The position numbers and the translations under genes are program-made. The notes beneath the pieces were generated by a model that had not been told where the DNA came from, searched no databases, and saw only the letters and a program-made list of their open reading frames with translations. This document shows positions 1 through 64,000 of a stretch of 64,000 nt of DNA, piece after piece. The DNA is from Tribonema minus (taxonomy: Eukaryota; Sar; Xanthophyceae; Tribonematales; Tribonemataceae), in contig JAFCMP010000323.1 of assembly GCA_017506865.1 (NCBI GenBank), positions 248,001 to 312,000 of the forward strand, written 5' to 3'. The number at the start of each line of letters is the position of its first letter. The stretch's first letter is position 1.

Positions 1-30
1 TATGTCGACCTCCTCGCCAAGGGATTGAAG
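1..30 (+). repeat. Partial copy of the first importin exon's 5' part
   Basis: The window opens with a GTCGACCTCCTCGC-like segment matching 203-218 inside the importin exon at 180-415, followed by non-coding sequence. It is best read as an exon-edge echo lying in the intron upstream of that exon. Confidence 0.5.
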
Positions 31-179
31 TTATCGTTGAGATGAGAGTTAGCTTGGAAGTCAGCGTTCGAGGTCGGCCGCTGTATGACGGCAACGCTAT
101 GCATGTTCTTGCGCGAAGATGCAATTCTGACGCCCCCCACCCCCCCCGCCCCCGCCCCCTGCTGCAACCGTATACCTAG

Positions 180-3100
180 GTCTTGGCGTCGTGCCCGCCC
201 TCGTCGACCTCCTCGCACGCGGCACCCAAGACCATTCCTCCGCCAAGGAAAGCGCCGCCGCAGTGGCAGCGATGACTCCGGCGCTAAGGACCCTGGGAAA
301 CTTGGCCGCCGGTCCCGACGCGTGGGTCGCACAGCTGCTCAGCCAGCCCAAGTTTCTGCCAAGTTTGGCCCAGGTGGTGGCGTCGCAGGACCCGACGCAC
401 CACGCCATGGTGAAGGTGCGCGTGCTGCTTGAAGTGCCGTTTGCGTATCGCAGCGTGATGCTGTGATCGGGGCTGCAGACGCCACGCAACATGACCCCTC
501 GTCCTTCCTCATCTGGAGAAACTAATGATTGATTGTCTCTTATAACCCAAAATCCTGGCAAAGATGGTAGCGACGCAGGGTCAAGGCGTATGTGCAGCGA
601 TCAACTTAATCGCCTTGCGCCCCTGCTCCGATCGCTGACGATGATGCGCAAGCATTGGGGCAGGCCGCGTCATGATGCGTGTGCTGGCATCAACGGAGGT
701 ACGTTTCGGGCTGGCTATGAGCGCACTCAGCCCAGAGCTGCTCATGCAACGCCAAACCCTAACGCCAACCCTAGGTCATGGTGCGCGTGCGGCGCTCTCG
801 CGATTTGCGCTGCTGTGCGGGCACATGTTGATAGATTGGGCCTCACACTGACCCTCATCCTGGAGCCGCAACGCCTTTTATCACGCACCACACCTTGTCA
901 AGTGTGCACGAAGCACGCTTATCTGAGTACTCCCCCAAGCCCTGACTCTACTACCTCACGGCCGTTGCAGGAAGCGGCGTGGCTCGTGTCTAGCCTGGTG
1001 GGAGGCCACGAATCATTTCGCGACGCCTTTTCTAGTGTGCATGCTGCATACTGAACCACTCGGGTTCCGAATACCTCTCCATGTTCTTCATCTTCTTCAC
1101 TTTCCAACACTCAACCTTTATCCCAATCCACTGCGCAGGAAGCGGCGTGGCTCGTGTCCAGCCTGGTGGGGGGCCACACATCATGCCGGACGCCATTTCA
1201 AGTGTGCAGGCTGCATACTGAAGCACTCTACATAGTCTCAAATACCTGTCCCTGTTTCTTCTTCAATTCTCAACGCTCAACCGCTACCGTTCGTTCAGGA
1301 AGCGGCGTGGCTCGTGTCTAGCCTCGTGGGCGGGCACGCATCCTGCCGCGACGCCGTCCTAGCAGCAGGCTTCCTGGTACCGACGCTGGACCTGCTGCGC
1401 AGCGGCCAGTTTGACCTGCAGCGCGAGGCGGCGCGCGCCGTGTGGAATATCGTCGCCGACGCCGCCAACAGCGCCGGTGCTCAGCAGGCCCTGCAGGTGA
1501 CACTCCGCTTCCCCAAACATAAAGCTCGTGCTAGCACCCACCCTCCAACTTTCGTTCGTGTCGCGAGCATTCAGTAGGGTTGGCCGCCGTGTGGAACATT
1601 GTCGCCGACGCCGCCAACAGCGCCAGCGCTCAGCAAGCCCTGCAGGTGACCCAAACTTCGTGCTGTGTAGCACCAAAACGTCTTTCATGGCCCTACGGTC
1701 AATAGGGTCAGCCTTGATTGATCGGCTAGGCTACGCAAGGACTGAGAGTGGCCGGGCTGGAACATCGTCGCCGACGCCGCCAACAGCGCCGGCGCTCAGC
1801 AGGCCCCTGCAGGTGACGCTCCGCTTCCTCAAACTTCAACTTGGTGCTAGCACCCACCCTCCAACTTTTGTTGACGCTAGGGTTGAATAGGGTCGACCTT
1901 TGTTATGGCTAGGCCACATGAGATTGGTAATGGCTGCCGTGTGGAGCTTTGTCGCCGACCGCCGCCAGCAGCGCCGGCGCTCAGCAGGCGCTGCAGGTGA
2001 CGCTCCCCCCACCCTTGAAGTTCAACTGTAGGGTAAGAAAGGTCAAGTGTTGGCCTAGGGTTGGGCATTGGGTTAGTGTGGAACATTGTCGCCGATGCCG
2101 CTTAGCAGGCGCTGCAGGTGACGCACCCCGGTCTTGATGTTCGTCATTAAAATTATGCTCTGGGCCGAGCTTCATGGGATGACACTGTCAGACCAGCAGC
2201 AGGGCTCAGCAGGCTTGCTTGCCATCTGATTCTACTTATATCACTGCAGCATGAAGGCATCACCGCACGCACATTGCAGGCTTAACGGAACAACGGCCCC
2301 GGGCCGCAATACGCTCGTCATGCGCGCCCTGCACCCCTTCGCACTTGCACCGCATCACACTCCTGCGCACCAGACCATGTGCTCTACGCTGTGGTCACCA
2401 ACGCTCAGTTCGCGACCACATCACATCCCTCACACCACCCCATGCTCCCCTTCCGACTTGCACCTTATCACGCTGCTGCACACCAGACCGAGTGCTCTAC
2501 GCTGCGGTCAGCAACGCTCAGCTCTCGCACACCCTCACGCGATCCCATCGCTCCGCTTCGTGCTGTGCAGGCTGTTACAGCAGAACCCGGCGTTCTGGCC
2601 GCCTTTGTGGCGCTGCTCCGCGTGCCCGACATGGAGACAGTTGCTGTGGCGCTTTCCTACGTGAGACTGGTCTGCGAGCGCGTTCCTGAGGGATCGCGCG
2701 CTGTGGAACGCGCGGGGGGGCTGGAGGCTATCGACGAGCTGCACTACGGGCCCGTAGATCCCGCCATCAGTGCTCAGGTGACAGATGCATACTTGCATAC
2801 TGAGCTCGCCTATAAAGTTAGTTCATTAAACCCTGATTAAACCGTGGAACGCGCTGGAGGCTTGGAGGCCATCGACGAGCTGCACTACGGGCCCGTAGAT
2901 CCCGCCATCAGTGCTCAGGTGACAGATGCATACTTGCATACTGAGCTCGCCTATAAAGTTAGTTCATTAAACCCTGACTAAACCGTGGAACGCGCTGGAG
3001 GCTGGAGGCCATCGACCAGCTGCACTACGGGCCCGTAGATCCAGCCATCAGTGCTCGGGTGACAGATGCATACATACATTGACTGCAACAGCGGCGACCA

Positions 3101-4216
3101 CGGTCATTGGTGGAAGGCACTTGCGGCTAACCATCTCTTGTCACCTAGAGCTCTACAATCTTTTGATTCGTTTTCATACATACTGAGCTCGCCTATACAC
3201 TTAGTTGATCGAACCCTGATCAAACCGTGGAACGCGCGAGAGGGTTGGAGGCTATCGATGAGCTGCACTACGGGCCTGTAGATCCCGCCATCAGTGCTCA
3301 GGTGACAGATGTATGCATACATACATACATGCATACATCCGTGCGTACTGTAGAGCGATTGACGAGCTGCACTAGGGGCCCATAGATCCAGCCATCAGTG
3401 CTCAGGTGACAGATGTATGCACACTTACATACATACATGTGTACTGTTGAGGCAGCCGTCATCATCATCAGCGCTGGTACTCTGAGGTACATGAAGGAGT
3501 GCTGCATTGAGTGCACGTTCAATCCACAAAACGAAAGGGCTTTCGCGCCCCAAGCGGTATTAATAAAAGTACATGCATACACTGCAGATCCAGCCAGCAG
3601 CGCTCAGGCGGCATGTATATGCACACGCATACCGTGTAGGGTCAGCCATCAGTGCTCAGGTCACGCACGCATAGTCTACAAAGAAGCACCCCTTTTTGCA
3701 ATCTTGTTGTGTGGCCGTCGATGAGCGCTGAGGCTTCTCGCAACAAGCAAAGTTGAAGTCAATGACTGAGGGGGCGTTGTTTGCGTCGATCCCTCACCTG
3801 ACGTAACAACTGCGCCATGCCTTGCTCATGCTCTCATCAGGCGGCGGCCGTTGTGGACAAGTTCTTCGGTGATGACTATTAAGAAGACTCCACTGCGCCC
3901 CCCGCTGCCCCCGCGCCAGCAGCCCTAACCCTAAGTCGCGGCGGCGCACAAGCACTAGCCTCAACCCCAACCCTAGCCCCAAGTCGCTTGCAGAGTCCAC
4001 CAACAATAACATTTAGTCGGACTGTCTCTCACCTGATGTGGCAACTGCACCATTCCTTGCTCATGCTCTCAGGCGGCGGCCATAGTGGACAAGTTTTTCG
4101 GTGAGGACTACGAAGAAGACTCTACCGCGCAGCCCGCTGCGCCCGCGCCAGCGGACATAGGTCACGGCATGGGCCGCGGCAAGCACCTCACGGAGCCTGC
4201 CTGGATGCACAAGTGA
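180..4216 (+). CDS. Importin-alpha-like ARM-repeat protein, 3' half (5' end outside window)
   Basis: Importin alpha is the nuclear import adaptor that binds NLS cargo through armadillo repeats. Four exons fit together in phase: 180-415, 1299-1496, 2571-2777 and 4073-4216 (stop). The joined protein reads like the C-terminal half of importin alpha. It has the segment EAAWLVSSLVGGHASCRDAV (family pattern KEACWTISNITAG), then AARAVWNIVADAA (KEAAWAISNAT). Next comes ERAGGLEAIDELHYG (EEAGGLDKIEFLQ), then AAAIVDKFFGEDYEED, the repeat-10 and acidic-tail region that normally contacts the export factor CAS. The tail ends PAWMHK, preceded by a Gly-rich stretch. The IBB domain and first repeats must lie before the window. 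All introns contain direct copies of the neighbouring exon edges. Identification as importin alpha is strong from repeat order; which paralogue cannot be told. Confidence 0.82.
971..1235 (+). repeat. Two acceptor-side exon echoes (importin exon 1299-1496)
   Basis: Segments starting at 971 and 1139 repeat the first 60-70 bp of the exon at 1299, each with its own AG acceptor (GCAG or GCAGGA) and with similar flanking intron sequence. Unit spacing is about 160-170 bp. The copies diverge into stops after about 25 codons, so the last acceptor, at 1299, is the coding one. Confidence 0.85.
1575..2125 (+). repeat. Four donor-side exon echoes (importin exon 1299-1496)
   Basis: Copies of the exon's 3' end, beginning GTGTGGAACATTGTCGCC and ending CTGCAG|GTGAC, recur near 1590, 1755, 1934 and 2078. 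Spacing is about 165-175 bp. Each retains a GT donor. They diverge progressively and the last is shortened. Confidence 0.85.
2334..2570 (+). repeat. Intron tandem duplication before importin exon 2571
   Basis: A unit of about 115 bp beginning near CGCACTTGCACC and containing GTGCTCTACGCTG occurs twice in tandem directly upstream of the acceptor at 2571. It is diverged and has no coding potential. Confidence 0.6.
2844..3665 (+). repeat. Donor-side exon echoes (importin exon 2571-2777), five or more copies
   Basis: The exon end (GTGGAACGCG to ATCAGTGCTCAG|GTGACAGATG) plus about 60 bp of intron is repeated from 2844, 2984, 3225 and about 3360, with short remnants near 3588 and 3637. The first copy is almost identical to the original, including its intron part, so it is recent; later copies are progressively decayed. 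Confidence 0.88.
3531..3577 (-). repeat. Dispersed short element, diverged copy
   Basis: Read on the minus strand, 3537-3572 gives GTACTTTTATTAAT, then a CGCTTGGGGCGCGAAAGCCC stretch. It is a shorter relative of the near-identical copies at 9141-9188 and 13411-13456. Confidence 0.5.
3779..3960 (+). repeat. Acceptor-side echo of the importin last exon; possible alternative terminal exon
   Basis: About 120-150 bp of intron and exon start is duplicated: 3795-3930 matches 4031-4155. The copy keeps an acceptor (ATCAG at 3836-3840) and reads AAAVVDKFFGDDY before a TAA at 3880. If spliced, it would give a C-terminus lacking the acidic Gly/Pro tail. Confidence 0.75.
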
Positions 4217-5843
4217 TGCACGTCCCCTGGGACTCCCCCTCTACTTGCGTCCTGTAGGGAGGACCATCTTGGGGGTTGAAAAAGGGGAGGGGAGCCCTCT
4301 ATTGCGCCAACTGTAGGGAGAACCATCTAGGGGGTTGAGAAAGGGGGAGGGGAGGGGGGCCCAGGGGGCAGCAGTGGCGAACACGTTGCTGACCCACTGA
4401 ATGGACGCGCTGGGGGGGCAGCGCTGGAGGCATTGGCAGTGCGCGTTCGCCAATGCGCCAATATGGTGATGAAGGCGGCACGCATGGCCCAGCCTCAGAC
4501 AAGGCAACATTGTACAGAGCGCGGACACATGAAGGGGGAAAGTGGGGTGTTTCAAGGGGTAGGGGGGGGAGGTAATACGGCGCGCAACAGGGTACAGCAG
4601 CGATCAGTTAGCGCTGCCGTATGTTGCAGTGCTCATGGAAGCATGGGCATCGTCACCACTACACGGTGTATCCACGGTGTATCTGGTGGGGGGGGGGTAT
4701 GGGGGCTTCCGGGGGATTTGGTGTTGCTGAAACTGCTACACTCACTGCATGCAGATCGTTGTGAAACAGGTATGGCACTACAGTAGAGCCTGTAGGGGCT
4801 TCTTTGAAACCGAGGCTCCGTCGTCCGAGCAGTTGGCATTTGCTAGCAGCTTCGCTGCTGGTAAGCCAGCCCGGCGTGTGTGGTTGCATAGACTCTGTGC
4901 TCTTGTACCTTGCAGATGTTGTTACGTCGCTGCTGCTGTTGCCTTGACTTTCTACGTGCTTGTCATCATTTGCTGTGTGTTTCATTGCGCATGCCTGCGT
5001 GTCCCCTGATTGAGCTGGATAAACCTCATTACGTCATGTATATAGAACTGTACCACAGCGTGTGCGTGTTTGGTTTGCGCAACTTCAGGCGAACCGCCCA
5101 TGTGTAGTCTAGTCATGCCATGCCATGCCTGTTGCTCTCCCTATACAGAATGCTCACCAACTATGTCATGGATGAGCGTTGCGCATCGAATTTGGTCACA
5201 ACGCTCAGCAATCATCTGAACACATGCGTGTCTCTTCCTCCTCTCGGTATGCACAATCATGATGCTTTTCAAGCAGCAGCAGCCGCGGGCACGTAGGTAA
5301 ACGAAAGGCCAGGGAATGTGCAGGTGCAAGTGTGTTCGCATGCTAGTGCGTTCGTATATTCATGTGCGCTTGCCTCTGTACAACGATGGCACGGAAGTTA
5401 TACTTGAACTACCAACATCAAACGTACACAACATAGAATGGGTTGATGCGTCACAAGGTCCGCACGTCCCCTATACACATGTGTGCTGCGTGCAGAGTTG
5501 CTGCGCAGAGCCTTGAACGTTGCTCATCACCTTTTGCTGTGTACGTGCTGTCACCTACACATTCCACCACATGTATCAGTGACACGCTTGTCACCAACTC
5601 AAGAAAGGCTACTGCAACTTGCGTAGCAATACTCAGCATGAGTTCAAGTTCACCTCATCACGACGCTCACTCCTGGAGCATCAACATGATGGAATGTGTG
5701 CGCTGCATGGCTTATGTACAGGCATTGACTGCAATGCTCAGCCATCGTGCTGCACTTCCACCAACTTCACTTTTCATCAACTTCACACTAAACCGTGACG
5801 CTCGACATGACCAACGCCGCATAGGAAACGATGTGTGATGCAT
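4217..5843. other. Convergent intergenic region, no gene recognised
   Basis: This lies between the stop codons of the importin gene (+) and protease A (-). It holds a tandem duplication of about 60 bp (4255-4293 and 4315-4354, both AGGGAG-ACCATCT-GGGGGTTGA), G-rich tracts near 4555 and 4687, and small open frames without recognisable similarity or codon character. Nothing here supports a protein-coding call. Confidence 0.5.
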
Positions 5844-8800
5844 CTACATACTACTAAGAGTCAAGCTCAGAGGGCAAACAAGCGGTGCCGTCACCCAAGG
5901 GTGGACACAGTCAAACTTGTCTGCTGTCATCATGGCGAAGCTGTTGACTAGGGCAGGGTAGCGGCCAGAGCTGACAGTGCTGCCGCTTTGGTCGTCTGGT
6001 AACAGGCCATGGCTCACAACGCCGTACACCTGATTGCAGGAGGCCAGCGGCAACAGTAGTGGTGGCATGAGACAGCAGCGCGCAGAATAGCAGCATCAAA
6101 AGCCGCATGCGTGCAGCGGTTGACAAATGGGGGGTCAAGCTTTCCTATCCTTGCTGAACATGCATTCACATGTGAGAACTTAAAAAACATGAAATTCAAT
6201 GCATCAGCTAATTCACAATAGTAAGATCAAGCGGGCATTGTACTTCAAGCATGAGTTGGGTCGCTGTCAAGCATGCGCTCTGTATAGCAATTGTCAAGCT
6301 GATACTTCAAGATACTTGAACTCATACTTCAAGCCTGGCAGTGCCATACTGATTCACAACTACGAATACGGTGCGGCGGCACTTCACACATGAATGGCAG
6401 CTACTGGTACTCATGAGGTTGTACCACAACACAATAGCGCCTGCAAGCGATACAGGAGTATGGCAAGTTGAACATACTGCTGGCGACACAGCACCACCAC
6501 ATGTTTCACACCGCGATTGTGCAGCGACTCACCAAGTTGCCTGACTCTGACCCAGAGTCGCCAAACAGCGCCGATCCCGAGTCCCCCACGACGACATCGC
6601 AGTTACTGGCGGCCGATTCATCGCCGCACGTGTAATCAATGTCTTTGCAGATGCCAGAGCCCCACATGGTGAACCCCTTGTCAGCGGGATACCCGACATC
6701 TCTTACGGGGGGCATGTCACAGGTGTCCTTGCTCACTCCCATGTGGTAGCTGCGGCCGGAATACACGCGGCCGGAATACACGACAGGGTGTGGTATGGCG
6801 CAATAAATGTGTGACAGAAATATGTGGGTCTGTGGCAGTAACAACTGAGACTTTGATGCATGACTATGATGCATGACTCTGGTGCATGACTCTAATGCCT
6901 GACTGTGATGCATGGCCTGGGTCTGCTGCAGTGTGCACCCCTGCTGATAATGCGTGTGCAGATATTGGTCAAACGATCAGGCAACCGCAATGTCACATGA
7001 ACTCATGAGGTTGGCGACTTGCTCAATGCGCCATGTGTGCGATGCATTCAGGATCAGGACTTAATACATGTTGGTCAAGCTTTGAAAACGGAAATTGTAA
7101 CTGCTTGCCCTTTGTTTTTGTGACTGATTCTCGCTTAGGGTGCGGAAGAGTCCAGATGGTGAAAGCCCAGCTTGCTACCAGAAACTGCATTTGTACTTTT
7201 CATGAATTCTCACTTCTGGCGCGAGAATATTCACATCCAAACTATTTTCCTCCTATGAATGGCAGGCAGCCAGCAAAAAACGTCTCTGACTGCGAAATAA
7301 GGAAGACCATGTCTGCACCTTGAAAAATTTCATGATGAAAGCCATCGCAGCACACACACTCACCCAGTAGTGTCGAATGCGCTGAGGCCGGTGGTGGACG
7401 ACACACCAAGCTTGAGCACTGCCACGTCATAGTCCCAGTCTCCGGCATCGGTCCAGCGCGCAAAACTCGTCTGGTAAAGGACGGGGAAGGAGCCAAAGGG
7501 GGGAGGAGCGCTGCCACCTGCTACGGCAGGTATGAACGAAGCGAAGGACTTCCATACTGGCTCGCCTGCCAGTGTGAAGGGAAAAAAAAAACAGCACAGG
7601 CAGCAAGAGAAGGACATGTGTCAGGCGTTCTCATGGCAGTAGCGCATTACTGAGAGCATAATGTGGCGCGCACTGCCGATGCTTCCACAATTGCATGCTC
7701 GAGTCACATACTCAGATGATTTTTGCTGCGCCATCCCTTATTAAGCGCATGTGCCTTCTTCACTCTCATGTGCGATTATCTTATCACTCCCTCAGCAACG
7801 CGCAAACGGACCCACTTATGTACTAAGAAGTACGTACTATGCGCTCTTCATTTAGCATCTTGTCAATGGCACGCTAAGGAGCATGGCTTCTTCATTTACT
7901 GCTTATTACAATGTGCAACATCACCATGTTCACCAAGCTAGCAGCAAAGGCAGCCGGTAGCGCTCACACAACACATGCCCTGCCTTTTCCGTCTTTCACA
8001 ACAACAGTGTCACCTCTTTGACCACGGTACTCACAGGCATCCTGTCACCTTCTCAGCAACACAGGCAGCCTGCACCAGACACAGGCTGTGTACAACGTAT
8101 CAACTTCAACATGAAGTTCACCTGTCGCCGCGTCGACGTCGTGGACGCAGTGCCCCGCCGTCAGTACCGCGTCCTCTCCCACGAGCGTGCCAGAGCACCG
8201 GAACACGCTGTCGGGCATGGTGTCATTGTCACTTTGCAGCAGCCCAATTGCGGAATAGGGCTCTGCCGCTGCGGGGTTCTCTATCCGCGTTCGGTCGTCA
8301 GTGCCGAACACCAGAAGCTCCCGCAGCGTGCGAGGGGGAGCAGTGCCGCCACTTGCGCCGTTGCTGCCGCCGCCGCCGCCGCTGCCGCCACTGCCGCCGC
8401 TGCCGTCTTTGGCGCTGCCACTGCTGCTGCTGCCGCCGCTGCCGTCTTTGCCGCTGCCACTGCTGCCGCCGCTGCCGCTGCCGCTGCCGCTGCCACTGCC
8501 GCTGCCGCTGCCGCTGCCGCTGCCGCTGCCGCTGCCGCTGCCGCTGCCGCTGCCGCTGCCGCTGCCGCTGCCGCTGCCGCTGCCGCTGCCGCTGCCGTCT
8601 TTGCCGCTGCCACTGCTGCCGCCGCTGCCGCTGCCATTGTTGCCGCCGCTGCCGCTGCCACTAATGCTGCCGCTACCGCCTCTGTTGCTGCCGCTGCTGC
8701 TGCTGCCGCCGCTGCCGCTGCCACGCCGCGCAGAGCGAGCAGGCATGGAATCTGCGACGGCCGGCTTCGGCATCTCACGTTGCGCAGTAGTCCTGTAGAC

Positions 8801-9710
8801 GTGTCCCTCATGTGTCACTCGCACGGCCTGCAGCATTTCAGCATCGCACTGACGTGGAGCACGCGGCATGCGCTGCGGCGCGGACGCCTTGGGGGCTTTG
8901 GCAGTTTCGTCTTGTTGCTCGGCGGGGGCGAATGACACAAAGCTGGACAGGACGAAGCCTTCGCCCTTGAAGCGGTCCATGACCTGTGCCATTGCATGAT
9001 GAAGGCAACAGATGCGCGGTCAAAGCGATGAAGGGGATGGCATGGAGCTGTTGTAGACTTGCTCGCGCATTTGCTCCTAAGCATGACAAGTACCTAATGT
9101 GACCAGACGCATGTGGATTCTGACAGCAAGCTGGGCACCTATCATCTGGGCTTTTTCGCGCCCTGAGCGAGAATTAATCAAAAAGTACATGATGTGCGTA
9201 CAGCGCTGCAGAGTGTACTAGCCTTTACAAGGAGCTGTTGACAACACATGACAATCAAATCATGCTGAGGAATTCGCACTTGCCTTTCTCGACACTCAGC
9301 CATCCACTCTGATGCGGCTAGGCTTAGGTGAAGCACTGGTACCACTGCCCAGCTGCCTGGTAGTGGGCTCATCGCGTGTCCCTGTCCTGGCCACCGTCAT
9401 GTCCTGGCATGAGGCAATGCAGCTGCAAGCAAGATAGCATAGGGAATATGGTTGAGGCCCTCTTGCGCTCGCAATCCGTTGACACTCGGTGACAGCACTA
9501 GCAGGCGGCAAGCACGTGACTGCCGACGTGATGCTTAAGACAAGGGGCGTGCACTCACTCGTTTGCGAAGGTCACACCGCCAGCGCCGCACACCGGCTGC
9601 CACGATGTTTTGCAGCCGACATCACAGTCGAAGTTGCCACGGGGCGTCCCAGCGGCCGTCAGGCGACACAGGATCGCGGCGAGGCTGGTGCCGAGCAAAG
9701 TCTTGCTCAT
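5844..9710 (-). CDS. Protease A: secreted Kazal-domain plus V8/trypsin-like serine protease
   Basis: Six exons on the minus strand: 9559-9710, 9308-9422, 8122-8983, 7364-7565, 6533-6749 and 5844-6029. They are in phase throughout and give about 577 residues. The N-terminus (MSKTLLGTSLAAILCRLTAA) looks like a signal peptide. Next is an atypical Kazal domain, C-x3-C-x7-C-x10-C-x3-C (PVCGAGGVTFAN), with no clear sixth Cys. A Gly-Ser linker of about 110 residues follows, then an S1-fold protease resembling glutamyl endopeptidase: LTAGHCV (His), YDVAVLKL (Asp) and GDSGSALF (Ser). All three catalytic residues are present, so activity is plausible. Exon 2 is the weak point. Read to its paralogous end it meets a TGA; an upstream in-phase donor (AGA|GTGGAT) avoids it and is used here. 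Gene B is its tandem paralogue. Confidence 0.8.
7110..7232 (+). repeat. Two diverged copies of the dispersed short element
   Basis: 7117-7160 (TGATTCTCGCTTAGGGTGCG, then AGTCCAGATGGTG) and 7192-7228 (GTACTTTTCATGAATTCTC, then GGCGCGAGAA) both align with the element at 13411-13456. They lie in tandem in the intron between protease A exons 4 and 5. Confidence 0.5.
8455..8720 (-). repeat. Hexamer microsatellite encoding the Gly-Ser linker of protease A
   Basis: Near-perfect GGCAGC repeats (read on the minus strand; core 8478-8597) encode alternating Gly-Ser inside exon 3 of protease A. Gene B has only a short GSGG-type linker here, so the tract has expanded in A. The same tract makes spurious poly-Ala, poly-Leu/Pro and Cys-Arg frames on both strands. 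Confidence 0.85.
9141..9188 (-). repeat. Dispersed short element, near-perfect copy
   Basis: Read on the minus strand it begins GTACTTTTTGATTAATTC and continues TCGCTCAGGGCGCGAAAAAG, then CCCAGATGAT. It matches 13411-13456 over about 45 bp with one inserted base. It lies in the intron between exons 2 and 3 of protease A. Confidence 0.7.
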
Positions 9711-11363
9711 ACTTTGAGCTGCAGAACGTGTGCAGGAGTGTGGGCGTGGGTCTGATCGAAAGTGCTGTGCTCCCACCGCAACGTTCACACAACGCGCCAC
9801 CCAGCACTTGCTAGAAATCTCGCATCATTTTTCACATCCTTCTGGTGACTCGCCCCTGGTGCACTATAATGACCCCCAATATTCAGGCGTGCGGCAAGAA
9901 ACCAGAGCAGCTGCCACAGCAATAACTGAAAGCTGTATCTATCTTTCTCGCATGCTTGTGTGCAGTCTCTCTCGACGGCCCCCCAAAGCCGGTGAAGTTG
10001 CCAACCGCCCAATGATCCTGGCATACGAAACTGCCGCAGGCTAGCCGCGCTGCTGCGCCTAGTTGCAGGGTACACGACACGATTAAAATCTGCTACAGCT
10101 TTGTCTCAAGCAGGATAATATTACTTTGTGCTGCTGCGACTTCCAGCGTCCAGCTGTAGTGCAATGTTGTGCATATCAGGTCGAGCTACGGAGGCGCACC
10201 ATGCCTCACCGGTACAAAAGCCAATTGAGGCGGAGCTTAAGCAACTCTTTATGATGTCATGATGTGAGTGTGCCCATGTGCAAGTGAGCAGCCTTAGTTT
10301 TGAAGAGCGCGAGACGTACTTCGCGCTGCTTAGTTAATGAGCTAAATACCGCACATTCAATTGCGGGACTTCATCTGCAGCTACAGCCATGAACACTACT
10401 GAGGAGCACTTCAATGCATTCATGTGCAAATTTCCTGGCGTCTCCGAGGCATCGCACAATAGACACTGTGCTGCCTGCCGACGCCTTTCTGGTCACCGGC
10501 TACGCCGACGTGACGCGCCAGCTGTTCATGGTGGACGTTGCCTGCTTTGAGGCACAGGCACAAATGCGGGCAGCGAAGCCCACAGCTGTCCCCAAGCGGT
10601 GCTGCCGCGACCAAGAGGCCGCCAAACAGACCCACTTCTGGTCACTATAATCGGAATTGCTACAAACTTGCCACTCTGGCAAGCAATCAGGTCATTTTGG
10701 TAGCATTGGGACGCGGAGGCGAAAGCTGCTGAGATCTGATGCACAAGCAACCATCTGAATATGCTCCAGTCTGGCGGGCATGCGAGGCAGGCAGTAGTAA
10801 CAATCACTTGACTACATGACTGAACATCTGTGTCAGTCCTCCGTGTGAAGTACAGCCCAAGTATATTTTTGAGTGCTGAGTGAGACAGGGTCCATCTGTG
10901 GCCTCCCTACAGCCGCAGCCTGACCCTAACCCTAACCCTGACCCTCTCACAAGCCCCACAGTTTCAGTCATCCGTGGAGACATAGCATGTGTTCAAGCCC
11001 AACAGGGCAGCACACCTGGACTGGCCACAAATGTAGGCACTGCCACTCGCAGCATGGCTCAGCCCCAAGGGACAGACTGCCGCGGTGTCCTACATGCAGC
11101 AGTAGCTGCTTATCGTTGTCAACTGAGTTCAAAGCTGGCTCAGGGTCAACTTGAGGTATGAGACTGGATGAAGCTCTCTCTGATACTATGCATACACACA
11201 CGTGGTGACACTGTCACACTCGAGCCGCGACTGCTACAACTTGAAGCAGGCAGCACGTGAAGCTCGTTCTGGAGTGTGGTGCCACTACAGAAAGCCTCTC
11301 AAAATTCAACTGCAGTTCATGCCTACTCCGCCACCGTCTCTACTCACCAATTTTTCTGACAAT

Positions 11364-11396
<33 letters not shown>

Positions 11397-11523
11397 TTCT
11401 CATTCAAACTCTCCGCTGGCTATCGCTATTCAAGCTGCCCCCCTCCCCCCCCCCCCCCCCCCCTGTCTGCCTTACGGCGGCACTGCGAATGGCCTTGCTG
11501 TAAGACATCTCATTCTCCACTGG
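9711..11523. other. Region between the two protease genes, no firm gene
   Basis: Mostly AT-richer, non-coding-looking DNA. A GC-rich island at about 10440-10640 has an open plus frame (10414-10650) reading ADAFLVTGYADVTRQLFMVD with coding-like composition, but I recognise no family and see no convincing splice partners. CCCTAA-type repeats lie at 10920-10945, and two long C tracts at about 11370-11397 and 11441-11462. Confidence 0.4.
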
Positions 11524-14500
11524 CTAACGCTGTTCGAGCTCTGCCAGCGGTGACGTGATCCACGAGTACACATCATCGTACTTATCGGCGGTCATCATGG
11601 TAAGGCTGTTGTACACGTCAGGCCATGCGCCGGAGCTCACGGTACTGGCAGTTAAACCTGCGCCGCCCGGCACTGTGTGGTGACTCACCACGCCATACGC
11701 CTGAGTTGCAGGTGCATATGAAACAGCATGGAACATGAGCATACATTAGTATGAAGTCATGGCGTTGAGCGTGTCTGCACGTCACATTGAGCAACAGTTA
11801 CGGACAGGGTTCAGGTGAGGGGTAGGCCACGCCCGTGTTGTGCGTATCAGCACACGGCAGCGATAGGTCCAGACACAAAGTGTCAGTTGTGCCTAAGAAG
11901 ATGTTGGCATGCGCCTCTTGCAAAGTGGGACGTGCAAGATAAGTTGACATTCATGTTGGGGGTCATGAAGGCGAGCGTGTGGTATCAACAACCATGTGTG
12001 AGTATGAGCCGGCCCTTTGGTTACCTAGCTGGACGACTAGCTGAGCATCAGCAGCGCTCGTCCCTTTGCATCAGTAATGTTGTGTGCATGTTGGCGCGTG
12101 GCAGCGCAGGGTCAGGGTTACCTACCAGCTTTAACCTATTAATAAGTCCTTTGAGTGTCGGCACACAGTAGCAACAGGTCCTGACAAAGTGTCAGTTGTG
12201 CCTCAGAGGACGTTGGCGTATTCACCTCTCACCAAGTAGCATGTTTAAGGAAGGTTAAAATTCGTGTAGGGGCTCATGGAGGCAAGTGTGCGGCATCACA
12301 ACTATTCGTAAGCGCGAGCTTATACTACATATACTCAAGTAGCTGGCGACCAGCATTAGCACCGCTCATCCAATAAGTTGCTTTGAACCGGAATTATGCG
12401 GGATGCAGATGCTGTCTGAATTGCAGATGTACGTACATGCATGTGAGCCCCCAACAAGCATCATATTTGTGCTTGATACTTGTAGGTGCACAGCATTGGT
12501 TTCAGTAGACCAGCGCTGTTGCGCATGGCCTCAAAGTTTGAAGTGCGCCCATTTTGCCTGCACGCATAGCTGTCACTGCCTAGATGCATTGCGGTCACTA
12601 CTTAGGGTTGCCCTAACCCCAACCCTCACCCTGATCGCTAACCCCAACCCTAACCCTGATTGCGGTCTTTACTTAGGGTTGCCCTAACCCTAACCCAACC
12701 CTGACCCTCATTGCTTTGACTACCCTACATACATACCATACTCACCAGAGTGCCAGTATCCGCTCCCGCATCGCCGAACAAGGCGGAGCCGGAGTCGCCC
12801 TCGACCCAGTCGCAGTTGGTGATAGCCGTTCCACCACCGCAGCTGTAATTGATGTCGCTGCATGTGCCAGAGGCCCACATGGTGCTGTTCTTGTCCCCGG
12901 GGTAGCCACTCAGCTTCACGGCGGGCATGTTGCACGCGTCCTTGCTCACGCCCATGTGGTAGCTGCGCGCAGTGAGAGGGGGGGTTTAGGGGGGCGCACG
13001 AGATTTCATGGTCGGTGCACCACTAATATGAACAGAAACGATCAAACAGCTGCTGAGCATGCTCTGCATTTGTGAATTTGTCGATGCGTCTGCCAGTCTG
13101 TTTCAGGGCGGGCATGCTGCATGCGTCCTTGCTCACGCCCATGTGGTAGCCGTGTGTGGTGAGGGGGGGGTTTAGGGGGACGCACGAGATCTCTCGAGCT
13201 GCACCACTAGTGTACGCAGGAAATGATCAAAGGGCTGCTGAGCATGCTCTGCGTCTGTGCGGTTGTGCATGCGTCTGCCAGTCGGTTTCACGGCATATTT
13301 GATTACAGAGCACCACGTGGAGACTTTACCTCTGCTCTACTTTGAAGAATGGTGCTCTTGATCTCAACATGTGCGGCAGGGATAATGTACTTCGAAGTAT
13401 GTACTGCGAATGTACTTTTTATTAATTCTCGCTCAGGGCGCGAAAAAGCCCAGATGATTGGCATCTGCGAATGTACTTCAGTACATGCTTCGAATGTACT
13501 TCCACAAGCACATGGTGCACTGAGGCTCCCAGGCTGAACACTACGCTGCTGACGAGGTTCATTTGTGCGCAACAGTGCGTCGCGGCGCCTCATCAACATA
13601 TTGTGGCCACCACCCTCAGACCCCCCTGCGCACAGCAAAACAAAGCACAAAGTTCAAGCTGACTTGCCACGCGCTTGCCGCTTACCCTATGGTGTCAAAC
13701 GCGCTGCGGCCGGTGTCGGGGGCCACATCCAGTCTGAGCACTGCCATGTCAAAGTTGAAGTCCTCAGCGCCGGAGTCGGTCCACTCGGAGAACGTCGTCT
13801 GGTACAGGATGGGGAAGGTGCCAAAGGGAGCATCGTCGCCGATGAGGGACGGGTTGAAGATGGCAGCGCTCATGAAGGCGTATTCGCCTGCACAGTGCCG
13901 CAGTAGCAGGAGGGGGGGCCACGGGGTAAGTGAGCAGGGGGGATGATGACGACAGGGTGTGCGTTCGTTGAGGCATGGCTGTCATCGAACCTAACCCTTA
14001 CCCTGGCATTAACCCTGATTTGACCCTAAGTGTACCTCATCACTAACCGGAACCCTGATTGAAGCCTTGACCTGAAGTCTAGGGTGAGAGCAGGCACTGG
14101 CGGCAGCGCAGTGATGGCTGCTGAGTGCATATGAGAGCAGCAGGCCGTCTGAGATCGGATGCGCAAGCACCCTGTCAAACATCGATAAATTAGCCAAGTG
14201 CATACATCTAAGGTCAGATGATGGTGAAGCTTGCATGATGAGAAAGGGAGGGCGGCAGCACAACTCCAACTTCAATGCTAACACTTCAAGGCACTTTCAC
14301 TGGCCCGCCAAGAAGCCTTGCCACCAGTGGTCCTATGCGTCAGAAAAACACCAGCGCAGTCTGTCGCCGCTCGGTCTCTGTGCGCACCACACAGGCACCT
14401 CAACTTCAACTTGAAGCTCACCCGTATCCGCATCGAGGCCGTACACGCAGTGCCCCGCCGTCAGCACCGCGTCGGTGCCCACCAGCGTCCCCGAGCACAG

Positions 14501-16133
14501 GAACGCCTCGTCATCGGTGGCGTTGTATGCGCTGATGAGCTGGCCTATGGCGGAATACGGCTCTTGCGCTGCGGGGTCGGTAATCTCTGTGCGGCTGTCA
14601 GTACCGAAGATCAGCAGCTCACGCAGGCTGCGGCTGCCACTGCCGCCGTCACCACCAGCATTGCCGACGCCACCACTGCCATCATTGTGATGTTGCAAGG
14701 AGCGTGCGGGCACAAAGTCTGGGACGTTGAGCGCTGGGGGTGTGCGCAGGGGGGTGGTTCTGTATACATATCCCTCGCGTGTCACTCTCACGGCGCTGCG
14801 CGGAGGGGATGCAGCCTTGAAGTTGTTGTCGAAGTTGTTGTTGAGCATCTTGCGCTTGTTGCCAGTGGTGTTGGATGGAAGCGCACGTGGCAATGGCTTG
14901 GTTGCGAAGGATTCGAAGGCGGAGAGCACGAAGCCTTCGTTCTTGAAGCGATCCATGACCCGCGCCGCGGAGCGATGGGGCGCAGACTAGGGTTATAAAT
15001 TACATCTAGGGTTAGTGTCAAGGTAAGCGTACCGAACTTATGCATTTAGCTACCTGCCTGCTTCGCTTATATCTGTGTGTGTACTGTACTTCTTTTTTGA
15101 TTAATGGGGGCGAAAAGAGGGTGAGCGGATATGTAGGGTCAAGAATTTAGGGTTAGGGTTACAGTCGAGGTTAATGTCAGCACATGTACGTAGATCATTG
15201 CGGAGGTTCAAAATCAACATTTTCACAGCTCAAGTCATACAAGCCATGTGCTGCTGAGCATGAAGTAACTGCCACATAACATCCCAGCCGCTCCTTCCGC
15301 ATTACTGTGACACAAGGCTTGACTTGTCACTAATCCTGCACCAATGGCTGAAATGCTTCAAGTTGCGTGCAGGCCAGCCGACGTCCGCGGCAGTCAGAGC
15401 GAAAGCTGCAAGGTTCAATAATGAAGTTTTCAAGTACGTACTGATTGCTTCAAGGAACCTGCTTGTTGATGGGATTGATTAAAGTGATGCATTTGAGACC
15501 AAGCACACAATATGTCCGCAACCCATTCTCACCTTCTGAGATACGATGCCATCCTCTCTTACACGTCTCGGCTTGGGTGGAGCGCTGCCGTCACCACTGC
15601 TCAGCTGCCTAGAGCTAGGGGCCCCTTCGCGCGCCCCCTGTCTGGCCACTACTATGTCCTGGCACTCTGCTATGCAGCTGGAAAAAATCGAGTGGTAGCA
15701 AAGGCACAATACGTAGGTAGGCCAATACCAGGATTTCATCACGCACGGTGACAATTGCATTTTCATGAATGAGCGTGAGCACCATAAGCAGCGCGTCATC
15801 ACACAAAAGCTGCCTGCAGCCAGTGATACGTATTCTGCAATATGCTCAAGTCTGTATGGCACTGATTTAGTGCCTGCTGCTGATTAGCCCCCGAACAAGA
15901 ACATTTGGGGCACCATTCCGAGCACACGATGACAGCTAGTAGACCCCCCCCTTGATGACAGCCAAAACGATGAAAGGCAGCACTCACTTGTTGGCATAGG
16001 TCACGCCACCGGCGCCACAGACAGGGTCCCAGGTGGTGGGACAGCCCGTATCGCAACTAAGTTTACCATTGGCCGAGCACTTCGCCGCCAGGCCAAGGAT
16101 GGCGATGATTGCGGTCGAAAGCGCTCGCGTCAT
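11524..16133 (-). CDS. Protease B: secreted Kazal-domain plus V8/trypsin-like serine protease
   Basis: Six minus-strand exons: 15988-16133, 15533-15677, 14422-14986, 13686-13887, 12746-12962 and 11524-11700. They sum to exactly 484 codons. Signal-like MTRALSTAIIAILGLAAKCS is followed by an atypical Kazal domain (C-x3-C-x7-C-x10-C-x3-C; PVCGAGGVTYANN). A basic/Pro linker and a short Gly-Ser linker lead into the protease domain. This has LTAGHCV (His), FDMAVLRLD (Asp), GDSGSALF (Ser) and a final YGVVSH strand. Intron positions and phases equal those of protease A, and exons 4 and 5 are identical in length (202 and 217 bp), so the two arose by tandem duplication. The exon 3 acceptor used in A (CACAG|GTCATGG) is lost here; the nearest in-phase AG (CCTAG at 14987-14988) adds nine residues. 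A Kazal domain on a protease could act as an intramolecular inhibitor; that is inference. Confidence 0.85.
11838..12385 (-). repeat. Diverged tandem duplication inside protease B intron 5
   Basis: A block of about 320 bp, marked by CAAAGTGTCAGTTGTGCCT at about 11876 and 12189 and by AGCATCAGCAGCGCTC-like ends, occurs twice with much divergence. No coding potential is seen. Confidence 0.6.
12604..12712. repeat. Degenerate CCCTAA (telomere-type) tract in protease B intron
   Basis: Repeated CCTAACCC/CAACCCT/CTTAGGGTTG units in two blocks (12602-12655 and 12670-12712), part of the scattered TTAGGG-like tracts found in most introns here. Confidence 0.7.
12915..13295 (-). repeat. Acceptor-side echo of protease B exon 5
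   Basis: 13096-13295 repeats 12912-13105, which is the beginning of exon 5 (minus strand), its acceptor and about 130 bp of intron including a G-run (GTGAGGGGGGG) and CTGCTGAGCATGCTCTGC. Spacing is about 185 bp. Confidence 0.8.
13404..13478 (+). repeat. Dispersed short element flanked by 14-bp direct repeats
   Basis: The core at 13411-13456 (GTACTTTTTATTAATTC to AAAGCCCAGATGATT) matches 9141-9188. The direct repeat CTGCGAATGTACTT flanks or overlaps it at 13404-13417 and 13465-13478, which resembles a target-site duplication. It lies in protease B intron 4. Confidence 0.6.
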
Positions 16134-16689
16134 GTTTGATCGCTTTGCTGCTTAGTGTCCTTGCATCAAAGTGTGACGACTGAGTGTGCTTTTTGAACCT
16201 CAGCCAGCCTGTTGGCCACAGTGTTGGGAAAACAAACTCGCGGAACTTGCGGTCTTCGAGAGCCCTGCGGTCGCGTAGGTTCTGCTGCACAGTGCCAATG
16301 AGTGTGTGCGTTGATGCTTGGTCCACACGAGGGGTGCCATTGTCTCCCCACTTTCTCGCGAAACCTCTAGCAGGTGCAAAAGAATTGCCAGTTGTCCCCA
16401 GCCCACTCGCCACTGGAGTCGCGCTGGCGTCTCACTGGGATCTGGCAAATCGGACTCAACCGTTGTTAATCGGGGTGGGCCCGTGGGGTGGTGGGGGGGG
16501 GGGGGGGGGGGGGGGGGGGGGTAACGAAATTATCATGGGACAGACTTACCCCAAGAATAGGTATCTTCGCTTTCTTGTGAAGTGCTGCACTTCGACAGCA
16601 GCAGCCCCAATCAAAGCAAGCATGCGCACGCAAGTGTCACTGCACATGCATCATCACTTGACATTTGTACGTACCACTGGCAATCACTG
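16134..16689. other. Upstream region of protease B
   Basis: Contains a G homopolymer of about 30 bp near 16490-16520. Minus-strand open frames upstream of the protease B start show no family resemblance. The protease B promoter should lie here, but no TATA-like element is convincing. Confidence 0.4.
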
Positions 16690-17365
16690 CGCTACGGGTG
16701 ATGTAGACAAGGGGGCCGTTGTCGACATAGCAGACATGGCGGTGGCGCCCAGCAAGCTTGCCTCGTCGCAGTGCAGCTGCAGCCACATGTGCATTTGTCT
16801 TCAGAAAACTATCAGCAGCTGCCGCACTGAGACTGCCGCCTCGCCCCAGCACACGCACGTCAGTTGCGCGCATGACGTCGCTACCCGCCCGCAGCAGCCT
16901 GAGTGCTAACATGCCATTCGTAACGTACGCCGGCATGCGCGCGGCGTTGGCAGCGACCATATGTGCACACTGTGCGTTCAACACTGCGCATTGAACAAGT
17001 TGGCGCAGCGAGTTTCAAGAGCCATGGCCCAACCCTCTTGTCCGTCGCCGTCGCGCCACCGCAGCCGCCGCCGCCGCCGCCGCCAGCGTTGCTGCCGCCA
17101 CCGCTGACGACAGCGCGCAGTGCCGTGCGCCAAGATGCTGAGCGCTGTGATGTTGATGATGCCGTACAGCTGCCTCATGGCTGGCCGCTAAGCAGATACG
17201 GTGGCACCCAGCCAGGTCTCAAAGGCCTACGTTGCGGTGCTGCCAGTCACACGGTGGCACATCTACAAGGGCGCTGGCGGCAGCGGCGCCCAGGCACTGT
17301 GCTGCACGTCATCGCCGTGGTCTGCGTGTAGCAGCTCCAAGTCATCCATTGTCCCACATCTTGCT
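16690..17365 (-). pseudogene. Decayed copy of the last exon of the TPLATE-like gene
   Basis: On the minus strand, frames from 17365 to 16690 align along most of the final exon of the TPLATE-like gene (63261-63918, plus strand). Examples are DDLELLHADHGDDVQHSAW against DDLELLDADHGDGVRRTAW, AFETWLG against AFETWQG, MRQLYG against MKQPYG, and NAARMPAYVTNG to AGSDVMRATDV against HAARLAAFVTNG to AGSDVLRATSV. The copy carries at least two in-frame stops and several frame changes, and no other TPLATE exon was found near it. It is a host-gene fragment inserted some 46 kb away in inverted orientation. Similarity is confident; whether any part is transcribed is unknown. Confidence 0.85.
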
Positions 17366-18127
17366 TAATCCATGCCATTGCCGCTGCACATGCACGCATT
17401 TACAGTTTATACAAAGCTTGGAATTTGTTGACCAAAGCCCAAGGAAGATGCGGCCGCAGATCTTGGGGGACTGCAGAGCTGCAGCGCACCGGTTCTATCA
17501 ACTGTCAGCGATGAAAATGTTTTAGTTGCATTTGAAGGCATTTGTCACACATATGTGCAAGGGCTTTTCTGCGAAAGAAGCTCCCCTCCCCACATAACCC
17601 CTTTCCCCCCCCCGTTTGTAACTGACTTCCATGAGCCTGCGACGTCGACGGTTCTGAAGCTAGCTGGCCGCGCTACGCACGCACCATCTGTCACCAGAAA
17701 GACGCAGAAGCACGCTGATCATTACAGGCCACCAAGCTGGAGGCAGAAGCAGGCGCAAGTGAGTCAGCAGCCCGCGAATCTTCTGCTTTGTTGAAAGTCC
17801 GAGAACCATGTCCTTAGGGACCCTGAGAGCTGTGGCGCGCTGAAGTGCTGACCAGATACACATGTGTCTCATATGTAGTAGTATCAAGCGCCGGGCAGAC
17901 GGACGCTGATCCCTTGGAGCATGTGCAGGCCCTAGTCAGGAGCAACTGGCTGGTGGCCATGAGAACGAAAACGGAATTGCCAAACTGTCGGTATTGGACT
18001 TCTTGTACAGCGCCAGAGACGTGGCACTGACTGACTCGGTGCACACTGCTGCTGCTGTGTCCTCAGGCGGACCTCCAGATCTCGATTCACAACCACATAA
18101 CAGCCAGCTTCGCCAGGACACGCACGA

Positions 18128-18391
18128 ATGCAGACCTCTCCGGCCTCTTCGCTTACGGTGACGGCGGTCGCCGTTGTGGGGGTTCTGGCACTGTGCTCTC
18201 AGCAATGCTTGGCGGCGATGGCACGGCGATGCTATCACGAGATGATCATGATCAGGCCCGAAGGCAGCCTTCCGCGGCATCCGAGCAAGGTGCGGTTCGC
18301 CGATGACGTCGGGAAGGACCTGGCACAGGTTTTCGTCTATCCTTCAGAAGACGAGAGCAGCCGCCACGGCGCCGTGGTGGCGTCACATTGA
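18128..18391 (+). CDS. Weak open frame with an RVxF-like motif, hypothetical
   Basis: An 87-codon plus-strand frame contains a hydrophobic segment (SSLTVTAVAVVGVLALC) and then SKVRFADDVGKDLAQVFVY. The latter resembles the [RK]V.F PP1-docking motif with its usual downstream FAD..G..L..V pattern, known from glycogen-targeting and other PP1 regulators. A second open frame overlaps (from the CAG at about 18066), so the true reading frame is uncertain. It could be one exon of an unrecognised gene or chance. No function is claimed. Confidence 0.25.
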   Translation: MQTSPASSLTVTAVAVVGVLALCSQQCLAAMARRCYHEMIMIRPEGSLPRHPSKVRFADDVGKDLAQVFVYPSEDESSRHGAVVASH

Positions 18392-18717
18392 TGCCTACAC
18401 CAGCCCCGTTTGGTGACACATCTGCGCCACAGCACACGGGTACACCACACATCGAACTCCGCCTTGAGCAGTAGTACGCTATCCATTACTCGTTGGGACG
18501 GGCAGCGGCTGCCTACACGCGAGCTTTGCACACAGCCCCCCCCGCACTCCCCACAAGCATGTCCAAGTAGGTCACTCTCTTACCCGCGGCTCTCCTTGGA
18601 GGCTGCGCCGTGTTACCGCGTGCGGATTTTTACGCTCGGCGCTCCGGGGCAGGCCAGAAACACATGTGTAGCCGGTCCTGCGAGCCCGACTTCCGCCACG
18701 CCGTACACACAGCAAGT

Positions 18718-18799
18718 GAGGTTGCAGGCATTAAGCGCGTAGTACAAAGGGGGGAGGAGGTTGCAGGCATTAAGCGCGTAGTACAAAGGGGGGAGGAGG
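18718..18799 (+). repeat. Tandem 39-bp duplication
   Basis: GAGGTTGCAGGCATTAAGCG followed by CGTAGTACAAAGGGGG occurs twice in direct succession with essentially no divergence, so it is recent. It is probably intronic or intergenic. Confidence 0.85.
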
Positions 18800-20226
18800 C
18801 ACGGGGGGCGGTAGGGGGTTATTTTGATGTTGACGTTTTGGCTGAGCCGCGCTCCCCCTGACTGGCAGAGGTGCGTTGTTCGCGCTGCACACAGGGGGAG
18901 GGGGGGGCGTTGTTTGCGTGTGGGTCGCTCTGTAGGGTTGGCAACGCCAGCGTGCACGCGGTAGGCGTGCCTTCGACGTACAGTTATGCGGTGGTGTGAG
19001 TCCGGAAAAGAAAACAAAAAAAGATGCGGTGCCTGTTGATTCGACTCTCAGGCTCCGCTTTAGGCTTAGGGTCCGCATCACAGATTGCAGCGGCATCACG
19101 CCGTCCCCTCGTCAATGCATGGCTTCTTCCGGTGCTGCGCGCTTCGTTCTTTTCAAACGTCTCAACGAACCGATTGGGCACCGCCTGTGAGCTGCCTGCT
19201 TTGCCCCCTCTTGCACTGCATTGCGTGCACCAACACGACTGAGATGAGAGCGGGTTTGGTCGGTCTCGCCGCTGGGGCTCATGTGATGCATGTTGCGCGC
19301 AGCTGTGGAAGCTCATTCATTCATAGTGGTCCGGTCATGTGATGCATGTTGCGCGCAGCGCTGGAATGCGGGGGCTTTGCTCGTTCTTTGCTTGCGAGCG
19401 CGTGTGGCGGATGCCCAGCAGTGCCCCATGGCCTCGTGGTCAATGCATCTTCCAGCACTTATCACAGCAAGGGACGCCCTGCATGCTTCTGGAGCAGCTG
19501 GCGAAGTCTGACAGAAGGAAGGAGCAAACGTTCCTGTTCGCCAAGCATGCACATGTGCCGTGTGAAGTCTGCCTACGCGCTGAGCACTGTGGCGTATGCC
19601 TTCTTTGTCGCACTTGGTGCCACGCCCTTGTTTGTTTCCTCTTCTCGTCTGAGTCGGAGTCTCAACGCCACATCATCACTTTGCGCTCTGCTCCATGGTG
19701 CAATTTTTAGAGGTGGACATGACTGAGCGCATGGTGGGTGGCTGTTTGGGTCAGGGTCGATTGCTGTTGGTGCTGTGTGGATGCTGGAGTTCAGCGGAGA
19801 GTCACAGGTTTGAAGTTCCCCCAACATAGGCATGTATAGTTACGTGGGGCAAGACCAAGGTGTGCTGCAGTACCCGTGACGACGTGAAAGCTTGCATCAA
19901 GCACCATCACAACCTTTCAAAATTGCCCGCACATGCATCAGTGCGGTCAGAAGCGATCGCAGCCTTTAGAAGTGATCGCAGCCTTTCATTGAGAGTGGAA
20001 GTCCACCACAAGATGGACTGCTCGCTCGATCGCAACTTGGCATTGCGCATCATGCGCATGCATGCCCGCGTTGCAACTTAAGGTCACGCCCCGCTGCCCC
20101 TCCCTTCCGCTACACAGTGCATGCAGTGCACGTAACAGATGCCTACCTACTACCCCCCCCCCCTCCCCTCTACGGCCCTGCGTAGTGCACGTAATAGATG
20201 CCTACCTACCCTCCCTCCTACAGCTT

Positions 20227-23200
20227 CTACAGCCCCGCGGACGCGAGTATTGGCTGCAAAACCAGCGCGCCGAGCGCCACCCCCGCCGCCGTCCCAATAG
20301 CATTGCCCAGCGTCCCAACCAGCAGCGCAGGCAGCGCCAGCGAGTGCCACCCCTTGCCCGCCGCCATAGCGCTCGCGGTGGCGGCGTTGCCCACCGCAGC
20401 ATTGCTCGCCACCAGCGCCTCGCGCAGCCCCGCCGCGCGCGCGCCCAGCCCCACCGCCACCGCCAGGTGCACGGCGTACATGACGGCGCCGAACAGCAGC
20501 AGCGGCGCGGCGCCGGCGGCGCGCGCGGCGGCACCGACGGTGCCCGCGCTCGCGCCCACGCTCGCAAAGAAGAGGAAGAGCAGCTGGCGGCCGAAGCGCT
20601 CGGCGGGGGGGACGAGGGGGGCGAGCGCCCCCGGGGCGGCGGTTGCGAGTGTAACTGCCAGCGCGGTGGAGATGAGGGTGCCGCCGTCGGGCAGGAAGCG
20701 CGCAGCGAGGGCTTCGGAGGCGGCGACGAGGCAGAAGCCGAGCGCGAGCGCGCTGGAGGAGGCTTGCAGGGGGTCTTGCGGGGGGTCTTGCGCCTTGCCT
20801 GCGGGGCAAAAGGGAATGACCATGAAGTTACAACAAACACAGAAGGTGTATATGAGGCATGGCAATCGTGTCCTCGCATGTGGCGTGAGTACATGAGGTG
20901 CTCTGTACTACTTGATTGGCGAGCGCGCGCGAGGTGGCTTGGAGGGGGTATTGCGGGGGGTCGCGCGCCTTGTCTGCGAGGACAGGGGGGGGGATGGACA
21001 TGGAGTATGAAAATTATAGATCAGGCGTGGTAGTGGTGTCCTTGCAAATACATGGCGCTCCGCATTCCTGAGGGCAATGCACTGTCTGCCACTGCCCATC
21101 AGCACAGTCAGGTTCAGGTAATGAGGCAGCGCTACACCGTCCAGTGCAGCAGCAGAGTGTCCGCAGGTGCACAGTGCGGCAAGTGTTCCGCCCGCCGCCG
21201 TCACCGCAACGACTGCTGTGTCGAATTTAGCTGGTCTAAGCGCAGCCACCCAGCACTGTGCAGTGCAGAGTGTCTTTGCAGCAGTGCCCTGCAAACCTCC
21301 GGGCTCAACGCATCTCCTCAGCAGCATGGCGCCTTGAACAGTGCACTCACCGCATGCCTACACACCTGGTGGCAGTGCTCCGTCCCCCCACCACCGCCGC
21401 ACCAAGCGCCGTGTCGCGCTCAGCTGGTCTACACAAAAGTTCACAGTACAGCAGCGGCATGTCAACGTGCACAGTGCGCTGCACACGTACCTGATGGCAG
21501 TGCTCCGCCCGGCCGCCTCCGCCGCGACGATTGCGTGGTCGGGTTCAGCTGGTCTACGATTTTCATATTTTTGATCACCACCACCACAGTACAGCAGCAG
21601 CATATCCTGAGCAGCGTGGCGCCTTGAACAGTGCACTCCCTGCATGCGTACATACCTGGTGGCAGTGCTCCATCAACCACCGCCGCCGCGACGACTGCAG
21701 GGTCGGGTTTAGCTGGTCTACAATTTCACCTCTTCGATCACGGTGGTCATGGTGGCCATAGTACAGCAGCAGCATGTCAGCGCTCTGCAGACCTACCTGG
21801 TGGCAGTGCTCCGTCATCCACCGCCACCGCAGCAACTGCAGGGTCCGGTTCGCGCGGCTCGTTGCGCCCCAGCCAGCCCACCAGCGGGAAGTACAGCAGC
21901 CCAAGCAGGTTGTCCACGGCGAGCGCGGTCACGCAGACGGCGCTGGGGACGTGCAGCAGCTCAGCCGCAGCCACGAAGTTGAGCCCTGACGTGATGCGGT
22001 GATGCAGTATCAGCAACTGGGAGTGATGCAGGGGTACTGTAGGCAAATGAGAGGTTAGGAACTGTAACCTGAAAGTGCCATGTTGTAGTGATTCGATAAG
22101 TTTGCGGGACGGCAAGCGCTGCTGGGGACGTGCAGCAGCTCTGCCGCGGCCACAAAGTTGAGCCCTGACGTGATGCGGCGTCAGCAACCGAGGGCGGTGC
22201 AGGGGTATGCAGAGGAAATGATTTATTGTGACCTGAGGTTGCAATGTTGTAGTGATCCGATCGATTCGCTGGGCAGCAAGCGCAGCCGCGACTGCAAAGT
22301 TGAGCCCTGAGGTTGAGCGGTGATGCGGCGTCAGCAAATGGGGGGGTGCAGGGGTACTGAGGCAACAAAAGTTCAGAAAACTGTGACTTGCGATTCACGA
22401 TGTTGTAGTGATTAAATGAATTCGCAGGACAGCAAGCGCTTGGGACGTGCAACAGCTCCGCCGCGGCCACAAAGTTGAGCCCTGATGCGATGCGGCGTCA
22501 GCAACCGAGGGTCGTGCAGGGGTGCGCGAAAACGGGGAAATGATTACTGTGACCTGAATATGTGATGTTGTAGTGATTCGATGGATTTGCGGGGCAGCAA
22601 GCGCAGCAGCTCAGCCGCGGCCACAAGGTTGAGCGGTGATGCGGTGTCAGCAACCGGGGGTGGTGCAGGGGTACTGTAGGCAATTGAAAGGTCGGGAATG
22701 GTGACTTGCAACCGCGATGTTGTAATGCTTCGGTAAATTTGAGCAAGCGCATGGGACGCGTAGCAGGTCCGCCGCAGCCACAAAATTGAGCCCTGACGTC
22801 GAGCGGTGATGCAGCGTCAGCAGCTGCGATGGTGCAAGGGTATGCAATCGAAAGTTTACAAGGCCATGTTGTGGTGATACAAGACATTCACAGGACAGCA
22901 AGCGCTGGGGCGTGCAGCAGCTCAGCCGCCGCTGCAATGATGAGCCCTGAGGCTGAGCGGTGATGCAGCGTCAAGTGCACGTTCACGAACAGCAAGTGTT
23001 GCGGTTTGTTGGTGACGCGCGCCCGTCAACTTCAACAATGCCTCACTTCGAAGATGCGGGTGTGTTCATCCACAATGAGAAGCGTCAATGCTGCGGCGAG
23101 CGCTGCACTCTGGCAGAGCGAATGCAAACGCAACTTCACCCCCCTCCTCACCTCCCCCTATGTTCTTTGCTGCCAGCGCCGCCAGCACACGCCAGCCCCC

Positions 23201-23779
23201 CTCCACCGCCGCCAACTGCTGCCGCAGCAGCAGCGTCGCCACCGTCGCACCCAGCGCCGTTCCCGCCGCCGCCAGCAGGAACACTCCCAGAAGCTTCCCC
23301 GTCTCCCGAAGAACTTTCCTGAGGTCCGCGCCCAGCAGCAGCAGCGGCGTCGCGAGCTTCACCGCGAAGATCTGAAGAGCGGCGGTGTGAGGGCTGCCGG
23401 TTGGTGGAATGACGCCGGCGTTGCAGAGGAGCGATGCTATGAGCATGCTGCACACGGCGCCGCTGAGTGCGCTGCCGACTTTCGTGCGCTCCAGAGCCAT
23501 GCCTGCTGCCGCCGCGGAGGAAATTGCAGCGTACATCCCCCACATGTTGTCGGGTGCTATCAGCGACATAGACGCTGTGGCTCTGCCAGCGGCAGCTGGG
23601 TTTTGTCTTGAGCTAGGGCACAGTGCGCAGTTGCGCGCTGGCAGCGAGTATACATTTGCCCTACTATGCTGGTGCAAGGTAGATTGATGCCCTGACATGA
23701 GCCGTGCTGTAAAGCAAGCACCCGAGGAGGCGAGTGCCAGATGCATGACGGCCGCAACAGCGCATCGCAGCCTGCGCAT
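20227..23779 (-). CDS. DUF819 family multi-pass membrane protein
   Basis: Three minus-strand exons (23152-23779, 21797-21985 and 20227-20798) join in phase to 462 residues, the usual size for DUF819 (YjcL-like) proteins, which in plants include predicted plastid proteins. The match covers the whole family pattern: WGMYAAISSAAAAGMALERT near residue 75, LIASLLCNAGVIPP, and PLLLLGADLRKVLRETG. Then AAKNIGGGLNFVAAAELL spans the first splice junction, followed by ALAVDNLLGLLYFPLVGWL, LLFLFFASVGAS and a C-terminal ASNAAVGNAATASAMAAGKG to LVGTLGNAIGT. About ten hydrophobic segments are visible. The N-terminus (MRRLRCAVAAVMHLALASSG) could be a signal or transit sequence. DUF819 has no established substrate. 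Both introns are filled with exon-edge echoes. Confidence 0.88.
20905..20995 (-). repeat. Acceptor-side echo of DUF819 exon 3
   Basis: 20932-20985 (GGCTTGGAGGGGGTATTGCG, then CGCGCGCCTTGTCTGCGAGG) repeats the start of exon 3 and its acceptor at 20757-20806, and includes a downstream match to the ATGAC/ATGGACATGGAGT-type intron edge. Confidence 0.75.
21350..21790 (-). repeat. Donor-side echoes of DUF819 exon 2, three copies
   Basis: The exon 2 end plus donor (plus-strand view CTACCTGGTGGCAGTGCTCC, real copy at about 21793) recurs at about 21363, 21489 and 21656. Each is followed by a CCGCCGC stretch and by CAGCTGGTCTAC/AGCAGCAGCAT intron sequence. Spacing is about 130-170 bp. Confidence 0.85.
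21990..22960 (-). repeat. Acceptor-side echoes of DUF819 exon 2, six copies
   Basis: The exon 2 start with its AG acceptor (plus-strand view CCGCGGCCACAAAGTTGAGC, then CCTGA) recurs near 22140, 22290, 22455, 22615, 22775 and 22925. Real exon edge is at 21985; spacing is about 150-177 bp. Each copy carries the same intron block (ATGTTGTAGTGATTCGAT). Copies keep 10-20 recognisable codons of exon 2. Confidence 0.9.
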
Positions 23780-24243
23780 GCTACCCGTGCAAGCCTCTAA
23801 ATCTAAATGAAAACAACTCCAGTGGCAACGGATGTCAACGGTACTCCAGCTGCTAGCGATACGTATCGAAATCTCTACAGTTGGCAGCACCTGGCGGCAG
23901 GCATGCTGTCATCTGGGGTCGCAGCCGCAAGCGGAAGCTCTGCGATCGCACGCCGTCATCAAAGCGCAGCTGCCTGATCAGGCGGAATTACGCTTGTTGG
24001 CGAAGGACCCTCCAGGACAGCTTTTTCTAGGTATTTTGGCGCGCGATCACACCTGGATCCCCTCACTGTGTGTGTGCAGGATCTTTGGGATCTTTCGCGC
24101 TCTTCAACTTTTCGATCGAAGTTGAAGTGCATGCTCACGGCCCGGTCACGAGCAGGAACGCAAGTTGCATCGTTGGCAAAACCTCGATTTGTTGCCGCAG
24201 AGCGGCAGCTGTGCGAAAACCCGACAACACACACGTGCCAGGC
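23780..24243. promoter_or_regulatory. Divergent intergenic region, DUF819 (-) and lipase (+)
   Basis: 464 bp separate the DUF819 start ATG from the first in-frame ATG of the lipase. A possible acceptor (GTGTGTGTGCAG at about 24067-24078) hints that the lipase has an upstream exon, so the true promoter may be shorter. No TATA-like element stands out. Confidence 0.35.
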
Positions 24244-27200
24244 ATGATTACATACCCAGCACGCACACAGACCAGAAAGCGACAGCGGTCCCGCCAGGCA
24301 TGCAGCAGCACCAGGCGGAAGTTGGTGGCGATAGCGTTCACAGCACTTCACACTCTTCATGCAGTCAGGGCAGGAGAGCCACTTCCGGCACACATCGAAC
24401 ACCCTTTTCGCAACCTCGCCGCGTGGCTGAAGGACATCGATTCCGACCTGCAATCGGTCGACGTCAAATCAATAAGCAGGGGCATCACCGTGCTTAGCAA
24501 GTCACAGGGGACCCTCAAGTCCTTTGATGGCATGGCCTATGAAGTGGGGGGCAGGATGAGCAAGAGCTCCCTCACCACCGCCGATGTGCACGCCGTGCGA
24601 GAGGAGGCCCTCGCCACCGGCAGCGCCTCCGTCGAAAGCGACGCACTGAAGCTCATGGAGTTGCTGGTGGAGATTGAGAAGGCGCTGAGTGCAGCTGAGA
24701 TTGTGGAATGCGCAGCGGCGGACCTCGCCAATCCCGACACTGCTGCTGACTACGCTGCTCAGGCAGGGTATGTACCGCTGCCCGCCGTGCCGCCGCCGCC
24801 GCCACCGCCGGCCGCCACAGAAGCCGCTGAACAGCAGACGGTAGCCGACGCAAGCAGTGACGCGGCACAGGCTGCCATGCAGCAGGGCGACAAGGACAAC
24901 GCCGGAGATGCAACAGCTGGCCCGGACTCCAAGGGGGGCGCGTTCACCGCGGCAGATGCTGCCGCGCTCGCGCAGCTGCCGCCCGTGCCGCCCGTCACCA
25001 TCCCGGTGCCCGCAGGCGGCGACACTGGCAGCAGCAGCAGCAGCAGCGGCGCGGTCCACTGCCGCCTGCTGTACAACGCGCAAGGCAAGCGCGTGGTGGC
25101 AGCGCTCGCGGACGACCTCGGCGGCGGAGCGCTGCTGCGGGCGCTGAGCGCTGCCCCCATCGCGCTGCCCCTCGCCGCGCGCGGCCTCCTGCACGAGACG
25201 CTGCACACGGCGCCGGCGGTCTGGGCGGCGGCGCACGCGCTGCTGGCGGCGATCGCCCCAGCAGTGCTCAACTTTTTGAGGTCACCCGCGGGCGCCGGAG
25301 CAACGGTGCTCTTCGTCGGGCACAGCTTTGCGGGCGCGGTGGCGGCGGTGGCGGCGGGGCTGCTGGACGGCGCACTGGCAGTTGAGGGCGGCGGCGGCAG
25401 CAGCGGCGGCGGCAGCGGTGGCAGCGGCAGGCGGAGTGAAGGGAAAGTGGGCAGTGCGGAGGCGCGGTGCAAGGGGGGCAGCAGCCGGCGGGCAAAGGGG
25501 GTGGCAGAAGGGGGAGATGGGGGGATGGCGGAGAGCGCGAGCGCGGCGGCGTCGGGCGGCTATGTGGGGGCGGCGCGCGGGCGCGTGAAGTGCGTGACGT
25601 TTGGCTGCCCGCCTTGCGTGAGCGGCGCCGCGGCGCTGCCGTGCGTGACGTCGTTCGTGCTCGGCGACGACATGGTGCCGCGCGTCAGCGCTCAGTCGCT
25701 GGAGCAGCTCAAGCGCAGGCTGCGCCAGGTATGCAACGCTAGCCCTACCCATAACTGCAACCCTACCCCACCTTCAGTTGTGACCCTTGCTGGAGTAGCT
25801 CAAGCGCAGGCTGCGCCAGGTAACTAACCCTAGCCCTAATCCTACCCTAGCCCTAACCCTACCACCAACCCTAATCCTAACCCTCGCTGGGGCAGCACAA
25901 TTGAGCGCCAGCGCCGCCTGCTGCGCGCCTCCTGACGCAGTTGAAGTTATGTCTGGCAGTTGACGTTATGTCTGGCGGCGAGCGTCAGGGCACTGCGAGT
26001 GTAGTATGCTTGCCGCTTCTGTGACGTGTTGGGTGCACAACCCCCTTGCTGCACTGCATATGGTTAGGGCTGCGGTGAGGGTAAGGGCAGCCCTCAGTGG
26101 GCCAGACGCAAGCTGCCCCGTGGGACCGTTCATTCCCGGCAGTCCCTCGCTCTACACGCTGCTTGCAAAGAGTTGAGGTCATGTCTCTCATGAGGGACAG
26201 CGGGGGCTTGCGCTTGCTTTTCTCATGGTGTGTGTGACATGTGTACACAGTGCTCAGCAATGACATTGTGCTCAGCACAGCGCCAGTGCGCCAGAAAGCC
26301 GTGAGCGCTGCCCCCTCGTGCGCCGCGTGGAAGTCAGCGCGGCATGCAATGTGACGTTGTGTCATGTCAGAAAGAGCGGGGGGGCATGTGTCTCACTTTA
26401 TAGGCGAGGCACCCTTTACAGCGCATGCTCTGCCACATGTACTAGGGTCCCTCGCCCCCTACCTCCGGAGGCAGTAGGGAGGGGCTTTCTTGTGACCTTC
26501 ATAGCACAACAGGTGTGAGTCTACAATGGTGTTGTGGCGGTGCGGTAGCCGAAACCGCGTGCCTCGCAGCTGGATCAGGTGTATGCAGGTATGATGCACT
26601 AGGCACACGCTGTACCTCCGTTCAGGTGCTGCCGTCAGTTGCGGGCTCCATACACACATCTCGTTTGCTTGCTGCGGTTCCTGCAGCATGAGCTGTGACA
26701 CTCGGCAATGCGGTCAGCTGCTGTGCATTCAGAGGCTGCTGCAACGGCTGCTGCTGCTGCTGCTACAGCAGCATCAGCTACGAATCGTGGTCATGCAAAG
26801 CGCTTTTGAGTTCTCGTGTAGCAACATGAACAAAACCTGCATGCATGGCGCTCAATTCCAGCTTCAACTTCAAGTGTCATCAACTGCCATCTTCACATGC
26901 TTATCCTGTACTGTCGGATCAAAATAGACGCCCGTGTTTCAAAATGAGGTACACAAACCGCACATTGCATGTGTTCTTACCTCCACGTATTATGTACATC
27001 AAAGCTGCACATTGAATGTGTTGATATCTTCGGCTGCATCAATGATCGTATGACCGCCTCACTGCTTGATTATGCCTGCCTGCTCTCCAATCGCAACCAT
27101 GTCACCATCCCCATTCATCCCTTGCAGGTCCTGCCCCGAGGCTCTGGCTTCTTTGGGCAGAGCCTTGCCATGGGGACCACCTTGTTCACGGACGTGGCTG

Positions 27201-28182
27201 GCGTCGCTGCACAGGTATATCTAGGTTTTCTGGCTAGGGTTAGGGTGTCCAGCTAGGTTCAGACGCCGCAGACGCAGAGGCAGCGTTACGATTAGGGGCA
27301 GCTGGTGGTGGGGAGTCCTGGGTCTAGGGTTAGGGATTCTGGCTAGGGTTAGGGTGGCTGGCTAGGTTTCGACGCCTCACGCGCAGAGCTAGGGTTACGA
27401 TTAGAGGCAGCTGCGCTGTTCAGTCCCCAAGTTGAACGGAATCCAATGGTCGCGGTTTCTGGCTAGTATTAGTCGCCGCACACAAGAGTGGTAGGGTATG
27501 GCTGGGGGTACATGGTGCTGTGCAGTCCCAAGTTGAATGGAGCATATGGCTTGGTGCAGAGGTGCATCGGGAAAGGTCTTAGCGTGGGGTGGCGCCCCTG
27601 TCAGGGTAGGTTAGGGTTAGCAGACGCACCATGCACCGTGCTTGCACACAGGCGGGTTCTTCGTACAGAGAAGGCACATAGGCGTCTCATCGTAGATGTG
27701 GATCAGCGTGCTTTTGATGCTCAGCAGGATGGGCAGGTATGCGTAGGCGCACTACACAGCACCTCACGGTGTCGCATGACACTCTTGCACACGCGCGGCG
27801 CACATGCCTTAGGCGCTGCAAGCGGCGTACTTACACTCTGAACTTTTTCGAAGTACATGATGTCGTGCTTCTGTCGCGTCACACTGCGCCACCTGCACAC
27901 CGCCGTCGCGCTCTCACCCGCGACTCCGACTCGCACTCACGACTCCGACAGGGGCTGCGGCAGCGCTCGGCAGCGGGTGGCGACGACTCCGCGCTAATCG
28001 TGCCCGGCACGGTGTGGTTTGTCAAGCCGCGGCGGCTGCGTGCGGGTGCGACCATGACCAAGAGTCGCTCTGGCGCGCTGCGTGATGACGTGCTGTGGCA
28101 GATGCACGACGTCATGCTCACCAAGAGCATGCTGAGCCACCACAGCCTCGCGCGCTACGTGGCGGTGCTGGACCGCGTGTGA
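24244..28182 (+). CDS. Class 3 (alpha/beta-hydrolase) lipase
   Basis: Exons 24244-25728, 27128-27214, probably 27605-27736, and 27964-28182 (stop) join in phase to about 640 residues. The catalytic core is that of fungal-type lipase_3 / sn1-specific diacylglycerol lipases: FVGHSFAGAVA (nucleophile Ser, near residue 360), VKCVTFGCPPC (near 452), VLGDDMVPR (Asp, near 474), VPGTVWFVKPR, and SHHSLARY (His) about ten residues from the end. A Gly/Ser-rich insertion of about 60 residues separates the nucleophile from TFGCPP. A hydrophobic N-terminal stretch (KLVAIAFTALHTLHAVRA) suggests a signal or membrane anchor. The frame is open upstream of 24244 to an acceptor near 24078, so an extra 5' exon is possible. 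Exon 3 has the weakest support. The substrate is probably a glycerolipid; this is family inference. Confidence 0.8.
25735..25890 (+). repeat. Donor-side echo of lipase exon 1 with CCCTAA-type repeats
   Basis: 25786-25825 repeats the exon end (GCTCAAGCGCAGGCTGCGCC, then AG|GTA), now with an in-frame TAG. Degenerate CCCTA/ACCCT units surround it (25740-25775 and 25825-25883). Confidence 0.85.
27215..27480 (+). repeat. Tandem duplication with TTAGGG-like units in lipase intron 2
   Basis: A unit of about 130 bp containing TTCTGGCTAGGGTTAGGGT, GCAGAG, TTACGATTAG and GGCAGCTG occurs twice (from about 27228 and 27349). Confidence 0.75.
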
Positions 28183-29081
28183 ACCGCCTGTGTACTGTGA
28201 ACGCACTGGGGGCTGCAGTATGTACTGTACATGTACTGGGGGGGGGGGGCATGTGAGTCGTGTAATGTGGACGCGTCCTGTACTACAAAACACATCCAAA
28301 TGAATGTATACAATGCGTACAGTGAAGCTGCGTGCAGTGTGCTGCGTTTGGTGCCCGCGCATGCTGATGCGATGCGATGGAGACGCGTCAAGCGTGAGTG
28401 ACTCCCCGATGTGGGTGCTGAGCGTTGCACGTTTGCTGGAGCCGACGCATGTGCACCAGCGCTCAGGCAGCCATTGCATTGCCACTTTGAAAGTCTCGAC
28501 TCTGTGCTGGTGGCCACTTCGTCTGCTTGATGATGCCAATGCTCGCATGCCAGCATTCTTCGCAAGCGCGACTTGTTTTCAAGATGCATACTAGAAAAGC
28601 TGGACGCACAGCTGAACTTGAGGATGTGTCCCAAGCCGTAGTGTCCACCTGGCTTTGTTTACAGTGCAATGCGCATTCAGCAAACAGGGAGAAACACGAC
28701 CTGGTAATTTCAAAGAAAACGACAGCACCGGCAACCAGAGCCAACATAGGATAGTCACAACAGCAAGAAGGGATGTTTGTATTGGGAAGCTGAACCGCGA
28801 AGCCTGGTCTACCACACGCTCGGAATCGTCACTCACGACACAGTCAAACATCAACATGGATCTCTACCCATGTGTACATGCGCGCATTATGCGCACGCGG
28901 CGTCTTGCATCACAAAACGCCTGGCATAGAAGAAGTACACAGCAAGACGGCATGCAAATGCGTGCCGGGGAGCACATGGTCGAGGATGCGCGCCTCTGCG
29001 TCACATGCGCGCGCGTGTCACGCGCGCGCATGTACTTCAAGTAGTTGAAGTATTGTACTTAAAGTACTTGAAGTATTCGGG
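28183..29081. other. Convergent intergenic region, lipase (+) and BEACH gene (-)
   Basis: No gene recognised. Next to the BEACH stop codon there is a cluster of ACTTCAAGTAGTTGAAGTA-type inverted motifs (29035-29078). A G tract lies at about 28240. The terminators of both genes must lie here. Confidence 0.45.
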
Positions 29082-32000
29082 TCACGCCGCCATGAGCTCG
29101 CGCAGCTCCCCCTGCGACATGTCTGCGAGGCGCAGGCACTGCCAGCGCGACACGACCCCCTTGGCGTCCCCCACCAGCAGCTCCCGCTGGTCGTCGCACA
29201 CGCGCACGCACGTCACCGCCCGCGTGTGCGCCCCGTTGAGCACGCGGCGGCACACAAGATCACGCGGCGGAATTGAAGTGCGCGCCATGATGCTGCCGGT
29301 CTCCTCGCACCCCGCGCCGCTGCCGCTGCTGCCGCCGCTGCCGCCGCCGCCGCTGCCGCCGCCGCCCGCGCCAGACCACTGTATGCCCCACAGGCTGACG
29401 TCGCCGTTGTCGTGGCCGGTGACGGCGACGACGCCCTCCTGCCAGTGCGGGCAGCGCGTCGCGATGGCGACGGTGGGCAGCGAGCGGCGCTGCGCCGCGG
29501 ACCAGCGCGCTAGGAGATCGCCGTTGACGCCCCAGACGCGCAGCTCCGCGGAGGCGAGCGTGACGGCGCCGCCGGTCGCGCGGTTGACGCTGACGGCGGT
29601 CACGCGCCCGCGGTGCCCCGGCAGCTCGCGCAGGAAGGCGAGGCGGTTCAGGTCCCAGACGAGGACACGCGCGTCGCACGCGCCGCCGCTCACGAGCACG
29701 CCGAACGGCTCGCACGCGTCGACGCACGCGACGGCGCCCGCATGCGCGGCGAGCGTCCCCCGCAGCTCCAGCGTCCTGCCACCGCCAGCGTAGTATGATG
29801 GCGCCACAGACCACACGCGCAGCGCGCCGTCGCCGCCGCCGGTTGCCAGCGCGGCGCCGCTGTCGGCGTACGCCGCGCACGTGATGGGCCGCGCGTGCAG
29901 GCCGTCGTGCGCGCTCAGCAGCGCGTCGGGCGCCGCGCCGCCCTTGGAGGAGGCGACCACGCCGCCGCCGCCGCCGCCGCCGATCTGAGGCGCGCGCGTC
30001 ACGGGTGTTGCAGAGCGGCGTGAGTTCGTGCGTACTCTGCGTGTACTCTGATGCAGCTGGGGCGGTGTCACGGGTGTTTGCAGAGCGACGTGAGTTCATG
30101 TGTACTGTGCGCGTGTACTCGGCCGCCGATGTGGTGCGCGCGCGCGTGCGTGACATGGTGTCTCTGGTGTTCAGCGGCGTGAGTTCATGTGTACTGTGCG
30201 CGTGTACTCTGCTGCGGCCGAGCGCAGTAGTTGGCAGCTTAGTGCAGTGCATGGTGAGGCGCGGTAGGAAGAGGAGCATTTCTTTTGCGCTGCCGCTGCT
30301 GAAGGTGAGCATCATCGCTACATCACAGGTGTGGTGAATGTACCTGTCGGCCGGAGCCCCACAACAGGCCTGGAGCTGCATCAATTTGAAAATAGGCACC
30401 ATCACCATCAGTGCAAGATGAGTTGCACACGCACCGCAGCCGCGTCTTCCACAATGCACACGCGCAGAACTGCTCGCCTGAAACATTCACACGCGCATCA
30501 AACTTCACCTCTGTGAGTGAACTTCACCTCTGCGTGTGTCAACTTCACCTGATGAACGCGACCGCAGCTGGGCCCCCCAAAGCGCACATACTCGTCGCTC
30601 CCCAGCGCATTGCATAAGCACGTGCATCAACTAACTTCACCTGATAGAAAGCGACGCCGCAGCTGGGCCCCCCAAAGCGCACATACTCGTCACTCCCCGG
30701 CGCCGGGCACAGCAGGCACCGCGTTCCCACCATGACCACCCTATCACGCGCAAGCTTCGCATCGCCTACAGCGTTGCTCCCGGGGTAAGCGGAGCTGCTG
30801 CCTGCGCCTCCCACCGTCGTTGCCCCTGTGGCGATTGCGTCCAGGGGGCAGTGGCATCGGAGAGAGAGGGTTCAGGGCAGAGAGCTGCGTAACGGCTGAT
30901 GGTGGCGAACTTCAAAGGAGAAGTTGTGGACTTGGTGGGAAGTTGTGAGCAGCGCGCCGCACCGAACGCAAGCAAAGTTGGGGCTGTTGGCGTATGTATG
31001 TGCTGCGCGAACAACGCACATGCGCCGCGTGCTATGACTTGCAGGTATCATACCGCTGCTGGTCGTACCTACGCGCTGCACAACACAGGGCGGAGATGCG
31101 CCTCTGTCCATGCGGGGCGCACTGACGCCGGAGACAAACACTCCACAGGCCCGATAACAAATACTCCACAGAGACCACCGGTCTACACACCTACACACAC
31201 ACGCACACGGCACAGCGCGTCGCACACCGGTTACCGACAGACAGACAGACAGCCACGCAGACCCTCCTCACCGGCGAGCAGCACCGGCCGCAGCGCGGCG
31301 ATCGCGGGGTGCCCCACGATGCACAGCGGCGGCGTCGAGGGCGCGTGCCACGCGACCGCCGCGGCATCCACGCTGCGCACGCCGCGTTCGTCCGCGCGCA
31401 CGACCGGCGGCGGCGCGCGCGCGTCGTGCGGGCGCTTGAACAGCCTTGTCGGCGTCTGCCCGAAGTTGTGAATCTGCGCGAGCGTCGCCTCGCGCAGCAG
31501 CGCGTCGTCGATGGCGTCGAGGTCGACCTCGCCCTCGTACGTCAGGTGCACGAAGACGTTCTGCGCGCGCACGGCGTCGGCGCCGCGCTGCTTGTGCCCG
31601 AACACGAGGTCCACCCACGCGTGCAGGCGCGCCGAGACGTGGTCGCTCTCCAGCGCGCGGCGCTGCACGCGCACGAACTCGCGCGCGTCGCCGCGCGCCC
31701 ACGGCGGCAGGCGCACGTGGTGCACCGGCGAGCCGCGCTGCGTGACGCCGAGGTCGAAGCCGTCGGCGTTCATGAGGAACTCGGGGAGGCAGTAGAACTC
31801 GGGGATGAGCTCGCGCACGTCCTGCAGGTTCTCCGCACTCGCGCTCTCCCAGCTGCGCAGGGGGGGGGGGGGGGGGGTTGCAAAAATCAGAGAATGAGCA
31901 GGTCATTAAGGCGAGTTTCTGGTTCTGGGGAGGGGGGTTGATTCACAAAAATCTGAGAATGAGCAGGTCCTTAAGGTGAGGTTCTGGTTCTCTGCGCTCG

Positions 32001-35000
32001 CGCTCTCCAAGCTGCGCGCGCGCGGGGGGGCAAGGGGGGGGGGTGAGTATGGGTTGGGGGGGAGAGGAGGGGTGTAAGTGATTAAATGCCATAGAAGTAC
32101 AACCATGCGCGCTCGCGCTCTCCCAGCTGCGCGTGCGGGGGGGTGGGGTGGGGTGGGGTTATAACAGTAAGAAAATGAGCAGGTCATTAAGGTCATGTAT
32201 GGTGTATTCCTCCACCTGTGCTGCCTCGGGTGGAGGCAAAGTGGCCGTAGTGGTGCCCTTCAGTAAGAGCTGTGAACGCATTTGCACTCCTTCAGGTAAG
32301 GGGTTGGGGGGGTGGCGGTGTCAGACGCGCCAACATAGGGCGAGGGTCAGAGTCAGGGTCAGGCGGCACCAGCACTTCTGCTGCATGCATGGCACTCATC
32401 TGCATTCATACTTGAACAGAGGCCGGCGCTGGCTTACGTGGTCTATGACATGCTTCATCGACCAGCGCGCACACTCTATCTGCAGCGAAACGCACCGAGT
32501 TCAACTTCTACCAGGCGTCCCAAGAGGAGAGTCACCTGCTGCGCACGCAGCGGAACAGCCGCTCCTTGTCAAACGCGCCATCCCCCCGCACCAGCGCTAC
32601 TGCTGCATGAGCGGCACTCATTTCTGTTCAATACCAGAACAGAAGTCGGCGGTGACCACTGTGATAGGTGCTCTCCATCGACCTGTGCACACGCAGCAAC
32701 ACGCACCAGAGTTCGGCGCCTACTTCAACTTCTATCTGGTATCACACATGCGCGGAGAGTCACCTGCTGCGCATGTCGCAGAACAGGCGGTCCGCCTTGT
32801 CGAACGCGCCGCCCTGCAGCGCCGCTACTGCAAACAGAAGCCGGCGCTGACTTCTGTGGTCAGTGTTCTTCACTGATTTGGGCGTGCGCTCATATGCAGC
32901 GGTACTCTATCTGCGGCAACACGCGCCAGTTTCTCTGAACCAACTTCGGCTTCCATCAGGCATTGCGTCCCGGGAGAGGAGAGTCACCTGCTGCGCACGT
33001 CGCGGAAGAGGCGGTCCGCCTTGTCGAACGCGCCGCCCTGCAGCGCGAGCGCCATGCGCGTGAACGGCTCCAGCCGCACCAGGTAGTACAGCACGTAGCC
33101 CGCGCACGAGTAGTGCGTGCCGTAGTGGAACGCGGGGGGGTCGGGCTCCTCCCCCGACTCGCGGGCCCCCTCAAGAACGCTCTCGTACCGTTCCCGAAAC
33201 TGCGCCGCGCGCTCCGCGCCGAGCGCGCCCATGGGGCGCGTGAGATCGCGATATACTGCGGGGTTGGCGAGGTCGATAGTAGGGGACTCGTAGTCGCGCA
33301 GTATCCAGGGGAAGACGGGGTACTGCGTGATGTCGTTGAAGGTGCGCCCTGCGAGCGTGTTGAGCTCCATAAGGTACTCAAAGTTGGACATCTGGCCGTC
33401 GGTCCAGCGCCGCGTGCACGCCTGGCGCTGCGCCTGGTGCGGGGGAGGGGGGAAAGGGGGGGGGGGAAGGGGGGCGCTCAGGGCTGCTGTCACGTCATCA
33501 GTTGAATTGGGCAATTATGGTATGGAGCATGTGGGACGTAACTACGTATACTTGAAGTAAATACTTGAGACGACGTCGTCCGAGGACGCACCTGCATGAG
33601 GCGCTTGTACGCGGCGCGCGCGAGCGCAGCTTAGGGTTGGGGTTGGGTTAGGATCAGGGTCATCAACATGCACGCACATCATCACACTGGTCAAAACTGA
33701 CCTGCATGAAGCGCTTGTACGCTGCGCGCGCGCCCGCGACGCCGCCCGCCACCGGCAGCTTCATGCGGTGACGTGCCGTGGCGAAGACGCTGCGCGGCAG
33801 CTCGCGCGCAAGCAGGCGCGCGAGCGCGTCCTCCTGCAGCGGCGGCGCCGCGAACGAGATGAGGACGCTCGCGCCGTGCACGTCAAACAACTCCAGCGCG
33901 ACGTCGCGCAGCTGGTAGCGGCGCTTGTAGGCGGCGAGCAGCTCGTCCGTCGCGAGCCGAAACACTGACAGGCCGTCCAGCAGGGGCTGGAGCGTCGCGT
34001 CTTGCGCCTCCGCTGCCGCTGCTGCTGCTGCCGCCGGGGCGTCGCCGTCGCCAATGCTGCTGCGGCCGCTCTGCAGCGTGGTGGCGATCAGGGTTGGGCA
34101 CGTGAATGAGTGTAAAAAAGGGACTTGTTTTGGCCTACGCCAGGATGTGGCGGTGGCGGTGCTGCTGTGACCAATGCAATCCCGCAGACGTGGTTTTTAT
34201 ACAGTGCTTTGAAGTTCACACTTGAAGTAGATGGACGCAATGAGTAGACGCGCAATCCTCCGCCCTCGCGTGTGGTGGCCATCATCAAGAACCACGTCAC
34301 CGCAACAGCGCAGCCACCCCCCCTTTCACAATGAAGCACCAACAAAGCGCACTGATGCTGAGCACTGACGACGACGTACCCGCCCGCGCACCGGCGACAG
34401 CGACGCGCCCGCCGGCTTATGCGACCACCCTGCCAGCTTCGTGTCGCCCGCGCCCCCATCGAGCCACTCCGCCCCCTCGCGGTGCACCCTCACGCGCAGC
34501 CGCGCGCCGTGCGCCGCCGCCGGCGCCGCCGCGCCGCCATCGCCGCCGCCGCCGCCGCCCTGCGCGATGCGCCGCATGCCCCTGAGCGCCGCCCCCCTGT
34601 CGCGCGGCGCCTGCTGAGCCGTGAGGCCGGGCGGCGCTGCGTGCGGCCCCGGGCCGTCGCCGTCGACCTTCTCAAAGCCGTCGATGACGACGACGGAGGC
34701 GGCGGTGAGGATCGCCACGGCGCGCCGCGTCTCGAGGCCGATGCTGCGCCCGACGTTGTACGCCGCCACCACCGGCCCGTCCTCGCTCTCCAGCAGCCCC
34801 AGCACCACCTCGTAGTCGAGCAGCGCTGCGTCATAGGCGTCGTCGCCGCCGCCGCCGCCGCCGCTGCCGCCGGGCCCTGTCGCCGGCACGGGGGCGCCCC
34901 CCAGACTCCCCCCCTCCCCCTGCCCCCCCTCCCCCATGAGCTCATCCTCCGTGCCTGCGGATTCCGTGCGCTGCGGCAGCTCCTCCTCCGGGGCGACAGA

Positions 35001-38000
35001 GTCGGGGCGCGCGCTGTGCGCGTCGGGGTCAGAGACGGCCGCTGCCGCCGCCGCCGCTGCCGCCGCCGCCGCTGCCGCCGCCGGCGCAGGCGACGCTGGC
35101 CGCGGCGGCAGCGGCGGCGGCGTGCGCGGCGACACTGTTGGCGAGGGCAGCGCGTCAAACGCGTAGTGCGCTAGATCGTCCTCTATCTCCAGGCTCTCGG
35201 CGACGCTCGCTGCTGCTGCTGCTGCATCTGCGGTCATGCCGCCGCCGCCGCCGCTGCCGCCGCTGGCGGCGGCGCGAGCGGGCGTCAGACTTGGCAGCGT
35301 TGCCGCGTTATCGCGGCCGCTGCCGGAGCCGGTGCTGCGCAGCGAACGTGAAGTGGCACACGGAAAGACGAGTGAGCCGATGTCCACGTGGCACACCTGG
35401 AGAGAGTCCGGTGCTCCTTGCCCACAAGAGTGCAGCGACTGCACAGTCAACGTGACTCTGTTCGTAGCCGCCATTGGCCATGAAGAGCGCTGTGCTGCGG
35501 CGCCAGCTGCCGCAGCGCAGCGCATCCCAGCAGGGCTAAATATGTTTATCTACCGCCATCAGGCGCCGCATGCACATCCGCTTGAAAGCGTTGCACACAT
35601 ATACTTGCAAGCGAACCCTCACCCCAGCTTGTCTTTATTGTTTTACCGCGGGTTTGAGTTGTTTGAGGTGTTTCTGGCGGTAGTATTTGCAAGTGGCTTA
35701 GTTCAAGGTTTGCTTGAATTTGAGGCTTACAGTCTTGTGTTTGACTTTCTATCTTCTACTTCTACGTAAATACCTTTATTGTGACACCAGACCATGGCTA
35801 AGTCTTTCGCGCGCGAACCTGCCGCCGCTTGCTGTGGCTGCGTTCAAGACCTTTGCACACACATATTGTATATATGCAAGCGAACCCCAACCCTAGTTGC
35901 GGCGCACCTGTCGCCGCTCATCAGCCCCTTGCTGTGGCTGCGGTCCAGCTCCAGCGCCGCGGACGCCGGCGTAATGTCCCCCTCCTCCCCCTCCGCAAAA
36001 CCCTCAGCAGCGTCATCTTCAACATCGTCCTCCTCAAACAGCGACCGCCACGTGAGCTCGTCCGGCGCCGCGCTGCTGCCGTCGCTCGCCAGCGTCAGGC
36101 TCTTGCGCTTCGTCGCCACCATCTTGCTCACATCCTTAATGAGCACCTCCAGCTCCGGCATGCCCATGGAGTCCACGGCGGGGCTGGCGGCGCCGCTGCC
36201 GCCGCCGCTGCCGCCGCCGCCGCCGTGCGACGGCGATGACGGCGCGGAGCGCGGCGACGGCGCCGCCGTGACGTCGGCGGATGAGGCGGGCGTGGTCGCT
36301 GCCGCCGCTGCTGCTGCCGCCGCCGCCGCTGTTGTGAGTAGGTGGGGGCGAGGTTCGACGTCTAGTGAGAAGGAGGTGGTGAGAGCGTGTGATGTTGAAG
36401 CGGCAGAAGTGCGTGCTGTGTTGTGGAGGACAACAGCTGCTGCCGCTGCAGAGGTGAGCACGTCGCTTGTTGAGTTTGAGATGTGCCACGCCGCCGTAGA
36501 GAGCCATGTTAGCCGGCCAGAGCACGCAATGATGACCTGCGCATGACATCGGTGTGACTGTTGCTGCTGCCGGTGCTGCTGCCGCCGCCTCTGCCGCTGC
36601 TGCCCTGCCGCTGCTGCCGACTCAGACAGCATGGACGCCTTCGGCCGAACGGCCTGCCCCCCGAAACAAAACTTGAGATGTGGCACCAACAGAGCAAGGC
36701 ACAGCAAGACAAGCAACCCCGCAGCTGGCACCAGCGCTCAGCAAGAAAAAGCAGGCGGCATCGCTGCGCGGCCTGCGCAAACGCAGCCCCATACGCAGCA
36801 GCAGCACCAGTGCATATACGCCTGTCATTGCCTCGGGCACAAGTTGAGATGCTGCTGAAAAGGACACACACATACCCACACGCACACACACACACTGAGA
36901 GCAAGGCGCAGGCACGGCGCCCGCCAGCGCGGTCGCTGCACGCGCGCGCCACGCGAGCCTGAGTGAAACAGGAGGCTGCGGCAGCGCTCTCACCCGCGCG
37001 CGCGCCGCCGCCGCTGTCGCGCACCACCACGTCGTACACGTCGTCGAAGCGGTGGTTGCGTGCGAGGCGGCTGCGCGCGCGCTCCGCGCCCTCCGTCAGG
37101 TCCAGGCGCCAGCGCGGTGGCGCGGCGGCGGCACGCAGCGCGGCGGCGTCGAGGCACAGCGCGGCGGCGCCGTCCGCGGGGGCGCGCGCCGCGCTGAGCT
37201 GCTGCGCCGCGGCGCGCCGCCACTGCGCCGCGGCGAAGGCGAGGTCCTCCGCGCCCTGCCACACCCAGCGCTTGTGGCTGACCTGCGGGTGGCGGGTGGC
37301 GGCAGGAGCATGAGGCGTATGAGCACCAACTTCAGCTTCAGGCAACTTCACCTTCGGTTGACACACACTGGTGACCCTTGCGCGAATTACGCCAGTGTCC
37401 CCAAGGGGCCGCTCCAGCGCGGCGCGCATGCAGCAGCTGGACTCACGCGCGGCCGTTCGATTGCGGGGGAGGTGTCAACATCATGCTGCTCATGAGCTTC
37501 AAGTTGAAGACCGTCAGCCGCTGCAGTCGCTGCAACGAGGGGCGCTCCTCACACCCAATCCCGACGCTCTGGCATGACCTGCCCCGAGCACTGCAATAAA
37601 AGCCACTGGTGCAGAGCCATCAGCCACTCACCGCAACGCGCTTGTAGGTTGAAGTTATGAGGCCGGCCCTCTCCACCGCCCCCGCTAGCCCCCCCCTGCC
37701 TCCACCGGCACTCTGCCACCGCCGCCCTGGCTGCTGCTGCGGGGTCGTCACTCGCGCCGCCGCTGCGCCCTGTGCTGCCACTGCTGCCGCCGCAGCTGCA
37801 GCAGCAGCATCGCCTGTGCAAAGAACACATGCGTACAAGAGGCTGGTCAGGCAGGACGAAATATCCCGCTCTGACTGTCTGCTGCTCGAAGTGCTCTGGT
37901 GAAGCTCCTCTTCTTGAAAGTAAGTTTTCTCGCAGAAGCGCTTGGCGACTTCACACGGCATGGTCACCTGCGGCACTCTTGCCAAACTGCCCCGCCTCGC

Positions 38001-41000
38001 ATCTTGCGAAACCACAAAAAAAAATCAAAACAAGCCATTCAAGCCTACATATTCCAATACACTGCGCACTGTTGCGCACCTGACCAGAACGCCGCCGACC
38101 CGCTCAGCTTCCGCGGCAGCGGCGCGTCGCCCGCCGCCGCCGCCCGCCGCCGCCCCGCACCCGTCGGCAGCAGCACGGCTGAACGCTCCGCAACGGCACG
38201 AAACACGCGGCGCGCCATGTCGTCCTCGCCCGTCGCCGCGCTGCGCAGCCACGCGAAGAAGGCGTCCTGCTGCAGCACTGCTGCGGCACCTGCGCTGTCA
38301 CCGCCGCCACCGCCGTCACCGCCGCCACTGCCGTCGCCGCTGCTGCCGGCCGGGATGAGCGCGGCGAAGCGCAACGCCATGTCCTCGCCCATGAGGTCCG
38401 TCACAAACTGCCGCCGGTCGCGCACGATGCCGCCGATGAGCGCCGCCGCCGGCGCGCGCACCGCCGCGTCATCGCTCAGCAGCAGCACCGGCGCCTCCGC
38501 CATCACGCCCGACACCAGCACAATGTCGCTGATGCCGATGAGCTTGTCCACGAACGACGTGCGCAGCACCGCCGCGCCCATGTCCGTGGCGTCGCTGCCA
38601 CCGCCGCCGCTGCCGCTGCCGCCGGCGTCCGCAGCCACGCCCTCCGCCATCAGTGCCGTCGTCAGCTGGCCCTGGATGTCAAAGTTGAAGTTGCTGCTGC
38701 GGCGCCGCCCCACGCCGAGCGCCACCGCGAGGCCCTCCGCGTCGCCCGCCGCGCCGCCGCCGCCGCTGCCCGCCTCCGAGATGCGCCGCATGCCGCGCGG
38801 CAGCCGCAGTGACGCCGAGAGCTCCGCGAGCGCGCCGCCGCTGTTGGCCGCGTCCGGGTCCGAGCTCAGCTTGAAGAGCGCCGCGGATAGCGACGCCTTG
38901 CGCAGTCCCACGGCGTGCGCCAGCGGCGTCGGCGGCAGCGGGCCGGGCCTGCTGCCGCCGGGGCTCGGCGCCGCCGCCGTGACGTTGAGCGTCCCGAAGG
39001 GCGTGTCCTCCGTGAGCAGGCGCAGGTTGGCGTCGTCGCTCAGCAGCCGCAGCAGCGCCGCCGCCTCCTCCAGCGTGCCCGGCGTGGCGGCGGCGGCGGC
39101 GGCGGGAGGGGCCGGCAGCGCCCCCGCGTCGGCGAGGGCGGCGGCCGCGGCAGCAGCGACGGACGGCGGCGGCAGCGCGGCGGCCACCAGCGCGGCCGCG
39201 CGCCGCAGGGCGACCGCCGCCGCCACGGCGCACGCGCACGCGGCCTCGCACTGCAGCGCCGCCTGCGCGTCGCAGCCGAGCAGCAGCTGCAGGCGGCGCT
39301 GCGCGGTGGGCGCGCCGAGGCGCTTGAGCATGCCCAGCAGCAGGTCGAGCGCTGCCGTCGCGGCGGCGATGCCCGGCAGCAGGTCGTCCATGACCGCTTC
39401 CGCCACGGCCGCGGCGGAGCCGCCAAGCCCCGCCGCCACGCGCACGTCGCCGCCGGCGGCGCACGCGACCGTCAGCCCCTCGTCCACGTGCTGCAGCAGG
39501 CGTTGCGCGACAGCAGCAAACGTAGGCACATTCGCTGCTGCCCTTGCTGGCACGAGGGCGTCGCCGGCGTCGGCACAGTACGGCGCAATGTGCGTCGACG
39601 CCGCAGAGAAGAGCTTATAGAGCAGCGTGAAGGACTCCACGCGCGGCGGCGGCGCGGAGCTCACGCTAATGCTAAGCCCCGGCAGCTCAGAGGCGGCGCC
39701 GGCGCCGGCGGCATCGCCGCCAGCGGCCACGTCGCACGCCACGTCCGCCAGCAGCTCCAGCAGCGACTGCCGCAGAGCAGAGCAGTGCTCCGCAGCGGCG
39801 CTGCCGCCGCCCGGCGCCGCCGCCGCCGCCGCCGCCTCCCAGTGCATCGCCTCGCCCGCGCAGCACGCGAGCGCGGCGATGGCCTCCGTGTCGCGGAACA
39901 GCTTGCGGAACGCAGCGCGCCCGCTGCCGCCGCTGTCGCCGTACGCTCCCCTGAGCACCGCCACTATGGTGTTGTTGACGGTGGCGGCGCGCTCCTCGTC
40001 GCCGGCGCCGCCGTGCACCGCCGCGCCCGCGACAATCGCGGCGTTGCGCGACACGCACGGCAGCAGCACGCCGACGGCGCAGGCGGAGGCGTACCTGTCG
40101 AGCGCCGCCGCGTGCGCGCGCAGCAGCGGCGGCGGCGCCATGCGCGCGTCCGGCGCCGTAAGCGCTGCCACGAGAGCGGCTATGGCTTCCGTGCCGTCGA
40201 GCCGCGGCGGCAGGCGCTGCACGGGCGTGCGCGTCGCGAGCGCCAGCGCGCACGCGACGACGGGCAGCGATGCGCTGTGCCGCGGCAGCGTCGCGGCGAA
40301 CGCGCCGGCGCCGTCGTAGCGGCGCGCGAACGTCGCCGCGTACTCCGGCGACGCCTGGATGAGCAGCGTCAGCAGGCGCGCCGCCGCCGCGACGCCGGCC
40401 TCCTCGCCCGCGTCGTCGAGCACCGACACGAGCGACACGCCCTGGAACGAGCCGACGCAGTCCAGCGTCATGCGCGCAAAGCTGTAGGGGGGCGCGGGGG
40501 CGCCGCCGCCCCCCTCGCCGTCCCCCAGCGCGAACGCCCCCTCGCCCCACCCCCCGCGCCCCGCGTGCAGCGCGTCCAGCAGAGCGCGCAGCAGGTACAG
40601 CCGCACCAGCGCCTGGCCCGACACGACGGCGTTGCCCGCGGACGCCGCGCCCGGCAGCGCGCGCGCCGCAGCGCCGCCTCCGCGGCGGCGGCGCGGGGGT
40701 CGGGCGACGGGCCGGGCGCGCGGGCGCGCGGCGCGCGCGCGCGGGCCGCCGTCCGCCAGCGTGCTCAGGCACGCGCCGCAGACGCTGCGGAAGGAGCGCG
40801 GCAGCACATGCTGCGCGAGCAGGCGCTGCATGAGCAGCGCGCACGCCGCCAGCAGCGGGTCGCGCGCGTCGATGCCCGCCGCCGCCGCCGCCGCCACGGG
40901 GTGCAGCGCCGCCGCAGGGCTCTCGTCCGCCGCCGCTGCTGCCGGCGCCGCCGCCGTGGACGCGGGGCCACTCATCTCGAGCATCAGGTGCAGGATCCAC

Positions 41001-44000
41001 TTGAGCAGGCCGATGTCCAGCAGGAGGCGCGCGTTGAAGCGGCAGTGCTCGGCTGCGTTCTGCGGCGCGACGAGCCGCGCCGTGAGCGCGACCGCCTCGC
41101 GCAGCGCGCCGCGCGACGCCGCGCCGAGCCCCCACACCTGGTGGTTCAACACGAGGTTCCGCAGCGCCGACGCGTCCGTCAGCAGCAGGAACTGCGCCTC
41201 GTCGCGCTCCATGCCGCCGCCGCCGCCGCTGCTGCCGCCGCTGTCGGCCCGCATGCGCCCCGCCGCGGCGCGCGACTGCGGTAGCGCCAGCGTTCGCTCC
41301 CACGCGCCGCCGACGCTGCTTGCGCCATCGTAGACGCCTGGCGGCGGCGGCGGCGCGGACACGGCCATCGCGAAGCACGCGCAGACGACGGCAGAGCCTA
41401 GTGGCCGCGCGTGCGTGCGCCGCCACTCCCGCAGCAGGTGTGCGATCGCCAGATAGCCGCCGCCGCACTGCATGTAGCGCAGCGCCGCGGCGCCGCCGCC
41501 GCGCGTGACGGCGTCCAGCAGCCTGAGCACTGCTGCCAGCGCGGCGTCGTCGGGCGCGCGCAGCAGCAGCGGCAGCAGCAGCCTGGCGCCACCAACGCCC
41601 TCAAGGGCGTGCGGCAGACCCGCCGGCGTCACCAACGCTGCCGGCGAGCCGTACACGCCGCCCACTAGCAGCTCTGCGCTGCCGCCACCACCGCCGCTGC
41701 TGCTGCTGCCGGCAGCGTTGTAAGCGCTCGTGCTCACCAGCCACGCCGCCACCAGGTCCTCCGCAGCGGCGCGCCGCCGCGCCGCCTCTGACATGCGCAC
41801 CACCGCCGCGTCGTGCGCGTCCGCCGCTGCCGCTGCAGCCCCCGCGCCGTGCTTCGGCGTCGGCGCCAGCGGCGCCGCAGCGGGCCGCGCATCATCAGCG
41901 CCGCCGCCGCTGCTGCCGCCGCCCACTGCGTGCCGCGCGCTGAAGGCGAACGTCACCTGGTCCGCGTCGAGCAGCGCAAAGAGGCGCTCCGTGGCGCGCG
42001 CGCGCTCGAGCTGGCGCCGCTGCTGCGAGCGCTCCGTCACGTTCAGGTGCGGCACGATGGTCTCGCAGCCGCAGCGCTTCAGCGCCTCGAGTACGCTCGC
42101 GGCGCCGCCGCCGCCGCCGCCGCCGGAGCTCAGCGCGCCGAACCCCGCTGCGCCGCCGAGCGCCTGCACGCGGCGCAGCGCCATGGTCGCCACCGTGGAG
42201 AAGGCAGTGCTCAGCGGCTGCTCGCCGCTGTACGTGCCCGTGTACTCCGGGCCGACCTGAGAGCGCGCAGAGTTGAAGTTGGGGTTGAGGTTTGGGGGAG
42301 AGGCAGCGCGGACTGGTTCAGAATCGGGGCTATTGTAACTTAACCCTTACCCTGGCCGAACCCTTGTTCTAATCTAACCCTGAGACAGCAGCGGGCCTAC
42401 TGGCAGTGGCGGATGTTGAACGGAGGATGCGGATGCTTTCGGCATGGGGTGTTGGCGTGACGCTGCTGGTGAGTGTACTGGTGTGTACCGTTAGCGGATT
42501 CCAATGGGCATGCATGCATGCGCTGTGGTGCGACTGGCCGCAGTTCTCGCTCCCTCAAGCGAGCTGGCATCATCGCCATACGCGCCACGTTGCAGCAGCT
42601 GGGCCGCGGCACTTTGTTTGAGGGCTCAAAGCTCATGTGAGACCAAGCCCACAACCATGGCGGCAGGCTCCTTGCCGGCACCACCAGACCCCACTGCTAA
42701 GTAAATGTTGCACTGACTGCACCACACTGCTCTCGAACCCGAACCCTAACCCTAACCCTACGCCCCACCTGAAACATGGCAGCGACCGCCTTCTCGTTAA
42801 TCGCGTCCGCTACCATGATGCACGGACCCATGTGAAACGGCGGCATCGCCGTGCCGCCGAGGCCCGCCTCCAAGAACGTGTGCGGCGGCGGCGCCCCCAT
42901 GTAGGCGTACGGGCCCCTGGCGCCGCCGCCACTGCCGCCGCCGCCGCCGCCGCTGCCGCCGGCCGCCTCGAACGCGATGGCATCCAGTTTCACGGCGCCT
43001 ACGGGGGCGCCGTCGAGGTATACCATGACGCGGTCGCGCGCGCTCATCAGGCGCGCCTTGGGCCGCGCGTGCACGAGGGCGACGTGGTGCCACGCGCGCG
43101 CGCCCGCCGCCGCGAGCGCCGGCGCCGGCGCGAGCTGCACCTCGCTGCCCGGCGCGGCGCTTGTGCGCACGCACAGCGCCGCCGCGCGCACGTCCACGTA
43201 CAGCGACACGAACGCGCGCCCGTCGCCCGAGCTGAGCGTCACCAGCCACAGCAGCCGCCGCCCGCGCGCGTGCCCCGCAAAGGGGACGATCGTCGGTGGC
43301 GCCGCGCCGCGCAGGCCCGCGCCGCTGCCGCCGTCGCCGCCGCCGTCAATGGCCAGCGAGCCGGAAGCGCTCGTGGAGAGGCCCGTGCGCTCGCGCGCGA
43401 GCCCGGTGGGCGCGCGCGCGCGCGGCCAAAGTCGGAGGCAGCGGCGGCGGCGGCGCCCCCCCCCCCCCTGCTCATGGGCGACGCCGCAGCGGTGGACGTT
43501 GCGGCGGAAGTCGTCGGCGTGTCCGGCATGGTCGTGGCGGTCGCCTCGTCGTCGACAGCGGAGCCGCTGTCGCTGAAGGCGACGGAGCCGCGCCGCGGAA
43601 CGCCGCGTTCCCACGCCTCCCCGCCCTCCGCGCCGCCGCCACCGCCGCCGCCGCCGCGGCCGCTGCTGCCGTCGCACCACGCGCGCATCGGCTGCAGCAC
43701 CTCGGGGTCCAACGCGCCCGGCTCCAGGTCCTCCTCCGCCGGCGGCGCAAACCTGAACCAGCAGGCAAAGCTGTAGCCGTTGGGTCCCGGCCACGCGCCC
43801 GCGCTGCCCGCGCCGCCGCCGCCGCCGCCGCCTCCGGTCGCCGGTGCGGCACTGTCGCCGAGCCCAGGGACATGCACGTAGCGCATGGCGGCGCGCTCCG
43901 CCGCTTCTGCCATGGCTCTGTGCAGGCAGTCTGCAGCGGCGGCGGCGCGCGCGGCCTCGTCGTTGGCGGCGCGCGCGCTGCCGCCGCCGCCGCGCGTCAG

Positions 44001-45143
44001 GGCGCCCAGCGGGTTGCCGCTGCCGCTGCCGCTGCGCCCGTGCGTGGCGGCGCCGTGCAGCGACACCTGCGGAGCAGCGCCACGGCAACAGCGGCGTGTT
44101 GAGCGTGGAGGACGCATGCGTTGCGCAGGCCAGGCTTCACAACGTGTAGCACAGGGCAAGAGTCAGAGCGATGTAGAGCAAGCGGCGGCACAGCCATGAA
44201 CTGCGGGGCACAGACACAAGGTGTCGCTTGCATCATACACATCATTGGCGCAGTGTGAGAGCGCCTGTGAGCTGCGTACAGCGCTAGGGCCGCAGCCTCA
44301 TTCAACAAAGCACTGCTACTGGTCGGATGTTCACACATCTGCAGCGGTGCACTTCGGTTTCGGCAACAAGCACAACTATCACCTAGCCTTGCACATTCAG
44401 CCTCCTCCATGCACATAATCATCCTGCTCTTCTCGCACAGCAGTGACGACGATCAGCACTGCAGTATGGATTATAGTGCCATCATCAAGTGGCCATCTCA
44501 ACGCTTTTCACTTTCCCGCTGGTCAGCTTTTTGCACTTTTTTCCGACGTGCGCAGGCTTGCCTCAACGTTGTAAACACGTGTAACCCCCACCTCTGCACT
44601 ATGCACGTTCGTCAGTAAATCTTCAGCTTCACCTCAACATTGCAAACACGTGTGAACCCCACCTCTGCACGTGCATCTTCAACTTCAAGTACAACTTCAA
44701 CATCACATATTCCTACCTGCGCGCTCTGGACCGCTTGACACATCACCGCGAGGCCTGCCATGCCGTCGCCGCCGAGCCTGACAAATGGCGTTGAATCCGC
44801 GCCCTGCACGGCGAGCGCTGTAAGTATGTTGAGCCGAGCCCACGCGGCCTCCGCTGCTGCCGCTGCCTCAGCGCTCGGCGCGCAGGCGTCCTGCGCAGCG
44901 GTGTGAGCCGCAATGGTGCCGTTAGCTCTCATATTGTGCCAATATGCGAGTCAGGTGGGAGCTCTTAGTTAACGCGCAACGGTCAGCACTTGAGGTTTGG
45001 TGCAGGAGCGTCACACTCTACTGTAGGGTGCCGGGTTGGATCGCATGTACGCGCACTTCAGCAAGTTGATGTGGCACAGCGCAAGATGAGATCGTCGCAC
45101 GTGGTTGAACAGTGTTACCAGCTGTGTTTGTGTTTGCGCAGGG

Positions 45144-45185
<42 letters not shown>

Positions 45186-48100
45186 TTGTGACATGCAGCT
45201 GAGAATACTTGGGCACTGCGCTTATGAGGCAGCCCTAAATGCACAGTACGTAAAATTGCGAATGCTTGCCGGATGCATTTCACTACATAACGTGCATACC
45301 TACTACGAAGGCGTACTTCGAAGTACGACGAAACAGTCAGTATGCGGACTACACTCGTTCAGCAGCGCGTCACACGCACGCGCGCCCTGACACTATCAGC
45401 AGCTCTCAAGTGTGGCAAGTCACCTGCAGCAGCAGCGGGAGCGTCACCGCGCGCACCAGCGGCGCGACGTCGAGCGGCGCCACCCGGTGCCCCGCCACCG
45501 CCACCAGCAGCTCCACCAGCTTGCCCTGCAGCGCCGCCGACAGCGCCCCCTCCGCCGCGCTTCCGTCTCCCCCCCAGCTTCTCGCCAGAGCGCCATAGAG
45601 CGCGGGGTCGGCAAACGGCCAGAGCGATTCCGCAGGCGGCGCTAGCTGCCTCGAGCCTCCATCGCTGCCGCCGTTGTTCGCGGCGTCGGCAGCGGCGGCG
45701 GCGGCGCCGGGCTTGCGGTGCTCTGCGAGGTGCGCACGGGCGAGCGCCGTCGCAACGGTGCGCGCCAGCGGCGTCGCGCACAGCGCCGCCAGCTCCGCGT
45801 AGCCGCCGGCGCGCACGCACGCGGCGAGCGCGTCGAGCGCCGCGCGCGCGAGCCGCTCGCTGAGCGCCGGCAGCAGCGCCAGCACGAGCCCCACGGCGTC
45901 CGCGTTGCGCACGGTGGCCTCCGCCGCGGACAGCGACGCGCGGCGCGCCGACGCCGGCGCCGCCTTTACGAACTCCGCATGCCGCTCCGTGACGAGGTGG
46001 AACAGGAGGTTCACGGCACCTGGCGCGTGCGCGGCGCTGCGCATCACGCCTGAGTTCAGCAGGCAGCAGCCGAGGCTGTTGTAGCCGATCTCGCACGCGA
46101 GGTAGGCGCGGTTCGCGGGGTGCCCCGCGAGAGCGCCGCCCCCGCCGCCCACTGCCGCCGCCAGCGCCGAGACCGCCGCCCACATGACCTCGAAACACTG
46201 CGCCTCCTCCGCCGCTGCGTCGCCGCCGTCGCCGCTGCTGCCGCTGCGCGCTGCCGCCGCTGCCGCATCAAACGCGCTATCGAGGCTCGAGAACGTCGCC
46301 AGGACTGCCTCGAAGCCGCACGCGGCGCGGAACAAGTCCTTTGTCACTGCGCCGCCGCCAATGAGCAACCCACGCAGCCCGCAGAGCGCTGCTGCCTGGC
46401 GCCACCGCTGCGCGCGCGCGGCGTCGCCCTGCACGAGCTCCAGCAGGAACCCCAGGTCGGCGGCGGTTTCGCCGGGCGCGGCGGCGGCGGCGCGCTCCAG
46501 GACGCTGAGCGCTGCTTCTACGGCGTCGGCGGCGTGGTGCGCGACAATGTCGTACAGCAGGTGGTGGACGCGCAGGGCGCGAAGCTGCTCGCACGCGCGC
46601 GCGTCGTGAGCCACAACCCACGCCATCACGCGGCACAGCAGCGCCATCATGCGCGTGACGAGCGCCGCAGCCGCCGCCGCCGCTGCTGGCGCCGCGGCTG
46701 TGCGCGGCGAGCGCGCCATCGTCGCCGCCGCCGCCGCCGCCACCGCCTCCGGCGATTGCGCCGCCGCCGCCGCGAGCGCGCGCCGCAGCAGCGGCTCCGC
46801 GACGCGCCCCAGCAGCCCCACGCTGCGGAACATGCCGGAGTACTTGGCGCGGTCAAACTCCAGCAGCTTCTCCAGCATGAGCCACACATGCTCCGCGTCG
46901 TCGATCAGCGCTTTGGCCAGCCGCGGCGCGTCCTCGGCGGCGGCGCGCGCGCGCTGCGGCGGGCGCAGCGGCGGCGTCGCCGGCGGCGACATCAGCGTGA
47001 GCGACTGCGGCGACGCACGCCGCGGCGGCGGTGAAGACGGCGGCGATGCCGGCGCTGATCTGTCCGCGGGCGATCGCAGCAGCGGCGACGTCGCTGGCGA
47101 CATGAATTGCTGAGCGGTGCTGCTGCCGCCGGGAGGGGCAAGCAGCGTCAGGGCCTCGGCGAGGCACGCGTTGAAGACCGTGGCAGCGCTCTGCAGCGCG
47201 CCGTGCGGGTGCACGTCCTTGAACATGACGCACACGACCTCCAGCGTCTTGAGGACGAGGCCCTTGAGCTCGGCGCTCTCAAAGTACGGCAGCGCGCACA
47301 GGTACAGGCTCAGCACGTGGTGCTGCGGCTCCAGCAGCGCGTAGCTGCTGGGGTGGTTCGTGTACAGGTGCAGGACGCCCTCCAGCACCTGCTGCCGGAA
47401 CGCGTCCGCCGTAAGCACGCTGCCGTCTACGGCCGCCTCCTCCCGCCGCCGCGCGCGCAGCCGCAGCACGCGCTGCGCGACGCTGCGCTGCGCCACCGCC
47501 GCCGTCACCGCCACCTCCGCGGCCGCCGCGCCGTCCTCCCCCGCCGCCGCCGCCGCCGCCGCCGCGTCCGCCGCCGCGGCGCTGCCGCCGTCGATGTCGC
47601 TCCAGTCGCCGCCGTGCACCAGGTGCGGCACGAAGGACGCCGTGGGCGCCGCCGCCGCAGCAGCGCTCAGCACGGGCGTGCTCGCCACGAGCGCGGCGCG
47701 GAAGATGCAGAACGCGCGAGCATTCGCGGCAGCGGCGCCGCCGTGCGGCACCGCCATCGCCCCCGGGTGCGCGCCGAGGTCTATTGACGTGACGAGCAGG
47801 CAGGCCTGGTCGAGCAGCGCCGCGCGCCGCGCCGCGTCGCCCGCGCGCAGCAGCATGTGCGCGACGACGGCATACCCGCCCGCCGCCTCAAAGTCGGCCA
47901 GCAGCGCCGGCGCCAGAGCGCTCGCACGCGTGACGGTGCACACCGTCGCCGCGAGCGCCGTCAGCCACGCGCCCGCGCGCTCCGCGTCCGCGCCGACCAG
48001 CTCCGGCAGCGGCGGCTCCGCTTCCTCCTCCTCGTCATCATCGGCGGCAGCGGCGGCGCCGTTGTTGGAGCCCCACGGCGCTAGCGGCGTGCCGGGGGTG

Positions 48101-49143
48101 ATCGGCGAAGACTGGCGCAGCGCGGCGGGCAGCTGTCGCGCGCTGGCGCCGCTGCTGAACGCGCTGCCGCCGCCGGCGCCGCTCGCGTGCAGGAGCCCCG
48201 GGCACGCGCACAGGTTGCACAGCTCCTTGACGAGCTCCAGCATGATCTTGTTGTGCAGCAGCAGGAAGACCATAGCGCTGGTCAGCGCCGCGCCGCCCAT
48301 GAGCGCCGCCACGACGCCCGCCGCGGCGGCCTGCACGTGCAGTCCGCGCTGCGGGTATGCGCTCACCGCCAGGCTCAGAAGGCCCGGCAGGTGCGGCTTG
48401 ACCTGCTCGCCGAGAGCTGCGTCGCCGCGCGCACACAGCGTGCTCAGTAGCACTGCCACTCGAGCCGTCGCCAGCTCTACCTGGGCGGGGTCCGGCGGCA
48501 GCGGCGGCGCTGCCGCTGCTGCTGCTGACCAGGTGGATCCCATGCTGTCGCTGCCTGCTGTTGCCGCTTCAAATTCGATGACCCTCATTACTCTCAAGCA
48601 GTGCGCCAGGTTCGAGGCCAGACCCGCTTTGCAGCAGAGCTTGATGAATGAGGGGTGATCCATGACCTCGGGCTGCAGCAGGAACGCACACAGATCCGCC
48701 ACCCCCTTCGCCTCGCCGGGCCCCAGGGCGTCGTTGACCAGCTTCGCGCAAGCATCCGGGTCCGCCAGCAGCGTACCGTGCTGCTGCTCGTCCTCGGTTC
48801 CCTCAAGGGCCGCTGCAGCAGCTCTGCCTGCATCTGCCTGCGGCGTGCCTGTGAGCAGCGACAGAAGCGCAGAGGTGCCAGGCCACGGCACCGCTGCCGC
48901 GTTTCCCTCCCGGGCCGCCTTCAGTATCTTCTGGATCTCCTTGACCAGAGTAAATGTTACCCTGTGGATCTCGTCTGTTCTGGCTCGGTCCTCCGCTGCG
49001 TGCTCGTCTGCATCGCCATGCGCATCCTGCCTGGTGCTGCCCCGCGTCAGCGTCTTGGTGTGCGATGCAGCAGGCGTCGACGTGGGACTGCTGCCGGAAG
49101 CGCCATGCTGCCCCACCACCTGCTTCTTGAACCATCCTATCAT
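29082..49143 (-). CDS. Giant BEACH-WD40 protein (WDFY3/SPIRRIG-like, no FYVE seen)
   Basis: Thirteen minus-strand exons: 45424-49143, 44717-44890, 42769-44066, 38080-42256, 37632-37813, 36994-37282, 35908-36328, 34380-35334, 33702-34070, 32988-33433, 31272-31852, 30641-30801 and 29082-29984. They give about 4560 residues. BEACH proteins are large scaffolds in membrane trafficking, lysosome biology and autophagy. A helical ARM-like N-terminal half (from MIGWFKKQVVG) is followed by a ConA-like domain (NGYSFACWFRF, AWHHVALVHA). WRLDLTEGAERARSRL is a WDFY3/SPIRRIG-type signature; then a PH-BEACH domain ends in YKRRYQLRDVALELFDVHG. The BEACH domain has MSNFEYLMELNTLAGRTFND, TQYPVFPWILRDY, RELIPEFYCLPEFLMN and NFGQTPTRLF. 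A WD40 tail ends ELRELMAA. Phases agree except inside exon 3, where the frame shifts by one base near a 13-bp C run (43456-43468), most likely a run-length error or polymorphism. The exon 8 start could also be 35396, but 35334 fits the phase. Confidence 0.9.
30540..30612 (-). repeat. Donor-side echo of BEACH exon 12
   Basis: 30541-30608 repeats 30633-30703 (exon end plus donor; plus-strand view AACTTCACCTGAT, then GCAGCTGGGCCCCCCAAAGC). Additional bare AACTTCACCT donor fragments precede it at about 30505-30530. Confidence 0.85.
31915..32190 (-). repeat. Acceptor-side echoes of BEACH exon 11, two to three copies
   Basis: Plus-strand view: CTCGCGCTCTCCCAGCTGCG recurs at about 31990-32018 and 32108-32132 (real edge at 31839-31858). 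Each copy is followed by a G tract and by AGAATGAGCAGGTC-TTAAGG intron sequence. Confidence 0.85.
32460..32880 (-). repeat. Donor-side echoes of BEACH exon 10, two large copies
   Basis: Units of about 225 bp: GAGAGTCACCTGCTGCGCA, then GTCGAACGCGCCGCCCTGC (plus-strand view). Copies near 32527-32595 and 32756-32830 repeat the true exon edge at 32980-33050, together with flanking intron (GCACTCAT, AACAGA-GCCGGCGCTG, TTCAACTTCTA). Confidence 0.88.
33588..33640 (-). repeat. Donor-side echo of BEACH exon 9
   Basis: 33591-33628 (plus-strand view CCTGCATGAGGCGCTTGTAC, then GCGGCGCGCGCG) repeats the exon end and donor at 33701-33735. Confidence 0.85.
35810..35885 (-). repeat. Donor-side echo of BEACH exon 7
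   Basis: 35815-35850 (CGAACCTGCCGCCGCTTGCT, then GTGGCTGCGTTC) repeats the exon 7 end around 35904-35945. A TGCACACATAT-TGCAAGCGAACCC intron block occurs at 35594-35622 and 35856-35888. Confidence 0.75.
42735..42762. repeat. CCCTAA telomere-type tract in BEACH intron 3
   Basis: CGAACCCGAACCCTAACCCT followed by AACCCTACG lies immediately downstream of the donor of exon 3. A degenerate CCCTAA tract also lies in the same intron at about 42340-42385. Confidence 0.8.
44555..44690 (-). repeat. Tandem duplication after BEACH exon 2
   Basis: A unit of about 55 bp (CCTCAACGTTGTAAACACGT and CCTCAACATTGCAAACACGT, each followed by GTGAACCCCACCTCTGCAC or similar) occurs twice in intron 2, next to a cluster of CTTCAACTTCAAG motifs. 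Confidence 0.8.
45141..45184. repeat. Interstitial TTAGGG array, BEACH intron 1
   Basis: About seven consecutive GGGTTA/GGGTTTA units, the longest telomere-type run in the window, inside an intron and far from any contig end. Confidence 0.9.
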
Positions 49144-49526
49144 GGCGTGACCTGCGCTGCTATAGCGGCGGGGATCTCCTCATGTCCAGCAGGCGCAGTC
49201 CCTTCCATGTGTGCAACAGAGTTTTGCCAACAAGTTCAACTGTTTTTGGGCAACTTCAAGGATACCTGAGAGAGAGAGACCCTCAACTGCCATCCCATGT
49301 GTACAGCATGCGCATGGCCAGAATAGCGGTCAGCAGGACCCCTGATGCAGCTGCTAGCATTTACTGTTTGACTGCCGCACCGTGAGGAAGCACAGGGTTG
49401 CACAGTTCAAAGGTCACCCAACAGCAAAATTGCGACGAGAAATGCCTGTGCCCCGCGCATTGAGGTGACCACTGTGGTCTAGCAACGCTGCAACAGAGCA
49501 CCGCGCAAAGGATCTCGTAAGCAGCC
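49144..49526. promoter_or_regulatory. Shared divergent promoter region of the BEACH and TPLATE-like genes
   Basis: 383 bp separate the two start codons, ATG at 49143 (-) and ATG at 49527 (+). The region must hold both core promoters unless untranslated exons exist. No TATA box is evident; a GAGAGAGAGA stretch lies at about 49268-49277. Confidence 0.6.
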
Positions 49527-52500
49527 ATGGATACGTCAGGCAAAGGAAGGTTGGGTTCCAACGCGACAGGCATGGGCAAATTCGGGGGCTTGTTCGATAA
49601 GCTGGCGGCGGGGGAGTTCATCTCAGATGGTGAGTTTCACACAATCATAGAAATTATCTAAGGGCAATGGTGGATCTCATGATCACAAGTCTCGATCTGC
49701 TGCCTGTTGAGGTTTCGATTATGTTCCTTTTATTTGAGAACAACAGCTTAAAAGCTGGCTTTTGGTTGCTGTATGTACCTCTAGGGCAGGAAAAGAAAAT
49801 GTGGTGTGACATTTTGGCTTGCTTACTGCGTTTTTGTGTACTGCAACGGCTACTGGCCTTGCCACTTTGTCGTCAACAGGCACACGCATTGATGATTGCA
49901 GCTACGTTCGCAAGTGTGCAACAGTTGAAGTCAAGCGAGCAACACAGGCACTTCAAACTGTCGTAGACGCACTCAGCTGATGCAGTTGAGGCAGGCGATT
50001 GTGACAATATACACAATTTGTGGTGATGTTACCTCTAAGTTGTGAAGGGCCTGCTCCCACGACAAGGCATCAGCAGTTGCCAGAGGTGTACGCACACAGA
50101 AGCTGTAAGGAAAGGCGGATGTCTCACTAGTGCGCAGATGTCAAGGGCCCATGCAAATGCGCACCCTGCTGCACACGAGTGCGTCCGCTGCATTGCACCA
50201 GCGCAACCTGTGGCCGCACGCGCAGAATCCCTGAAAAACCATTGAAGAGACGACCGACGCACCCCCACCCTTCTTAACAAACAGTGCGTGATAGTGAGAG
50301 CCGCACCCCCCCCCCCTCCCCCCAAACCTTCGCGCAGTCACAGTACAGGCTGTACTGGATGAGTTCAGCAACCCGGACCCATGACTTAGTTGCCCAAAGT
50401 CACCCCCCCCACCCCTGCCCACCCCCCGCAGTCACAGTACAGGCTGTACTGGATGAGTTCAGCAACCCGGACCCATGACTTAGTTGCCCAAAGTCACCCC
50501 CCCCACCCCTCCCTGAGTTCAGCAATCCGGACCCATGACTCAGTTACCCAAAGTCACCCCCCCCGCCCCTGCCCACCCCCCGCAGTCACAGTACAGGCTG
50601 TACTGGACGAGTTCAGCAACCCGGATCTCAGCGGGCGGCAGAAGCGCATTGTGTACACGGCCATGTGGTTTCTGCTGGGGCGGCAGCTTGACGAGGCGAC
50701 CATGGGGACGGACACGGCGCTGCAGCGCATGGAAGCGCGGCTGCGCGATGATCTCAGGCGAGCGCAGCGCATGCATGTTATTGGAAGTCCTTGTTGAATA
50801 GAGTTCATGAATTCACGGGGACGGACACGGCGCTGCAGCGCATGGAGGCGCGGCTGCGTTATGACCTCCAGCAAGTACACCGTGGACGCGTGTGTTCATT
50901 TGATGCTTGATATTCTTCGAAGTAATTAGAATTCATGGACTTGAAGAAAATCATGTATAAATATGATTGTTCAGGCACTGTTTGCGCATGTGTGCCTGCG
51001 CCCAAGTGGTGACACATGACACAGAAATGAGGCATAGAAGCCAGGCGCCTGACATTATTTAGAGCCCCCTTGACATGCAGAAGACAGGAGGGGACGACCT
51101 GAGCTTGATGCCACTCAGTCTCTGCTGAACTGGCTGGGCAGCACAAACATCAACACAAACTTCACCCTGCCTTGTGCAAGTCACGCGCAATGAGACAGCT
51201 CATGCAGACTCTCACATGCCGCTTCGTCACGCACCCCCCCCCCCCCCTCCCTACCAGACCCATGGACGGCAACGACGTTGCACTTGGCCTGTAACTGCCA
51301 CACACGCCTGTACTGTCACAAGCCTGCAACTGCCACAAGCCTGTAACTGCCACACGCCGCTGCGTCGCGCACCCCCACCCCCCCACCCCACCAGACCCGT
51401 GGACGGCAACGATGTCGCGCTGGACCTGGTAACTGTCACACGCCTGTAACTGTCACAAGCCTGTAACTGTAACACAGCGCTTCACCGCCCCCCCCCGCCC
51501 CCCCCCCCCCCACCACCCCCCCCCCCCCAGACCTGTGGACGGCAACGATGTGGCGCTCGAGGCCCTCGGTGACGCCCTCGCAGTGCTCCGCCTGGCCCTA
51601 GCCCTCCCCGGCGAAGCCTTACCCAAGTTCATCCTCCTAGCCGGCGTCGCGCGCATGCTGCTGGAGTGCGCGGCCTTCCACCCCAACTCCATGCTGCGCG
51701 CGGCGGCGGTGGCGGAGGTGACGGACGCGGCGGCGCGCTGCGCGGCGTGGTGCGGCGGCGGCGGCAGCGGCGGCGGCGGCGGCCGCGCGTTTTTCAATGG
51801 CGGCGCGTATGAGAGCGGCGGCGAGGTGCAGCGCGCGCAGCAGGTGCGTGGGAGCGCTGCCTGCTGCTTAATAACTTGTTTGTATCTTTCTGAATAAATC
51901 GGTTTTCGAATGTCACGTGTTTTGCCCAGCGATGGTCGACCGTCGGCGACTTGCGCAGCTGCCTTTGCTGAATATTAATGAATGAATCGGTGTTCGAACA
52001 TCAGCTGTTGCGTCCGGTAACGGTTGACCAGCAGCGACTCGCGCACATGCTTTCACTGCTGCAACAAGAGCTGAGTTGCTGACATGAAGATCGATGAGGG
52101 TGCTCACAACATCTGACTCTGCTGGTCTACAACCTCCCCTTCCCCACACACTTTCGTCGTCGCACCGCTCGCAGGTCCTGTGGGACTGGGTGCTGGAGGT
52201 CTACGCGCGCACCGTGGTGCTGTGCGAAGACGAGGATGACGCCGTGGCAGCGGCCGCGTTCGCAGCGCTCGGCGGCCCGCTACGTACCTACCCCTTGTGC
52301 GCCACGGCCCTGGACACGGACATCGCCGTGCTGCTCAACGGCGCCGAGCCTGCGGCCAGGCTGGGTGAGCGTTGCTGCACAAGCACGTAGATTGGCACAT
52401 GTGAAGCCAGCGCTTGCGCAACGCATTGCTGCACTATTGTGCAGTTCAAGTTCGTGAAAAGAGCAACTGGCGCAAACCCGCATCAGCGCCAACTGATTGA

Positions 52501-55500
52501 CGTGCCACTTTTAGGGTTAGGGTTAGCCCCCACAATCAACTGCCCCCCCCTCCCGTCGTCCTTAGCCTTTTTCGCATTTAGCTGGGATTAGACTTATTAT
52601 CAGCCTAACCCTAAACCTAAACGTAACCCTAGTTTGAACGTGGAAATGTTCACATCCGCGGTGTGGAAGGCTGAAGTGACAACTGACACGCGCAGCGCTT
52701 GTCAGAACCAAGTAGTGTCAGGCACAGATACAAGTATGACAAATGAATCAAAAGGTCGTAGAGTTCTAGGTGACAAGGCGTGGTTAGCATACACTGGTTC
52801 AGGCGTTTCTTGTGAAGGCTGCTTTGGCCCCGCCTGAACCTCACAGCTATGTTTATATACGATTCCGACGCACACATATAGATTGCAAATTACACATATG
52901 CGTGCAACACGCCCTGTGCTCTCTATGACACCACACTGACGCGATGCCATCACAACGCTCAACCATTCTGCGCCCCTCAGACGCGAGCGCCTCCAGCAAG
53001 GCCGCGTTCCCGCTGCAGCAGCTCGGCGAGGGCGTGCTGCGCGCCGCGCTGCCGGCGCTGCCGCGGCTGCTGGCGCGCTCGTGCACACTCGGCCGTGGCA
53101 GCAGATGCTCGGCGCTGCGCACGTGCTGCCGCCTCGCCGTGGCGGCGCTGCGTGCGGGCTACAGCGCGTGCGGCAGCACCTTCATAGGTATGTAGGTACA
53201 ATGGGTACATGGGGTAGTGTAGACAGTGCTCAGCGCGTGCTGCCGCCTCGCCGTGGCGGTGCTGCGCGTGGGCTACAGCACCTGCGGCAGCACCTTCATA
53301 GGTATGAAGGTATGGGGAGCAGTGTAGACAGCGCTCCTCAAGTGCTGCCGCCTCGCAGGTGTATGCAGCCGCCATGTACGTATAATGCAGACTTATGGTG
53401 TGACTGCCGCTCAAGCCTCTGCCCTGCGCCAATGCTGGTTTGCAATGTGGGTGTGAAGCCAACATGCTCTCACGGACTCCGACCTGTTGTCATAGTTGAC
53501 CTATATTGCAGTCGTCGAGCACTGTGCACAGTCGCTGCTAGGGTTACAGTCAGGGCTAGGGCTGACCGTATCTTCATCGCTTTTGAAGGCCCGTGCGCCT
53601 CAGCAACAGACGCGGTGATGATTGGCCATAATTCTCCCATTCATGACCAGATTGGGATCACCTCTCAGCCTATTGAGCCATTGCTTCACTGCCATCAAAA
53701 CACAGCGAACGCTGCTGCGGCATAGGACCACACACAGGTCATCTCTCATCCCCTCACACCTCACCCCCCGTTGCTATCACTGCAACTGAAAATACGCCGC
53801 CGCTACTGCTGCTGCTGGTGCTGCTGCCGCTGCCGCCGCTGCTGCCGCTGCTGCTGCCGCCGCCGCCAGGCTCGCGCCTGCTGGAGAAGGTCTCGCGCGG
53901 CGGGCTCGGCGGCCGCGGCGCCGCCGCCGAAGCCCCCGCCGCCAGCGCCCCCCCCCTCCTCGCCAGCGTCGACTCGTGGCTGCGCACCGGCGTGCTGCCG
54001 CTGCTGAGCGGCCTCGACGCGGAGGAGGTGGAGTGCGCCGTCTTCACAACGCTGCGCGTGCTGCACGCGCCGCCGCTGCGGCCGCAGCGCGCGCTGCTCG
54101 CGCCCGCCGTCGCGGCCGCCGCCGCCGCGCTGCTGCCGCTGGCCGCCGCCGCCGCCGCGCGCGCCGCGCCCGCGCCGCCGCCGCCGCCGCTCAACGCCGG
54201 CCAGGCGGCGCTGGCGGCGGCGGCGACGGCGGCGCTGCGGTGGGCCCCGCCGCAGGCGCTGCCGCCGCTGCTGGCGGCGCTGGTGCCGGCGGTCGCGCTG
54301 TGCCCGGAGCCTGGTCAGCGCCTGGGGCTGATGGCGGAGGCGTTCTTTGCGGTGATGGTGTGTATGCCGGGCGGCGGCCGCGCCAACAAGCCCGCGATCC
54401 TCGAGGCCATCCTGGAGAGCGACTGGTTGCACGGCGTGCTGAACGCGGACGCGCCGACGGCGGCGGCAGGCGGCGGCGGCGGCAGCAGCGGCGGCGGCGG
54501 CGGCGTGCCGTTCCGGGAAGAGCTCGTCGCGGCGCTCACGCACACGTGCGCCTACGTCCTGACGGCGGGCGCCACCGCCATCGCCGCCGCCACCGCGCCG
54601 AGCGCAGACGCCGACAGCGGCGACGACGTCAATGGCAGCAGCCTGCCGTCGCCCGTGCAGCAGCAGCTGCCGCTGTCGGGCGTCGGCCGCTACCCGCTGG
54701 CGCCGCACGCGCCGGACGCCGCCGCCGCCGCCGCGGAGCGCTGGTGCGACCTGGAACGCTGGGTGACCATGAGCGGCGCCGTGCTGCACGCGACGGGGCT
54801 GTGCGTCGGCTGGGACGGCGGCGCCGCGTCCGCGTCCGCGGGCGCCGACGGCTACACGCGCCTCCTCACGCTCATCCTGCGCCTGACGAGCCCGAGCGCC
54901 GCGGCGGCGGCGGCGGCGCGTGGCGGCGGCGGCAGCGGCGGCGGTGGCGGCGCGCGCGCCCTCGGCTCGCCCAGCCCCATCTTCAGCCCGAACCCGCGGC
55001 CGCAGCTGTCGGGGGATGCGCGGCTGGCGCGCGCGGCGGCGGCACACGTGCCGCGCCTCGATCAGCTCGGCTGGAAGCTGGCGCAGGGGATGCCGGGGCG
55101 GCGCGCGCGCGTGGCGCTGCTCGGCGCTCTGTGCCGCTACCTGGCGGACGTCTCGGGCGCGGCGGGGCAGGCCGCGGACGAGCAGGCGGGTGATGGTTGA
55201 TTGTTGAAGTTCAGACGTTCTCGTTCCGTTGAAGTTAAACTTCAAGTCCTTGTTTTCATTCTGGCGCGCTGATCACGCGCACGCGTCGTGTGTGAGCGCG
55301 TGGCGTGCGCCTGCGGCCTGGTGTGGCGCATCTCCTGTTGAAGTTGCAAGTCCCTTGATTGAAGTTGAACATTGCGACACATCTCCTGCGTGCACATGCA
55401 GCCATGTTGCGTGCGGCTGCATGTGTGACGTTGTGGTCAGCCCTCACGCTGGGCCCAGCGTTACCTCTTAGGGTTAGGGTTAGGGTTAGGGTTAGGGTCA

Positions 55501-58500
55501 CCGCACCTCAAACCCTCACCACAATATGGGCTTTCAATATGCAGTCAGACCTTACAGCACATGGCGTCTCTTGAGCCGCGTTTCATCCCAGGTGCACGAT
55601 GAGAAGTCTTGGAGACGACGCAAGCTCTTCGCCTCTGCTCAGTGTATGGTGTCTGGAAGAGACCACTTCAAAAGCACCAGCGCAAGCACATCACAAATCT
55701 GCTGAGCGCTCAGAGCCACCGCCAGTCGTGCAAATGATAATGCACACACAATGCGCTTCTCTCACACAGCTCAACTCCCACGCCCATTTCTTTCATCATT
55801 TCCGCGCAGGAGGAGGACGACGCCGCGCTAGACCTGGTAGCGCGCGTCAGCGTCGAACTCGCAGCGCTCGACGCCCCCGCCACCTCAAACTTGAAGTCCG
55901 CAGCCCCCCCCGCCGCGGCGGCGACAGCAACAGCGGCAGCGCCCGGCGCGGCGGCAGCAGCGGCGGCGGCGGCGGCGGAGCGCGCCGCGCAGTGGCGCGT
56001 CAACGCTCAGCACGCGCTGCTCGGCTGCCTGGTGCGGCTCGCCGCCGCGTACGACTCGGCGGCGGCGCCGGCGCTGAAGGCGGCACGCGCGGAGCGCGAC
56101 AGGGTGTGCCTGCGCGACGGCCTTGGGGGACAGGGCAATGGGCCGCTGGTGGACCAGGCGCGGCGCGCGGTGGCGGCGCTGGAGGCGGTCACGCGGCGCG
56201 GGCGCGCGTCGCTGGCGGGTGAGAGTCGCAAGTAATTGTTGAGTCTAAGTAGTGATTAGCAGAGTCGGGGGAGTTTCGTCATAGCTGGCGGACCAGGCGC
56301 GCACCATGGCAGGTGAGTCGTTGCGTCCAAGTCATGAGTCATGAGTACCATGCATGTGAGTCACTGAGTCCAAGCAGTGAGTCATTGATAGCATGGTGGA
56401 AGTGGGCACTTGTCGCTGGATGCAAGGTCATGAATCTTGCAGCTGAGCGATGAGTCCAGCGCTGAGTCATAGATGGCATGGTGCAGGGCGCTGGAAGCGG
56501 TCACACGGCACGGCATGCATCCTTGGCAGGTTATGCATGACTCTGAGTCATGAGATACAAAGTTCAAGCAGTGACTCGTAAATGGTGTGGGCCCTGAGGG
56601 CGGGCACGTGGCGCGGGCGGACGCCGCTAGGGGATGACTCTGAGTCGCTGAGTTTGACCAGTGAGTCATAGAGATCGTGTGGAGCAGTGGATGGCAAGTC
56701 ACGGGTTGAAGTTGGGATGAGCCGCGCGTCACAGCCCCCTGGATTCGCTGTGTCGGCGTCACCATCACTTCAAACTAGCAAACCGCGAATGTCGCATCAG
56801 CAGCGAACAGATTCAGATTCCTGGATTCTTCTTTCGTTGCCAGCCGGAGCCAAGTTGCTCCGGCAATCTGCCGCTGTGCGCACGCCATGCACGCCCACAG
56901 CAACCTTCACCTATAGCATCGCCCCTGCTGATCTACGCGACGCGCCATGGCACGCGGCGCCGCCGCCCCGCATACGCTCACAATCCCTTGTACTTCGAAA
57001 TACAACCAACAGGACATTTTTATGAAGTAGACCTAGAAGACATCAATACCCTGACCGGCCGTCCACCGCAAACGCGCGCACCGCGCCAGGCGGCGCGGCA
57101 GAGCTGGCGGCGGCGGCGGCGGCGCGCGCCGCGCTCGGCTTCATCGGCACGCCGCCGGGGCTGCCGCCGCCGGCCGGACCGCTGAGCGCTGATGACGCGG
57201 CGCGCAAGGCAGCGCTCCGCGCGGCACTGCTGGGCGAGCTGGCGCTGCCGCCGGCACAGGAGCGCGATGCGCGACTCGGCTGCGGCGGCGGCGGCACGGG
57301 ATTTGATTATAGGACGGGCGCGCAGCAGGAGGTGGCGGCGCGGCTGTCGCGGCACTTCCGGTGGCCGCCTCGCGGCGGTGAGGCGCAGACGCTCCTATAC
57401 TTCCATTGTCACGTAACCTCAACTCCTAGCCCCCTATTTAGCTCTTACAACGCAGACTTGATCAAGGCATGTAGGTACCGCCAGCGGCCGCCATGCCGAT
57501 TTAACACGCAACCATGCCACTTTCAGCTTATCCCAACTTTAAAACCTGAACCTAACTCCCGGTGGCCGCCGCGCGGCGGTGAGGCGCAGCCGCTTACGGT
57601 TTGGGTTGGGCCCGAAAGCCTGGTGTAACCGCTGCTTGAAGTACAGCGTAGCCTTGAAGTTGTGGTCTTGAGGTATTGCCGTTTGCTGCTGCGTGGCGGT
57701 GAGGCGCGGCCGTGTGACTGTTTTGAAATCAACACTCACGCTAGCCCTGGCCCCAGCCTACCTCGAGCCTTGCCCCCCAAACTTTCAACTTCAATCACAA
57801 GTCTGAAATTGTAGTTGTGCTTGAGGTTGCTGCCGTTGGTCCTTATGCAGCGAGCAAGAGCCCTCTGACTGCTGACCAAGTCTTACATCCCTGACTTCAC
57901 TCTCAGGTTTGTTCAAGGTTATACTTACGTACTTGAAGTTACAGTTGAGGTCACCGCCAGCTCCCTCCGCATGAGCTTGGACGACAGAGCAGGCGCACAG
58001 ACGGAGGCAACAAGAGCAGCTGTCGCCGCTTTCGGTGATGATGGACGCTGCAGAGCTGCGAGCAGCAGGATTTTGATTAAGGGTTAGGGTTAGATTCAGA
58101 CGCGTTAGCCTGGCCTGGCTCTCACCCTAATGTGACCTTCATCTACGCTGATGCTGGAGTACTTGTGACAGCCAGCAGATACACGCCCTTAGAGGAAGCA
58201 GCCTTGTTGTTGGTGCTGTTTGATAGCAATGGGCATGGCAGTGGGCACGCAGACTATGCTGTCTGGCTGAGCACTGCACGCGACACTGGCTAGGGCTAGG
58301 GTGAGGCCGACACGGCCCTGATGCCTCTGCTGCCGCTGCGTACCGCCGCGATGCCGCACGCGCCGTGCAGATGCTGCCTGCGCGGCTTTGGCACAACTGC
58401 GGCAACAAGCAGCTGCAATAAAACCTCCTGCCGTGGAGAGCACGCAGCGCAAATTACCTTTACATGACGGCATTTGTGCAGGATGAAAATCGCAACGCAA

Positions 58501-61500
58501 CTCAATGCAGCGCAGCGCAGCAACAGGCCACCAGAGTGCGCCGCGCGCGCGATCGGGCTACGCTTGCCTCGACGCCAGCAACACCTGGCTGCCCCCGACG
58601 ATCCTGCCATGTCAGCGATAGTGGCATCGAAACACGCGCCTGTCCTGAAGTCTCTTGCACGCAGCACAGTACGTGCGACTGAAGCGCAGCGACACTGCCC
58701 CTCTCTGCCGCCGCCGCCGCCGCCGCTGCCGCGTTTTTCCAGAGTAATGCATTGCTGTCACATGTTGCGCTGTAGGTCGGTATGTGAGACTGAAGCGTGC
58801 CGACGCTGCCGCTCTGCACCGCCGCCGCCGCCGCAGGCCACGGCGCCGCGCCGCTGCCGCCGCCGTGCCGTGCCCTCCCAGGTTCATGCATTGCTTTCAC
58901 ACATGTTGCACTATAGGTAGGTGTATGAGACTGAAGCGCGCTGAGGCCGCCGCCGCCGCCGCAGGCCACGGCGCCGCGCCGCGGCCGCACGCCGCGTGGT
59001 CGCCGCCGACGCAGCTCAACGGCGGCAGCGAGCCGCTGCACCTGACGGCGTGCCACCGCCTCACGCCCAGGTGGCGCGCGCACAACAGCGCCGGCGGCGG
59101 CGGCGGCGGCGGTAGCGGCAAGGGCGTGTCGCTGCGCGTGTGCGCGTACAACGCCACCAACGGGTCCATTACGGACGCGCTGGAGATACGGCTGGGGTTC
59201 GGCGCGGGCGCGGCGCCGGCGGCGGTGCCCGCGGCCGCTGTGGTGCTGCGCGATCGGCTGCTGCCAGGTGAGGCAGCAGCACCAGCAGCAGCGCTCAGTG
59301 CGTGTGCGCATGACACGGCAGCAGCGCGAAACTGCGGCACTCGCATTACGACGGCGGGTTGCTGCAGGGCCCGCTGCTGCCAGTCGCTCGTAGCCTCAAA
59401 GCGTCAGAACCACATGTACCCGGCGCTACGGTTTTACTTAGGGTCATTTCTAGGGTTAAAGGTAGGGTTGCCGCATGTCCCTCGGCTGCCAGGTCAAGCG
59501 CGATCATTATGAAGGCGCAAAGTGTCAAAACCGCAAGCACGTACGCTCATGCAGGGGCAACAGTGCGGCCATTCGCACACGCATGCGGGAGAACATCGCC
59601 ATCTTGCTATGACAACAGACTGCTGCAGCACGCCGCGCTGCCTGCCAGGTGCGTTAGGGTTACCCCACACCCTAACCCACAGCGACCGCGGTTTGCTGCA
59701 GCCCCGCAGCTGCAGGTTGAAGCAGCTGCGCTCACGGTTCTACTGTAGCGGTCGCGCCATAAAAATGGATGATGTGCGGAAACTCAAGCCAGCACGTGGT
59801 CACGCAGCAGCAGCGTGTGTGCTTGATTTGCTGTGTGCGCTGGACGGCGTATGCATCCCTTGCGCTGCATACCCTGCCGTCGGCGCCAAAATTCCGTGTG
59901 CACCTGTGCTCGCCACTCTCTCCCCTCCCTTTCTAATCCCCCTTCCTTCCACCCCCACCCTCCTTCACCCTGCCCCACCCCACCCTCCCACCCCTCTCCT
60001 CTCTCTCTCTTTCTCACACACACACACACACGCACACGCACACGAAGGCACATTCACGCCCACGCTAAAAACGCACACACTCACGCTGACATACACACGG
60101 GCACACTCACACTCACGCTAAAGCCACGCAACTCACGCCGTAAAACCCTCAACGTACACTCACACCCGGAACAACCCGCAACGCGACGCGATACACGCTA
60201 CGCGTAGCGCAGGCACATCACACAGGCACACTCACATCCGCGCTCAACACACTCACACCGTGCGACACCCGCAACGCTCCGCAATACCCGCGCGCGCGGG
60301 CGCCGTGGGACGTGCCCACACACAGGCACACCCGCACCCACGCTCACAACGCACACACTCGCACATTCAAAAACCCGCAACGCTATACTCACACTGGCAC
60401 GCTCACACGTGCGCTAAAAACAAACGCATTGTAAAACAAATAAAACTGCGACGCGCGCGTGCAGGTGCCGTGTACACGTGGGACGTCCCCCTCGCGCTCG
60501 CCCCCGGCTGGCGCGCCCTCGCCGTCACCGCCACCATCACCATGCTGCACGCCGAGCCCGACCCCGAGCTCGAGGCGGACAGCGCCGCGGAGCTGGCCGG
60601 CGGCGACGCGCTGCTGCGCGCCGCCGCCGCCAAAAAAGCGGCAGCAGCAAGCAGCAGCGAGGGGGATCTGGGGGGCGGCGGCGACGCGGCGGCGCCGCCG
60701 GTGCCGCTCGTGGTGGGGGCGGGTATGTATGTTGTGCACGCGGAGGCGCTGCTGCTGCCGCGGGCGCGCGGCGGCGGCGGCGGGGGGCTGGCGGCGTTCC
60801 AGTCTCTGTTCTCGGGGCTCGCCCACAGGTGCAGTACGTGTTGTGTGTGACAATTTTTGTATGTACCTTTTGGGTATGTAGGTATGAGTGTTCACGTTCC
60901 AGTCGCTGTTCTTGGGGCTCGCACACAGCATATGCGTCGTGTGTTGGAGTGTTTTCTCTAGAAGTGTGTACCTTGTGGGTATGTAGATATGAGTGTTTAC
61001 GTTCCAGTCGCTGTTCTCGGAGCTCACGCACAGGTGCAGTGGGTGTTGTGTGAGAGTTGTGCATGACCTTATGGGTATGGTATGTAGGTATTCACCTCAG
61101 GCGCACTGTCCTCACAAACAAGTAGGTGCGCAGGCCAATGTTGTTGCTGTCCAGTGTGTGATGCGTGAGAGTACGCCTCTCATGGTATGGTACTGGTGTT
61201 GTGTGGTATGGTATGGTATGGTGTGTGTGTTCGCAATGTGCCTCACGGACGTCTAGGTTTGAGCGCTTCTTGCACCCATACAGCTTTGCACGTATGAGAG
61301 TGCTACAGCTTTGCTGCAGCGCGACATGTGCACTAACGAAGTGCGCTTCGTATGCAATTCATTTAGACGTCACATACTTGTGATTACGCAATTCGTGTTC
61401 ACCGCTCATGGACTGTAAACGTGCTGGTGTGTGAGCTTTAACGGTGGCTCTGCAGCGTTGTTAATACCGGCGCTTTTGGGTATGTACGTACGTGCGTACG

Positions 61501-63918
61501 CGGTAACAGCCGGAATCCTATTACCGTGCGGCATTGCCGGCTAGGGTTTAGGGTTAGTGTCATGTTGAAGTTAATAAGTAGGGTTGAACTTCCACAACTA
61601 GGTTCAGACAAATAAACACGTTCTACCGCAACAATAATGACTTTTTCGCTGGATTTGCCGCGCCCGGGGAGAAGAGGCCGCTGAGGCAGCCGTGTACTGT
61701 GAGTGTAGCTTGCGATAAGGGCCCCAAGTGGCAGCACAAATTCTGCCACTGCACATCTGGTGGTCATCAGCTATCACGGCTTCTTGCGCACATCGTGCTC
61801 TTGCCCGTAGGATGCAAAAGCGTCAACGCTGTGGCATCAAGGGAAAGGTTGTAGCCGAGAGCAGGACAGGCTGCACGCGTAGCTGCTGCCGGCAAGGCAA
61901 AGCAAGCACTGCAGGCCTACCACAGTTTTACGGCAACACAGCAGAGCGGGCGGACAGGGCTGCCAATGGCGAATGCATGAGGTGCTACCGTAGAAGCACA
62001 CAGCCTGCACGTCAGTAAACGGTCCCAGCATCAGCATCAGAGGACACAAGACAGAATAAGAAGGATGGTTGGGGTAGAGGGACTAGGTGGGGTTAGGGTT
62101 AGGGGCTAGGGTTGGCTAGCCCTAGCTAACCCTAATGCTAGGGTTAGCCGGTAATACGGTAAAACTCTGAAAATCCTATGTACTCCCCTGTTACCTTGTA
62201 CGTACGTACTTTCCCGTACGTACGTCATTAACAACACTGGACGCCTGCGCCCCAGGCCACAACTTTAAGGCGTTGCCCACAACAAGAAATAACAACAGGC
62301 ACTTGGGGTGCCTCTTGTTATTTCTTTCCTTTTTGCTTGATTTTTACAACGCCAGGCATTGCACTTTTTGAAGTTGTCGCCAACAGCAAGCACCGTGTGT
62401 TTTGTTTTGTTTTATGCTTATCGCTCTCTTGATTCTTGCACTTGCGCACTTTGCCTGAAACTTCAACAGGACAGCGCTGCCTGTGACCAGCGCGCCTTGG
62501 GCGACCTCCCTCTGCACCAATCCCGCAGAACTCGCCATGGCCATGGGCGCTCCCATGCCGTAAGTCTTCCCAATTGATTGAGGAAAAATGTTGGAGTTGG
62601 AGTGAGGATCGCAACAAGAGTCCATGCCGCAAGTCTTCCTATGGGATTTGAGGAAAAAATATTGGAGTAGGAGTGATAATCTCAGCAGGAGTATCACGGT
62701 CATCGGCACAGACTGTATACATGAGTGTTTTCTGTTGTGGGTGTAGAGTATGCAATCAATTTTTTGGCGCTGTATGCTGGTGTACTGGCCATCACTTTTG
62801 GTAATGCAACTTTGATACTGGGATCACCGTCAACAGTGTGTAGCTGGTGTTCACCATATCTGACATGCCGGCGTGTTTGCGCAAGGCAGCATCACAGCCA
62901 TGCTGCAGAGACGCAGAGTCAATGTACTTGTATGCATTCGTGCATGTATCTGGGCACATGAATTGCAGCGTATCATGATAGCGCACATCTGGTTTGCATT
63001 CAAGCGTGCAAGTGTGTAGGCATGTTGCAACAACGCCACGCGCGCGTATGCAGCAACGACCGATGGTGCGCCGCAACTGAAACTGCCATATTTTCTCGGT
63101 GCGCAGTGGATGACGAACTGGTGATGCATGCATCTCCGCTTTCACCAAACTCCCAAGTCCAGTCTTATTTGTAACAGTTGTAACCCTGTGCTGTGAGCAC
63201 CGCATCTAGACTAACTTCAAAGACTAACTTCAATTGTGACCCGTGCGCGCATGCATGCAGCGGCGACGGCACGGACGACGCCGCAGCGCCCGAGACGGCG
63301 GACGACCTGGAGCTGCTGGACGCGGACCACGGCGACGGCGTGCGCCGCACCGCCTGGGTGCCGCTGCCGCCGGCGCTGCTCTCCGCGTGCGACCATGCCA
63401 TCACCGCGGCGTGGGCCTTCGAGACGTGGCAGGGCAGCGCCATCACGGCGCAGCTCACCGCAATGAAGCAGCCCTATGGCGCAGCTGACATCGCAGCGAT
63501 CGGCGGCGCGGAATCCGGCGCGCTGTCGCCCAAGGCGCTGGCGGCGGCGGTGGCGGCGGCGCCGCCGGGCGCGGCGGCGGCGGCGCACGCGTGGGTCGGG
63601 CGCCTCGAGTTCCGCTGCGCCGACGTGCAGTGCGCGGAGACGGTCGCCGCGCACGCGGCGCGCCTGGCGGCGTTTGTGACGAACGGCGCGTTCGCGCTGC
63701 TGCCGGCGGGCAGCGACGTGCTGCGCGCGACGAGCGTGCGCGCGCCGGGGCGCGGCGGCGGCAGCGCGGCGGCAGGCGGCGACAACGGCGCCGCGGAGGC
63801 GAACGCGGTGCGCCTGTGGTCGCAGCTGCACCGCGGCGAGGCGGGCTGGCCGGGCGCCGCCGCCGTGTCTGCGCTGTCGGCGACGAGCCCCATGTTTAGA
63901 TCACCCGCAGCGCGGTAA
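49527..63918 (+). CDS. TPLATE-like TSET/TPLATE-complex subunit
   Basis: TPLATE is a beta-adaptin-like subunit of the TSET/TPLATE adaptor complex of clathrin-mediated endocytosis, lost from animals and fungi. Eleven exons join in phase to exactly 1441 codons: 49527-49629, 50586-50757, 51531-51843, 52175-52364, 52981-53187, 53870-55185, 55810-56218, 57090-57377, 58965-59267, 60465-60828 and 63261-63918. Similarity to plant TPLATE recurs in order. PFREELVAALTHTCAYVL matches LFREELVAMLVESC, preceded by GQRLGLMAEAFFAVMV as in the plant protein. LCVGWDGG to YTRLLTLILRL is next, then an appendage GGSEPLHLTACHRL (SGSSDPCHVEAYHL). The C-terminal WAFETWQGSAIT follows. Residues 1 to about 900 form the helical trunk; the appendage starts near 1015. 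The plant protein is about 1176 residues; the excess is Ala/Gly-rich insertions. Two introns (after exons 2 and 6) need GC donors to hold phase. A decayed copy of the last exon lies at 16690-17365. Confidence 0.85.
50333..50585 (+). repeat. Acceptor-side echoes of TPLATE exon 2, three copies
   Basis: GCAGTCACAGTACAGGCTGT, then ACTGGATGAGTTCAGCAACCC recurs from 50334 and 50428, with a partial copy at 50513. Spacing is about 95 bp and the copies are nearly identical; the real exon starts at 50586. The intron part (CCATGACTTAGTTGCCCAAA) is duplicated too. Confidence 0.92.
50816..50880 (+). repeat. Donor-side echo of TPLATE exon 2
   Basis: 50817-50872 repeats 50704-50757 (GGGGACGGACACGGCGCTGC, then AGCGCATGGA-GCGCGGCTGCG). 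The copy ends in a GT site (CAA|GTACAC), whereas the in-phase site of the true exon is CAG|GCGAGC. Confidence 0.88.
51190..51530 (+). repeat. Acceptor-side echoes of TPLATE exon 3, two copies
   Basis: CAGACCCATGGACGGCAACG (51255) and CAGACCCGTGGACGGCAACG (51392) precede the real exon at 51531. Each copy has its own C-rich tract and an AACTGCCACA/AACTGTCACA microrepeat. Confidence 0.9.
53205..53362 (+). repeat. Donor-side echoes of TPLATE exon 5, two copies
   Basis: GTGCTGCCGCCTCGCCGTGG, then CAGCACCTTCATAG|GTATG repeats from 53237 (nearly complete) and 53340 (first 17 bp), after the original at 53120-53192. Confidence 0.9.
55469..55499. repeat. Interstitial TTAGGG array, TPLATE intron 6
   Basis: Five perfect TTAGGG units inside an intron, followed by a GGGTCA end. 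Confidence 0.9.
56280..56640 (+). repeat. Donor-side echoes of TPLATE exon 7, decayed
   Basis: Segments at 56284-56315 (GGACCAGGCGCGCACCATGG), 56487-56530 (GCTGGAAGCGGTCACACGGC) and 56600-56635 resemble the exon 7 end at 56150-56220. They are interleaved with GAGTCATGAGTCCA-type microrepeats from the donor-proximal intron. Confidence 0.65.
57555..57720 (+). repeat. Donor-side echoes of TPLATE exon 8, two copies
   Basis: CGGTGGCCGCCGCGCGGCGG, then TGAGGCGCAG (57561) and a shorter GCGTGGCGGTGAGGCGCGGC (57694) repeat the exon 8 end and donor at 57358-57388. Confidence 0.85.
58678..58964 (+). repeat. Acceptor-side echoes of TPLATE exon 9, two copies
   Basis: GACTGAAGCG-GC-GA-GC followed by GCCGCCGCCGCCGC occurs at 58678, 58790 and 58927. 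The second copy includes a duplicate of the exon start (GCAGGCCACGGCGCCGCGCC at about 58833). The real exon begins at 58965. Confidence 0.85.
60000..60425. repeat. CA-rich microsatellite and CACTCACAC-type minisatellite, TPLATE intron 9
   Basis: A (CA)n core at 60015-60045 is followed by about 370 bp of variants on CACACTCACACTCACGCT, preceded by a pyrimidine tract. Purely repetitive; no exon seen. Confidence 0.8.
60885..61135 (+). repeat. Donor-side echoes of TPLATE exon 10, two copies
   Basis: GTTCCAGTCGCTGTTCT, then GGGGCTCGCACACAG (60895) and GGAGCTCACGCACAGGTGCAG (61004) repeat the exon 10 end at 60798-60834, with the intron block TACCTT-TGGGTATGTAGGTATGAG. Spacing is about 100-110 bp. 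Confidence 0.9.
61136..63260 (+). other. Long last intron of the TPLATE-like gene
   Basis: About 2.1 kb without coding character. It holds TTAGGG-like fragments (61552-61570, 62080-62150), GTAC-rich palindromes (61486-61502, 62198-62229), a strong hairpin at 62284-62326, and a duplicated block of about 70 bp (CCATGCCGTAAGTCTTCC at 62552 and CCATGCCGCAAGTCTTCC at 62622, both followed by GGAAAAA and ATTGGAGT). Confidence 0.6.
62284..62326. other. Near-perfect 19-bp stem-loop
   Basis: Left arm AAGAAATAACAACAGGCAC, loop TTGGG, right arm GTGCCTCTTGTTATTTCTT; only one of 19 pairs is mismatched. It lies within the TPLATE last intron, with a T-rich stretch after the right arm. It could be a small-RNA precursor, a foldback element remnant, or chance. 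Confidence 0.55.
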
Positions 63919-64000
63919 TGTCAAGTGCTTCTACGAGGGTCGGCCGTTGGTTGCAGGCGCGTGTGTGTATGCGTCCGCGTCTTGTGCCGCTGCTGTTGGC
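63919..64000. other. Downstream of the TPLATE-like stop codon
   Basis: 82 bp of 3' flank to the window end; nothing recognisable. Confidence 0.4.

What the first reader, a model, noticed from the sequence alone, without database searches (positions are those of the whole stretch)
1..61135. Exon-edge echoes: splice-junction duplications inside nearly every intron
At about two dozen junctions in all the multi-exon genes (importin, protease B, DUF819, lipase, BEACH, TPLATE), a block spanning exon edge, splice site and intron edge is repeated in direct orientation inside the adjacent intron. Donor-side copies lie downstream of the donor; acceptor-side copies lie upstream of the acceptor. Unit lengths differ per locus (about 40 to 225 bp) and divergence ranges from near zero to barely visible, so neither one mobile element nor an assembly artefact explains them. 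The pattern fits repeated local tandem duplication across exon-intron boundaries, tolerated because the coding-side site stays in use. It would lengthen introns and leave ordered arrays of decoy splice sites and coding fragments. Tandem duplication is a known route to new introns, but I know of no description of such pervasive edge echoing.
Basis: seen in the sequence. Interest (0 to 1): 0.88.

Follow-up and report, generated by a model that had tools for sequence, protein, structure and literature searches.

The report
Exon-edge copies pervading algal introns
In the yellow-green alga Tribonema minus, short pieces of DNA that straddle the border between an exon and an intron have often been copied into the neighbouring intron, leaving decaying copies of exon ends and splice sites in introns that tend to be long.

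Summary
The window is Tribonema minus, a yellow-green alga. In my own gene models, 33 of 126 donor-side and 27 of 126 acceptor-side 40-bp exon edges have a strong same-strand copy in their own intron; other introns, inverted orientation and 145 mid-exon pieces give none at that score. In the window 17 of 32 tested introns carry at least one, elsewhere 34 of 94 (score >=32), so "nearly every intron" overstates it. Annotated proteins of two genes skip the copies. Best reading: local duplications straddling a junction are tolerated because the copy falls into the intron; some expand into arrays, and the copies decay neutrally, their GT/AG kept no better than other dinucleotides (48 of 57 against 0.825). 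No intron-birth signature was found. Age-matched, copies are densest at junctions, fewer deep in introns, rarest between genes (0.052, 0.027, 0.007), so coupling to introns or splicing is possible but unproven. Small tandem duplication is known; my searches listed no account of its piling up at splice junctions on this scale.

The parts
963..1355 (+). Importin alpha, acceptor of exon 1299-1496: two upstream copies of the exon start plus AG, beginning at about 971 and 1139
   Evidence: exon part 50/57 identical
1436..2129 (+). Importin alpha, donor of exon 1299-1496: exon end plus GTGAC repeated, copies ending at about 1645, 1812, 1996 and a shorter one near 2116
   Evidence: exon part 52/54
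2703..3438 (+). Importin alpha, donor of exon 2571-2777: array of period 141 with copies ending at about 2918, 3058, 3301, 3405
   Evidence: exon part 70/75
3077..3183 (+). about 105-bp high-copy element inserted in that array; not part of the echo process itself
   Evidence: (42 places listed; 40 of 1904 first-look candidates scored)
3790..4152 (+). Importin alpha, acceptor of last exon (4073-4216): one upstream copy with AG at about 3840
   Evidence: exon part 69/80
12905..13294 (-). Trypsin-like protease, acceptor at 12962: one copy at about 13150, lag 187
   Evidence: exon part 52/58; Pfam
20744..20981 (-). DUF819 gene, acceptor at 20798: one copy at about 20974
   Evidence: exon part 47/55; gene model agrees 100% with annotated P0121
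21310..21851 (-). DUF819 gene, donor at 21797: copies at about 21656, 21491, 21366
   Evidence: exon part 47/54
21940..22973 (-). DUF819 gene, acceptor at 21985: five copies between 22165 and 22947
   Evidence: exon part 41/44
25698..25838 (+). Lipase-like gene, donor at 25728: one copy ending at about 25819
   Evidence: exon part 30/31
30541..30703 (-). BEACH gene, donor at 30641: one copy at about 30549, 24-bp spacer
   Evidence: exon part 57/63
31827..32192 (-). BEACH gene, acceptor at 31852: copies at about 32012 and 32127 (moderate scores 37 and 33)
   Evidence: exon part 23/26
32366..33068 (-). BEACH gene: array overlapping the predicted exons 32764-32813 and 32999-33433; the former looks like an echo that my model read as an exon
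33590..33732 (-). BEACH gene, donor at 33702: one copy at about 33592
   Evidence: exon part 29/31
   Evidence: exon part 39/40
53119..53356 (+). same gene, donor at 53187: one copy ending at about 53301, lag 114
   Evidence: exon part 63/69
57354..57594 (+). same gene, donor at 57377: one copy ending at about 57578
   Evidence: exon part 22/24
60795..61079 (+). same gene, donor at 60828: copies ending at about 60928 and 61033
   Evidence: exon part 31/34

Best explanation
The echoes are decayed products of many independent local duplications. A segment (matched lengths 31-271 bp) that straddles a splice junction is copied nearby in direct orientation, sometimes with unrelated DNA between the copies. 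If the copy falls on the intron side, the original exon and splice site can still make the normal mRNA, so the event is nearly neutral and can be fixed. Once two copies exist the whole period can expand into an array. The copies then decay without constraint while the real exon does not, so exon edges stay recognisable longer than duplications inside introns. Shown here: the copies, their orientation, their tie to exon edges, their occurrence on other contigs, neutral-looking decay, and skipping in two annotated proteins. Inferred: the trigger, most likely repair of staggered or nearby single-strand breaks, and the secondary expansion.
For: Same-strand own-intron matches at 33/126 donors and 27/126 acceptors with zero controls at that score. 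Arrays found without reference to junctions: 66 of 110 cover a junction, 27 intron only, 9 intergenic, 4 exon+intron without covering the junction, 3 mixed, 1 exon only: arrays that hold exon and intron DNA nearly always include the splice site (66 against 4), as expected if the copy must land on the intron side. Exon parts reach 21-108 bp (donor) or 25-80 bp (acceptor) into the exon. Where intron parts still align (82 of 121 real-copy and 63 of 109 copy-copy pairs), substitution identity is .901 exon part and .839 intron part for real-copy.864 and .833 for copy-copy: copies drift, the exon is held. GT/AG is kept in 48 of 57 best copies, like any dinucleotide of the exon-derived part (2537 of 3074 = .825). 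Intron parts are homologous in 53 of 63 inner copies but 19 of 34 outermost and 13 of 25 single copies, with no lower exon identity in the single arrays that lack it (.904 against .886), as expected if a first, often spaced duplication is later expanded as a whole period.
Against: Direct evidence for break repair is lacking: 3 of 21 young pairs are contiguous and microhomology was not measured. Telomere-type TTAGGG/CCCTAA motifs, a known scar of break repair, are enriched in introns (141 against 26 expected; intergenic 32 against 16) but not more so in echo introns (0.91 per kb) than in other introns (1.24 per kb). A junction-blind process predicts equal age-matched rates everywhere in free DNA; I get 0.052 at junctions, 0.027 deep in introns, 0.007 between genes. 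Exon edges are echoed 9.0 times as often as deep intron windows (CI 6.0-14.9), where equal mutability would give about 2; faster loss of intron sequence can explain part of that. Exon-derived parts of copies carry about a third of the gaps of intron-derived parts (2.3 against 6.6 per 100 bp), partly because copies were found by their exon part.
Confidence: 0.72

Rival explanations
1. The duplications are not junction-blind: something linked to transcription or splicing (R-loops, stalled polymerase, nicks at splice junctions) makes introns, and their edges most, hot spots of local duplication.
For: Age-matched rates junction: deep intron: intergenic 0.052: 0.027: 0.007 at score 36; junction/deep 1.91 (95% CI 1.15-3.51) there and 1.79 (1.20-2.75) at score 32; deep/intergenic 3.33, 3.81, 3.67 with lower CI bounds 1.46, 1.56, 1.40. 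An earlier version without masking gave 0.062 (CI 0.037-0.089) for junctions. Exon edges echoed 9.0 times (CI 6.0-14.9) as often as deep intron windows, about 2 expected at equal mutability. 66 junction arrays against 27 intron-only, where random placement gives 0.084: 0.286. In 13 of 33 donor echoes the match ends within 10 bp of the junction.
Against: At the strictest score the junction/deep CI includes 1 (1.74, 0.73-3.52). A version counting partners on one side only gave near/deep 1.67, CI 0.82-3.2, and near-junction windows at junctions without echo look like deep ones (0.0305 against 0.0271). With exon-derived copies masked, rates were flat beyond 40 bp from exons. Intron sequence loses homology faster than exon-derived copies. 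'Intergenic' rests on my own gene models.
Confidence: 0.3
2. Echoes are functional decoy or backup splice sites kept by selection.
For: With fixed windows the exon-derived part is more similar than the adjoining intron part in 56 of 57 neighbouring copy-copy pairs (.817 against .585 on average).
Against: That comparison is biased because copies were found by their exon part, and fixed windows are pushed out of register by indels; with free alignment, in the 63 of 109 pairs whose intron parts align, identities are .864 and .833 and the exon part is higher in 37 of 63. Splice dinucleotides decay like the rest.
Confidence: 0.08
3. The echoes are remains of intron birth by tandem duplication of an exon segment with AGGT.
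For: Tandem duplication of AGGT-containing exon DNA is a reviewed route of intron gain (PMC3443670, section read).
Against: Birth predicts that the donor region aligns in register with the acceptor region of the same intron. Mean in-register identity over 60 bp is 17.8 against 17.4 for mismatched introns; 1 of 106 exceeds the 99.9% level. The copies contain existing donors or acceptors, so the intron was there first.
Confidence: 0.03
4. A mobile element or an assembly artefact makes the copies.
For: A 105-bp high-copy element sits in one array (3077-3183).
Against: In the one array searched genome-wide, the places listed outside the window match that insert only (42 places listed, 40 of 1904 candidates scored). 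Units differ from locus to locus and exon parts of best copies differ from the exon by 0-24%, which assembly errors would not give.
Confidence: 0.02

Closest known systems
Small tandem duplications from repair of staggered breaks (Pol alpha-primase/CST fill-in, NHEJ; PMC8355091: abstract and passages seen)
   Same: Short-range direct duplication of arbitrary local sequence; [quoted passage not shown]
   Different: Here copies straddle splice junctions, are often spaced and go on to form arrays; no microhomology or enzyme evidence
Intron gain by tandem genomic duplication of AGGT exon DNA (PMC3443670: abstract and sections 8 and 9 read)
   Same: Local duplication of exon DNA containing a splice site, coding sequence kept by splicing
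   Different: Here existing introns are lengthened; no in-register signature of birth
Direct repeats near intron borders (PMC11782384: abstract and first part of the results read)
   Same: Direct repeats at exon/intron borders
   Different: Theirs are 4-30 bp, pair the 5' border with the 3' border and are read as insertion scars; here 21-108 bp of exon plus the site is repeated on one side, often several times
Introners (PMC9860276: search listing only)
   Same: Large effect on the intron content of a genome
   Different: Introners are copies of one element in many genes; echoes are particular to each junction
Tandem duplicated, mutually exclusive exons (recalled)
   Same: Exon sequence repeated within an intron
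   Different: Echoes carry one exon edge and one splice site, not a whole exon, and two annotated proteins skip them

Membership tests
Intron gain by tandem duplication | donor and acceptor regions of the same intron align in register | tested here: not met
   own mean 17.8 of 60 against 17.4 for mismatched; 1 of 106 above the 99.9% level
Introner / mobile element | the same sequence dispersed at many loci | tested here: not met
   for one array only: apart from the 105-bp insert, the listed places match only the window itself; other arrays not searched genome-wide
Local (tandem) duplication | direct orientation, short distance | tested here: met
   direct far above inverted; 49 of 60 best copies lie 91-271 bp from the junction
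Local (tandem) duplication | copies head-to-tail without spacer | tested here: inconclusive
   3 of 21 young pairs contiguous; several of the other 18 compare copies two or more units apart
Break-repair product | microhomology or filler at the breakpoints | tested here: inconclusive
   young pairs with spacers of 24, 88 and 90 bp that showed no significant residual homology; microhomology not measured
Functional splice decoy | splice dinucleotides conserved above background | tested here: not met
   48 of 57 against 0.825 background
Mutually exclusive tandem exons | whole exon copies with both splice sites | tested here: not met
   21-108 bp of exon with one site; P0001 lacks the copies and P0121 agrees with a model without them
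Mutually exclusive tandem exons | copies used in mRNA | not testable with these tools
   no RNA reads at hand; only annotated proteins were seen
Stwintrons (nested introns; PMC8469720, search listing only) | a splice site of one intron interrupted by another intron | not tested
   would need RNA intermediates

The most novel reading that the evidence does not exclude
Splice junctions and introns of this alga are hot spots of local duplication because of a process tied to transcription or splicing, so that genes keep pushing copies of their own exon edges into their introns; intron growth is then driven by where splicing happens rather than by transposons.
Probability: 0.25. Interest if true: 0.82.

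Novelty: new variant of a known kind. Interest (0 to 1): 0.64.

Why it matters
About a quarter of the tested splice junctions carry a copy of their own edge (51 of 209 at a 30-bp setting). That would make introns fossil records in which each junction dates its own duplications against a constrained reference, so rates of small duplication and of neutral decay could be read directly. It offers a transposon-free route to long introns, fills introns with natural decoy splice sites that must be avoided, and is a hazard for gene finders (mine took echoes for exons). If the age-matched excess at junctions holds genome-wide, it links splicing or transcription to genome instability.

Tried and rejected
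Echoes as conserved functional elements: the first test (exon part more similar in 56 of 57) looked strong but was biased by how copies were found; with free alignment and the dinucleotide control it fell away. Junction-targeting as the main reading: array counts, even after allowing a factor of two for slower decay at exons, suggested a 4-12-fold excess; age-matched tests gave about 1.7-1.9-fold or a flat profile beyond 40 bp, so it is kept as a rival. Sharp unit boundaries at the splice site: of 27 cases in which the match runs 20 bp or less into the intron, 15 still show residual homology beyond at p < 0.05 (14 by shuffling), so many are decayed longer units. My first gene finders ran genes together and were discarded. 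An early extension script aligned sequences to themselves and was replaced. My early guess of a green alga was dropped once importin alpha identified Tribonema minus. Telomere motifs as a direct mark of the echo events: not supported.

Not in print: searched (open PMC library only); none of the listed papers describes pervasive exon-edge copies in introns, judged from titles and abstract beginnings. For the genome itself, (20 of 39 papers listed; 10 of 18 listed) showed no Tribonema minus genome paper. Work on rice insertions and on nickase-induced duplications in plants is recalled, not read.
Full report
What the sequence is. The window lies in contig C323 (1,003,705 bp) of a 158-Mb assembly of 554 contigs. 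The importin alpha model matches an annotated Tribonema minus protein, P0001, at 96% identity, and its contig has the same length. Tribonema minus is a yellow-green alga (Xanthophyceae; classification recalled). Twenty further 10-kb stretches of the genome (two of them flank the window) and eight 3.1-3.2-kb loci served as an outside sample.

Checking the observation. Local direct repeats are frequent and inverted ones rare: 49 against 1 in the window. I wrote a two-strand gene finder, self-trained on the window and sample, and ran it with a stiffer intron penalty: 155 introns in 49 genes, of which 126 passed filters (29 dropped for short exons, short introns or weak coding score). At local score >=36, 33 of 126 donor-side and 27 of 126 acceptor-side 40-bp exon edges recur in their own intron. 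Inverted matches: 0. Other introns: 0.0 of 126 per draw. Mid-exon pieces: 0 of 145. At the laxest score shown (>=28) the figures are 39 and 31, against 0.5 and 0.4 for other introns, 2 and 4 inverted, and 3 of 145 mid-exon. Introns resampled with their dinucleotide frequencies gave 0 of 209. At score >=32, in the window 17 of 32 tested introns and 20 of 64 junctions carry an echo; elsewhere 34 of 94 and 43 of 188, so the window is richer than the sample. Echo junctions came from the window with its flanks and from 14 of the other 24 stretches that held predicted introns.

Are the gene models right? The DUF819 model agrees at 100% over its whole length with annotated P0121. P0001 agrees with the importin model except near one donor, where my finder had taken an echo (-1094 to -1021 in window coordinates, in the flanking locus L009) for an exon. 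Homologues of importin from other organisms (P0002-P0005) also lack the copies, judged by eye. Pfam confirms BEACH and the protease. The 'TPLATE' name could not be confirmed. My BEACH model also contains one echo-like exon, 32764-32813.

Anatomy. I looked for copies of exon edges in the adjoining intron only; array detection was free of that restriction. Copies contain 21-108 bp of exon at donors and 25-80 bp at acceptors, and 49 of the 60 best copies lie 91-271 bp from the junction, the others further. Of 63 junctions with at least one copy, 27 have one and 36 have two to seven. Exon-part identity runs continuously from under 0.80 to 1.0, so the process is long-lasting rather than one burst. 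Of 21 pairs with >=90% identity, 3 are contiguous; several of the other 18 compare copies two or more units apart, but spacers of 24, 88 and 90 bp in others show no significant residual homology to what follows the copy. The intron part next to the copy is homologous to the real intron edge in 53 of 63 inner copies but only 19 of 34 outermost and 13 of 25 single copies (inner against outermost: Fisher p 0.0035); single arrays with and without homology have similar exon identity (0.886 and 0.904). I read this as a first duplication that may be spaced or end near the junction, followed by expansion of the whole period. That is inference.

Decay. In pairs whose intron parts still align (82 of 121 real-copy, 63 of 109 copy-copy), substitution identity is .901 (exon part) and .839 (intron part) between the real junction and a copy, and .864 and .833 between copies; gaps per 100 bp are 1.8 and 6.1, and 2.3 and 6.6. 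Copies therefore drift at similar substitution rates in both parts while the real exon is held; the gap difference remains, and is partly due to finding copies by their exon part. Splice dinucleotides survive in 48 of 57 best copies with an alignable junction, as any dinucleotide of the exon-derived part does (2537 of 3074). A fixed-window comparison had suggested conservation of the exon part (56 of 57); I trust it less, for the reasons given under Tried and rejected.

Is it aimed at junctions? Counts say so: 66 of 110 arrays cover a junction, 27 are intron only and 9 intergenic, local direct repeats cover 21.6% of intron, 8.4% of exon and 3.2% of unassigned bases, and exon edges are echoed 9.0 times (CI 6.0-14.9) as often as deep intron windows. 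But a duplication between a constrained exon and a free copy stays visible about twice as long as one between two free copies, and intron sequence here also gains gaps faster. To compare like with like I took the frequency of exon-edge echoes times the chance that the neighbouring intron windows of such junctions are echoed too, and set it against deep intron and intergenic windows: 0.052, 0.027 and 0.007 at score 36. Junction/deep is 1.91 (CI 1.15-3.51), 1.79 (1.20-2.75) at score 32 and 1.74 (0.73-3.52) at score 40; deep/intergenic is 3.3-3.8 with lower bounds 1.40-1.56; near windows at junctions without echo (0.0305) look like deep ones. An unmasked forerunner gave 0.062 for junctions. With other masking and counting, intron windows were flat with distance beyond 40 bp and raised within 40 bp (0.125 against about 0.06-0.10), with 0.022 between genes; a one-sided version gave near/deep 1.67, CI 0.82-3.2. 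So duplications seem to prefer introns to intergenic DNA three- to fourfold, with perhaps a further twofold at junctions. All this rests on my own gene models and, for these tests, 106 introns of at least 300 bp.

Mechanism. Small duplications arise when staggered or nearby opposite-strand breaks are filled in and rejoined (PMC8355091, abstract and passages). Introns here are also rich in telomere-type hexamers, 141 found against 26 expected, intergenic 32 against 16. The telomere repeat is probably TTAGGG, to judge from contig C2, which starts with its complement, and interstitial telomere repeats are known scars of break repair (PMC7215372 and PMC2246262, search listing only). However, echo introns are no richer in them than others (0.91 against 1.24 per kb), so the two marks agree only in pointing at introns.

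What it is not. No in-register signature of intron birth. In the one array searched genome-wide, only a 105-bp inserted element recurs among the places listed. Not whole exons.

Verdict. Real, found across the genome sample, mostly explained by neutral local duplication filtered by splicing. Its scale and its intron and junction bias are new to me; the listed searches showed no account of it.

Noticed in passing
window 3077-3183: About 105-bp high-copy element (mostly 92-96% identity among the 42 places listed; 1904 first-look candidates, 40 scored). SINE- or MITE-like is my guess. In the sample 10 of 12 matches lie in predicted introns.
   Followed up: partly
window 12611, 25824, 45140, 55468: Interstitial telomere-type repeats (TTAGGG/CCCTAA). 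Sampled introns hold 141 hexamers against 26 expected; the whole genome has 2303 forward and 3123 reverse hits of a 30-bp run, overlapping hits and contig ends included.
   Followed up: partly
window 6558-8326 and 12771-14626: Two similar stretches about 6.3 kb apart (three longer aligned pieces of 75-77% identity), both read as protease-like coding sequence in my models: a probable tandem gene pair.
   Followed up: no
window 8363-8722: Long Gly-Ser-rich repeat (GCTGCC period 6, about 58 units) in the predicted protease coding frame.
   Followed up: no
window 38080-42256 and 45424-49143: Very long predicted exons (4.2 and 3.7 kb) of the BEACH gene, with no echo at their edges in my list, among shorter exons several of which bear echoes.
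   Followed up: no
window 20-64 kb: P0139 (DUF819) and P0242 (homologue of the 'TPLATE' gene) both list a longest contig of 27,729 bp in a metagenome source: perhaps one relative that holds both genes close together.
   Followed up: no
window 50701-50868: Pair of 55-bp repeats, one wholly in a predicted exon and one in the intron: either an exon copy without its junction or a misplaced donor in my model.
   Followed up: no
L027:6277-9584: Non-genic tandem arrays of period about 133: the locus with the highest echoed fraction among unassigned DNA in the sample (0.137).
   Followed up: no
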